From Cubamyces lactineus (Eukaryota; Basidiomycota; Agaricomycetes; Polyporales; Polyporaceae): DNA of 64,000 nucleotides. The stretch's first letter is position 1. Each line of letters opens with the position of its first letter. The notes beneath the pieces are model-generated. The model did not search any database. It was not told where the DNA came from and saw nothing but the letters and a program-made list of their open reading frames with translations. Shown piece after piece: positions 1 to 64,000 of this stretch. The translations under genes were made by a program, and so were the position numbers. The stretch spans positions 1,240,001 through 1,304,000 of the forward strand of contig JACDTU010000006.1 in assembly GCA_022376465.1 (NCBI GenBank). The letters are read 5' to 3'.

Positions 1-216
1 CGCACAACTCTCGTAAGCAGAGCCACTCGACTGCGTCGCTATGTAGATCCACTGTATCCGTAGGCCCGTAGCGCCCCTTCGGAACGACGACGGAACAGCC
101 GCGACGTGAGATCTCAACATCGTCCCGCAGTACCGCACCGCTCCACGTCTTCGCCGCGGAGGGGCGACGTCGGGAGCGGACGTCGAAATGGCAGCGGCGC
201 GCCTGAAGTCTTGAAC

Positions 217-650
217 TGGATGACTTCCCGTAAGGATTTAGAGACGTCTCTATTTCTCTAGATCATGGCTAAACTCTAGAGCGGGGAGCAAAATATGTCG
301 GAGCTTCAACTTGGCTCCACTTGCAAACGCCCATCGGCTGCACCACTCCTGCCGCTTAGTCAGCACACTTGGTGCTCACGTATATAGCAATTTGCTGATG
401 GGAAGCCATGCAAAAGGGTCGGATGTACGGTTTCTGCCCCGATTACCTGCCATTTGTGTCGATTTAGAGACGAACTTCAATCTGGAAGGGGGGGTCGACC
501 CCCCCTTCCAGATCGCAAGGTTTAGAGACGAGCGTCTCTCTAGACGGACTTTGAATCTACCTTCGGATCTCAAACGAGCTCCCAAATCCGGCTTGAGCGA
601 GTGATCTAGAGAAATAGAGACGTCTCTAAATCCTTACGGGAAGTCATCCA
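217..650. mobile_element. Short non-autonomous inverted-repeat element (MITE-like)
   Basis: Positions 217-265 and 602-650 are perfect 49-bp inverted repeats; the outer end reads TGGATGACTTCCC. The trinucleotide ACT lies at both outer edges (215-217 and 650-652), so a 3-bp target-site duplication with 47-bp inverted repeats is the simplest reading. The 434-bp unit has no convincing ORF and contains a 34-bp perfect palindrome. The motif TTTAGAGACG recurs inside (about 237, 462 and 520), as subterminal transposase sites often do. The superfamily cannot be told from the ends alone. Confidence 0.8.
480..513. repeat. 34-bp perfect palindrome with G7/C7 arms
   Basis: The sequence reads identically on both strands. 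Its arms run ATCTGGAA, then seven G, a TCGA centre, seven C, then TTCCAGAT. It lies near the middle of the short inverted-repeat element and could form a cruciform or hairpin. Confidence 0.9.
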
Positions 651-652
651 CT

Positions 653-3600
653 GTTTCTCCAGGACGAGCGGCGGGGGCCATCATCCTCATGCACCCACCC
701 TCTGACCGCCCCATGGTGCATGGGTGATCGGTACGACGCTCACGCTATGCGACGACACCCGATGCTGTCTTCTCCCGCTACCCCTGTCCTGTTGCGTCAA
801 TGCATTGAGCAAGCGGAATCTTGCCCCCACTGGCTTCGGTGGCGGTCGGATGGTTTCAACTCGCTACTCTTGATGTTCGTTCCGAGGATGCATGCGGTTG
901 GTTGGTTATCTCCTAAAACCTTAAGAGGTGAGCTCCTAAGCTTCGGTGCTTATGCGCTCTGCAATGGTCTACATCCGTTGTACGGTGTTTGGTAAGTATT
1001 GCGATGCGTACGCGTCCGGCGCTTACATCATGTAGACTCTCGAGACTCCGAGGTCCCCACACCTTCGATCGCGTATGAATATGTCGATCGCTGGAGTGGC
1101 TGGAGCCTTTCCACATTCAATGACCTTGTTTAGGTGCTGAGGCTACCTGCAGGAAAGAGTCAGCCGCGGTATCCACAGCGTACGTGGCGATTGAATGTGC
1201 ACAGGTGTCATACCAGCCTGAGTACAAGCCCGGTAGGACGGCCAGCCCAATCAGCTCCAGCCGATCGCTCGACGGACAGGTCCTGACCTGCTCTCCCGCC
1301 CAACCCAATCAGGCCAGCCGCCCTCCGGTTCCGGGAAGCATCGCTCGATCAGGCTAGCGTTAGTGGCAACGGCCCATGAACGGGTTGCTGTCCAGGCGGC
1401 AGATACCGCGTACTCACGAAAGGCCCCGAATGGCGTGAAGCAGGCGGGTCAACCCCTCATCCTGACCATCTCAACCGTAATAGCGCGCACTTCGCTGACC
1501 TGTTGGCTGTCAAGGAATATGTCTCACCTGCTGAGTTGAGACGACTCGGATGGCACCTCGACGCTGGTCTGATCATGTTGCGCCCGACGCGGAGACCTGG
1601 AGTGTTGTTATTCCCCGGCAGTTGCAGCCCCTCGGAAATCATCCGGAGGGCTAATCACCGGAAGCGCGAGCTCCAAGGAACGGGCGGGAGGGGCGGACAA
1701 GGGGTTTTGCCTCAAGGATGTATATGGGTGGCTGTGCTTCCTCGGTCCCGTAAGGCACCGAGGACGCGGATCAGCCTAACGTTTCTGAACATGGGCGGCG
1801 GCAGCATCCCGCCTTTGTCCCGAGCTCTCCGGGCTGCCGACGTCAACGACGTGTTGGCCAGTAGGGAGGGCAATGAGGTCCGCGCGGATGCCTGAAGCCG
1901 TGCATGCGCATGCAATTCATGAGCAGCACAGGGGTTCTTCATCAAGGGCTGCGTCGCCGTGTGCTGCGGCCACATGCATGTACAATCGCGCTATGTTCGT
2001 CGTGGGGGGTGCGGGGCGGGCCTTGTCATACGAAACGGTTCTTCCTGCTCCTGGGCGCGCCGAGCGAGCCCCAGGGCTTGCGTACGGTGTGCACGGTGCC
2101 ACCAGACGAGCTGATCGCCCAGGCGCCACGACAGCAGCGGCGCCGCAGGGCCACCTGTTATGTAGCGAGTTGTCCATGCCATTCATGGCACCTGGAATTA
2201 CAGCGTAACGAGGGACCTACGTGCACGGTCTCCCAAGGAATGTCAGCTTAGTGCTTTCCGACACTAGACGACGTTTCATGATGGACACACCATATGCTCT
2301 CGACTCTCGGGCGGCGTCATACATGGCCCTTCCCCTGCCTTCCCTTTCTTGCCTAGCGCTAATCCACCACATACCTGTGGGGATATGACCCCTTTGGTTA
2401 GCTCAACGACAGCAACCCCCTCTACCCCAAGGGTCCTCGAGAATATTCGTCGTGGCGCGGGGTTGTTGCACTGTTTGAATCGTGTAGGGATACAGGCGCC
2501 GTTTTCGAAAATAGCAACCGACATGGCATGCAAGACCTAAACTCGAGCATGTGCACCTTTACGACACTCAAGGATCATGTCACGGTCGCGGGAAGATCGA
2601 GTATTATTTGCAAAGCGCGTGAGGGACCGGTCAGCGACTTGGCAGCCCGACGTGGCCGCCATGTCGACCTCATGAGACAGTCTTGTCAAGGTGCGGGTTG
2701 TATACCGGCCGAAGAACGAGCCACAACTTCCAACTTCCAAGGTCGAGCCTCGGCCAAGGCGGCAGCAGCGCGCATCCCTTCCACTGTCCCACACAGGATA
2801 CGAAGCCGATCGCAGCGGAACGTTTGAAGACGCGGGGGCGGGGTCGACCTCCTAATGGTCGATAGAAACGATTCAGTATGTCACCCTCGATCGCTGGGAA
2901 GAGAGCCCTTCTGTAGGGGGCTGCAGCACATGGCTACTCCATACGAGTCGTCACGATCTAGAATGTGAGCAGCCTGCGCGCGATCGCCATGCCATAGGTG
3001 CGCCGCCCGGTACCTACTGGGTGCATTCCCAAACATGTAAGACCGAGCGCGGATAATATGTACGATTGCAGTGTGCTTACCTTGCTTGAAATAAACCTGG
3101 GGTACCACGAACGAACTTAGACAGGCACGACGATGAATATGGTAGCAGCTACTCCTAGCGTATTTCGATGGGGTTTGTGGAACGCAGGCTGCTGTAGCGC
3201 TGCTACCGAACTCGAAAGGGGCTGTCCGTGGAAATCGGACCCGGGATGCGATGTTGAGGGGGTGAAACATCCTATCCCAGCTCGTGCTCGTCTTCCAATG
3301 GGCTGCGGGTCTGGAGCGTGAGTGCAAATTCAGACGAGCCTCCCCGCCCCCGGCTGTTCCTTTTGTGGGCAACAGGTGCTGTAGCACCATTCGTTCGCGC
3401 ACATGCCGTAGCTATGATGCGAATTGAGCGTTGAGACGCGACAAGCATTGCTGGGTTCTGGCGGTGAGACGTCGATGACGAGGTACACGCAGGACGTCAC
3501 ACGACAGGTAGCGGAGTTGAGCACACTGCCAATGATGATGCTCAAGATCAGAAATTCAGAGGCAGCCAAACCACACAGAAGCACGGGCATACTCACGAGC

Positions 3601-4462
3601 GATTTCCGCGTAGCAATGGCATCATCGAGCCCCTGAAGGGAACTTTCGAGAGACGCGTCGAGGCTCTGTGGGATTCCGTCGGAGGGAGGCGTCGGCGCGG
3701 TCATCATTGCAGCACAATGGCGCGCATACATCTGGATGCCGACATCCGGATACCTCGGCGAGCTAGTCTCAGATTGACGGGACGCCGTCGACATCACAGT
3801 CGTCGGACACACGAGCGGCGAGTCTTCGTAGGTGCGTTGGATGAGCTGTGTTCGACGTCATCGACTGTTGTAGCATAGCGCATCAGCATCCGAACATTCA
3901 TTCATTCATTCATACTCGTTGGAGATACCGTCTGAGTTGGGCTGGGGTCCTGAGCTTGGCCCCGTGCATTTGTCTCCGACAGACCGGCGCATGTATGTCC
4001 ATGAGGGCCTAGTCCAGGATATCGCAACCTGGCCCAAACCATAGAAAGACGAGAATTGGGTAAATTCTGTACATACAACCGCAGCTGAACATAGCTTCAG
4101 TTTCACCATGAAGGCACATACCGGTACAGGTACTGCAATCGCTGAGCACGCCGCATTGTAGGAGTGACTCTGGCGAATTCGACGTCCAGAACGTACACTG
4201 AACTCGATCAAGCGGGGTCCGCGGATTCACTAGGCAACATATAGCATAGTCCGGAAAGCAAGCACGAATCGTACATCTATCATCTGCGCGGGAGCAGTCA
4301 GTCGATAGGCTCCTCGAGAACAAAGCCAGTGGTATACACCGGAAACATGGCTCCAGCGGGCGTCACTCACAATCCTACACGGTACACCGACAGAACATCG
4401 TGCATCACTGCGTCATCGCGGCATCTGTAGCCAATACCCCATCCACTCAGAGACGGTGGCGT
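653..4462. other. Gene-poor stretch, no supported gene
   Basis: I found no reading frame with recognisable domains or a consistent exon chain over 3.8 kb. The best candidate is a minus-strand piece at about 3600-3812. It codes for a helical-looking segment ending ALEs-like (SLDASLESSLQGLDDAIATR) and then meets a GTGAGT donor, but no downstream exons could be joined. It may be a gene relic. A short ATTC repeat lies at about 3898-3912. Confidence 0.5.
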
Positions 4463-5523
4463 TCACCGATTGAAGAGACGCTTCCCCCGAAGCGGTCGAG
4501 CAGCCCCAACTCTTCCGGTTTCGTTCTGATACATTCTATACGCCTCACGGAGGTGGTCTGGGCTCAACGGTCCAGTCTCCTGGCGCCGATCCTGTACTGA
4601 ACGAGCTGTATGAAGCAAAGAGTGTCTTGTCAGAGGAGTTGCGGTGCGGAAAGGTGACGCAAAGCCGACCTTTCTCGACCATTTCGCCTACAAACACTTT
4701 GGCGAAACCGGCGATAATTTGGGCGACAGGCAGCGATACTTGTTGCCCCGTGGTTTGTTGTATGACCTGACAAGGGATGGATTGTCAACAATCTAGACGT
4801 CTGGACTGTGATTGTAGCTGTATACCTTCCGAACGGCTTGCTTCGAAAGCGCGTAACGGCGGTATGCCTCGAATCTGTCGTACTGAGCCGGACTCAAGTT
4901 GTCCATAAGCACTCTGGCGAAGGGAAGATATATGCATCGTCAGCGATGCAGAGACACGACGGAGAGGGATATACGCACTTCAGATTGTCTTTCGACTGGC
5001 TCTGCCACGACAACTGCGCCGAGTAGTCGTCATCCGCCATCGCAGGCAACAACTCGTCCTCTCCATCTCCATCCTCCTCTCCCGCCTGCGCGCCGGGCAC
5101 CGCTGGTGTCGTCGTAGTTGCGTCCGGTGTGTCTGCGTCGGCTCCTGGCACTGTGGTCCCTGGCGTCGCTTGTGCACCAGGGAGACTGAGACTCTCAGAC
5201 AAGCCAGCTTGCGCGTCCTGTGAGGGAATCGTTGGGGACGTGGTTGCGCTGGATGTACTTGGGCCAGCGGCAGGTTGGGAGCTACTTGATCCTCCCTGAG
5301 AGTCGCTCCATTGGATTGTAGACTGAGCAGCTGCTGGCTGGGACGTGGATGGAGTGCGCGATGGATCCGCGTTCGCGTTCGCGTTCTTGGGCTTACGGCC
5401 GCGCTTGGCTCCCGTCCCTCGGGTGGCAGGAGCACCTCCACGAGCAGCGGGCGTAGATGGGTTAGAAGCTGGGATGAATGAACGTTCCGGGACTGGATAC
5501 GTTGCAAAAGGTGACGAGGACAT
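4463..5523 (-). CDS. TAF11: TFIID subunit TAF11 (TAFII28 family)
   Basis: Histone-fold subunit of TFIID, which pairs with TAF13 and helps TBP load at RNA polymerase II promoters. I join four exons on the minus strand: 5523-4979, 4913-4826, 4766-4670 and 4605-4463, giving 290 residues. The first about 165 residues are a Ser/Thr/Pro/Ala-rich tail with a basic GAKRGRKPKN patch. The conserved C-terminal core follows, with YDRFEAYRRYAL, then VIQQTTGQQVS, VAQIIAGFAKVFVGEMVEKA and GPLSPDHLREAYRM, the expected order of a TAF11 histone fold. Introns are 65, 59 and 64 bp; the third has a weak GTCGGC donor. The gene is divergent from the zinc-finger gene at 5879, with about 355 bp between the starts. 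Confidence 0.92.
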
Positions 5524-5878
5524 GGTTGGTTTGGGTTTGAGGAACAGTAGGTGTGCTCAAAGTTTGCGAAGTTCTCGCCAGACAGGATCGTCACAATGCA
5601 AGTCCAAAGGTATTGCTTTTCTCTCTAAGATCAGCGAGTAGATAGACGATTGTGTTATGTTTCAACACAGGAAGAGGCAAGTACGTGATGGCCGCAACCA
5701 AAGACCGTTGACAGTTGTGGCTGGAAGCAAGCAAGCGTCGGCGTTTGGCGCTCGATGCAGACGTAACAACCCCTCCTCTTCTGCGACAGATGCACTCATA
5801 GCGATCCTACTACCCTACACAACGACAAGGCTCACGAAGACGCACTACAAGTATCGGGAGAAACACAGAACAGCACCC

Positions 5879-7414
5879 ATGGCCCGTAGTCAGTACAGCC
5901 CATCGCCATCACCAAGTCTGCCGTCCTCTGGTGGTATCTCAGACTCCTCGACCGACGAGGAATTCGGCTCGTACGGCGAAGCTGGGGAATATGGCGCATC
6001 AGCGTCGAGACCAGGTTCCCCAGTGGCAGCAGAAGCCGTCATGGCAGCCGACGACCAAGAGGCCGACACCATGACATGCCAATGGGAGGATTGTGGCAAA
6101 GTCTTCAACCATTTGCCGACGCTCATAGACCATATACACGGAGGTGAGTGACACACATCAAGGATAGTCAGAGGGCCTTTATGGCGATTCCAAGAGGACA
6201 TTACGAGGGGATCGCGGAGGCGGTTTGAGCTCAGAATTGCGATTCTGCGGCTGGCGTAGAACGGCGCTGCGCCTCCAGACTCGCGATTCTGGCAAGACGA
6301 TCATGGAACACTTCAGGCTTGTCAAGTCAAGTGAAATCACCCTGGTGTTCAACGGGGTGGTCAGTGCACAAGACAAAACTGATCGACTTACAAGCCCCAA
6401 ATCCCCCTCATAGTCACAGCTTAAATCCTGTAAACTCGCGCGCTCTAATTTCCCTGTATTCATCATTCGGGGTCGAATTTCGTCTGACGTGGACATGTAG
6501 ATCACATTGGAGTGCACAAGTCCAACTACACTTGCGAATGGGCAGGATGCGTCCGGCGCGGGATCGCGCAGACCTCGCGTTTCGCGCTCATTTCGCACAT
6601 CCGCTCGCACACCGGGGAGAAGCCGTTCACCTGCCCACGACCAGGTGAGTACTCAGTTTGCACAGGATTCTAATAAGGCGCGACGGCTCACCTCTCGCCT
6701 TTGTTCCTCGCGCGATGCAGAATGTGACAAATCCTTCACGCGTTCGGACGCGCTCGCGAAGCACATGCGCATCCAGCACAACATCTCCCCGCCGCTGCCT
6801 GGGCGCGGCGGAAACCGCAAGCGAAAACGCGAGGAGCCTGAGCCCGCTGCGGGACATGCGCCCGAGTACCCCGGCTACTCCTCGTCTTTCAAAGTCGACA
6901 CGCACGGTGACGAGGACGAGTTCCGCTTGTCGCCAATCGAGGGCAGCAGTTTCGCCGCGCGGCTCCCGCCTACGCCGGTGCGGCAGCTCAGCCCGGACGG
7001 GGACCTCGACGACGAGGACGAGCTCCCGGAGCACCTGACGCGCCTCCGCGACCCCGCGACGGGGTTCATCATGGGCCGCTCGTACACGCAAGTGCGCTAT
7101 ATGCTCATGAAGGCGAAGCACCGGTGGGTGCTCGAGCAGCACGAGGCCCTCGTCGAGGAGCTGCGCGTGCTCCGGCACGAAGAAAAGTGCTGGAAGGAGC
7201 GCAAGGACGCGCTCCTCGACGAGCTCCTTCGCCGACAGTTCGGGTGAGTCCACCTCTTCCTCCGCGTGCGATGGGGAGAATGTTGGTGCTGACGCCTCGG
7301 CTCGCGTCCTCCAGGCCTCAAGCGGAGCAGCTGACGAACCCGCTGGTCATGACCGCCCAAAACGGGCACGCCCCGAACGCCGCGGCGGGCGACGAGCCAG
7401 AGGCCTATCGATAG
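5879..7414 (+). CDS. C2H2 zinc-finger protein, Iec1/YY1-like
   Basis: Four exons (5879-6143, 6501-6644, 6721-7243, 7315-7414) give 343 residues. A Ser-rich acidic N-terminus precedes three consecutive C2H2 fingers that span the first two introns. Landmarks are TCQWEDCGKVFNHLPTL, TCEWAGCVRRGIAQTS, the linker HTGEKPFTC, and ECDKSFTRSDALAKHMRIQH. A basic GNRKRKREE stretch (likely nuclear localisation signal) follows, then an acidic region and a charged coiled-coil ending near ERKDALLDELLRRQFG. This arrangement resembles fungal Iec1-type INO80-associated proteins, but that assignment rests on layout and is moderate. An in-frame ORF extends upstream to 5657; I chose 5879 because the upstream residues look non-coding. 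The first intron is 357 bp, far longer than the others. Confidence 0.82.
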
Positions 7415-7810
7415 ACGTGCCTTCCTGGTCACCTTCACTTTCGGATCTGTAGGGATATCGCGCTCCGTTGTAACAGTATGTACCGAGTACGTCCGCGCCT
7501 TTATTATGCGAATCAATTAATACCTGTTATCGATGGACCACCAGATACATTTCTGGCTTGAACCGCCGGAGACACCCTAGGCCCGTTGCGAAGCGCGTAC
7601 GTAGGCATTCGTATAGCCCATAAGCCCAGCCTACCACGGCCGTGCACGGCGTGCTGCAGCTGGCCAAATCACAACGGCGCACGGTGATTGGCTGCGCGCG
7701 CCTTAAGCCATGACAGACGCCCGGGTCGCGCGCGCGCGTGTTGATGGCCACCCCAAATCGGGGCATGGTCCAAGAACGAACAAAGGCCCTCCCGCTGAGC
7801 CACTCGGGTC

Positions 7811-7817
7811 ATAAAAG
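7811..7817 (+). promoter_or_regulatory. Probable TATA box
   Basis: ATAAAAG lies about 170 bp upstream of the ATG at 7989, in a GC-rich region. The position fits a promoter with a 5' untranslated region of about 140 bases. Confidence 0.4.
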
Positions 7818-7988
7818 CGCACCCCGGGCCCAGGCGACCACTCAAACCTCTTTTGCTCCTAGCCACGACCATCTGCGTCTGCGCTCTCCCCCGGGCGCTC
7901 CAGTCCGTCCGCTATATCCCTCGTAGCATTTCTTCCTTGACCCACCACCACCAAACACCCCGTTTGCGCCGTCAGGCGATAGTTTATA

Positions 7989-10900
7989 ATGTCCCAACCT
8001 GTAGCCACGTCTGCGCAGGTAGTCTCTGCGCCGGCGAACGTCATGACTGTCGAGGACCTCGAGGCGGCCCCTCTGGCGGCCTCCTCGAGTGCCGTCGCTG
8101 GTGTACGCGTCCCTGTACAGAACTTGGGCTTGAAGCCCAATGTGCTCCCTCCTGTTGTAGCCTACTTCACGAGGAATGACCTCGCCAAGGAATCTGCCGT
8201 CGAGCTCAAGCGATGGGCCAAGGTACGTTACCCTTTCCTCCTCTGCCCCTCTCCCGTCCTCTACCAGCCCGAGACTCATCGACGCCCTCCTCGCTCTCCC
8301 CACGCAGATGTTCATGGTCCCCTCGTACAAGAAGCCCAACGAGATCCTAGATCACATCTTCGCAGCGCGCGAGGTCGTGCCCGCCTACCTGCGGCGCCGC
8401 CGCAGCCTCCGCACCGCCGCCGTCGAGCGCGGCATCGTCCGACGTCTCGACATCGACAACGGCTGGCCCCGGACGATGCTCAAGTCCGTGAAGAACTACA
8501 ACCCGCACAAGAGCGCTATCGTCGAGAAGGCCCGTGAGGAGCTCGGGCCCCAGTCTCCCGTTCCGACCGACGTGGGGTCGCCCCCTCCTGAACTCCCGAC
8601 GTCGCCGATGCAGCGTCTGCTCCCTGCCCGACGGGCCTCCGCCGCGGTGGAGACGCCCGACTCGGGACCGTCGCGTATCGATAAGGGCAAGCGAGTAGAT
8701 CACAGCGGCTATGAATCTGAAGAGATCGAGTCTCCGTTTCCCCGTCCGTCCCGGGTTCCACTCGGCCAAATGTCGAAGGGTATGTCCGTCTGCTTGTCTC
8801 TCCCTCCCATCCCATGCTCATCATGTCCTGTTGCAACTCGTACCCCGGCCTTGCAGAGGACCTTATACAGCGTACCGGTGTGGACCTGTCGCTGAGCGAG
8901 TTTGCCGGGCAAGAGCACCCAGGCGATGACGACCACGAGCTCGAATACGCCGACGAAGAACAAGAAGCCGAATGGGAGGACGAGGAAGTTGAAGACCCCG
9001 CCCGCGGCCGCGACTCCGGCATGGTGTACGCCTACCCGCCGCAAGACCCGCAAGACCGGAACTGGCTCACCAACATGCGCTTCGCGCTCGAGCAGGACAG
9101 CCTGGCGGTGCAGGCGGAGCTCTCCCGCCTGCGCAGCGTCGCCGACAAGCTCTCGTCGGAGCTCCTCCTCGCGGAGGCGGAGATGGACGAAGAGGTCACT
9201 GGATATACCGCCTTTGTGGACAATATTAGGAGGTTCGCGGGGCCCGCTGTGGTCAAGCGGATCCTTGAGACGGCGTCGAAGATCGAGGTGCCGGAGTTCC
9301 AGGTCGACGATTATGCGGATGATGAAGAGTACATGGAGTACGAGGAGCCCGGTGCTGAGCCCATGGAAGGGCAGGAAAGTCAAGTCCATACCGAGGAAGC
9401 GCAAGCGTAAGTGACCTGTCTACGACGGCCGTGATCCCTTGCTGACGGTTTGTAGGCTGTTGAGTCGGATCGCAGGAGAGCTCGAGGCCGTTGAAGACCG
9501 CCGTCAGTCCGACGTCGTCTCCTACTTGGACCCGTCCAGCCCACCCCCGACGTCCCCTCTCGCCCGCGCCGAGGTACGCGCGAAGCGCCGCAGGGACGAC
9601 ACCGAGGAGCGCGACGAAGATTCTCCGGACTGCCACAAGCGTCGGCGGAGCGACGACACCCCCTCACACCGCTCCCAACCTCCGTCCTGCGCAGGGAGCC
9701 CCGAGATCCCTCTCGACCTACAGTTCTCTGGCAGCCCGAGGCACCCCCTCCCTGGCTTGTGGGACGGAGCCACCGACCCGGAACCGAGCTCCCCCGCTGC
9801 GGCGTCCCCCATGCACGGTAGCCAGTACGGCACTCACGACAGCGCTCGTTTTCCGGACGCTGACCTCGATGGCTCGCAGCGCGGTTACAGCCGCAGTCAT
9901 AGCAGCCCCCCTCGCGTAGAAGAGGCCGGCTCGAGCCCCGGCTCTCGCGCTGGGTCTGCTTCCTACGTCCCCTCCGAGGGCGGGTCTCGCTCCCGTTCTC
10001 GTTCTTGTTCCTACTCGGGCTCTCGCTGCACTCGGTCCCGCTCCCACTCATGCTCCGGCTCCGGCTCCCCCTCCTACACCAGCTCGGGCTCCCGCGCCCG
10101 CGCCCGCTCAACACCCCCACACCGCCACCACCGCCGCCACCGCCTCATATGCCCCTGCCACAAGTGCCTCGAGGAGAAGGAGAACCCGTCGGACTCGTGC
10201 GACTCGCACTCGGACCTCGTCTCGCCCGAGATGGAGCTGCCGCCCGGCTGGCCGGACAAGATGTCCAAGGAGTTCGACTACCTGAAGGACACGACGATGT
10301 GGAAGGAGGCGATGGCGCAGCGCGAGGAGGAAAGGCGGAGGGAGGCGGAGCTCATGGCGGCTGCTGAGGCGGCGGCGGCGGCGGCAGCAGCAGCAGCAGC
10401 AGCGGCGGAGGCGGAAAGAGAGGAGGCGGAAAGAGAGGCGGAGGCGAAGGCTCAGACTACGCGCAAGGGCAAGGGTCGGGCTCCGGTGAAGCGGAAGGCC
10501 CCGGCCAGAGGGAAAGCAAAGGGCAAGGGCAAGGGCAAAGCCCGGGCCGAGCCACAGCTCGACGAAGAAGAGTCCGAGCTCCCCCAGATCGCCGGCAGCT
10601 CTTCGGGTGTTCAGGTTGAAGAAGACGGCGGCGACGACGACGCAGAGAAGATGGACGTCGACGTCGACGTCAACGCCCAGTCCACCGCCGCCAACGCCAA
10701 CGCCGTAGACGCATACGAGGCCGACTCGGAGATGTCCAACCAGCGCGCAGTCGACGGTGTCGAGGACCGCCCGAAGAAGGGCAAGACCACCACCAAAGCC
10801 AAGGGCAAGGCCACGGGTCCCAAGGGCAAGAAGAACGCCGCGCAGAATGAGGGAACGACGACAACGACGACCTCCGCGCCCATGCAAGTCGACAACCATG

Positions 10901-11133
10901 GCCCGCTCCCTTCAGCCTCCACCGCGCGCATCGCACCCCCGCCCCGTACCCCTCCCCGCCGCTCGACTCGCCGCCGTGGCGCCACAGCCGCGGCCGCGGT
11001 CGCAGGCCCGTCGGCCGAGACGCCCGCGATGGAGCTGCCGTCGCGCACCTTGGACGGGCGGACGATCCGCCGGGGCAACGGCGGTGTGCCGCCGTTGGTC
11101 TATGGGCCGCCCCGCACCCCGCGCCTCACTTGA
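7989..11133 (+). CDS. Large low-complexity nuclear-type protein, unknown function
   Basis: Four exons (7989-8222, 8308-8779, 8857-9406, 9456-11133) join in frame to 977 residues; no known enzyme domain is visible. Residues about 50-160 form an ordered-looking block (NVLPPVVAYFTRNDLA, PSYKKPNEILDHIFAAREVV). A strongly acidic region and a helical segment (RFALEQDSLAVQAELSRLRS) follow. Later come an Arg/Ser-rich stretch, a CxxC-like CPCHKCLEEKE, an alanine run at about 10363-10410, KGKGKGK-type basic repeats and RTPPRRSTRRRG near the end. The basic patches and SR-like composition suggest a nuclear, nucleic-acid-associated protein, but I do not recognise the family. The third base is strongly GC-biased, which opens long antisense ORFs. 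Confidence 0.75.
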
Positions 11134-12426
11134 GGCTCAGGCTGAGCCTCGGATTCGGATCCGGATATGATTTGAAGACGGTGCGTGCCGCACCGCCGAC
11201 GTGCGCGCAGTCCCGCTGGCCGCTGGATGAAGTGGCTATGCTGTTTCGTTACGAAGGCGCGTTGCAAGCAGAAGCAGAAAGGATCTCGAAGGAAAGACGG
11301 AAAGAAGGAAAGCAGGATGCTGTAGTAATCGCATGATGAAGAAGGCCGTGGCGGCAATCGCTCGCTCGTGCTCGAGCTCGAGCATGAACTCGAGCCAGTG
11401 TTTGTGTATCATATCCCTGTATACCTATCCTTATCTCCTCCCCCTCCCCCTCCCTCCCTGCGCGGTATCGCGCTCTTATGCTCTCATTTCTTCTCTTCTT
11501 CTCATCTCGTCTCGTCTCGTTCCGTCTCGCTCTATCTCATCTCGTCGTTATCCGTACATGCACATGCTATCCCCTCGTCGTGCTATCACCACCCCCCACC
11601 CCCCATCCCTCTTCCCAGCCCTGTTCTCCCCACGCTCTACCCTCTACGCTTCCCTCCATCCACCCCACCTCTCATCTATCTGTATGTACCATATATCCCC
11701 GCGTCGCGCCAGGCTTCAGCTTCGGCCGCCTCGCTCTCGCTCTCGGTACGAAGCTTCGCTCCGTACTCCACGTTGTAGCGCTTCGACCGTGTAGCCAGGA
11801 ATTCTCTCGTCGGTACTCCCTCGCCTGAAGGGCGAACATACCTACGTACCTACTTGGGTCTTCAGTAGGATCATGGACTTGTGTACACAATTTCAGAATA
11901 TATACATGACTGCAGTTGTCAAATTGAGCCGTCGGAGGCAGAAAGCGTTGTCCATTGGTTCCTCTCCTCTTTCAGTAAGCAGAGAGCCTTTGTATATCCA
12001 GCAGCCCACCATCACGTCTTCGATCCTGCAAGTAAACATGTACGTCCCGCTTGCACAGCGCAGCGATCGAACTGGTATAGATTCCATGTGTAGAGAGCAT
12101 CGCGCTCGCGCGCGCAGAGATATCTGTAATACTACGCTCGAGTCCTATCATGATACACTATATAGTAATATACAATCTAACATCCCAGTGTCCCGGGCCA
12201 TTCAATGTCATAGAAATCCGGTATGGTATCGTCCAGGCGCGTCCAAGCACCGGTCGGGGGTATATGCGGCTATACGGATATGCGGATACAATAAAGTTGA
12301 ACCATCCAAACGATCAAGGGAGGCGCGTGCGCCACGGCGAGCGAGGGCCCCGAGGCTCGGCTGAACGACGCAGCACGTCCGGCCCGTCGGTAAGGCGTAA
12401 GGCGCAAGGCGAGATGGGAGCGCGGT
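11134..12426. other. Intergenic, with pyrimidine-rich low-complexity tract
   Basis: No gene is supported here. About 11430-11560 is a C/T-rich tract with CTCGT and CTCCC runs on the plus strand; ORFs through it are compositional. The rest probably holds the 3' ends of the convergent neighbours. Confidence 0.6.
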
Positions 12427-13076
12427 TCACGCGCGCAAGCCAGCGAGGAAGATCGCGAGGTGGTCCCGGAGGCGCTTGTCCCCGTCGTCGAGCTCGATCT
12501 CGTACAGCCGCGCGAGCATGCAGATCTCCTCCCCTACGATCGCGCAATTCCCGGTCTGGTCAGCGTCTCGTTTGGGCCGTGGTTGGGGAGCGGAGAGGAC
12601 TCACGGGTCATGGTGTCCTTGAGCGCGCGGATGTTCCGCGGGAAGGGCACGGCGGCGACGGGGAAGGGCTCGCCGTTGGGGAGCGGGAGCGGCTTCCATT
12701 GTGAGGACATGTGGTTGTACGTCCTCAGTTCACTGTCACGGCGCGCCATTCATCAACGATCATCCTCAAGTAACCGAAAAACAGAACACACGTACCTGCG
12801 GAGCGTCGCAGCCGTGAGCATCTTCTGCTGTTGAAGGAGCGCAGCTTGGTGTTCCTGCGCCCTCTGCGCCTGCTCGAGCGCGGCGCGCTGGGACGCCTGC
12901 ATCTCGTCCACGGCGCTGACGAGGCGGCCAAGGAGGGCGACGGTGCCCTCGACGGTGTGGCTGAGCGCGTAGATGGTGGTCGCGCCCGCAGGCGAGCCCG
13001 GGTGGCGCGCGTCGTCTTCGCAGGGGCGCGCCTGGGAGAGGGAGCACCTGCGGTTGGGGAGGGACTGGCGGACCAT
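12427..13076 (-). CDS. Small coiled-coil protein, unknown function
   Basis: Three exons on the minus strand (13076-12796, 12732-12605, 12533-12427) give 171 residues. Residues about 35-90 form an Ala/Gln-rich helix (ALEQAQRAQEHQAALLQQQK). It is followed by WKPLPLPNGEPFP, AVPFPRNIRALKDT and a final helix (EEICMLARLYEIEL). The Leu-Pro-rich block before a helix resembles small uncharacterised agaricomycete proteins, but I cannot name a family. The second intron's acceptor (ATCGTAG) was chosen because the upstream CAG would lead into a different frame. The gene converges with the 977-aa gene. Confidence 0.68.
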
Positions 13077-14416
13077 GTTCGCGTCAGGTATGAGTGGCTG
13101 AGGTTGGTGCGGTTGGGGCTTGGACTCGGCTCTCGGAGCAGAGAGAGAAAGTCTGTTGTGAATGGGGGATGTCAGTTGGGTAGATAGCTCTCAGCCGTCA
13201 GAGTTATATAAGAGGGAGCTTGGATGAACGCTGGCGGTAGCAGAGCACTGCCAGGAGCGTTCCGGTGCAAGAAGCGCCATCGGGGGCGATGACGTCCTGT
13301 CATTGGCAGGCTTCTCTCCCCTCAAAGCTCCATCCGGCCGGTCCACTCTGGCGTGCTTTGTGCGGGCCTCCCACGGTCCCCGGAGGCTGCGTGTTGCTGT
13401 AGATGCCACTGCATGCACCCTTGAACGTATCGGTCTGCTGTAGTACGATGTTGTCCGAGGATGGGGTGGCGGTGCACAGTAGTAGTGTCGGAGCGCCGGT
13501 GTCCGTCGTCGCCCTCGGTAACGTGCTCACTGCATTCAAGTTGACACGTCCATGCCATGGCAATGCGCGGGCCTCACTGCACGCGGCCAACACGCGTAAA
13601 TCGCCTGATTGTCTCTTTCCGGTATTACGCAGGTGCGATGCTCAGGCCTGTTACCGGCTGCAGCGCTGAAGCACTGTGATATTCAAGTTCGCGCAGATGA
13701 GATCTACTATGTTGGAGCAGGCGCGACCTTCAAGTTCAACCAAGCCGACGTCCACTGAATCATTCAACCGTTGCACACGGAGTGTCCGCCACCGCCACTA
13801 CAGAACAGCGAACGTGCGAGGAGAGCCATCCAACATGGTTATTGTGATGATGCATCTGTCACCCCAGACGACACCGAGAAGGCTATAAAGTTCGAAAGTG
13901 GAGCCATATCCGTCCTCGATTCCTCGCGCTCTCAACTGGCGTACTCCAAGCTGCATCGAGTCAGTGCTCACGCTGCCGTTAGCCACAGCAGCCATCGTAG
14001 CCACCATGACATGACATCGCTGCCAGTGTCCAGTATCCACAGCACGTCCTCGTACTTCGCCACCGCCATACTACAACCACCATGGCAGATTCCAGATTCG
14101 GTGCAGAGCACCGAAGCAACAGCGCTTGCGGCCGTGCAGCATCATGATCGTATCCATAGTCCGACGTATACGTATTCGATCGTCGAACACCCGATCTCCG
14201 AGCCTCAGCTACTCAGCTACTCAGAATCAGGCTCTACGCCAGCGCTGCACGATACAGAAGCTCGTAGCAAGCTTCGACAAGGGAGAATTCGAAGTTCCCC
14301 CGGACCCACATCAGCCTCCCCCCCCCTCTTTCCCCCCAGCCAACAATGGCAGGTCGCCGTGCGCGTCAATCCAATATTCTAGGGGCAGAACGCACCCGAG
14401 TGAAGCTTGATTAATC
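13077..14416. other. Intergenic, nothing supported
   Basis: No ORF here has a recognisable domain or a consistent exon chain. The first few hundred bases should contain the promoter of the minus-strand gene that starts at 13076. Confidence 0.5.
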
Positions 14417-14512
14417 GATTGGGCGATTGGGCGATTGGGCGATTGGGCGATTGGGCGATTGGGCGATTGGGCGATTGGGCGATTGGGCGATTGGGCGATT
14501 GGGCGATTGGGC
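14417..14512. repeat. 8-bp minisatellite, 12 perfect copies
   Basis: The unit GATTGGGC is repeated exactly twelve times (96 bp) without a mismatch. The flanks (ATC before and GACAT after) do not continue it. It lies at the left edge of a more AT-rich stretch. The unit contains CCAAT on the minus strand (GCCCAATC). Confidence 0.95.
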
Positions 14513-16148
14513 GACATACACTGGGCGTTACGAAATTTTTTCGCCGAGTAAATGTGGAGGAAAGTTGAACGTGTGCACCAGATTTGCACCAGATATGTAT
14601 CGCGGCAAAGCAATGCAAAAGACTATGAAACTTTGAATTTCTGAAATCTTTGTTCCATCTTTGACACGAGCGCTTACGGTAAACGGGCGCCAATTGGGCC
14701 TGATTCGCTCGGCGCAGGCCTCCTCAGATATTACTTTTTGGTTCACTTTGGTCATGCTTATTTAGGTAGGATTTGTTTATGTCCATAAATATATTTTTGA
14801 TTGCGGTCGTACAAGGACAAAAGGCTATACATATTAAACAGGGTGCGCACGTACTACTGGAGTCTGAGAATTTGGCTCATAGCCTACCTTGCCAGTAACC
14901 TGTTCGAACAGCACTCCGAGTGAGCGCATATAGCGATTACGAAGAGACTACTTACCTGATTACTCGGAGCCGCCACCAAGGTCAGATATTCAAGTCCTAG
15001 TGACTATATGCGGTATTTTAAAAGTCAGGCAGGGTTAATCAACATCTGTATTCACCATAGGTGAATGTCTTCGTTGACATACCTGTGCCATATGCTAGCC
15101 TCAAGAGCTCTTGACGTCGCATTCATGGTCGCCAGTGAAGGAAGGAAGAGAAGAGCAAATGGTTGGCAGACGAAGAGTTGACTCGGTTTTAAGGACAACT
15201 GGATTTGTTGGAACTCCGACTGACGTAGAGTGAGCGCTATGACATCATGATCACACCGTATATGCTCGATTGAGGGAGGCTTCAAGGACTTGTTGCTTTG
15301 GGGAAGAATTTTACCTTTGCACGGGTCAAAGACGACGCAAACACAGAGTGCAGTAAAGGTTGAGCAAAAGTGGAGTAATAGATGGAAATTGGATTACATT
15401 TGCTCTGGGAAAATTTGTCGTAACGCCCAGTGATACTGTACGTATACTACTCGTAGTACGAGGAGTCGCACCGGTTGTGGTCGTTACATTACCGTGACAT
15501 TCCTGGGCTCCCGAGGACCGCGCATCCTTTAATGGGGCCAATGCCGGTGCCAGTGCCTTCCACAATCACGATCGAACTTCCAAGGATTATCAGCACTGCA
15601 GTCCTACCGCGAACGTGGTACACATTCATCGTCTGTCTAGGGGAGACAAGGTCCCTGCCGGGAGGAGGGGAGGGAGGCGGCTTGTCTCGCAGGTTGGGAC
15701 GACAGATCTGCAGTTAAACTTAAACGCTGTATGCGGGTATTGCAGTGCGAACTTGGATGCCCCAGGGCGGCTATGCGCGAGGCAAGACTTGGACAAGTCG
15801 AACTTCTTCTCGAGCATCGAAAGTTCTGAGGCCGTAGCGTCAAGCATGAACACACACGCGCGCGATACGAACCGCATAGTGGCGCGCGAGGCGCGTATTC
15901 AGCCAAGCACAGATCATAACGAGGTATTAGGATATCATGTATAACCCAATGGTGATAGTACAGAAGAATCCATCCGAGCAAAAAGAGAGAGCAGCAGAGT
16001 GCATGACGAGCGTGCGTGAGTATGAAATCTATAGTACAACGGGACCCCGCTCTACTCCGTGTCCAGAGCCTGAACGCCAAGACCTAGCAAGAAGGGGGAA
16101 ACCGTACGTGCGCGTAGGCGCAGTCTAAGAGGAGCGCGCAGAGGTCCT
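14513..16148. other. Intergenic, AT-richer stretch without supported genes
   Basis: About 14520-15450 is visibly richer in A/T than its neighbours and carries no coherent coding frame; it may be an old, decayed repeat. About 15450-16148 returns to normal composition and holds no gene I can support. Confidence 0.45.
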
Positions 16149-18978
16149 TCAGAGCGGCCACGACCACGAGAACACGGCGGTCTTCTCGACCACCCACGCC
16201 AGCCACGGCCAGTCGTCGTCATCGCCGTCGTCGTCACCGTCGCCCGGCGCGGGGTCCTCAGGCGGCGAGGGCTCGTCGCCCTTCTGGCACTCGGCCGGGA
16301 CCTTGTAACCGTTCTTGCGGACACCTCCGCCCCACGGCGTGCGGCCCTTGACGTCCGCATCGACACCGAGACCGCGCGAAGCGAAGCCTTCCCAGAGGTC
16401 GCAAAAGTTCTCGCCGCCGGTGAGTGTCTTGTCCGCGGCAATGATCGCGTCACGCGCGTCAAAGAACGATGGCCGGCACGGCTGCAACTTCATACCGTCG
16501 AGCACGAGCTGCACGATTAGCGAGTTGCCGTGCTTGGGAATGAGCGGCTTCCTCGTCCCGTCCGCAGCGTACTCTGCCTTGCGGTAGAAGTCGCCCTCGG
16601 GGATAGTGCCGTCCTCGAGCGGCTTGGGCGGGAAGAGGTCCTCGACGAACCCGTGCTTCTCGATCAGCTTCTGGGAGACGACCCACAGCATCTGCGCCCA
16701 GACCTCGCCAATCGCGTGCACACCCCAGTAGCCGGGCTTGTCCAGAGTCTGGTACGTTGACGGGTTGATGGTCTCGTCCTGCGACATAGATCAATATCCA
16801 CGTGGGACAATAGCGACAGAGCATATCATACCAATGAGTAGGGATAGTTCCGGATACCCTTCTCCATGTTCGCGGCCCAGGAACCCATGGCGTAGTCGGA
16901 GTAGTTCTTGTTGCTACGAATAGTCGTAGCCAAGAAGTCTGAAAAGCTTGTCAATACACGGCACGCCTGTCAAGGATGCCCGCGACTTACCACCCCATCC
17001 TTCGCCCATACCTCCGGCCTCACCCCAGCCGAGACAGCCAGAGTTGGCGGGACCACCAGTGAGACGAGTGCTCAACCCGTGACTCAGCTCGTGAATGACA
17101 ATACCAGCCTCAAGATCGCCGTCGCGGTAGGGGTTCGCAGTGTTCCAGAGGTACATGCGGCAGCGGCCGTTCTGACCGTCAGGCGGTGTCATGAAGTTCG
17201 CATTGTTGTATCCGCTGCCGTCCTGAGCATTGGCAATGACCGCATCGTTCTCCGCGCCTCCGCGACCGAAGTTGTACTGCTGGAAGTTGCCCGCGACCTC
17301 GTTGAAACCGTAACGGTAGTACAGGTCGTGCACCATATTCGACGTGTAGAACAACTGGGTCACCGTCGCGTTGATGTACTTCTGAGCCTCCTCGAGCGCT
17401 TCCTCCGTATCGGTCTTCTTGGGCTCGTAGACGTAATGGAAGGCCTTGCTCGGGCCGGCATCGGGACGATAGTTGTTCACCCAGTTGTTGCGGCCCTCCC
17501 AATCTTCATGGGCGAAGACGTTGTTACCCCAAGTCGTCGTGGTGTTGCGGATCTTGGAGGCGTCCTTTACGCGAATATATGACGACTGGGGATCGTTCGC
17601 GTAGGGGAGCGCGTGCCAACCAAGCGGAGACGCGAGGGAGTCGAAGTTCTCTGGCTGGATCGACCGCTCGCCCACGGAAGGGTCGTTGATGCCCCAGCCG
17701 AAGACCTTGTAAGTGGCGCCGGTTGGCTCCTTCGGAACAGGCGCGAGTGGGACAGGCGAGTCGGATGCCCAGTCGACGACCGAGATGATACGATGCGGCG
17801 CCTCTGCCGAGACAGCAGCCTCGTACCAGTTGTCCTTCATCTCGACCTCAAACTGGAACAAAATTGAACAATGACAATTGACTCCGAGCAAAGAGAGAAT
17901 GTACCTTGTACACGAGCTGAAGCGTCGTAGAATCGCCCTGAGGAACCTGGACGAATGCGAGACGACCCTTGACTGGGTTCACGGTATCGGGGACGTTGTC
18001 AACCGTGAAGAACGGCTGCTCCGTCATGTGGTGTTGGAAGGAGACGTGCATGTCGGGGATGAACTTGTGAGGGTTCGCCAAGATCTCCTCCTCGAGAGTG
18101 TCGTTCGGAGTCGCCGCTAGCATGAACTGAAGGAGGGCGCGCGAGATATCCCCAGAAGCCGCATCCTCGGCGGCAGCGAAGTCGGCATGATCGGCCATGA
18201 ACTCCGGCGCGTCGACGTATTTGCAATTCCACTCGTAGAGGTACGCCAATTGCTCCAAGGCACGCGAGCGTTCGGTATCCTTGTGGACAACGCCCTTCAG
18301 TTCTCCGGCGATTGCGCCCTCAAGATCCTCGCAGTACTGCGAGTGCGGGTCGACAGTGGCACCAGTGACAGTAAACGCATTCCCGTCCTTCGGGCGGAAG
18401 AACTAGAAGGGAAACAGCGATCAGTCAAGGTGTTCCGAGGAAGAGCCATGGCGGTGTGCCGCATATTGAGCCCGAATGGTAACCCGTATGCTTTGTGCAC
18501 ACAGGCGGCGAAGTGAAGGAGGGTCCTGAGGATCCGCCAATCCTGGACCACCCGTGGAAGGAACCGAATATGAAGACAGGAAATGTCGTCTACTCACCGA
18601 ATCACCGTAGGATAGTACAACACCATCCTTGACGTTGACGTTAATGTCTCCGTCGGCTACCTCGATGCCGTTAACATATTGCCGGACGTAGACATGTGTG
18701 ACACCGGTGGCCTCGTCGGTGTAAGAATCCTTGCGGACCACAAAGTCTCCTCCGGGGATGTCACGAACGAGGTCCTCGACGAAGAGACGCGCAACCTCGT
18801 ACGGGTCGGAAGAGACGCGCAGGAGGCTGGAATGGTACACCGGGTTAGTGTGGTAGGCCGCGTGGGGGAGGACTGGCCCGAAGCTGAGGGTCTTGCGACG
18901 GGAAATGTGGTGCGAGTCATGAGCAAGCACGCCGGCGAGGCCAGCGGCGGCGAGACCAGCGACGAACAAACGACGCAT
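16149..18978 (-). CDS. Fungalysin, extracellular M36 metalloprotease precursor
   Basis: Secreted zinc endopeptidase of MEROPS family M36, which degrades extracellular protein. Five exons on the minus strand (18978-18598, 18402-17905, 17852-16991, 16938-16832, 16778-16149) give 825 residues. It begins with a signal peptide ([19 protein letters not shown]). An FTP-type propeptide follows ([20 protein letters not shown], then VLSYGDS). The catalytic domain carries [14 protein letters not shown], whose HExxH binds zinc with a glutamate as catalytic base, and [10 protein letters not shown] just downstream with the third zinc ligand. [19 protein letters not shown] is also typical. The C-terminus adds an unusual acidic run ([11 protein letters not shown]) and a Trp-rich tail. 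The protein is longer than the about 630 residues of ascomycete fungalysins. The first intron is 195 bp; the others are 52-53 bp. Confidence 0.94.
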
Positions 18979-19875
18979 GGTGAAGGAAAGACAGGTATAA
19001 GGGGAGTAGGGGGCGGTGGTGGTGAAGAGACTCCCCGACGGTGAAGGGGGGGAGATGGTGGATGGGAGGAAAGGAGCGGGCTGCGTATGTCGGACTCTTA
19101 TCTACCCCGCGCCACGCGATGCTGACAACCCAAATGAGGTAAGACAAACGCCCAAATTGGGTGCACAAGCCGCCGCGTCACCCTCCCTTCACGCGACCCC
19201 GGACACACAGGCGCCCACATGACTCGGCGTCCGAGGTGGCTGCTATCGGTCTCCCCAGGCTCTCCTCCTGCTCTCTGCCCAGTCTCCATGCCACCTGAGC
19301 CTCCGTGTTATCGTCTCTCACCATCGTCTGAGACGCCCCGTTATATCCTATGCTCTTCCCGTGCCTATATCGGTGCAGCTCTACTGCCCCCGAGAGCGTC
19401 AGGGCGGTATCTATGAAGGCGTGTAAAGCACGGTCACCCCGCAGCACGCCACTACCATGACATCCTGCGTGTATCACACGAGTAGGGTTACACCGTGCGC
19501 ACGTCACAAGTACCTCTAGATCTCACCCCAAATGCCTACAAGTATCCCGGACTAAGTATATGCTGCCACGTAAAACTCCGTGCAGGCTACTATAGTCGAG
19601 ATACGACCAGTATGTGCCTGCGGATCCTATCGGCATAGTCCGCTACCGGTTTCAGACCAATGACACCTTTCATCTGTTGCAACTTTCTTCTTACCCTGCA
19701 TCAAGTCGAACACAGAGTCTTCCTCATGTTTATACCTTCGATGGAATACTATTCATCCCCACCTGGGCGTAGTGAGCAGTAGATCTCGAGCTTAGCAGGA
19801 CGGCCTACATTGCATCCAAGGGTTTTTACGATTAATGGTTACTATTATCACGTACTGCTGTAGTTAGTCAGACGT
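18979..19875. other. Intergenic, fungalysin promoter region and unassigned DNA
   Basis: The part next to 18978 must hold the fungalysin promoter. I see no further coding or RNA feature before the tRNA. Confidence 0.5.
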
Positions 19876-19977
19876 GCTTGGATGGCTCAGTTGGTTAGAG
19901 CGCAGGTCTCATACTTTCGTATGACCACTATCAAGTGGGAAATCCTGAGGTCGTGAGTTCGATCCTCACTCCGAGCA
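19876..19977 (+). tRNA. trnM-CAU: tRNA-Met (CAU), elongator type, with 28-nt intron
   Basis: A complete cloverleaf can be drawn. The acceptor stem GCTTGGA pairs with TCCGAGC, followed by A73. The D arm is GCTC...GAGC, the anticodon stem is CAGGT/TCCTG, and the T arm is GTGAG-TTCGATC-CTCAC. The anticodon CAT is at 19910-19912. A 28-nt intron (19914-19941) follows position 37, the standard site for nuclear tRNA introns. The mature tRNA is 74 nt. The U31/U39 mismatch is also found in fungal elongator tRNA-Met. Confidence 0.95.
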
Positions 19978-19978
19978 C

Positions 19979-19983
19979 TTTTT
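19979..19983 (+). terminator. RNA polymerase III terminator (T5)
   Basis: A run of five T starts two bases after the 3' end of the tRNA, the usual termination signal for RNA polymerase III. Confidence 0.75.
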
Positions 19984-21236
19984 GTGTACGTGCTTCAGCC
20001 ACTAGCCTGCGCAGTGCGTTTCACTAAGGAACTTTCGCTCTCCGCCGTACGCCTTTTGCACTGGTGCTGTTTTCTTGAGCAAGACCTTGAACAATTGTCG
20101 TACAACTAACGGCATCAACTTGCAGACCTTCATATTCGTATAGCTACGTTTGCCCTAACGTGCGAAACCCTACAAGCGATTGCTTTGCAAGCTCCGTAAC
20201 TGCTAGTAAACGGTGAGCAGACACGGCGGCACAAGTCTAACATGACAACGCTGTTCTCTGTACAGCCAGGGAAGGGCTCGCCATCGGGAATCTAAAGATG
20301 CACTCGGTACTCACAATACCACCGGTACCGTTCAATTCGTTACTTGAATCCGAATCCGATACAGTACTCGCGCGCGGGGGTCAGACCAACTCGGCGTGAC
20401 TCGTGTCATCCGACAGAGTACTGAGAATCTATGGTCTACGAGTCTGATCAATATCCGTTGCTCGGCTCTCTCTTCCACCGTCTATAGACCGCCGGCTCGC
20501 ATTCTGTCCGAACGTCCCCGAAGGGTAGCCCCGCCTTGCCAGTGCACAGGTTCTCACAGCTAACTTCGTCAGTTCCCCAGGATCACGCATCGCGATAATG
20601 CATACGACTCAACCGTCTCCGAGTGATTTCAATTTGGCGACCCTTGGTGTCTGTATGGCTCTTGCCCATCGCTGCAAGTATGGTTTCAAATGCCGGCTTC
20701 AAGTTAGCTCAGCAAAGCCGGAGCTTGAAGAAGCTCCGGCTGAAACGACCTTCCTTCGCGAAGCACTTAGCAATTAACACACACCGATCCTTCTTCCAAG
20801 CGCCCTCCCCTGCGTGGGTACCCCCCACCTTCTGCGTGACGACACGGGCAGTCCCGCATGCCCAATGTTCGCACCAGGATGGTGCCATCTCCCCTCCCCC
20901 GGGTCTCCACGAAGCACGAAGCGTACACACGTCCGCGTCCGCGTTCTCTTCGTGGTCCGAACGACTTCTCGACCTTCCCTGGGGGCAGTATAGGCGCGGG
21001 GTATGTCGGAGCGCTTCGTGTATGTCGGGAGAAGGGCCAATCGACTCCTGGCGCTCTTGTGCTACCGCAAGAGGCGCATGCGCGAGTACGCGGGTTGGGG
21101 TGAGGGTTCTCTATACATTCAACTTTGTCGTGGGCGCGGCTCGCTCTCCGATATGTTCCATACACGAGCGGCCGGCTTGCCGCCACAGTGGTGGATCGCT
21201 AGTAGTAAACACCGTCAGGTCAACGATTTGCGCAGG
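19984..21236. other. Intergenic, no supported gene
   Basis: ORFs of up to about 200 codons at 20623-21249 have no recognisable domain and Arg/Ser-rich translations on both strands, so I treat them as chance. The right end should contain the upstream control region of MET17. Confidence 0.5.
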
Positions 21237-21244
21237 TATAAAAG
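21237..21244 (+). promoter_or_regulatory. TATA box of MET17
   Basis: TATAAAAG lies 49 bp upstream of the ATG at 21293. This spacing supports 21293 as the first start codon. Confidence 0.55.
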
Positions 21245-21292
21245 CATAGCGGTACTGCAGACGGATGTTCACCACCCATCCCAACTCACACG

Positions 21293-23371
<2,079 letters not shown>

Positions 23372-23790
23372 TCGGCCTGTGGGTGCGCTTCGCATGGAAG
23401 TGCATGTATTACAAGGACTACAAAACCGGGGAGAGTGGAGGGATACAACGGACGAGGACGTGAAGTAGAAAGACATGGGCACCTGTATCCTAATACGAGC
23501 TCGTGCGATCCTGACCGAAAGCATGGGTGGAAGAATGAAACTGCGCGAGTAAACCAAACCAAAAAGCCAGCGGAAGAGAAGGGGGTAGTAAGCACAAGAT
23601 GTGTCGTCAGCAAAGGAAGGTGCCTGTTCAAAGGTAAGAAAGCAAAAAAGGACGTGGAGGGTGAAGAGGTACAAAGTCAGGATACAGAACGTCGCAAAGG
23701 AGCGAAGGAGCGAGAAGGGGTGAAAAGAAATAACTTAGGAGCCGGATAATGATAACCTCGCGTGGGAGCCACGAGCCCTCAGAGGACCTC

Positions 23791-24504
23791 CTAGGCCACA
23801 TGACCCTCCTCAGTCGGCACCAAGCCCGTAGGGGAGTAGTAGTCCTCCTCCGGCAGGGCGACCCGCGGGACTATCTTGATCGCAAACAGCTCGAGCTCGG
23901 AGGCATATTTCACCTCCTTGGCGTACACCAGGACGTCCGAGTCGTCGTTGTCGAGCTGGGTGTTGCCCAGGACGCTTTAGGGTAGGTGAGGCCAGGTTAG
24001 CCACACAGACGAAGGCACGAGCACCGGGCAGTCACTCACCACTCAGTGACCTCCTTGAACTTCATAAATTTGTAGGACTCGTCGGATCCAATCAGAGTGG
24101 ACTCCGTCTCGTGGGATGAGTGAGAGTCTTCCGACACTTTGTCGTTCCCCTCGGCTTGAAGGCGACTGAGCTCGTCCTCGATCTGTGCGACGAGAGAATC
24201 GCCAAGGTCGCCCGGGAGAGGGTCCAGCACGCGCTTTTGCGCAAGGTAAGGACTTGGGCCGCAGAAGCTGGAGAACAAAGAGACCACGTACAGGAAGACT
24301 TTTACGAGGGACACGCTTGCCACGCTCCCGGCGCGGCGAACGGAGGCGGTTGGTGCTGGACGGGACGATACCGGGCTTGTGGCTACTGGCGAGCCTAGTG
24401 AGAGTGGACTTGACCTTGGAGGTCGCCATTTTGAGCTTGCGCCCTTTGACGGAAGCCAAAGGCTTCACGATTGCGTAGTTGACAATAACGGTGAGAGTAA
24501 CCAT
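23791..24504 (-). CDS. Small unknown protein with basic N-terminus
   Basis: Three exons (24504-24292, 24233-24040, 23974-23791) give 196 residues. The N-terminus is basic (TNRLRSPRRERGKRVPRKSL). A middle block is acidic (LGDSLVAQIEDELSRLQAEG), followed by FMKFKEVTE and a conserved-looking C-terminal block (DSDVLVYAKEVKYASELELF, then VALPEEDYYSPTGLVPTEEG). I do not recognise the family. The exon joins rest on GTACGT...AAAAG and GTGAGT...TAAAG pairs that keep frame. An internal ATG at 24429 is an alternative start, but a TATA motif at 24591-24596 favours 24504. The gene converges with MET17, with about 420 bp between stop codons. Confidence 0.68.
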
Positions 24505-24590
24505 GATGCGGAGAGCGGAGCAGGACAGAGGTGGATATGAGGAGGGGGCCCAGGAGGAACCTGGAAGTGGGAGAGCAAGCGCGGGGGCGC

Positions 24591-24596
24591 TTTTAT
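24591..24596 (-). promoter_or_regulatory. Probable TATA box
   Basis: ATAAAA on the minus strand lies 87 bp upstream of the ATG at 24504, the expected distance for a start shortly downstream of transcription initiation. Confidence 0.45.
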
Positions 24597-25733
24597 GGGA
24601 GCGGGGCAGCACAAATCTCGTTGAGAGATCTCTCGGGAAACCCCGCTTAAGCCAAAAGCCAGGGAGCATACAAAAACAATCAACAACAAAGAACAATGGC
24701 TTCATGAGCGCGAAGGCATGCGGCATGCGCGTGCCCCCCCAAAACGGGCATCCCCTGCAGTGCCGAACGTGGATAGCGCGACGTGATCTCGGGCGAGGAC
24801 CTGTCAATCAATCGTTAACACGAATTGCTCACTAATGAAACTTACTTCTGCGGCTAAACTTGCTGTGGGCTGCCTTTTGCTCCACGTTATGTGAGATCTC
24901 ACTTGCACAATGGCCTACCACTGGCATGGCTAACTGCGACCGTGACAGTGTACATGTGTCCCCTTTGTTCAGCCATGTGACGATACCGCATGCATGTCAC
25001 TAGCACACCAAGACAATAGGTTAGCCCATGAAATGTTAACACCCGCAGCCCGTATTGGCGGAGATTTATCCTGCAAGACATTGTCCTGTGATACAATGAT
25101 GCCCTCTCACGGCGCTCGCTTTGCCGCGGGGCTCCCGCTGAATCGGTGGTTTCTGTCCACGCATCGCTGAGTCAGCTGTGAGGTGACAAGGTGTACTTCA
25201 AGGACACACCATGGCAAGGCACCATACGGCCGTGATTCTCATGTAGATTCTGCCTCTCATGGGCGTTTGCTGCCAGCAGACGCTTGATACTAGCGCTCGT
25301 TTGGAGGCCCGGCCTCACAGGTGTAAACAATCGCAAAGCCGCCACCAGCCAGCGGGCAGCCGACTCCGAATCATCATCCGAGAGCTGATACTTCACAAGG
25401 CCAGCCTCGTTTGAACTCTCCCTCCCTGACTTTCCGGCTTGTGTGGTTCTGAAGAGTGCTTCCGCGTGACCTACACCTAGAGCCACTCTTTCGTTGTTAT
25501 ACGGTACTCACCCACTCGTTTTCCTATAGATATTTTTTCATTAGTTTTATAGTCCTCTCCGTACGAGGCCAAAGCACCTCCGCCGCGATAGCGCACGCCA
25601 TCAACCTCAGCCACCGACGGTGCCCATATCGAGACATCTCGCGTGCGCGCCATCAATGGCGCGCCCGCCCATTTCCCTTTTGCGTTCCCTCGACGCCTTC
25701 CTCATCGTTCGCTCTCCCGAACGCTGAGCACTC
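24597..25733. other. Intergenic, nothing supported
   Basis: No coding frame with recognisable features was found between the promoter of the small gene and the hAT element. Confidence 0.5.
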
Positions 25734-25741
25734 CTTTGTTT
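25734..25741. repeat. Left 8-bp target-site duplication of hAT element
   Basis: CTTTGTTT lies directly before the terminal CAGTGTTG. The same 8 bp recur directly after the opposite end. Confidence 0.9.
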
Positions 25742-26889
25742 CAGTGTTGGTACGAGTCAAGTTCAAGGTCATGACCAAATAGTCAGGGTTGGAGACGGTC
25801 AGTTCATGACCGTGTCATGACCACAGGTCAAAGGTCAGCACGTGATATATCCGGGATGCCCGGCGAGTATGAAGTATTGTACCGAGTACCAAGGGCGAAA
25901 GCCGGTCAACCTTCTTGAGGTGTGGCGCAGCGCCGATACTCACGATTCCAGCGGTGCAAACGGACTGGTGAAATTCGCGCTGCGCCTATTCTCCATTGTC
26001 CCGAACTCCGCAGGCGTTGAATGCTTATTCAGCCTCATGGGGATAATCCAAATGAAGCTTCGCAATCGCATAGGCGTCGAAAAATATTCGAGGAAAGTTG
26101 TGCTTGTTAAGGCAGACATCAACTATACTTACGGGTCAGGCCGATAAGAGCAACGTCGCCACTTCGGTGAGTCGACGGTGACAAGGTCGACGTCCTCACA
26201 AATCCCGAAGGTGCCGTACCTCCCCTGTCCAACCCCATCCCTTCCCCCGAGCCTACCGGTCCCACAACCGACTTTGTCATTGTCGAGTCCTTCTCCGCAG
26301 TTGCTACAGAGCTGCTTGAGATAGCGGCCGAAGAAGACACCGAGGACGAGGAGGATGTTGATGACCTGATCAGTGTGTCCGAGGGCGTCCGAGTTGGACA
26401 GGGAGAATCCGGGGTAATCCCACATCTAGCTTCCCCTCTCGAGCCTGTTCCAAGGGGTGCTGCGGCCTACCAGCTCAAGTACCTGTTCAATTATCCTCCC
26501 CACACCACGGACACCACTGGAACGTCTCACGAGGGGTCTGGTGAGGTCCCAATGCCGTTCTGGGGGCAGAGCCGCCTCAACTTGGCAAGGAGCAGGTGGC
26601 TTATGAGCAGGACTCTTCCGATGCTGCGGATGTAGCTGCTGATACATTTGACACTGAAATGTAGGATTTCGTAGGCATACGGACAGCTACTACGTTACCA
26701 CTCGAAGAATATATCAATAGTGAATATGCTACGTACATAGTCTACAGATGACGCGGTCTGCAGCCCGAGTGCCGAGCTATTGGTACCGTTTCGGACATCA
26801 CGTGCTGACCTTGACCAAAAGTCATGACCCGTCAAGCCGTTCACAAAAAGTCATGACCGGCGGTCATGACCTGGGTCATAACAACACTG
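25742..26889 (+). mobile_element. hAT-superfamily element, 1,148 bp, internally deleted
   Basis: The ends read CAGTGTTGGTA and TAACAACACTG, imperfect terminal inverted repeats of the hAT type. They are flanked by perfect 8-bp duplications (CTTTGTTT), the hAT target-site length. Subterminal inverted copies of a GGTCA(A)AGGTCAGCACGTGAT-like block lie at about 25826-25846 and 26798-26818. GTCATGAC recurs on both sides (about 25770, 25803, 26821, 26850), as transposase-binding repeats do. Only the C-terminal part of a transposase remains, so the element needs a partner in trans. Confidence 0.92.
25842..26635 (+). pseudogene. hAT transposase C-terminal fragment
   Basis: The frame at 25842-26147 encodes a classic hAT dimerisation region: LRLFSIVPNSAGVECLFSLM, then KLRNRIGVEKYSRKVVLV. 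The RNRL-like motif and the Ser-x-x-x-E/C-x-x-F-S pattern are diagnostic. The N-terminal zinc finger and the DDE catalytic part are absent. After 26147 an acidic tail continues in another frame (VIVESFSAVATELLEIAAEE, then YLFNYPPH), and a further frame change near 26585 precedes the stop at about 26662. It cannot make an active transposase. Confidence 0.85.
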
Positions 26890-26897
26890 CTTTGTTT
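26890..26897. repeat. Right 8-bp target-site duplication of hAT element
   Basis: CTTTGTTT follows the terminal CACTG directly and matches the copy at 25734-25741. Confidence 0.9.
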
Positions 26898-27679
26898 AGA
26901 ACCCCCGCGCCCCGCTCGTGCTCGTAACCTCGCACTTAGAGTCACTATTTGACTCCCACTCTTACTATTTACAGTGAGCATTGCCTTAGAAAGTCGGCTG
27001 CCCCGGCGAAGCCACGTCGGTGGCATGCATTATTACTTGGGTATGTGGGTATGTACTATGAACGATTACAGAGTCTCCTTCGAGCCATCACAGCTTTGCC
27101 TGATAATTTCCGTTGTCACATGGACGTTGATACCGCCAATCGGCCGGGGATACAGACCCACCTATAGTGATCGAGCCACATGAGCTATGGACGCCACTTC
27201 ATCATTCAATGTCCCTTGGCCTCACCGACAAGTGCTGCGGCCCTTGACTCGATCTTCGAGTCGGATTGAATATACCCCCAGGCCATGAGGGAGACGACTT
27301 GACATGGAGGCTGCACTGTCGGGCGGCCTCGTATGTCAGCGTGAATGACCGTGTGTCCATGGTACGCAGTTCCTGGCGCGAGTTGAGCCTATGGGCAGAG
27401 TCAGAGTTGCATCCATACAAGGACAGCGAGATGATGCTCACTGGGCGAGGAGCGAGACTGCATATACTATAACGGATGAAGGCGTAAATGGATAGTCGTG
27501 CGAAGAAAGTAAACGAGGATTCGTACGGTTGGTTGCGACGACCTCTACCGCGATGCTCAAGAGGCTACGGGGCCAAACGAGCACCTAGGGATCTCATTAA
27601 GAGGAGGGAAATTATATGTATAGAAGCGAGTAAAACTTACAAAAACTAAGGAGAGTATGCTTGATATTCTGTGGGTATT
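26898..27679. other. Intergenic, possible 3' end of the DUF6534 gene
   Basis: No independent gene is supported. On the minus strand, short frames at about 27570-27680 could be the last exons of the DUF6534 gene, but I could not join them with confidence. Confidence 0.4.
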
Positions 27680-29002
27680 CATTGAGTGTTAGCGATGAAC
27701 GCACATAGAACTGATTGTACAAACCCGACAAGCAAGCCTAGAGCGAGGTGATGAGCCCCACGTGCTTACAGCGCGGTGATTGCAGGTCCACTCACCAGTG
27801 TTGCAGATGTAAAGTATGAGAATGCGAATGATGTGATCGGATCTGCAAACCCTTCAGCGTGTTGTGTCAACAGGGCATTCCGGCCAACATACCGAGCAAA
27901 CCCTGTGCGACTACGCCGCAAGTAGCATATAAGGACTCCAGCTAGCAGTTGGCTAGCAACCATAACCATCGCGGAATGCACGCAACTCAGCCACTGTGGT
28001 CACAACGAATCAGCAGATGGGTTAACCGGGGAAGCTCTCGCTCGTGCGTACGCGGATGTCGCGAACGATTCGCTCGCTTCTTGGTTTGTATCTGAGTGAA
28101 CATTTCGGTGGCTGTTAGCGAATACACTCGTTTACTTTGAGGTCGAGACACTAACAAAAGAAGTGTCGCGGCTACGCGTGCGCGGTTAGCTATGAATGCA
28201 GCTCGCAGAAATAGTACCAACCTATCACGGTCCCTATATCGTGACCCGATGTCAGCGCGAGGGACTCGGATACGAGTATCACAGGTGAAGCATACCTAGT
28301 TGCCCTGTTGCGAGAATAGCCTATCGCATGCGAACGTTAGTGTTGAGAACCTCGCGAGGCAAACGGACTTACAACTACGATGGCCACCAAGTAGCCATGC
28401 ACCGGCAATACTAGAACGGAATTGCAGCCCATCAGAGATAAATAATTATTGATTGAACCTCCAGACGTACCGCGTACTACGTTCCAAGCGTATATGCTTC
28501 AATACATTCAGTGCTTGTTACATGGTTGGACGAGAGATGCCCAGTACCTTTGTGTCAAGCAAAATATCGTCGCCTTGAGCGAGACCGAATTAGTTTCTCA
28601 GTGGGTGCACATGATTTGCCCACACTCACTGCGAACAGGCTTAGAATCTACAGCATTGTCATAGATAAGCTTTAGAGCCCGGGACGTTGAGATCGCGTAC
28701 GCTCCACTCACATTAATCGACCTAACAAGTGAACGTCAATGAAACTACGAGTCTGTTAGCCATTAAGGTAAGCACGCTCACCATTGACAGTCGTTATAAC
28801 TCGTGACATTGTCTCGGAATGTATCGATAATTAGAGAGGTGTAACTGCGATGTCACTAGCTCAGCGCCGGATTCCAGCACGCTCTCATGTGGGCACTTAC
28901 TTAGCATAGATGCATAATGCACTGTGAACGGTCTCGAGCATGCTAGCGATGTGGAGTTGATCAGCGGCTCGAAGGGTTGTCACAGACATTCCAGAACGCT
29001 CA
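27680..29002 (-). pseudogene. DUF6534 seven-transmembrane gene, 3' part (split by insertion)
   Basis: Minus-strand exons of an agaricomycete DUF6534 membrane protein, whose function is not established. Recognisable pieces in gene order: LETVHSALCIYA (28942-28901); NYTSLIIDTFRDN (about 28835-28775); a micro-exon ending WSIN; VLPVHGYLVAIVV (about 28415-28375); AAFIANRARVAATLLLLVS (about 28210-28150); WLSCVHSAMVMVASQLLAG with the hallmark YLRRSRTGFA (about 27990-27890); then HIIRILILYICNTG and GLLVGFVQSVLC. The order and hydrophobic segments match the family. The 5' exons are not upstream here; they lie at 56031-56374, beyond the 27-kb insertion. The splice chain around 28380-28700 could not be fully joined. 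Confidence 0.8.
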
Positions 29003-29006
29003 CAGG
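29003..29006. repeat. Left 4-bp target-site duplication of the 27-kb element
   Basis: CAGG directly precedes the terminal CACGACGGG and is repeated directly after the other end (56027-56030). Deleting the element and one copy restores a DUF6534 exon-intron boundary. Confidence 0.8.
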
Positions 29007-30768
29007 CACGACGGGCATTACCGTGTTTGTGGCGACCGAAAAACCGACCAAAAAGCGAAGTCGGTTGTTACCTGCCTAATGCTTTCTCGGCCATTTCCGT
29101 TAGGACGAAAATGTAAAGACCCTGATGGTTTTTCGATGCTAATTCCCCTTCAGAAAAGGCAATCTTCCTGGCGTCGATTTCGTTGCGAGAATGCGCTGTA
29201 CTATTCTAACCCTTTTCTACTGCCGAAAAGCCGTAAGATCACGTTACCTCTTTTGATGCTTTCCCGATACGCAAAAAGGCATCCTGTCCGACGTGTTCTA
29301 CATCAACAATGAACATCGCCTTTTCGTTGGCCAAACGTTTCCCTTTGCGACGAGCGAAAAACTGCAGAAAACCCGTTGTTTGGCTGAAAACGTATCCGTC
29401 GCGTTTTCTGCCAGGGAACAGGCAGATTTCACAGCCGGTGCAAAGACAAACTGTAGCAAATCGTGATGACAGCATGATCCCATGGTTAGGGTTTCGGTGA
29501 TTTCGGTGATAATGTACAGTACAGTATATGACAAGGCACACAAGGCACACGCGCGTGAATTCTGTAGTGCGGTGATCTTGGAAGAATCTATGAGGGGAGC
29601 TAGAATGAGGACGGAACGGCATTACTCACCTGCGGTCCAGACCGTCCATTGTAAGGTATGTAGGAGCACATTGCGCGATAGAGCTCAGGAGGGTGGGAGG
29701 GAGAGAGATGGAGGAGGAGAGGAGGCTGAGATACACGGATCTGAAGGGTACAAGTGGGCGGGAGTATGAGTAATTCGGCGCAATGGCGCGTGGATGAACC
29801 ACCGGCAAAGTGAGACAGTGCGCACGCGATGTGGTGGGGCTGAGAGCCACGAGTTGCGCGGGCGGGGGAGGAGCGTCGCGCGCGGGGCGAAGAGGACCGG
29901 CACAACGCAGAAAAGCGCGGGTTGTACGAGACGAGGGCAGGGCACAATGCTGAAGGGCGCGAGATAGAGGGGTGTGAAGAGGCGCAGAGTCGCAACCGGA
30001 GCGATGGGCCAGATCGGAGCGATGGGAGCGCAGCGTCGAGTCGATAGCTGTGGGGCGAAGAAGACGAGTATGGTGTATGGAGGCACAGAGTGAGGGCGGG
30101 GCGAGACAGGGCGGAGTGGAGTGGAGCGGGATGAGACAGACGTGACACAGAGGGATGCGACGCTGAGGGGACAGGCCAGAGGCGGAGTGGAAAAGCGCTA
30201 CTGGGAGACGCAGGGTGAAGGCAGACGGGGCGGACGGGAGCGGTGCGGGGAGGCGCGGTGCGGCGCTAAGAGGAGCAGAATAAAGGAACGCGGGCGGGCG
30301 TTGCAAAGAGGACAGATGTAGGGCGGACATGTGCAGAGCAGAGGCGCGGAAACGAGCGCGGTGTGGGCGGGAGCGGCTCGGGTGGGCGCAGTGCGGGCGG
30401 GAGCAGTGCACGCAGGCGCGGTGCAAAGAAGACAAACGCGGCGGAGGCGAGAGCGGGGCAGAGGGGTGCGTGGAGGAGCGGAATAGAGCGGGCAGGAGCA
30501 GTTCGGGTCGGGGCGGTGCGGGCGGGAGCGGTTCGAGTAAACGCGGTGCAAAGAGTACAAACGTGGGGCGGTGGCGGCGGAAAGACGAGCGCGGTGCAAA
30601 GAGGACAAACGTGGGGCGGTGGCGGCGGAAAGACGAGCGCTGGGCGGACGAGAGCTGAGCCGGGAGGCGCAGTGCAAAGAGGGCAGGAGAGGAGCAGGGC
30701 GGCGAGGGGCGGAGCAATCAGGCGCCGCGCGAGAGAGGCGCGTCAAGCAGGGATCAGCGGATTACATG
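29007..30768 (+). repeat. Left 1.76-kb terminal inverted repeat
   Basis: It is the reverse complement of 54265-56026 without any indel: paired positions always sum to 85,033, and all ORFs in the two copies translate identically. The outer about 600 bp is of mixed composition. The inner about 1.1 kb is strongly purine-skewed (G/A-rich on plus) and built of degenerate short units such as GCGGTGCAAAGAG. A 48-bp unit is repeated in tandem at 30542-30589 and 30590-30637. Long ORFs here (up to 363 codons, Ser/Arg/Pro-rich) are compositional. Confidence 0.95.
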
Positions 30769-30788
30769 CGCGTGAAGCAGGAGAGGCC

Positions 30789-33700
30789 TCAAACGAATCC
30801 ACGTGGCGCAAAGAAGCGCGAGCGCGAGCGAAGTCGGAAATACAGAGTTGAACAATAAGTAAGAGGAGGGGTGAGAGGGCGTGGATAGTCGCAAATCGTT
30901 GCGAGGGCGTATGAGGCGCATCCATGGACGAAGTGTGCTGTGAAGAGATGTGTGGGGATGACGTATCGCTCGCACCATCTAGCTTGTCTAGACTGAATGA
31001 TTAATCCTGGAGGAATCGTTGAGTCAACAGTGTTAATGGCCTTGTTACGAGCTGGACTCACCCTATTTAGGGAGCGCACAATAATGCACTCCTCGCTGAT
31101 GCCGTTGACCTTGCAGGTTAGAGCTGCAAAGTGACAATGAATGTCGTCAAGACGGACAACGCGCGGTGTTGGCTCGGCCCGATTGTAGCACAGTCGGGTT
31201 TGCAAGTCCGAAAAGCGTCGGTATGGATCTTGGGACGCGTCGTCTGCAGTGAGTTCGACAAACTCTTCTACGATGAGGAAGGGTTCAACGACTGGCTTCC
31301 CCGCCTTGAGCCGGCTATGAAGGAATATGTCGACGATTTGACCAGCACGGGGATCGGCAGATGGGCGAAGAGGGTCAGTGAACATAACAAACGAGTCACG
31401 AAAGGCAGAACTGCGGGTCGCAAGAGTCATATGGTCACGATGCAAAGACGGAATGTAGTTGACCAAGTCATTGAGGATCGGCCGCACGTCTCGGCGGTAC
31501 CGGGCATGCATCGATGAAAAGTGTTCGCCCCCGAGCGCAAGGACTGACAGAAGCCCCTCGTATGCGTGTCGTCCTAGAGACTTTTCCTTCCGTTCATCAT
31601 AGGAGCAGCCACTTGGTGCTGAAGTTTCCCTGCCGGGCGGCCCAAAGCCTGACGCCCGCATGCCCTGCGCTATGTTGGTAAATGCGTCGTCGTACGCGGA
31701 CAGCATGGCCTTGTACTCGGGCGTATCCGGCCACTGGGTCGTATCCATTAGCCATCGCAGCTGTGCGCCGACGTAGAAGTATGACATGAATGTCAAAGGC
31801 ATGTCTCCTGAAGTAAGACAGCGTCAGCAGTATATTCTATGTGACAAGATGGCTTGCGTACTGGTTTTGTTATTGTTGTTCAATCGCTGTAGGAGGCCGT
31901 TGTAACGTTCGAAGGGGAAAGCCCACCACGCATGTACCGGGCCAAAGAGTAAGAGACATTCGTGGAGATGCAAGGATAGATGGTGGTTTGGTACGAAGTC
32001 ATGAGCGAACAGGGACTGGAGCGAGGAGAGATATTGCACAATGTGCGCATCAAACCGGGCAATACGATCGGGGTCAGTAGTGCGTCGTGTCGCTAGATCC
32101 ACAGCGGAGACCAAGTGAACGAAGTTGTCGAGCAAGAGCTTCTCCTTCTGAGAGGCACTGGAGGTGCCCCACAATCGGCATAACGTGATGACCAGACTCA
32201 CGGTGCAGACCGTGCGCCACTGGTCGGCCTTGAGTTTGCCGTGGCTGGGGCTACCGAAGTTACGAGGTGGACGTTCCATCCAGGACGGGAACACGGTGGC
32301 GGCGATATCGGCTCGAATGCGTTCAATCGTCGCCTGGTCCAACACGCGGAATTTAGAGATGTCGTGTGGCCCCTGGGCGACATGGAAGTCTACGACGTCT
32401 TCTTCCAGTACCGGTGGAAGTTTGATAGGGCCGGTATGATTTTGCATCTGTGGGATATTTGTCAGCGAGCTGGTGATAGTGACTCGCAACGTCAGAACTG
32501 ACCCATATGAGTAACCCTTGTATGTATGCGTCCTTCGTGAGAAGTGTAGACGGAAACGATGCGACACCATTGACTTCTGCGACAGCGACGAGGTACCCTT
32601 TGCGCACCTTGCGAAGAGCCGTCCCAGATTGCTTGGTAAGGCCCTTGAGGACTCGCTGGAGATTCGTTCGTTGCTCTTCGGGAGAGTGCGGAGTCACCTT
32701 ACCACCATCTCCACCCTTGTCCTTGATCTCAAGACCCCACACCGACCGGCAGTGATGGCGCAACTCTCCTAGAAACAGATTGTGCATCGCGTCCACCACA
32801 GTGAACCGCGTTGGGTCCCAATACGGAAGGCGAAGAAGCTCGCTCCATCGGAGGCCATGTTGCTTGAAGAGGGCCGAGCGCTCCGCTTCGGTGGCCGCGT
32901 CCTTCCACTTGCTCGCATAGCATATATGCTCTTCCCAGGTACGACGTCGCCATGAAGGCCGATCGAGATTGTTGATATCCTTCTTCGGGAGCTCGCAGAA
33001 GGAGCAAAAGTGCGCGGACATGTGGCCACCGAAGCCGCCCGTCTTGCGAAGGGCAGGAATGTCGCAGACAAGGGGTATGAGAGCAGCGCGAACGAGGATA
33101 CCGGCGCTATCTGCGAACACGTTGGAGAAATAGTAGCCGCGAGTCCACAATGCCATGAGTTCGTCGACGAGGGGGCGGAGTAGATGGTTGATCTGGTGCA
33201 ATTCTGGCTCCCTAGGGCCTGGAATCATGCCGGCGAGGTAGATGTTCTCAGGTCGATAGCGCACATCTTCAGGTAGATTCATGCAAACGAGATATATCGC
33301 ACCAATGGAGTGCGACTTCCCCGCCTTCTTGTTCCCGTACGGGTTGAACCAGTCGATGAACAGACTGAAGACCAGATGAAGCGAGCCGTCGGGCTCAATG
33401 GAGAAGAGGGTCTTGCCGTCAGGTCCCAAGAAGTTCCGCAGAGCCTGCCCATCGAAGATATCGCGCCATCTAGACGGCGACGTGCGCTTCCATGCACCCT
33501 TGAGAAGGGCCAGTATGCCCGGGCGACCAAGGAGGTCGCAAAGCCACGACTTGAAGCTACGGTAGGGGAAGACGACCAGTGGCTCGTACTTGGTACTTGC
33601 TTGTCCAGTACTTCGCGTGGGCACGAGAGTCACCTTCTCCACGAGAGTGGTTCCGCATTCCGGTTTGTCTACTTCGCGCCATGTACACTTGTGCGGATAC

Positions 33701-35090
33701 GGGTCTGTAGGTTTGGACGAATCGGGAGCATAGGTGTGGAAGCACGCAGGGCAGCAAGCATAGCGTATGATATCCGGCGAGAGATCCAGCGCGGCTAGCG
33801 CAGCCCGAAGATCGCGCGGAAGCGACTTAAGCACAGAAGCCTGAGCGGGGAGAAGTCGAGCAGGATGACCGAGGGAAGTATTGGCAAAAATGAAGGCGCC
33901 GTGGAGAAATGCCTGGAGTACTGCAAGGACGTACTGGATAGGCTGACGAGCAGTGGCGGCAAGGGAGTGTAAGACCATAGTCATGATGAGGGCAGCGAGG
34001 ATGAAGGGCTCCAAAGTTCGGGCGTAGGAACCTCTCTGCTTGTCTGCAGGAGGATGTCAGAGATTATATGTCAACGGACTTCACGAGAGTATGGGGATAC
34101 CTTGTTGGATAATCACCGGTCCTCCGTTGTTGGCACCAAGCCGGGCATGCACAACGACCTCGAACGAATGCTTGCACCATGCCCGTTCCTTCAGATCGTC
34201 CAATCTTCGCAGCTCCGAGGCGATCATCGAGAGCATGGCCTCGCGGTGTCCATCGACTTGCGGAACTCCGAGAGGCTGCAACGTCTCGGAGATGTACGTC
34301 TGCTGTTCCTTGAGCCAGCGATACAGCCCAATGAATCTGGCCTCAACGGGATCAGGAGCAGGTTCCTTCAGGCTTTCCGGGCGAACATCGAACGATAACT
34401 GGTAGTTTTTAGGAACTGTGCGAGTCAGGTGAGTGAAAGTACTCTCTAGATCGCCCAGAACTCTCCGACGAGTGTGCACTGCGAAATCGAGCTGCGACAT
34501 CGAAGTCATGTCGATCTGTGGGATCGAAGGGTTATCTACCGTCGGGGAGTTCGAAGGAGGAGCCTAGAATGCGCTGTATCAGCAAGTGTAGTGGGCTTGT
34601 CACGAGTAGACCACCACGTACCCGAGTTTCGTCTGCGAGCACACGTCCGACATGCTGGTCGTGCATTTGCGAATCGGTGCTCTGCAAGGGGGGCACGTCA
34701 CTATGTAATGTATCAAGGATAGTATGATAAGCATACCCCCGACGCACCGCTTCCCTCAACCTTGTCTGAACCACCAGGGGAGACGTTCTCTCCCCTCGAT
34801 CCCACCCTTCGTCCCTCTGACAAACTGTTTTGCGAGTCTCGGTGTCGTACAGGCAGGGTCAAAGACGGCTGTCTCGAAGGTCCCGCCGACGCAGTGGCAA
34901 GCAGAACGGAGCTCGCAACTTCAGCTTCGGCTTGTTCGACACGCCAATGATCGGTTTCGGCGTGCTTCCTGGCGATTTTGGGCGCAAGGAGTCGGCCCTC
35001 CTTCTCTTCGCCGCTCTCGTCGATGAATACCGCTCGGCGGCATTGAGAACAGGTGCAAAGGACTTTCGCGATTTTCGTTGGGGGGGCCAT
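30789..35090 (-). CDS. Plavaka (Tnp2/CACTA-like) transposase, probably 3'-truncated
   Basis: Six exons on the minus strand join in frame: 35090-34737, 34681-34622, 34563-34101, 34043-32503, 32447-31862, and 31807 down to a stop at 30789. The start carries a Cys motif (CTCSQCRRAV). The core has YACCPACFHTY (zinc ribbon), LFIDWFNPYGNKKAGKSHSI, RPENIYLAGMIPGPREPELH, DIPALRKTGGFGGHMSAHFC and TVVDAMHNLFLGELRHH. These are hallmarks of the Plavaka/Tnp2 DDE transposases of fungi. The later exons hold an alpha-helical region (HLHECLLLFGPVHAWWAFPF). A GTGAGT donor at 31061 suggests the true coding sequence leaves the frame there. The usual last about 150 residues are not found before the terminal repeat, only 21 bp away, so the gene looks truncated or degraded at its 3' end. 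Confidence 0.88.
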
Positions 35091-35227
35091 CGGATGCGGG
35101 AATGCTTGAATGGCCAGAGGGTACTTATAATGCCGGCTCCATCGATAGCAGTGTCAGGATGGGCTAATCACATGAAGTTGATAATCTGATGGGCGTAGTA
35201 ATGTCACATGAGAAAGCGTCGAGCGCA

Positions 35228-37193
35228 CTACGATGGGTCGGGTATATCAAGCCAAAAATCGAACAATTGCACGCTGACCTGGACCACCTCCTGATTACCA
35301 CCCGCCCAATCCCATATCGGGCGCTCCGTTGTGAGCGTTGGCGGCAGCGAAAGACCCTGGGACGCAAGGACCCACCCGTACCAAGCTAAAGCAATGGTCA
35401 AGACCGCGAGCAGGGTATACATAGCATGCCGTGGAGCGAGAAGCGCTATGTCAGGGGCATCTGGGGAGGCAGGGGAATTAGTAGTAGCAGCGGTAGTAAT
35501 TAACACCGCATGCCTGTATTGATCCGGAGGCCCCTTACACGCTGCGTTTGTAAGCGGAGGTAAGACTTCGCTCGTGAGTTCGTCTGGGCAGAAGCGGGAT
35601 TAGCATGGATCACCATGGAGCTGATACTCCGCATACCTCCGAGGCCATACGCTTGGCCTCCTGTATCCAAGCCAATGAAGTTCCCCGGACATCCCAAGCC
35701 AATGCAGAGTCGTATAGAGAGGCGATATAATCCAATTTCCTCTCTACGTCATGACCCTTATCTTCAGCGCTGTCTGATATGAGATTGGAGGATACGAGCT
35801 GCGTCGGAGGTGCGACACGATGCAGCAGGAGGGTGCCTTCGACTTTCTTCTCGCATCTTTCGTTCTCGTTTTCGGCGATGGCTGGCACAGACACGGGAGA
35901 CGTGATGTGTGTTGGAGGCGTGGCCGGGCGAAGCGGGAAGGACGGCATAGATAACGCCAAGATGCTGTCCACATCGTTAGAAGAGACCTTGCGGAAAGGC
36001 GACGCAGCATGTCAGTTAATCGGCTGAGAGTAGCCCGAGAAGAAGACTGTTTACCTGAGAGGGAGTCAGGCCATCCGCCTGCGCCATATTCCACCATCCG
36101 TCACTATCTCTGACCGGCGCAACGGATAATTGTTCATTTTCAGATACACTCTCGCGACTGCTCGCGTCTTGCAGTTCCATCTCCAGCGACGATTCAGGAG
36201 AGCTGGCGGACAGGGCTAAGAGTATAGAAAAACGTCAGTAGCTCGAAATAGCACCATGATTATCCGTGATACACACAGAGAAACCCGCCTTCGGTGCGCC
36301 GTTCTAAGTCTATCAGACTGGTCTGCACCGCTTGCAATGCATTCCAAAGGGCTTCTTCTTGACGCTGCATCTCAGCACATTGCTGTTCAAGCGTGTCCGC
36401 CTTCTGCTCTGTGGGGCTTAGCTGGTCTTGCAGCTGATCCAGCCTACTTTTAAAGGCAGACCATTGGGATTGCAGGATAGCGAGGTCGCACTGGGTCTTC
36501 TTGAAAAGGGACTGTAAATCGCCAAGTTGGTCGGTACAGGTCTCCTTGATTCGCTCCATAGCTTGAGCATTCTTGCGTAGTGCGGCTGACGAAGGTGCGT
36601 GAGCATTGGACCCGACCGGCGATGCATATGCTCACTCTCTGCGTGCTGATACGCTACCTTCGCCGGGAGTAGGAAACCCTCTAGTCGTCCATCCACGCGT
36701 TGGATCTCCTCCTCAAGCTGGACCATCCGGTTGTCGTATGTCGCCTATTAGTCTATCAGCACAGTGAGCTTGGCAGAGAAGCAAGAAGGTCGGCTCAGAC
36801 TTGGTTGCGCCTCAGTTGTATGACTGTCTTGAATAGCGAGGCGGTGACACTCTCGATAGCTTCCAGTTCTTCCAGCGCCTGACTGAAGTCCTTCTCCCAT
36901 GACGCTGACTCTGCAAGAGTGTTATCTAGACGTCTATAGAGGATCAACACAGTTAAAGCCTCCATTCCGGTGACCCGAGGCACTTACTGGAGTCGAAGAA
37001 TTTGGGCCATTGCCCGAGGACTTAACCTGCTCTGCAGTTGCAACGGGACCGTCGCCAGTGGCGTACCAGCTGCGTCCTCGCGTCGGTTGCTCATCTTGGA
37101 TAACTCCAGGGCATATTGTTCTGTACCGTCAGCCACGTTCCGAACCGTTGCCTGGGGAGCCTCCCCGATAGTACGATGTTGCACGGAGGCCAT
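35228..37193 (-). CDS. Coiled-coil protein with C-terminal membrane anchor (KASH-like layout)
   Basis: Exons 37193-36988, 36933-36801, 36744-36636, 36585-36277, 36215-36055 and 35987-35637, a 43-nt exon near 35590, and 35460-35228 give about 514 residues. Long helices fill the first half (SASWEKDFSQALEELEAIES; MVQLEEEIQRVDGRLEGFLL; KADTLEQQCAEMQRQEEALW). A Ser/Pro linker and KLDYIASLYDSALAW follow. The only membrane segment is near the end (YTLLAVLTIALAWYGWVLA), leaving about 45 residues behind it. This tail-anchored coiled-coil plan is that of KASH-domain outer nuclear membrane proteins, which bind SUN proteins; a SUN gene lies in the same element. No PPPX end is present, so KASH identity is only a hypothesis. 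The stop is 137 bp from the transposase start. The last two splice joins are the least certain. Confidence 0.68.
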
Positions 37194-37673
37194 GGGATCG
37201 TCCGAGATACGACAAGACGAGAGTCAGACGTTGGGAGCATGAGCCGCATTTGCTGACATGTACAAGGACGTAGTCTGTCATAGAAGCCCAGTTATCGTTG
37301 TCGGCTTTTGCATTACCGCTACTCTTTGGGTTCTTTGGTGGTTGTGTAACATAGGGCGGCTCACTGTGGCTCCGTCTTGTCACGGTGATCAGTCTCGAAC
37401 GTGATGGTGTCACGGTGTCACGGTCCGATGATACTGGGACATGGCCATGGCTGAGCGAGTGGGACTACATATCTGGGCGAAGCTGTGAAGGTTCTACTGG
37501 CTTTGCATAGAAAGACGTGGAGGGCTACATGTATATCGGTACGTGTACAACAGGAAGAAACTCGAAACAAGAAGAGGTCACTAGAGGATCAGCCGCCGTA
37601 ATGGACGACCCGTTCCGAGTCCATTGCGGTGATCTTCGACATTGGCCATGGGTCGCTATGGTCTAGCTTCATT

Positions 37674-39013
37674 TCAGAGACGATCTGCATGAGGAGTCAG
37701 CGAAGTAGTTTGGGGCATCCTCGACACTTACTTTGCATGTGGCGCTTACCGAACCAGTCGGTATCCAACCATGAGGGTAACCTCCACCGTTCCGTGAGAG
37801 TGAGCGTCCGGCCGTCTTCGCGTTGATACCCTACAGAAACGGACACCCAACGACAGCCGCCATTGCCATTTTGCCACAGCCACATTTGGGTCTCCTGCCC
37901 ATGGCGATGGAAGAATATATCGCCAATAGCGAGCATCGGGTGGTACGTGAGGTTCGGGGGAGATTGGATGGGTACCTTGGATATGGATGGCCAATAGCAC
38001 ATATACACTGCCTCCTGCCCTACACGGCCGCAGAAGCGCGTGCGGCGGACAGCGATGTACTACGGATCACTCATACGTTAGCTTCGCCTTCCGCACACGT
38101 TGTGGTGAGGATCCACTTACCCCTGTCGAGTCGGAAGACACAAGAGGGCTGCTCGTGTGAGACTCTTCATCCTCATCAATGTAAGAGAGAGATGAAGAGC
38201 GGGAACGGGCACCGGTACCCGACTCCGAACTAGAACCGGGAGGAGAGCGGAGCTGAGGCTGAGATTGAGGTTGGGACTGAGGCTGAGAACGAGAGCTTGA
38301 CTCTGTTTCAGACCGGCTAGAGCTAGGTTTTGGTGACCGGTGAGTCGTAGGGAAGGGATGTTCGGGTAACGAAAGGTGTGTCGACGTGGACGGCGGTGAT
38401 GCAGCAGATGTGTGACGGCTTGATAGACCATCGGTACCGGTGCTTCCCTCGTGTGATGTCGAGACCGCATCGCTAGAGCCCACTTCCTGAGTGGTCTCAG
38501 CTGACTGGAAGAGCATGGATCCAGTGCTGAACGACGTCCCACGCCGTATGATGGCGGTCATACGGCGAATAACACCTTGGCTGTCGACTAGCACGCCGGG
38601 AGACTTGGAGCCTTCAAGTGGCGGGCGGATCCTTTGGTCTCCTGAGTGGCTATGAGTTTGGATCGCCTCCGAGTCTCTAATATGCCTGCATTGACGCATG
38701 GGTGAGAGGCTGGCCACTATCACGTCTATCTCAACTGTACTCACACTGAGTCAGCTCTAAACGTACTGAGAGAAAACTTCTTGAAAACAGTCGGCTCGAG
38801 GTGCCGATCGTCGCGAATGGGGGGCCTGAAGTCCAAGTAGGTAGGTCGAGAGGTCTTCACGACAGCGGTAGCAGAGTAGGATATATTCAGCGAACCCATT
38901 CGGGTCACGTATGGCGGCAGTGATTGCTGAGAGCGTCGCCGAAAGACATACAGAACAAGAATAATAGCAAGACCCAGGACGACAGAACTAGCAGTGGCTG
39001 AGAGCGGGTGCAT
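37674..39013 (-). CDS. Membrane-anchored protein with shared C-terminal domain X (copy 1)
   Basis: Exons 39013-38745, 38685-38121 and 37975-37732 and a short last piece give about 360 residues. A single membrane segment lies at the N-terminus (SSVVLGLAIILVLYVFRRR). A long Ser/Gln/Pro-rich linker (SRSQPQSQPQSQPQ region) follows. The C-terminal domain of about 75 residues reads IGDIFFHRHGQETQMWLWQN, GYQREDGRTLTLTERWRLPS and W. The same domain ends the neighbouring gene at 39353-40527, so the two are tandem paralogues. The last join is uncertain: a GTAAGT donor at 37731 leads to a stop at 37674, while an alternative frame stays open to 37589. I do not recognise the domain. Confidence 0.68.
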
Positions 39014-39352
39014 CGTCGCGAGGATGCCGCCCAGTTTGACATACAGCACGCTGTCGACGCGAGTTCCCCAGAGTGTCATGAGGGGCAACAGTGCGAGGTC
39101 AGGACAGCGATCGTAGAATCTTATGCATTTTTGAGTCCTTTGTGATCTTACAGCGCCCTTGCGACAAAGGAGGAGGTCGCCGTCAAGAAAAGCGAGCATA
39201 AGCGCTGCGGAACACCGGCGTACAGGAGGGATAGGACAGGCACCGAGATATTATTTTGAAGGATACGATACGTTTGAGAGGTACAGGAGGAAGCACGACA
39301 ACGACAAAAGCGGGAGACAGGGAGTATTACACATTACAGACTGAAGACAGGC

Positions 39353-40527
39353 CTAATGGGCTTTGACCCACGACGGCCACCGGTTCGCCGTCGTCACGAT
39401 GAGACGCCTCCCATCCTCCCGGATATAACCGTAGTGCACGGGCATCCAGAACGGCTCGCCTTGAGGCCCAATGCTCCAAAGCCAAAACTGGTACTGGGTG
39501 GATGTACGATGATAGTAGAGGTCGCCAATCTCGACTACGAGGCCTGGTTCGCCGGTGAGGTCGGGAGGACGATCGATCAACGCTTCGCCGATGTTCTCAG
39601 TCTCAAACCACGTCGCGAGAACTGGGCCCAATGGCCGCGCTTTGTCTCCCCCATGACCCTGCTTCTTGCTGACCTTGGACACTTCTCTAGTACGCTTCCG
39701 ATACGGAGAAGATGCCTGTGATTATATGAGCCGACATGCTAAGCGTCCCTCATGGATGTGCAATGCTCACCTGAGAACCACCTGCGCCACGAACGGGGGT
39801 CGCAACGGTGCTAGAGCGAGAACCTCCAGCGTTGATCCTATCGCGAAGAGGATGAGGCACGAACCGTCCCGCTTGGGAGACAGATCCGGCTACGCGAGGC
39901 TCGACGGCAGAAAGAGGCTCCACCTTCACGGGTGCAGAGTGGGCGCGAGGCTCTGCCTTCACTGGAAGAGGTAGATCGCGAGACTCTGCCTTCACTGGGA
40001 CGGGCAGGTCGCGAGACTCTGCCTTCACTGGGAGGGGCAGGTCGCGAGACTCTACTTTCACGGGAGGAAGGGGGAGACGGCTTGGGGCGGCAGCGTGAGC
40101 TTGATCTTCAGCCTTGACGGCGACCGAAGTTCCAGCTTCGGCGTCGCCCGCATCGTTCGAGGGCTGAGGCCTAGGACGACGTGAGGGTGCCCTCGGTATC
40201 GGGTACTCCTGCGCTCTAGCGACCCCCGTCGCAGAGTGATCAGGTTGGCCTCTGGGAGGCGCAAGACCTTGGTTGACGGCCCTACAGTAGCACCCGTAAG
40301 CATGACGATTGCAACAGATGAAACGAAACGTACTCCAGTTGCTCTGACATCTGCCTATCACGCGGAAACTGAGGAGGAGCCTGCCTCTGCAAAGTTGCTG
40401 CGCGTTGCATCCTCCGGGGAGCAGCACCTTGAGCGCCGAACTTCATGGAAACAGCAGTGAAGATAACAGCCAAGATGATCGTGTAGACAGTTATGAGGCA
40501 TATGAAGACGAGAGGATCGTCGAACAT
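39353..40527 (-). CDS. Membrane-anchored protein with shared C-terminal domain X (copy 2)
   Basis: Three exons (40527-40334, 40281-39771, 39715-39353) give 355 residues. A short N-terminus precedes one membrane segment (VFICLITVYTIILAVIFTAV). The linker holds at least four copies of a VKAESRDLPLP-type repeat (plus-strand 39915-40075). The C-terminal domain reads VVEIGDLYYHRTSTQYQFWL, then W, then GYIREDGRRLIVTTANRWPS and WVKAH before the stop. It aligns with the domain at 37732-37940: GD, two aromatics, HR, a QxWLW core, GYxREDGRxL and RxPSW. Function unknown. The gene is divergent from the small gene at 41201. Confidence 0.75.
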
Positions 40528-41200
40528 GGTCGGATGGTTGTGGTAGTTCGCGGACTGACCTGCGTCTCATATACCGTGTTCATCACCAAAGGACTTCGGG
40601 GTCTCTCGAATCCCGTTTGAAAGAGATATGGGTATGAGGCATTTGGCCGCCGTCACGAAAGCTATCATTGCTGATGAGAACAAGGAGGAGACAAGCAAGA
40701 GGCACGCGGGAGGGAGTGTAGCGGACAACAGAGGAACTGAACGTGAAGGAGAGAAGAAAGGAGAACAGGGAGTGAACCGGAGCGAACCGGAGCGAACTGG
40801 AACAGAGCGTCTTCTGCCGAGACGGCTGAGTCGATCGGCATTCTTTCCCTCTGCGATCCCCTCTCTCCGCCGCCTTGCCTTCCCTTTTGGCGTCGTGAAA
40901 GCGTCGTCCGTGGCTCTGCGCTCGCTCTGATGTAGTGTACTTCCTCTACAACAGCTCGGGGCGTGCGTCACGTGAATGTCCCCGAGCCTTCTGGCTGGGC
41001 TGACTGGTAATCCGCAGAACAGACAGAATGGTACGTTGTCCTGGAAGGCAAAGCAGCGTTGCGCAAAGACTGACATGATGAAGCTTCTCGAGCAAAGCCC
41101 TTTGTTAGATTGCCTCTGCATATCAATGCCAGTCTACGCCGCTATTCAACATCAACACTTCCCACTGGCATAGGCCTCTTCTCGATCCCCAGCTCACGCA
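40528..41200. promoter_or_regulatory. Divergent intergenic region between two cargo genes
   Basis: The region separates the starts at 40527 (-) and 41201 (+). About 40735-40805 is a purine-rich run with repeated GGAGCGAACC units, similar in style to the terminal inverted repeats. A 184-codon minus-strand ORF here has no recognisable features and I do not count it as a gene. Confidence 0.4.
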
Positions 41201-41959
41201 ATGCCCGAATCGTTTACTGCCCCCGACGGAAATGTCTTCGAAGTTGTGTAAGTAGTTGCACAAGGACTCCTGTTGAGCTGGCTAACCTCGTCTTAGCTAC
41301 GAGACCCCTTTGGACGCCTTCATAGTTGTGGACGATGATGGCCGCCAGGTGTTCGCATCCGCTGCCAATACAGTTGGGTTGATCTGTAAGGTCAATGGCT
41401 TGCGTGCGTCACTCATTCCTGTGCGGTGACTGCCTACTGAACTCTTCCTCTGTCCCGCATGTACAGCCATGTTTGGCGCTGCAGATTACCAGAACAGAGC
41501 GACGCACGCTCACACTCTCGTCTCTGATCCGCCCATCCGATGGTCCATGCCTACTACGGTGAATTAGCCCGCCGCTTCCTACCTTTTGCGAGACTGACCT
41601 CAACATAGTTGCCCATCCTGGCCGCTCGATGCGAGCGCGACGGCACCACGATCAAGATGACGTTCCCTTGCCAAGAAGACCTCGTCAACTTCTCACGCTG
41701 TCGTATGCTCGAGATTTTGAAGTGGAGCACGCAACAGGATATCGAACCGATGTTCTTGCAACACGAGGACACTGGGGAGGTCATCGACGTGGAAGAGCTG
41801 ATCCGTAGGCTCGAGGTCGTTTGGCGAGAGGCCGTGTCGCCTGTCCCGGAGTGTGAGGTCGCCAACGAAGACGACGTAACCGTCGTCGCCGATGAAGAGG
41901 CTGATGACACCGCTACTGTCGTCAACGAAGACGACAACGTCACCGCTACCCTAGCTTAA
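41201..41959 (+). CDS. Small cargo protein, family Y (copy 1)
   Basis: Four exons (41201-41247, 41297-41403, 41467-41558, 41609-41959) give 198 residues. The N-terminus reads MPESFTAPDGNVFEVV and PLDAFIVVDDDGRQVF. A beta-like segment GTTIKMTFPCQEDLVNFSRC follows, then a helix (DVEELIRRLEVVWREAV) and a very acidic C-terminus. The (I/L/V)x(M/L/V)xF...(L/F)xxF segment recurs in the genes at 44557 and 46088. I do not recognise the family. All introns are GT-AG and keep frame. Confidence 0.7.
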
Positions 41960-42161
41960 TGAATTTCTATCTCGTCACCTTTGTACCTGCTGCTTCCTGG
42001 CCATGCAAATATACGTGTTTCGTGTTGTTCCTATCACTTGCGGGCGTGCATGAGAACTGGTTCTTGTCGTTGTGGATCAGCAAGTGAGTCTGGATGGTAG
42101 TTGCATTTCTAGCGAACGATCTTCCTATATCTCTGAGCGCACAGCGTTGTCGTCACTCCTA

Positions 42162-43518
42162 TTACGGGGCGACAGCTAGCATAGGTCTACCTCTATCCAC
42201 ACCTCCATCTGCAACAACTCGCCACTGGGCCAGTTTCTCCTTCTGGATCCTCATGATCCCGCGCGATATACTCTCGATCTGCACCTCCACGGGTACTCCA
42301 TTAACTCCTGAGGCCGTGATCCTCTCGCGCAACTCGTTCAAGTCCGCATCAACTACAACAAGCGTGTGCATCGCTGCTGATATGTAGGCGATTGCGACTG
42401 CACGATACTCCTGCACCTTCTTCAGGATGGCGGAGCGACGAGACAGATCGCGGATTTGATCCCGGTTGCCGCCAAGTACCGTCCACAATTGCCAGAGTAG
42501 GTCTTCGCGTGCGAAGGAGGTGGCCATAGCTTCGTGCAAACACAGCTCGTGGACATTCAAGAGATGTTCTTCAAGACGATCGAGGCTGCTTGCAGTCTCC
42601 GATGCGACGATGATCAACTGAGATATTTTGGCTGCGAATGTCGACATCGAGGCTTGGAACGTTTGAGCTAGCGCATAGTCGACATGAGCGCGCCGTCCCT
42701 TGACCTTTGCATCGCTGATCTCTTGCAGAGCGTAGGTGTTGAACGCGATGGCGCTATGAGAGTATCGCAGGTCAAATACCGAAGCCGCGTGAGAGCAACG
42801 CAACGAACGAACCTATCTAATGTACCGTGGATCTTGGAGGATAGACGCTGCAGTCCACGGGCACTATCCTTTGCATCGATGACGAAATGTGTGAGGGTCT
42901 CGGAGAGCACGCTCTTGATCGTCAGATTGCTCGTCCTAACCATAACGATCAGGTCTTGTACAGTCAACTCTGCTTTCTTGATGTTCAGGGCGAGCTCAGT
43001 ACCCGTTGAAGATTGTCCGAGGAGTTGATCGAATGCGCGATGTTGAATTGCCATCAGATGCGGAAAGTCGGCCTGCCCTACCGAGAGTGCAGACGTGCTG
43101 CTGGCTTCATTAGCCTTGGCGCACAGGGGGAAATGGCTAGCTAGGGGTAGACGACATAGACCGGAGGCAGCGATGGCGGTATGAGCAGTATTGTACCCGA
43201 TCGAGGCAATAGTGGCGAACATGCTGATGGTCATGAGCAAAGCCAGCATGAGCGAGATAGGTTGCTTCATCATGATGAGGGCTCCAAGAATCACGTCCGC
43301 CCCGTGACGTAGGCCTCGCAGAAATATGGTCCTCGCGGACATCCCTGGAGACTGCGCGCTCTCATCTTGAATACCCTGGTAAGATGGTAAGCAAGGGCTG
43401 GGACAATAGTAGAGTATGGACGCACCTTCATCGTGCTCTCGGGTGCAGGCAGAAGTTGCGGGGTGGGGGTGGGGGTGGAGGGCGGGGCCGGTACAGCGTA
43501 GGTGTGGCCAAGATCGCT
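42162..43518 (-). CDS. Membrane plus coiled-coil cargo protein (5' end unresolved)
   Basis: Exons 43518-43426, 43375-42813 and 42753-42162 encode 415 residues to the stop; at least one further 5' exon is needed because no start codon precedes the TGCAG acceptor at 43519. A Pro/Thr-rich N-terminus leads to MSARTIFLRGLRHGADVILG and a hydrophobic stretch of one or two membrane segments (ISLMLALLMTISMFATIASI). Long helices follow (FPHLMAIQHRAFDQLLG; LNIKKAELTVQDLIVMVRT; SARGLQRLSSKIHGTLD; LRRSAILKKVQEYRAVA-like region). The layout resembles a family of uncharacterised agaricomycete proteins. I infer an envelope- or organelle-anchored coiled-coil protein. Function unknown. Confidence 0.7.
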
Positions 43519-43559
43519 CTGCAGTTTGTTTTATCTGATGTAGTCCAAACGACTGATTC

Positions 43560-43810
43560 ATGCGGAGACATCCACAAATCCATTGTATCGGACGGATACA
43601 TTAACCAGGCACGATATCAACGCGGTGGGACAGACGTCGGTGCGAAAGAGCGCGGAGACGAGTAGAAAAGTCCGATAATTAGCTACAAAGACTGCAAAGA
43701 GCATGTCGAACAGATGGAGCGAACAGGGCAGCGCAAAACGGACGAAAGGAGGCTGAAGCGCAAAAAAGCGGGGCAGAGCGGAGCAGAGTAAATGATGCAA
43801 GTAGACGTGA
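43560..43810. promoter_or_regulatory. Upstream region with purine-rich motif
   Basis: The region lies between the membrane/coiled-coil gene and the next gene. About 43725-43792 is a G/A-rich run containing GCGGAGCAGAGTAAA. A near copy (GGAACAAAGCAGAGTAAA on the minus strand) occurs at about 45750-45775, and similar GGAGC units fill the terminal repeats. A shared promoter module is possible. Confidence 0.3.
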
Positions 43811-43918
43811 CTCGTGAGTGGCGGGGAGGCTATGTCTAGCCATGGATGCATACGTTCACGATGGGCCTCTGTCTCATAGGCGCGTTAAGTATAAGCCGTC
43901 TCTGAGATGTTCAATGGC

Positions 43919-44443
43919 TTACTGGAGGTTGTTGGCATGGCTATGGTGTGCCCTGAGAGGCAAGAGGATTCGACAGGTCTCCGGATCAAGCAGTTGCATG
44001 AGGATTGTTTCGAGCTCCGTGATATGAGTACTGTTAAAGCGAGTCGCAGCCGCTTGTAGGCTAACAAGAGTGGAAAGTGTCTTGTTCTGTGCCTCCTTGT
44101 TCGCCAAGACCACCTTGCTCTGGCGAAGCTCTTCTTTGAGGCGACGGATACCTGATAACAGCTGTAAACGAATGTACGACAGTACACAGGGCGTCACTCA
44201 CACGCGATTGCTTCCTCCATGGTGGCGGGATGGGCAATCGAGCCTTGCGACATCAATACTGGTGGATGATCAGACCTCCGATGGGCGCGATGATATACTG
44301 TCGTACCTACCTCCGTGAGACGATGACGACGACATGGGGGTAGGAACGAAGGCGGATGATGAGTGTTGATGAACACGAGGCCCCAATGAGGCCAATGTGA
44401 CGTGACTGCGTTGGAATGGACACGGGGACGTGGGACAAGCCAT
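43919..44443 (-). CDS. Small coiled-coil cargo protein
   Basis: Three exons (44443-44311, 44258-44202, 44151-43919) give 140 residues. After a Ser/Pro-rich N-terminus (PTPMSSSSSHG) there is a helix (ATMEEAIACIRRLKEELRQS). It continues as VVLANKEAQNKTLSTLVSLQ and LETILMQLLDPETC. The heptad-like pattern suggests a coiled-coil partner for the longer proteins of the element. A nearer ATG at 44335 could also start the protein. No membrane segment is seen. Confidence 0.62.
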
Positions 44444-44556
44444 AGGCGAGATGAGATCGCACACCGTTATTTTCGCGCTATCCGCGCCAGTATCTGAGTG
44501 AAAGTGAGGGACATGCGAGTGAGCTCGCCTGGGTACGGATCGACGAGCAATTATAT

Positions 44557-45516
44557 TCACTGCAGACACAATACACGGGATACGCATGTCATTGGTAGGA
44601 GGTCTCTACACCTAGATGAACTTGATGGGACGAGTGACGGGGAAGAAGCCGCTGATGGGCGCGCCTGGGATCCGTCAGTATAAATCGGCCTCCCAGAACA
44701 AGCAGCTGCAGTACATACCTTGGGCGGAAACGGTACTACCGCCGCCGATTGCGGTATCGTCGTCGCCGTCGCTAGTATCTTGAGGACGCTCAACGCCCTT
44801 GATATCGCTGTCGTTGTGGCCGACAGTTTGAACCCCGCGCTCCTTGATGACACCCAATCAGCGGCACTGTCAAGTAGAACCTCAGACCGGATGAGAGGAC
44901 TAACCGCTAGAACATCCGGAGTGGCGCTTCGAAGTCGCACCAACGGGAATTGTTCAAGTTCAAGCACCTTCAACCGCTCTTGGAGCGCCAGCCTGCGCTC
45001 GGCGAGCTGGGACTTGCCCTCCATGACGGAACGGACAAATTCCGTGAAGTCGAGCTGCTTGGAGAAGCGTACATGAACTTCCCAATGCTCCGGCCATACA
45101 CCGGAGACTTTTGGAGCGATGTTGCACACCCTGTCTCTCTGCGAATGAATGAGCGGACGCGGTAGATACACGGAGCATCATAGGAAACGTACCTCATTGC
45201 ACGAGAACCCAATGTTATCGTCGACCAGCAGCGGAAAGGCTGATCCGTCCGCAACGCCAGAGCTCCCTATCTCCTTGAGAACGATGCCATCTCACCAGGA
45301 TATCAGCGGATGGTGCCTAGAGCATCAGCATGCTATCGCACTCACATTGTTCAGGCAGAAGTTCTCCTAGGACGATGCGGATGGGGCGCCACTCTGTATT
45401 ATCTGGGGTATAAAAAGCGTCGTTGGTAGCATAGACAACAGCTGGAGATTCGCTGTCCAGAAGTATGAGGAATTCGGGCGTTCAGTAGGAGCGGGGATGT
45501 GAGCGTACCTAGCCAT
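44557..45516 (-). CDS. Cargo protein, family Y (copy 2)
   Basis: Five exons (45516-45509, 45452-45346, 45290-45193, 45138-44719, 44664-44557) give 246 residues. The first exon is only 8 nt. The protein begins MASESPAVVYATNDAF, then DNTEWRPIRIVLGELLPEQY, and has FPLLVDDNIGFSCNE in the middle. The segment WEVHVRFSKQLDFTEFVRSV resembles segments in the genes at 41201 and 46088. A helix (QLAERRLALQERLKVLELEQ) follows. The last exon may be read-through, since its composition differs. I do not know the function. The gene is divergent from the one at 46088, with about 570 bp between starts. Confidence 0.68.
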
Positions 45517-46087
45517 GGTGAAGAGCGATGTGGACGTACGAACGAGCTTGGAGAGGTAGTATAATATACCAGATATCGCGAGACAGCACGCGGATACGAC
45601 GTTTGTTCGTGTACCTTTCTACTCCATTGTTGTGAAGGTCGGGGCTTCGAGGCGAAGACTCAGTAAGACGGAGTGAAGAGAACAGCAAGGTCTAGTACAG
45701 ACGCCGGCTGGACAAGGGAGAAGCAGAAACTCCGGCTACTAGCTAGCGCTTTACTCTGCTTTGTTCCGCTCCTTTCGGCTCGACGTCCACTCTTGCTGGG
45801 CAAAGCGTCTCGCGTCTGCGGTTCATCAGCGTTGGCTCTCGGTTTCGTGAGCTCCCTGCCATGGAGTATTGTCGCTTGCTACGCTATCCCGGGGACCGGC
45901 AATGTACTCTTGGTATGTCAGAGTTCGTATGTAGGGGAGAAATCCAGGGATGCTCGGTACGCATCTTCTACCCATCCAACTCATGTCTACGACGCTCTGG
46001 ACACATCGGTATGTGTATGTAGTCTCCCTGAGGTTGCCGTGCTGAAACTGTAGTGAGATAGGTTGACCATACATAACGTCGACCTAT
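45517..46087. promoter_or_regulatory. Divergent intergenic region between two family-Y genes
   Basis: The region separates the starts at 45516 (-) and 46088 (+). It holds the purine-rich GGAACAAAGCAGAGTAAA motif (minus strand, about 45750-45775) that also occurs upstream of the 42162-43518 gene. Short plus-strand frames such as one at 45861 might be 5' exons of the right-hand gene, but their introns would be too short. Confidence 0.35.
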
Positions 46088-46867
46088 ATGCATGGGGTGA
46101 ACGCATTGACGATCTTTGTGTGCAACAGCGAAACAACGTAGTTGTTTTTTCTCATCAGGATGGCACAGGTGAGCGTTCCATATCTCTCTGGAACGACCAT
46201 ACTCATGCTCTGATATTGAACTAGTGTGCCTCGGCGTACTAGGCTTGCGCGCGGGCGACATCTTGCTGATTGAACACAGTAGACTGTTGACGAGCGCAGC
46301 TCGTAGACGTCCGGTGAGTGACTCGACTTGCAGAAACACGTCACATCGAGCTCAATGTTCACATAGTCTCAAGTCTCGTTGACGTATCGCACTTCGTGCG
46401 CTGGACTTACGTTGACGTTTTCAACTGCGGAGACACTCGAAGCCTTCGAACGATCCGTTGCTACCCCACGGGTCCATGACGGAGTCACTTCCGTGGCTCC
46501 AAGTGGATCTCTCGTCGACCATATCCGTCTGCTTGAAGAAGTCGACATCACGACTGCGTACATGCAAAATATAGGACCAGCCATGGAACGTGTGCACCGA
46601 ACTTGTGATTTTTTGTACGATGATTGCGAACCTTCACGTTCCGTTGAATCCGTGGACGCGTCGTCGGACACAAGCTTCGTGTCTGCGTTGAGCCCTTCTC
46701 AACACACCTTCGATCTCGACAGTTCCGACGTCTCGAGCGAGCGTAGCGACCTCGAGGGTTCCTTTCGATGGTCGAGCGATGAGGACCTTACGCTTGAACA
46801 CTCCGACGATGTCTTCAACAGTCCGAGCTCTCCAGATTGTGTTTGGTTCGAGTTGGGGTTGGAATGA
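46088..46867 (+). CDS. Small acidic cargo protein, family Y (copy 3)
   Basis: Exons 46159-46168 (10 nt), 46225-46313 and 46367-46867 join in frame. A first exon at 46088-46117 (MHGVNALTIF) with a GTGTGC donor is the most plausible start but is weakly supported. The protein reads VCLGVLGLRAGDILLIEHSR, then AGLTLTFSTAETLEAFERSV, the segment shared with the genes at 41201 and 44557. It continues with a helix (LVDHIRLLEEVDITTAYMQN) and a Ser/Asp-rich acidic tail ending CVWFELGLE. Length is about 210 residues. Function unknown. Confidence 0.6.
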
Positions 46868-47205
46868 TGGGTTATGCAAGGATAGGTATAGATGCAGAGT
46901 GCCTTGTAGTGTAATACACATGTAGACGATCAGCTGCAGCTGACCAGATTGCTATCAATGTCTCGTTCACATTTTCCATGCTGTCCAACTTGTCAACAAC
47001 AATCCAACGAGCAAACCGGTTATGAGAACGAGCGTGAACTGGAACATTGTGATCAGCGGGTGATGATCTTCGGGTGACAATAGAAAGCTTACAGTACGAC
47101 AGTCTATCACGTTCAGAACGACATGGACGACGTGCGAAGTCCACGATAATGCTTGCTTCGCTGCGGATAATTACTGAATTGTTGTTCGAGAGCTACGGAG
47201 CAGTT

Positions 47206-48527
47206 TCACGTACGTCGTGCTGCACACCATAGAATTACTGAGACGTCCGTAGTTTCTTCGCTGATGCCGGTAGCAAGGAGGAATCGGTCGCATTTTCGAT
47301 CGTAGTAAGCCTATGGCTCGTTATTTAGCATGGCATGATACAGTGGCGTAACGGTAACGACTCACAGATATAGCGAGAACACATGCATTTTCTGTAGACA
47401 GCGGGTCAGTGAATCGTAATTGATTGCACAAAGAATGCACCGACCCTTGACTAGGATTCGTTGATGCACACGGTGCTTGATCGCGTCCCATATCCTGACA
47501 ATTCCAGTGGTACTGCCTCCGACGATCGCGTTACCGTTGTGCGCAAATAGCACTGGTACTGCACGTAGCCCTGTACCAGTGGGGTTACGTAGAGAGCCTA
47601 GCGAGGCGCCAGTTTCTAAGGAATACACGTCGAAGCCCGATACGAGGTTAGAGACGGCAAGTTGGTTGCTTTCACCGCCAATGCTGGCACTGACACTGCA
47701 GGCGCGGATGGGTTAGAGATGTGCTAGCTATCTCAACACGATTCGGACTTACATACACCCTTGCATAGGTATAACTCGCAAACGCGTCCAGTGCTCGCTA
47801 TCGTAGATCCTGTGAAGGTAATGGGTCAGACGAATCATTTCCGAGTAGCCAACCAAGACTTCATACATAACGCCATGATGCATGTAGGTGACCAGGAGGA
47901 CCCTGCCATGAGTCTTCGTTGTTGTCCAGTGCACACTTGTAACTACAACCTGTCGGTGTTCGGTATGCGAGGTCAAGGGAGGTGCACCTAGATCGAAGAT
48001 GGGCGTCCAATGATCTTCGCACGAAGTCAGGCGTCGTGTTATCTTGACCTGTTGTGAGACAACATACCGGAGACATTCTTCCATACAAAGAGTTCGTGAT
48101 GTGCACCGGAGGCCAGCCGTAGTTCGGAAGATGAGATAGCTAAGCATTCAACAGGTGCGTGGTGACCTGGCAGGGCCTGGGCTCTTAAGCGTCCCTGCAT
48201 AAGTTCGTCAAGCTGAATGGTGTCACCATGCTCTCGAGAACTTACCGACGCGAAACTTAAAACGGACACGGTTCCGTCCTGCATGCCGATCAGGAGAACG
48301 GCTTCATGGGGCGATGGTTCCCAAGCAAGAGACAACGTCGTGCTCCGACCGTCCAAAATATGGAGAGGATCTTCTTCTGTAATGGCCCATATACATACTT
48401 TGCGGTCAATTCCGGCGGTCGCGATATAGTTCCCCTCAGGACTAAATGCGACAGCGACCACGCCGCCAACATGCCCTTTCTTGATTTCCTTCAATTTTTC
48501 GTACTTCAAGGGTTCGCGCGAAGACAT
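47206..48527 (-). CDS. WD40-repeat cargo protein
   Basis: Five exons (48527-48068, 47987-47759, 47695-47445, 47391-47366, 47310-47206) give 356 residues. WD40 signatures are visible: KGHVGGVVAVAFSPEGNYIA then TAGIDRKVCIWAI; LPGHHAPVECLAISSSELRL then ASGAHHELFVWKN; and VPVLFAHNGNAIVGGSTTGI then VRIWDA. About six blades seem possible, with several degenerate ones in the middle. WD40 propellers are scaffolds, so it may hold together other element-encoded proteins. It is divergent from the SUN gene at 48964 (436 bp), which suggests shared control. Confidence 0.82.
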
Positions 48528-48963
48528 CGCGCGAGTGTTCGGTTCGAGCCTATGATGAGCGTATGTGTCAGAGAATGTATACAGCTAGCACGGGTATTGC
48601 GTACTCACGACTGAACATCGAATGCCGACTACTAATGTAGACGTCCGACGAGCCGGAGTACCTTCAGACAGGTGCTTACTCTGTGACCACCAGTGACGCG
48701 CAACGCGCCCTGCGGTCACATTTCGTGACGAAATTGATGCGGGCGCTCCAACCTATTCCTTCGCTACCACCACACGCCACTAGCACAGTTACACTCGAGC
48801 TACCGGTATTCGTTGCAACCGCTGGGCAAGGGGAACAGCATGAATCCAACGTTTGACCCAAATAGGTTCATCTACGAGAGCCCGTCCGTTGGCCCACAAG
48901 GTACGTACGATTATGATATTCATCTGTCTCACCTAACCATTCCATGAAGTCCGTGGCAGGAAA

Positions 48964-49839
48964 ATGAACGAGCATGCCGGACCAAGACCCAGTGCTACGC
49001 CTTCTCCCGAAGTTGATGAAGACGAAGACAACGCTACGAATAGCCCTTCGCCTGATTCGGGTTACAACACCCTGGCACGCTCAATTGGGCCTCCCTTCGT
49101 TTCGAGCCTCTGTGGCGTCTTGGTTGCCGTGATCATATGCCTCCTCGTCCAACGTTCCCTGGAATTGCCGCCGCCAGAACCCCTAGCCCCTGAAGTTGAA
49201 CCTCACATTAGGGCATACGTCGAAAGTGCGATCACCAGGGCCCTCCGCGATCCGGTTGGGCTACGCGACTTCGCTTTACTCGCTGACGGCGCGAGGTTAA
49301 TACCCGAATTAACCTTTCCCTCTCGTGAGCGTGTTGGTGGCAGGCTGCCTAGGGCTACGAGCCCAGAGATAGCTCTGGTCGACGACCTTCATGTCGGCAA
49401 CTGCTGGTCATTTGCTGGAGAGAGATCACAACTTGGGTTACGTCTGTCCGAGATCATCTACCCCACGTACGTCACCGTCGACCACATTCCGGCTGAGATC
49501 GCCGCGGACGCCGGTAATGCCCCTCGAAGCATGGTTCTATGGGGTGCCGTGGACGGCATGGCGAACGAAAACCGACTTCAACAGCTCCGCGACACTGTCC
49601 CCGCGCTTGCTCCTGGCAGCCGTGTCACCCCACCAGTCTCGCATGGCTACAAGTACGTTCCTCTCGTCTCCTTTGAATACGACATATGGGCCCCCTCGCA
49701 CGTACAGACATTTCGCGTGGATCAGTGGATTAAGGACTCCCGCATGGACTTCGGTGTCATGATACTCGAGATCGCAGGGAACTGGGGAGGGAATGGGACA
49801 TGTCTATATCGCGTACGCATTCATGGCCAGCCGATCTGA
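48964..49839 (+). CDS. SUN-domain membrane protein
   Basis: One uninterrupted exon encodes 291 residues. An acidic Ser/Pro-rich N-terminus of about 45 residues precedes one membrane helix (SLCGVLVAVIICLLVQ). A short helical neck (EPHIRAYVESAITRALRDPV) follows, then a SUN domain from about residue 105. Landmarks are LRDFALLADGARLIPELT, GNCWSFAGERSQLGLRLSEI, VDHIPAEIAADAGNAPRSMV and LWGAVDG, as in SUN proteins of the inner nuclear membrane. SUN domains sit in the perinuclear space and bind KASH tails. The protein is much shorter than cellular fungal SUN proteins, with a very short neck, and is intronless unlike its neighbours. Confidence 0.92.
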   Translation: MNEHAGPRPSATPSPEVDEDEDNATNSPSPDSGYNTLARSIGPPFVSSLCGVLVAVIICLLVQRSLELPPPEPLAPEVEPHIRAYVESAITRALRDPVGLRDFALLADGARLIPELTFPSRERVGGRLPRATSPEIALVDDLHVGNCWSFAGERSQLGLRLSEIIYPTYVTVDHIPAEIAADAGNAPRSMVLWGAVDGMANENRLQQLRDTVPALAPGSRVTPPVSHGYKYVPLVSFEYDIWAPSHVQTFRVDQWIKDSRMDFGVMILEIAGNWGGNGTCLYRVRIHGQPI

Positions 49840-50115
49840 GCGCCGTGGGGAATCACGCATGTATGTCATAGCCGCACAATCATCCATCCTGAATGGTTCA
49901 AATCGCTCGTTTGTGAAAGCACTTTGCCTTACTCCGATAGGCTATACTTCATCCTAGGTGTATACCCAGCGACAAAGGTTTACCTTTAAAGCTTACCAGC
50001 AAGAGGCGCAAAGAAGACCATCGAGTACATGCAGTAGGTGTTAGGTTTTTGCATAGTTTTGCCACTGAGAACGACTATAAGGGCTATCCGCACGTCCAGT
50101 ACTGATGCAACCATC

Positions 50116-53100
50116 ATGAACGATTCCCGCCACTCTACCACCACTCCACCCGCACAGTCTCCCCCCTGGGGGAGCTCACTCACGTCCCCTATCACCTATG
50201 AACCCGAAGCCCAAGTTCCCGGGCCAACGCAGAGTGTTCTCGGTCAGAAACGAGGCATTACAGGGCCATATGCACACACTCTCGAGAACGGTAAAGCGAT
50301 GCGCTTGTGCGAAGCTGTTAGTGCCGTCACTCTGTTTAGTCGTAGTTTCAGAATGCTAACCAAGTACAGAGCACCCCGCGCCCCCTAGAAATATCGCCGC
50401 TCTACGATGTACGTGACAAGCTATCTCACATCACACATCTTCTCATAACATCTGCAGCTGTCCTTCAGACGCAAGCGCTATCTCGGCAGAAACCAGGAGC
50501 AAGCGCAAATATATGCCCAGGCGCAGGCACAGGTGCGCGCTCACGCGGAGGCTCAAGCGCACGCTGAAGCGCAGGCGCACGCTGAAGCGCAGGCGCAGGC
50601 GCAGGCGCAGGCGCAGGCTCAGGCGCAGGCGCAGGCTCAGGCGTACGCGTACGCGCAGGCTCAGGCGCACGCGCAGGCTCAGGCACAGGCCCAGGCTTAC
50701 TCCGAGGTACAGCAGGTCAGTGAGGTCCTCATTTGTTGACATCAAACACATCCCACACTGACGACAGTATCGAGCCTCAACACAGGAACATATCCCGCAA
50801 GCTGGGTTTGCATCCGAAACCCCTGCGGAACAAGCGGTTTCATTCGGGCATGTTCGTCAGACGCGGCCGCTGCCGCAAGGTCCCAGACCGAACCACCCCG
50901 CCGCATCAGCGAACATACAAGACCGTCCATCGAATATGTTTGCACATGGCCACACGTCGAACATATTTGCACATGTGACCCCTGGTAAGAGTGTGATTAC
51001 CACGTCGAATGCGCTTGCTCACAATGCTTCCAGAGGCAACGTCCATCGCGGAGCCCATGGCGGGCGCTGCGTCACCAGGTGGCTCGACTATGCGCGTCCA
51101 TGTCGATTATGTAGCCTCGACAAACCAGCCACAGATCCAACAGACTCACTCCCCGACAAGTGCCCAGGCGGTTAAGCATACCATAGGGCAAGCCCCAATT
51201 CCGACGATCGCTCCGGACAACGGAAGGCCCACCCCTTGGAACCTCCCTCAAGTACAGGACAGCGACTCAGGGCGCTCGCATACAATGTTGGAGCACTCCT
51301 CCTATGGCCGGACAGTGCCCAACATTCCTTCTACTGTACTGAACGCAGCGCGTGCGGTTTTTCAGCATACAATAAATCCCCATGCAGTTCTGGTACGTGA
51401 GGCCTAGCCCTTGTATCCTAGTGCAGTTCGCTGAGTGGACTGGTCCAGGATGATGCAGATGCCGCCTCGTTGTGGATGCAACTCAATGAAGCAGAACAAC
51501 GACGGGCACTTGAAGACTACTCCAGGATTGAAGCGCAGCGGTTCATTCGAGCCCAGGAATCATCCTTTGCGTCGATGCCTACAGCACCCATCAGCGTATC
51601 ACGGCAAACGTCCACCTCTCAGCTTGGCAATGCACCGTTCCAGCAGGTCACGTCTCACGGACTTGTCCCTACTCCTGCGCCTCCGCCTGCGCCTGCGCCT
51701 CCTGCACATCGGCAGGCGAATCCCTCGAGCGCTTACTACACCACTGCCGAGGCTGGCTTTGACGACGACTCTCAAGGGCACTACCAACAACCACCGCACC
51801 TTCCTCCCACCACAGCTGTGGGCTCGAATGGATACCCTAACCCCGCTTCATCTCAGCCTGACATGCCGCACGGCCCCAATGTCTCCCGCTTAGTGGAAGT
51901 GCAAGGCCCACCAAACACCGCCTCTACACCGCCTCTAAGCATGCGAAGTATTGACGTACCGTTCATGGATCTGCAGCCGGATTTAGGAAACGCCGGCGAA
52001 CATACCTGGGCTATCGACAATGGGATGGATGTGACGGACCCTTCGGGAATAGAGCGCTTCGAGCCTCAGCAGCCGTACGAGAATCAGGTAAGTAGAGTAC
52101 CTTTTTAAGTTTCTTTCCTTGCTAACGACACTCTCTGTAGGATATCGACGTCGACCCAACGATCCCGGACCTGCCGGTGCCCATGCCTACCAACGGCAAG
52201 GGGAAGGTGAGCACAAGCTACTCACGAGAGGCAAGCGCTACGTACTCATTGAATACAGGAGCGTGCTAGAGGGACAAATGAAGTGTTGGGGGTATCTGCC
52301 GCGCCTGTACTGCACGTTCCTCTTAGTACGCGCCCAATCGTAGAAGACCGGGTGAGTCATCCAGGTCGTCAGTTGCGTGCGGTGCTCATAGAATACGCCT
52401 CAGCCATCCAGCATCCAACCTCAACCTCAGACTGGTTCCGGTGCCGTCGATGCTGAGCTCTGGCTTGTGCTACTCCAGAAGTTAGACGGCCATAGACAAG
52501 CGATGGAAACGCAGGCCGGTATCACGTACGTGTGATCATCCTATCAAACACCACAGACCGTTAGTGCTTACAAGCTTCGTAGTCAGGCTCTCATGGATCA
52601 AGTGCAAGACCTGCGAACACAATTCACAGAGTTTCGCACTGCTCATGCGAGTAGCAGTATCAGCAACCAGCCTGCACCACCGCGCTCGTCTGTACTGCCT
52701 ATGTCCGTGCAAGAGCAAAAGGTCAAGCAACCTTCGTTACGCGCCCGGAAGAGAATGCGCAAAATCAAGGACAAGCTCACTCGTCAAGCAGGGACGGCTG
52801 TCATGCCGCGAATACATGGCGAGGACGAAGCCGACGGCGAGGACGAATCAATGGATGAGGACGAGGAACTCGAAGATGACGCGCACTTATGCCGACTGAA
52901 GGTATTTACGCGGATGTCTTCGAACGCTGCAAATTGTTGACGCAGTGAATATAGGCCCGCGTAAGACATCTCCTTACAACCATGTTGAACATCTCCGATT
53001 GGTCCAATATTGCGTCGTTGTATCCCACGTTAACGCAAGAAGAGGAATCTCAGTACCTCAGTGGAACCGGGCAATTCGTCTGCACAGAGGAGAACTTTTA

Positions 53101-53967
53101 TGTGGACTTCCAGCGGTCGTGGTCGAAGTTCGCCTTGAACAAGGCAGCTCGAGACATCTTCATCGACAAGTACTTCAGACGGGTAGAGGGCGGCGCCTAC
53201 TCTAGCGATCCAACGCCCCAGCATCTCCTCACGCGCGAGCGTATCGGTAAGATTCTCGACAAGCACATGTACTACTGTCGAGAGCGATGGCGGATCTCTG
53301 TCAAGAACGCCGAGGAGGCGAAGGCTGAAGGAGGCGATTCGAATGGGGACAAAAGCGAGGAGGGCGCTGGAGAGGAGGACGCCGAGCGGAGAGAGGCTGC
53401 CAAGCAGAAGGCTGCCAGACGGGAGGAGGCTGCAAGGCGGAAGGCGATCGCGGACGAGCGCGCGAAGCGGGCAGCTCAGAGGTCACGTCAGCGAACAGTG
53501 AGTTATGCATTGTCGTGTAGAATGGCGTGCTAACTTGCATGTAGATACACGAATCGCGTACCCTCACCCTTCGTCGCCGAGGGTACCGCCGCCATCTTCG
53601 GTTGTTCACTCTGTTGGAACCGGTCAACATGAGTGCCGATGAGACCGATGGGCCAGAGAAGAAGCATCCATCAGTGTTCAGTATCGTCCTCGCTCCGTGG
53701 CAGAGTCAGTCCTTCAGGAACTGGCTCTGGTCCATTGATGCCATGGGCAGGCACGATTGGGAGCATCCACGCGAACGCCGCAGGACGGCGGGTAACGAAC
53801 CTCGAGTTCGAGTATTGCCGGAGCAACCCACTGCGCCAGGGAACTACTGCGTTGCGCCCATAGGTCTTCCTCGCAACTGCTATGACAGCGACTGGCTTGC
53901 ATCCCTCCCAACATATGCGAAGCGCGAGCTTGAGATTGACGACTCTGACTATGACTTCTCATTCTGA
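50116..53967 (+). CDS. 1,088-aa cargo protein with Gln-Ala tract, unknown function
   Basis: Thirteen exons can be joined in frame: 50116-50316, 50370-50408, 50458-50715, 50768-50984, 51034-51392, 51449-52087, 52141-52206, 52259-52284, 52327-52351, 52392-52525, 52565-52901, 52955-53497 and 53545-53967. The N-terminal two thirds are low complexity, including an AQAQ tract (50530-50700) and Pro/Gln-rich regions. A helix ([16 protein letters not shown]), basic [15 protein letters not shown] and an acidic run follow. The C-terminal about 320 residues look folded: [40 protein letters not shown], a charged helix, then [20 protein letters not shown] and [20 protein letters not shown]. This end resembles an expanded agaricomycete family often seen near transposons, from memory only. 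Exons 52259-52284 and 52327-52351 are tentative. Confidence 0.72.
50530..50700 (+). repeat. Hexanucleotide-like GCGCAG tract coding for Gln-Ala
   Basis: Imperfect tandem copies of GCGCAGGCTCAG encode alternating Ala-Gln (with His, Glu and Tyr variants) in the third exon of the 1,088-aa gene. The minus strand also stays open through it (Arg/Leu or Pro/Ala frames), which is compositional. Confidence 0.9.
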
Positions 53968-54264
53968 GTAAGTATGCCTAATCTGTATGCATATTGTCCT
54001 GTGTAATGCGATCACTTACCACGTTATTACCGCCCTAGACATTCGATAGGGGCCATCGGAACATGAAGGCAATCCCTCGCCACCGACCTCTCATTCTCTG
54101 CGCCTCGCCTGGAGGTCTCTTCCCCCGCCCTTCTACTCCGCGCGGCATCCATATCGTACCCGCCCACCCCGCGCGCTCCCCGCTTTCCGGATTGCTGTTA
54201 AACGTACTTCGACCCTCCCTCACCTATGTCTCTTCTTCGCTCCTTCGCGCCCACTCAGCATAGC

Positions 54265-56026
54265 CATGTAATCCGCTGATCCCTGCTTGACGCGCCTCTC
54301 TCGCGCGGCGCCTGATTGCTCCGCCCCTCGCCGCCCTGCTCCTCTCCTGCCCTCTTTGCACTGCGCCTCCCGGCTCAGCTCTCGTCCGCCCAGCGCTCGT
54401 CTTTCCGCCGCCACCGCCCCACGTTTGTCCTCTTTGCACCGCGCTCGTCTTTCCGCCGCCACCGCCCCACGTTTGTACTCTTTGCACCGCGTTTACTCGA
54501 ACCGCTCCCGCCCGCACCGCCCCGACCCGAACTGCTCCTGCCCGCTCTATTCCGCTCCTCCACGCACCCCTCTGCCCCGCTCTCGCCTCCGCCGCGTTTG
54601 TCTTCTTTGCACCGCGCCTGCGTGCACTGCTCCCGCCCGCACTGCGCCCACCCGAGCCGCTCCCGCCCACACCGCGCTCGTTTCCGCGCCTCTGCTCTGC
54701 ACATGTCCGCCCTACATCTGTCCTCTTTGCAACGCCCGCCCGCGTTCCTTTATTCTGCTCCTCTTAGCGCCGCACCGCGCCTCCCCGCACCGCTCCCGTC
54801 CGCCCCGTCTGCCTTCACCCTGCGTCTCCCAGTAGCGCTTTTCCACTCCGCCTCTGGCCTGTCCCCTCAGCGTCGCATCCCTCTGTGTCACGTCTGTCTC
54901 ATCCCGCTCCACTCCACTCCGCCCTGTCTCGCCCCGCCCTCACTCTGTGCCTCCATACACCATACTCGTCTTCTTCGCCCCACAGCTATCGACTCGACGC
55001 TGCGCTCCCATCGCTCCGATCTGGCCCATCGCTCCGGTTGCGACTCTGCGCCTCTTCACACCCCTCTATCTCGCGCCCTTCAGCATTGTGCCCTGCCCTC
55101 GTCTCGTACAACCCGCGCTTTTCTGCGTTGTGCCGGTCCTCTTCGCCCCGCGCGCGACGCTCCTCCCCCGCCCGCGCAACTCGTGGCTCTCAGCCCCACC
55201 ACATCGCGTGCGCACTGTCTCACTTTGCCGGTGGTTCATCCACGCGCCATTGCGCCGAATTACTCATACTCCCGCCCACTTGTACCCTTCAGATCCGTGT
55301 ATCTCAGCCTCCTCTCCTCCTCCATCTCTCTCCCTCCCACCCTCCTGAGCTCTATCGCGCAATGTGCTCCTACATACCTTACAATGGACGGTCTGGACCG
55401 CAGGTGAGTAATGCCGTTCCGTCCTCATTCTAGCTCCCCTCATAGATTCTTCCAAGATCACCGCACTACAGAATTCACGCGCGTGTGCCTTGTGTGCCTT
55501 GTCATATACTGTACTGTACATTATCACCGAAATCACCGAAACCCTAACCATGGGATCATGCTGTCATCACGATTTGCTACAGTTTGTCTTTGCACCGGCT
55601 GTGAAATCTGCCTGTTCCCTGGCAGAAAACGCGACGGATACGTTTTCAGCCAAACAACGGGTTTTCTGCAGTTTTTCGCTCGTCGCAAAGGGAAACGTTT
55701 GGCCAACGAAAAGGCGATGTTCATTGTTGATGTAGAACACGTCGGACAGGATGCCTTTTTGCGTATCGGGAAAGCATCAAAAGAGGTAACGTGATCTTAC
55801 GGCTTTTCGGCAGTAGAAAAGGGTTAGAATAGTACAGCGCATTCTCGCAACGAAATCGACGCCAGGAAGATTGCCTTTTCTGAAGGGGAATTAGCATCGA
55901 AAAACCATCAGGGTCTTTACATTTTCGTCCTAACGGAAATGGCCGAGAAAGCATTAGGCAGGTAACAACCGACTTCGCTTTTTGGTCGGTTTTTCGGTCG
56001 CCACAAACACGGTAATGCCCGTCGTG
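54265..56026 (-). repeat. Right 1.76-kb terminal inverted repeat
   Basis: Exact inverted counterpart of 29007-30768. Here the inner part is C/T-rich on plus. Sequence identity ends sharply inside at 54265 (ATGTAATCC...) and outside at 56026 (...CCGTCGTG), where the CAGG duplication begins. The absence of visible divergence implies recent insertion or ongoing homogenisation. Confidence 0.95.
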
Positions 56027-56030
56027 CAGG
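56027..56030. repeat. Right 4-bp target-site duplication of the 27-kb element
   Basis: CAGG directly follows the terminal CCGTCGTG and matches 29003-29006. Confidence 0.8.
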
Positions 56031-56374
56031 ATAATCGCCACCTGTGCACGGGACCGCATTCCGGCGTCAGATACCTAAACAAACTATACAAAAGACACGT
56101 TCATCGCTCACCGCCGTCTTGAGTATCCGCGATGTTTCCTTATGACTGGGAGTGTAGAACCCGTATGCTTGATGAAGGGAGAGTCCGTATAGCCTAACGC
56201 ACTCGGTCAGCGTACGCCCCCACCTTGTCAAGACCGGGTATGCGTCAAGGATACCGACATGAGGCCTAGGTATGTCCCGATGAGCAGCGCGCCGAGGTTG
56301 GCGCCATGTTTTGCGAAAGATGGCTCCCCAATGAATCCCGGAAGGCCATCGAGTGTGTCGAAACGAGTGTCCAT
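56031..56374 (-). pseudogene. DUF6534 seven-transmembrane gene, 5' part (split by insertion)
   Basis: Minus-strand start of the gene whose remainder is at 27680-29002. Exon 1 (56374-56259) encodes MDTRFDTLDG and later GANLGALLIGTYLGLM, the first membrane helix of DUF6534 proteins. Exon 2 (56193-56112) encodes LYGLSLHQAYGFYTPSHKET and SRILKTA. A 14-nt exon 3 then reads VAII plus two bases and would be followed by a GTGAGC donor. The insertion lies exactly there: the donor is now on the far side, at 29002-28997. Joined across the element, the protein reads ILKTAVAIILMLETVHSALC, a normal family sequence. The gene cannot be spliced normally any more. Confidence 0.85.
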
Positions 56375-57153
56375 GTCGGGCCTGGAGGTTGTAAGATCGC
56401 AGACATTGTCTATATATGTCGACCATAGGTGGGATAACCGTCTACGGCCGTATCCGAGCCAAGGAATGCGAGATCCAACTAGGTCCTCGGTAACCGGATG
56501 TCGAATACGAAGGAAGCCAGATGCGTAGAGGGTTCATTGGTGACCGAGTACAGAAGAAGACCATTATACGGAATTCAACTCCGCAGTGCTGCGTCTACTA
56601 TCTCAATTCTCATCGTTCAAGTGGTCTGATATGATACTGTAGTAAGGGTGCTGTGTGTCGTTCTGTGTGTTTGACTTACCGGCTCCCATCAGCCTGACCT
56701 TCCAGATATCGTCAAGTCGCGTTTTGGCGGCAGCGTATATTCACGTTCACCAAGATCTATCAATGTGCCAATGAGTCGTATTTGACAGTTCACTAGGTAT
56801 TGACATTGTGAGAGTGGGCCATGGGTACTCGACGACCGCTCTTGACTCACCGTATTGGAGCCCTGACAACTTAACCATCGCTCGTTGGCGATGGTTGCAA
56901 GATGTGGCCTGCGGGAAGACTTTCTGTCGACAATGACAAGATAGGAATGCATGGGATTAGAAGCTATGTAACACCAAGTCTAGCTATACCACTACCGATA
57001 CAGCGAGGCAACATTACATCGCGTCCGTTGAAACTCGTGGGTCATCGTCACAGACGTAGATGGAACATGGGTACCAGACAGACTCAAAAACTGCCGCAAA
57101 GCATACATGAACGATCCCTCGAATGAACGATGCGAACGACACGCACGGAGAGC
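56375..57153. other. Intergenic, no supported gene
   Basis: The left end should hold the promoter of the DUF6534 gene. A minus-strand frame at 56689-56952 has no recognisable domain. The right end holds the 3' region of eIF3a. Confidence 0.45.
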
Positions 57154-60100
57154 TTATGCCGCCCTGCGAGCACCCAACCGCGAAGCGCCCCACTTCTTCT
57201 GAACGGTCTGGAACCCGTCGTCATCCTTCGAGGGCTCCTTGGCTGGGGCCGGAGTAGCAGGCGTTGAGGGCCTGGCAGGGGTGTTCTCACCCGAAGCCGT
57301 GCCAGTCGCACCGGCCGCCTTAGCAGCCTCACGCGCACGCCATCCACCACCTCCGAGAGCGCCGGGGCGGTATTTGGGAGCAGGAGCAGGGCTTTCCGAT
57401 CTCGGCGGTGTAGCGGTATCTGCGCGCGAAGGAACAGAAGGTGCCGAACGGCGCCAGGCGCCGGTCTCTGCGACGGGGGCAGCAGGACGCGCTGGCGCGG
57501 CAGCGGCAGCAGCCTGTTGCGCCTTGCGCTCCGCTTGTCTGCGTAGAGCCTCTTCTTCGCGCTGTTGTTGGCGTCGAGCCGCCTCGAGAGCTTGTTGGCG
57601 CTCCTCTTCTCTTTGCTTGCGGAGAGCAGCGAGACGCTCGGCTTCTTCGGCCTTCTTCTGTTCCTCGAGAGCACGAGCCGCGGCCTCCTCCTCTTCCTTG
57701 CGTCTCTGCTCCGCCAGGCGCTCTGTGAGATGGTAGTATTAGCATGCTGCATGGGAGATGGCAGAAGGAATGCAACAAACCTGCTTCCAGGCGTGCCTGC
57801 TCCTCTTCCTGCTCGCGCTTGATACGCTCCTCTTCCTCGCGGCGCAAGCGCTCCTCCTCGCGGGCCTTGAGGACAGTGGCACGCCGCTTTGCCTTCTCCT
57901 CTTCCATGTTCTTCTGCGCCAACTCCTTCCTCTTGGCAAATTCTTCTCCGCGCCGCGCGCTGATGGTCTGCTTCATCTGCTTGACATCCTCGACCATGCG
58001 CGCCAAGCGACGCTTGGTCTCGAGGTCTGCCTCGAACGCCGCCCGATGAGCTTGCAGGCGCGCCTTCTGCGTCTCCTCGAAGACCGCGCGGTCGTTGGCC
58101 TGCTGCTGCTCGTAGTCCTTCGCAAGAAGAGGACGCTCCTCCTTGCGGTATGCACGCTCGATGTGGTCCATACGCTTGGAAAGGACACGCATGCGTTCGT
58201 TGAGCTCCTTCTTCTCCTTCTCGAGCTGCTCCACTTGGAGACGCATGAGGTTGTCGGTACTGAGACTCTCGACGTCCTATCGAAAATGTTTAGAACAAAA
58301 TGAAAGCACACGCTTGTTCGAGTCACATACCTTGATGTCGACCTTGAGAGTGCCCTTCTCCTTCAAGCTCTGAGCCAGCTTCTTCGCCTCCTCGACACGG
58401 ATGGTCTCGATCTCCTTCCGCGCACGTTCGACCTCTTTATTGCGAAGCTGTTGGGCCGCACGACGCGCCTCCTCCTCTTGCTGACGACGCATGATCTCAG
58501 CACGACGGCTGGCTTCCTCCTTCTCCTTGCGCACGGAGAGCTCGGAGAGCAACTCCCTGCGACGAGCAACAAGGGCGCGGCGGATCTGCAGAGCCTTCCG
58601 CTCGGCTTGTGCCGCGGCGGCGAGCGCAGCGAACTTAGCCTGTTGCTCTTCCTCAGTGGGTACTGCAGGGGGGTAGAGGGTGGCCAAAGAGTTGTGGAGG
58701 GTGAGGGCGATGTTGCCCAGACGAGTGCGGACGAACTCCGAAGTAGAGGCTTGTACGGCGTTAACATTCGCTACGGAGGTGGAGGAGCTGGGATCTTCGA
58801 CAGTGGCGAAGGGGCTGTCGGAGAACGTTATGCTACCAGCAGCATGGTCGACACGGACGTTGAGCTCTCCCCGACGAGCACAGCCCATGACATAGGCCTC
58901 AATCTGCTCGTCGTCGTAAGAGGCAGCACCCTCCACTACGATCTCCTTCAAGGGAACCACCAGGTCAAGCAACTTGCTGATCTTGATAGAGCTGTACACC
59001 TGAGAGAGCTGAGAGAGCAGACGAGAGAGAAGAGCATGCTGAAGGAGAGGAACATAGGAAGCGTAGGACGAGTCGGAAGCCAAAGACTTCAACAGAGGAG
59101 CGACAGAGGAGCAGAGAGTGAGGGGATCGAAGGTAACCTCAAGCACATTGTACAAGGATTTGACAATGGCAGGAGAATGCTTGAGGACGTTGCGGGACAA
59201 CTATCAACATACACTGTAAGTGACTCTGCAATGCAAATAGAGGGGAAAGAGGCACGCACAGCCTCACGCAGGAGACCAGCGCGGGTAGGCGTCTTGGTGA
59301 GCCCAAGGAGAGACGACAAACGAGCATTCTTGCCCTTAGCGCTCTCTTCACCATTCTCGCCTTGGAGGCCAACGGGAACGGCAAGAGCGCTAACAAGGAC
59401 TTGTCCAGCTAGTCTGCTCATCTCTTCCTCGGACTTACCGCCAATGGCGGTGACGATGGCATAGTAACGACCCCAGGCGGCGGCGTGGTAAAGCGCATTG
59501 TCGCTCATGAGGAAGATTTTAGTCAGCTTTTCGTAGTAGTTGGCCATCATCGCCGGTCGGGGCGCTTTCTTTGCCATCGTAAGCAGGTTGTGAACATCTT
59601 CCACAGAGCGGAACGCCTCCTGCCACAGCTCAAGCTCCACTGACGTGTTCAGCTGTGCGAACCGGGTGTCGAGGTGGTGTTGGAGGGTATCGGGGTCGGA
59701 GAGGTTGATAGCGTGTGGTTGGTGAGAATACTTCGCGACATTGGAGAGGTGAAGGCGGAGGGTTTCGCAAAGGCGGCGGAATTCCACCTTGCGCTGGTGC
59801 TTGAGGCAAAACTTGAAAGCCTGCTGGGCGATTTGCTGTACCGGCGGTATTGTCACGTCAAGAAAAGGCATGGAAGGCCTTGAGGACGAACCTGGTAGAT
59901 GGTCTCCAGACGAGCGTTGTTTTTGAGAGTCTCTAGAGCGGTACGGTAGCTCTCCCAGAGGAACTTGAGCCAAGGAGTGACAAGGGCCCGGTCGGTCCTG
60001 TCCTTGCTCTGGTCTCCACTCACCGCACCAAGCAAGATGCTCTCCGGAGTCTCGCTGGCCTCGAGATCATCGACATCGAGAGCGACGGCTTTATCAGCCT

Positions 60101-60419
60101 TCTCCTGCGCTTCTTGTACCTTCGCGTCGGCGAGCTGAATGAAACGGCTGATCACGACCTCGATCGAGGCGACGCTGGTGTTTTGCGCAATATTCTTGTA
60201 TTGCATGAGACCCTCTTTCGCCGTCCGGCCCTTGCGTAGTTCGACACAGAGCTCAATGAAGCGAAGCATGATAGGTTCCAGAGATGCCAAGGGCGTTGAG
60301 CGGAATCGCTTGGAGGAGAACATCTCCGTGAGGGATTGCAAGGCAGCATGAGTCTGACCAACAGAGACGAGGCCCTCTGCCTGCTTGAGGACCGTCTCAG
60401 GCTTTGAGAACGGCGCCAT
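57154..60419 (-). CDS. TIF32: Translation initiation factor eIF3 subunit A
   Basis: Scaffold subunit of the eIF3 complex, which binds the 40S ribosome and mRNA in the cytoplasm. Five exons (60419-59892, 59835-59260, 59200-58331, 58276-57781, 57722-57154) give 1,012 residues, the usual fungal length. The start [20 protein letters not shown] is typical. An N-terminal helical region and a PCI domain (about residues 330-510, with [15 protein letters not shown] and FSDSPF near its end) follow. Then comes a long charged spectrin-like coiled-coil ([20 protein letters not shown]). The Ala/Pro-rich tail ends [19 protein letters not shown]. All introns are short (52-59 bp) and keep frame. Gene order with CCH1 is head to tail on the minus strand. 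Confidence 0.95.
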
Positions 60420-60830
60420 GTTGGGCGATTTTTGACGTGAAAGTCGTCGAGAACGTCGAAGACGGAGGGTGTGGCGAGGAGGTCGACGGCGACGACGGCG
60501 GCGAGGCAAAAAGTTGTGAGCTGCAGGCAAAGTCAGGCTCTGTCCCAGTCACACTCCCTCGCTGCCGCAAGACAAGGTTTGACAGATCTGAACTCCGATG
60601 ATCACAGTGATTACGGCGTCTACAACCCAGCGTCTTTCTGTGCTATTACACTTGCATGAGCAACGCAACGGAAAAGACATGGCCGTGGAGCTTGGCGAGT
60701 CTTGAATAAATTAGGTGCAAAGATGGTCTACACTACTGATGCAATAACTCTACAATATGCGGTACCCGATAGTCCCTGAAACCAGTCCAATATGTGCAGC
60801 GAATGAGCGACAATAGTCTACGTACAAGTC
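60420..60830. other. Intergenic between eIF3a and CCH1
   Basis: The 411 bp hold the eIF3a promoter and the CCH1 3' end. I see no further feature. Confidence 0.55.
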
Positions 60831-63800
60831 CTACTCTTCATCCTCCTTCGCAGCTTCTAGCATCATATCTAGTCACAATGTCAAAGATCATGTATGGACC
60901 GCACGGAGAGCCTGAGGAGCTTACCTTTCCATATGGAATTTTGCATAGAGAATATTAGCTCCTCGTCGTCCGCCGAGCGGGATTCTCTCGACATCGAGCC
61001 ATCCAACCTGGGAAGCGGTTTAGCACAATGAAATCAGGGGGTTCGCGCCCGACATACCTGCTGCTCATGTCGATGGAGAGCATGCTGACGTCGCTCGTCC
61101 TCTGTCGCCTCTGAAGTGGTCGATGTCGTGATGGCGTGTCGGGCACGAACGACACATCCGGTGACTGCAGGATGTTCGGCGAGAATGCCGTGGGCGTATC
61201 GGAGTCCCCGAAGCGATGGATGGGTGTTTGGCCCGGGGATGTGATGTCGCGTGTGATGGTGGGAGGTGTGGCAGGGAAATCGTCGACGATGATCTCAGGA
61301 ATATCTATACGGCTATGAGCGCTCAGGTATTCCGAAGACCGACAGGCAAGGACTTACCTGACTGAACCAACCCCAGCTGCTGCATTCGAGCCTGCTCCCT
61401 TTGAGCCAAGTACCGCCGGCGGTATAGGATCATGAGCAACAATGACTGTACGCGATCGAAGTCCACGAGGTCCGTGACGAGCTTGTTCGTCTCCGTTCGG
61501 ACAACCAGATCCTTCAGGCTGAGAAGCACGGTTAGCATATCTCGCTTCGAGAATCGCCATTACTTGTACGTACACAAGGGCTTCCCTGTCCACAATGAGC
61601 TTGTGATGGGCCAGGAGCAGCAGCATGTTGGTGAAGGAAATGCCTTTGCCGGGCTCGTGTGATATACGCGCCTCATGGTAGAGTCGGTTGTACAGGTTCT
61701 TCCTCCGCTTGATAGCAGCACGATCGATCCCGCTCAGTATGCCCTCCACTTTGTTGAAGTCATAGCCTTCGATGAGCTTGTCGTGAGGCGAGTGACGGTT
61801 CTGCGGATCCTTCGCGTACGCCATGATGTTGTGCACGTTGAACTCGACGGGGTATATCCTGACTTCGAAGATGCCACTCAATTTCTAGAATTCTACATCA
61901 GCAATGCTCCGACAACGATGACAGGATTTACGTACCCCAAAGAAGCGAACGAAGTTGGTACGTTCGAGGTAACCAGTCTTCGGGTTTGCGAACTCCGCCC
62001 AGACCTTCTTGAAGGCACGCATCTCTTCTCGAGTTATCGATTTCGCCCCGCCAGACATTTGGAACACATAGTAGAAACTTTCGACGACCACACCAGTGAA
62101 CAAGTTGGCGAAGATGTACTGTATCGCGCTCAGATTCGCCGCCGTGTGTACGTTGTGATAGTCTGCTTACCATGCTCAACAAGTTCCAAGCGATAAAGAG
62201 CGTGAACGCCCAATACGTGCTGCCGCAGTCAGTCTCGCCATTGGGGGATATTGTGCAACGAGGGTAGTTCAAGGCGCTGCAACGCTAATCAGTCGAGGGC
62301 GCTCGCAGGACCTTCTGCGTACTCACAAGTCGTGCATGTACTGGTTCCATCCCTCCCTAGGCGATCATCAGGAAAAGAGACATTGCTTAGGTTAGTGTAC
62401 TCACCCGGTTGTCATGAAGGCTAACATGACGAGCGCCTTCGACATGCTGGAATAATTTTGGTTCCGAGTCTCCGCCGAGTTCCACTTCGTCATGCTGAAG
62501 ACTTCCACGAAGAGGATCGCGAAGAACATGAACAGGATCACCCATAGACTCAGCAGGCTGAGAATAACCGGCAAGCTCCCGCTGCAGGTAAAATGAGTGT
62601 TGAGCGACGACAGAAATCTTTGATGGACGTACACAGCAGTCTTAAAGAGCTTGTTCAGACTGTTGACACGCTGCACCAGCTTGAACGCTATGCTCGTGAT
62701 GAAGAGCTTCTGCAGCTGCTGCACAACAAAGCCGCCCGTGTTGAAGCGCACGATCAGTGTTGTGAAGAGACTACCGGCAGCCACTAGGATATCGAAGATG
62801 TTCCAGCCGTTCGCGCTATAGCTGGGCCAGCCGAGTCCAAAGAGTCTCACGACGATATCCAACACGTAGACAGCAGTGACAAAGATGAAGAAGTCGTCTG
62901 CAATGATCGTGAGTGAAAGAAGGAAATAAAGCTGCAAGACGGACGTACTGCGGAACTCGTCGAGGAAGTGTTGCGGGGTGAAGGTTTGCGTCCTGTCGTG
63001 CGGGTGAGTAACTTTGAGACATTATAGCCCGAGAGCGCTTACATGAGGGCAATGACGTGCAGGGTAAACAGCACAGTCATAGACCGATGCCACCACCCGT
63101 GTTTGTGCACCGCTCGGTCGTAGCACCACTGCCTGATGGCCCACGTCGGCCTCTTCTTCGGACGCTTCGACGGACGTTGTCTCTTGATGAGCTTTTGCAA
63201 GTCGATCCACTCTCGTTGAGGCTGAGTGAGGAGGGCAGATCCGGTCTTGGACGTGAAGTTGCCGATGATGATACTAACGACAGCTCAGCTTCCTGCCGAC
63301 ACATATAGCGGCAGAGCTTACCTGACGAAAAGAGTGAAGATGACGACACCGCCCATCAAGTTGTAGATGAGGAAGAATATCGAGTTTGCTACGGCTGCGT
63401 TCGTCTCCGGCTGCTGACCCTCGCCCGTGACGCTCATCGCAACGTCCAAGACGTCGACCCATCCTTCAAGCGAGACGATCTCGAAGAGAATAAGGAGTGA
63501 CTGGCGGAAGCTGTCGAAAGAGAATGTAGTCGAAGGCGCAGGGTTGTCCCAGACCCGCGGGACCAGGTAGGTGAACGAGTTCCCATTGTTGAGCGCGTCA
63601 GCGCCTGTCGAGAACTCATTGGTGCAGTTCCCGATATCGGACACTGAGCCGTCGTTGCACTCGTTTGTGACCCCCGCGAAAATGTTTAGACCCCAGACGG
63701 CGTAAGGGATCATATACAGAATCGCAAGCAAGGCAGCGTCCATGATACGCACGATTCCAGAGATAATCAACGATTCGAACGTGGAGCGCATCTTGTCGAC

Positions 63801-64000
63801 AAGAGTGATCAGCCGGAGAGCGCGCAGAGCCTTAAGAGAGCGTGTAATTCTGCTGAGACCGCCGATGAAAATGAGGCCGGTAGTGGCGTTGATCAGGATG
63901 CCGACCAGGATGAAGAAGTCGAGGACGTTCCAGATGCTGCGGATGTACGCGTTGGGCGTGAACAAGAACCCGTCCGCTATGATCTTGATGACGAATTCGA
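60831..64000 (-). CDS. CCH1: High-affinity calcium channel Cch1, C-terminal half (5' end outside window)
   Basis: Pore subunit of the fungal plasma-membrane voltage-gated-type calcium channel, partner of Mid1. Thirteen exons in the window join in frame: 64000-63322, 63273-63043, 62992-62949, 62897-62633, 62581-62405, 62356-62327, 62276-62171, 62118-61936, 61884-61574, 61518-61358, 61304-61058, 61007-60925 and 60868-60831. Domain III is present from S3 on, with an Arg-rich S4 ([20 protein letters not shown]) and pore helix [12 protein letters not shown]. The linker [19 protein letters not shown] follows. Domain IV has the pore AFMTTGEGWNQYM and a weakly charged S4 ([16 protein letters not shown]). 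After S6 ([17 protein letters not shown]) comes an EF-hand-like region ([15 protein letters not shown]) and a Ser/Pro-rich tail ending [11 protein letters not shown]. The reading frame is open at the window edge. Confidence 0.95.

Follow-up and report, generated by a model that had tools for sequence, protein, structure and literature searches.

EnSpm/CACTA transposons usually carry one or two open reading frames, and the enlarged forms described from Chondrus crispus measure 16-20 kb and hold 4-5 open reading frames, as set out in the accessible part of PMC6431247. According to the available text of PMC12730594, EnSpm/CACTA termini read CAC..GTG and the target duplication is 3 bp for EnSpm and 2-5 bp in the wider CMCT group, whereas Plavaka termini read CATCA..TGATG or TGT..ACA. 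The same source describes fungal CMCT-group transposons with a TET/JBP gene, and the term SUN has 0 occurrences in its main text as available. Starships are treated in a Tremella context in the accessible part of PMC13066641. On the side of nuclear architecture, the available sections of PMC6034078 state that KASH tails typically end in PPPX and that Cryptococcus yielded no identifiable KASH-domain protein. Our literature search, with most subscription journals outside its reach, turned up no transposon with a SUN gene among the papers listed, as judged by their titles and the opening of their abstracts, and no case with a SUN gene was found in the literature on large fungal elements.

Here we describe an element in one 64,000-nt stretch of DNA, referred to as the window, in which all coordinates given below are positions; C1, C3, C11, C24, C40, C42, and C43 denote other loci in the same genome. 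The element is bounded by a left terminal inverted repeat on the plus strand (29007..30768, 1,762 bp, starting with CACGACGGGCATTAC) and a right one on the minus strand (54265..56026, 1,762 bp). When the left arm was compared with the reverse complement of the right arm, the two showed 0 mismatches and no indel. Direct sequence comparison placed CAGG immediately outside both arms as unstranded target duplications (29003..29006 on the left, 56027..56030 on the right), with a unit of 27,020 bp between them. The first-pass annotation had reported two such repeats without an indel, the flanking CAGG, and the segment length, and positions and length were both reproduced on recomputation. The termini read CACGACGG..CCGTCGTG, that is, CAC..GTG within the inverted repeats.

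Taken by itself, a 4-bp match between the flanks would arise by chance in 1 of 256 cases. In a genome search the full-length repeat was found at only 2 places, both in the window element, and its first 90 bases gave ten short matches elsewhere. Across the genome, 13 exact copies of the 15-bp end were counted compared with 0 for a reversed control, two of them in the window element and 11 at seven other sites. Five of the short-match sites were read, and they hold elements 215-218 bp long whose ends are those of the window element, all five with 3-bp duplications beside them (TCA, TAC, TAT, ACT, and AGT). These are probably non-autonomous relatives. We therefore regard the element as real beyond the 1-in-256 flank match, because of the 13-to-0 count of its end and because relatives share its architecture. 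The duplication is 4 bp in the window compared to 3 bp in the C40 element described below and in the five short relatives.

The exact identity of the arms is an outcome that assemblers can produce, and our material was the assembly sequence alone. It nevertheless seems highly improbable that the long inverted repeat arose through misassembly or through an inverted duplication of the locus that has nothing to do with a transposon, given the CAGG direct repeat at both ends, the ends common to short elements elsewhere in the genome, and a relative that has the same architecture with a different end sequence. Counts of 6- to 8-mers in the repeat were compared with 200 Markov shuffles, and the top counts did not exceed the shuffle maximum with one exception, CCGCCC in the inner part of the repeat (16 against a shuffle maximum of 15); apart from this motif, short repeat motifs were rejected as binding sites on these counts. 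The inner terminal repeat at 30226-30712 is G-rich/C-rich with degenerate direct repeats.

Beside the left repeat lies a transposase gene with several introns on the minus strand (31062..35136, ends approximate), in agreement with the placement of a transposase next to one repeat in the first-pass annotation. A Pfam scan of ten minus-strand open reading frames with curated cut-offs showed that those at 32356-34056 and 31827-32693 match Transposase_21 (PF02992, 5.6e-14, 52.3 bits versus a cut-off of 28.6) and DUF4218 (PF13960, 2.4e-8, 34.3 bits versus a cut-off of 27). An N-terminal transposase exon containing a CxxC pair recurs in the C40 relative (g10N match, E 2.7e-5). No solved structure related to the main transposase frame was found at E<=1. 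The transposase had been called Plavaka-type, and this class was rejected: PF18759 is absent from the window transposase frames at E<=0.1, its 48 matches in the genome all lie elsewhere than the window locus, and the ends differ, with a residual sub-cut-off likeness in the C43 (1.2e-5, one of the 48) and C11 (0.01) relatives. Since the transposase is of the tnp2/Transposase_21 type with DUF4218, and with its CAC..GTG ends, the element is, as judged by sequence, EnSpm/CACTA-type and not Plavaka.

A search with the transposase gave 16 matches in total including the window, among them C11 (51% identity), C40:1542408 (50%), C43 (41%), and C24 (40%). The element around C40:1542408 is 23,779 bp long, with arms of 1,119 bp at 99.55% identity, ends CACCAG..CTGGTG, and ATG on both sides; its 18-bp end occurs in the genome only at that element's two ends. 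It is flanked by two direct gene copies (C40:1536572-1539504 and C40:1563794-1566730), 76% identical over ~3 kb, for an 820-850-aa protein that appears kinase-like by eye. The element around C11:92847 is ~22 kb long with arms of 591 bp at 99.15% identity. A partial copy of 9,518 bp (C42:579431-588948) matches the right-hand portion of the C11 element at 99.87% identity and holds the g13-type, SUN, and g18 genes; no transposase match was found beside this stretch, and C42 thus stands without the transposase half. The near-identical arms and copies suggest recent activity, judging from sequence identity that gene conversion can also maintain between arms.

About ten genes, transposase included, were modelled in the window element by automatic prediction and manual mending. 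On the minus strand, in order of window position, the transposase is followed by a gene for a helical, coiled-coil-like protein (35228..37193), by g12, which is paralogous to g13, shares its C-terminal domain, and has an N-terminal hydrophobic segment recognized by eye (37589..39014), and by g13 itself (39353..40527; NCBI protein P0037), with an N-terminal membrane anchor and a C-terminal domain common to sister elements. Next come a membrane protein gene without a match in sister elements, g14 (42015..44253), g15 (44612..45516), similar to a protein encoded next to the C24 transposase (E 2e-6), and a WD40 protein gene (47221..48584, the span of the matched pieces and not a full gene model). 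The plus strand encodes a 316-aa SUN-domain protein (48840..49839; exons 48840-48900 and 48950-49839) and the large protein g18 (50116..53967), the C-terminal part of which is common to sister elements.

In tblastn comparisons, the three full elements (window, C40, and C11) are tied together by the transposase, WD40, the g12/g13 domain, SUN, and g18 in its C-terminal part. A genome search with the g18 exon gave 4 matches, all of them at the four SUN-bearing element loci, and one with the g13 domain gave 6, two in the window, one each in C11, C42, and C40, and one ~6 kb from the C43 transposase. Beyond this genome, the g13 domain was found only in the window's own protein among 47 candidates; its structure model is weak (pLDDT 66.7), and the best PDB match has an E of 0.6. 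The C43 and C24 relatives gave no SUN match, so some related transposases do without SUN. Other accessory genes do occur with them, a WD40-like gene (9e-6) and the g13 domain at C43 and a g15-like gene (2e-6) at C24.

An accessory gene set common to the large elements is thus a reading we hold with high confidence, and the identity of the window element as a giant multi-gene transposon is nearly certain. The relatives with their own terminal repeats and the short elements with the same ends bear out the giant multi-gene element with long homogeneous ends of the first-pass annotation, which went astray on the superfamily and on the host gene. Its figure of about ten cargo genes agrees with the number modelled here, transposase counted, but several of these genes are common to sister elements and for this reason are better termed accessory element genes than picked-up cargo. 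The word cargo also misses the main point, as a gene set containing SUN recurs in divergent elements.

One explanation for this gene content is that a large EnSpm/CACTA element picked up SUN and the genes around it from the host as passengers that are of no use to it, which we consider rather unlikely. It would fit the presence in the host of a Sad1-like and a Slp1-like SUN gene, the lack of a single clade among the element SUN proteins, as expected from repeated capture, and the case of g14, related to another locus of the genome but to nothing in the sister elements. It fits poorly with the joint recurrence of SUN, g18, the g13 domain, and WD40 in elements whose transposases are only ~50% identical, and with frames that have been kept open, the chance of a random 300-codon stop-free frame being ~9e-6. 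For g14, with its one relative at C1:754688 (35%), capture as cargo may apply.

The element sits in a host locus with DUF6534-like pieces on the minus strand, represented by weak matches on the left (27785..28989) and right (56094..56326). The pieces follow a consistent order, ~56326-56094 on the right and then ~28930, 27948-27868, and 27850-27785 on the left, and their best matches to DUF6534 loci of the same genome are at ~1e-4. They are short and frame-broken, and the joined junction is crossed only by open stretches of 45 and 59 codons; a Pfam scan of nine flank translations at E<=0.01 returned nothing. A DUF6534 gene that reads through perfectly once the element is removed, as initially proposed, was rejected on these grounds, and the interrupted locus is, from its sequence, a decayed DUF6534-like relic. 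The G+C content is 0.50-0.51 beside the element and 0.56-0.58 farther out.

The window SUN protein contains a SUN (Sad1_UNC) domain with a predicted SUN fold, and a transmembrane segment is predicted N-terminal to it at residues 69-87 (hydropathy 2.69). Beyond this locus, 33 relatives of the SUN protein were found. In the genome, PF07738 matched 11 stretches in 6 genes, one on C3, one on C1, and four in elements; we take the C3 gene to be Slp1-like and the C1 gene to be Sad1-like. The three element SUN proteins from the window, C40, and C11 do not form a single clade in a tree built with a quick method, in which the host rows lie on long branches. Two of the three (C40 and C11) have replacements of a His and a Tyr, positions that we presume to be KASH-contacting residues. 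By analogy with what is known of SUN proteins, from which a nuclear-membrane location is inferred, the element protein probably resides in the nuclear envelope, a placement we favour only modestly.

In all three full elements, a gene judged by eye to encode a helical, coiled-coil-like protein lies directly upstream of the transposase on the same strand, and each predicted protein ends in a hydrophobic segment followed by a tail that bears P-[IV]-W. In the window, our own splice model gives a C-terminal hydrophobic segment followed by a 43-residue tail holding PIWD; the NCBI model P0035 backs the central exons and stops before the proposed tail. The tails of the window, C40, and C11 models are 43, 17, and 55 residues long, with peak hydropathies of 1.76, 2.27, and 2.53, respectively, the window segment lying below the threshold of 1.8 used for hydrophobic segments. 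A scan at this threshold showed a hydrophobic stretch in an ambiguous gene context at C43 and none at C24. The tails end in DIPDPS, PIWDALAA, and PVWMAYGA, none of the three in PPPX, and the protein is accordingly not filed as KASH. A match at 6.5e-29 relates the C40 protein to that of C11, whereas BLAST pairs the window protein with neither, which leaves position and layout as its only ties to them. Searched for outside this genome, the window protein gave just NCBI's model of the window gene itself and a single protein from Trametes cinnabarina. The window protein is KASH-like in layout, as far as the predicted sequence goes, and not in sequence.

Taken together, the window very likely holds a 27,020-bp EnSpm/CACTA-type element belonging to a lineage with a shared gene set. 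The tnp2 transposase would act on the CAC..GTG ends and move the element, presumably by cut and paste, and the element would have inserted into the decayed DUF6534-like locus; neither an excision nor an empty allele nor another complete copy of it came to light. In this genome, the large-element lineage would share the transposase, WD40, the g13 domain, a membrane SUN protein, and g18, with the helical gene directly upstream of the transposase. We further conjecture that the SUN protein would span the inner nuclear membrane and expose its SUN domain to the perinuclear space, where it could bind the short tail of the tail-anchored protein that the element itself encodes. The resulting element-encoded bridge could anchor the complex of element DNA and protein at the nuclear envelope and so aid maintenance, reinsertion, or transmission.

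That the SUN protein and a tail-anchored partner form such a bridge is a speculative proposal to which we give a low probability, pairing and tethering both being conjecture. It is weakened by the His and Tyr replacements in C40 and C11, by the lack of a SUN clade, and by the missing BLAST match between the window partner and its C40 and C11 counterparts, and also by a window segment that at 1.76 falls under 1.8, by tails that do not end in PPPX, and by an NCBI model that stops before the tail. The SUN protein could instead serve the element in the ER or nuclear membrane without a tail-anchored partner, for example, by modifying host Sad1 or nuclear movement, an explanation we hold as possible though below even chances. 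A SUN fold and an anchor are predicted, partner homology was not seen by BLAST, and two of the three SUN proteins have lost the presumed KASH-contacting residues. According to the accessible part of PMC6034078, kinetochore clustering and nuclear migration in Cryptococcus involve Sad1. Against this partner-free role stands the gene with a C-terminal anchor and P-[IV]-W tail beside the transposase in all three elements.

The broader form of the bridge proposal, in which the lineage encodes its own LINC-type bridge that holds the element at the envelope or biases the fate of the carrier nucleus, is equally doubtful. To spread, the element may exploit the nuclear envelope. A lineage whose shared gene set retains a nuclear-membrane-type protein would connect transposon biology with nuclear positioning, which is relevant to fungi with two separate nuclei per cell, and a LINC-type bridge, if true, would be a selfish use of nuclear architecture in such a fungus. 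The lineage also offers candidate partners for SUN proteins in Basidiomycota.

Compared with known systems, the element resembles Starships as a large cargo-carrying fungal mobile unit but differs from them by its DDE-type transposase family and long terminal inverted repeats; interior Pfam scans, which used general Pfam models only and partly covered the plus strand at ~34.4-44.4 kb, reported no tyrosine-recombinase captain domain. With Plavaka it shares the same broad group and the sub-cut-off matches of two relatives, whereas its own transposase is without PF18759 and its ends are of neither Plavaka terminus type. The TET/JBP-bearing CMCT elements likewise belong to the EnSpm/Plavaka group of DNA transposons, occur in fungi, and carry a host-type accessory gene, but that gene is SUN here, and no TET/JBP domain was found in the frames scanned. 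The likeness to LINC lies in the SUN fold with a membrane segment and in a neighbouring gene with a C-terminal anchor and short tail; it differs in being transposon-encoded, in a P-[IV]-W tail in place of a PPPX end, and in partner binding that is conjectural. The closest likeness is to EnSpm/CACTA, with a tnp2-type transposase, CAC..GTG ends, a short target duplication (its 4 bp lying inside the 2-5 bp CMCT range and differing from the 3 bp of EnSpm), and extra genes in large forms, from which the window element is set apart by its 27 kb, about ten genes, 1.76-kb arms, SUN gene, and a gene set common to divergent copies.
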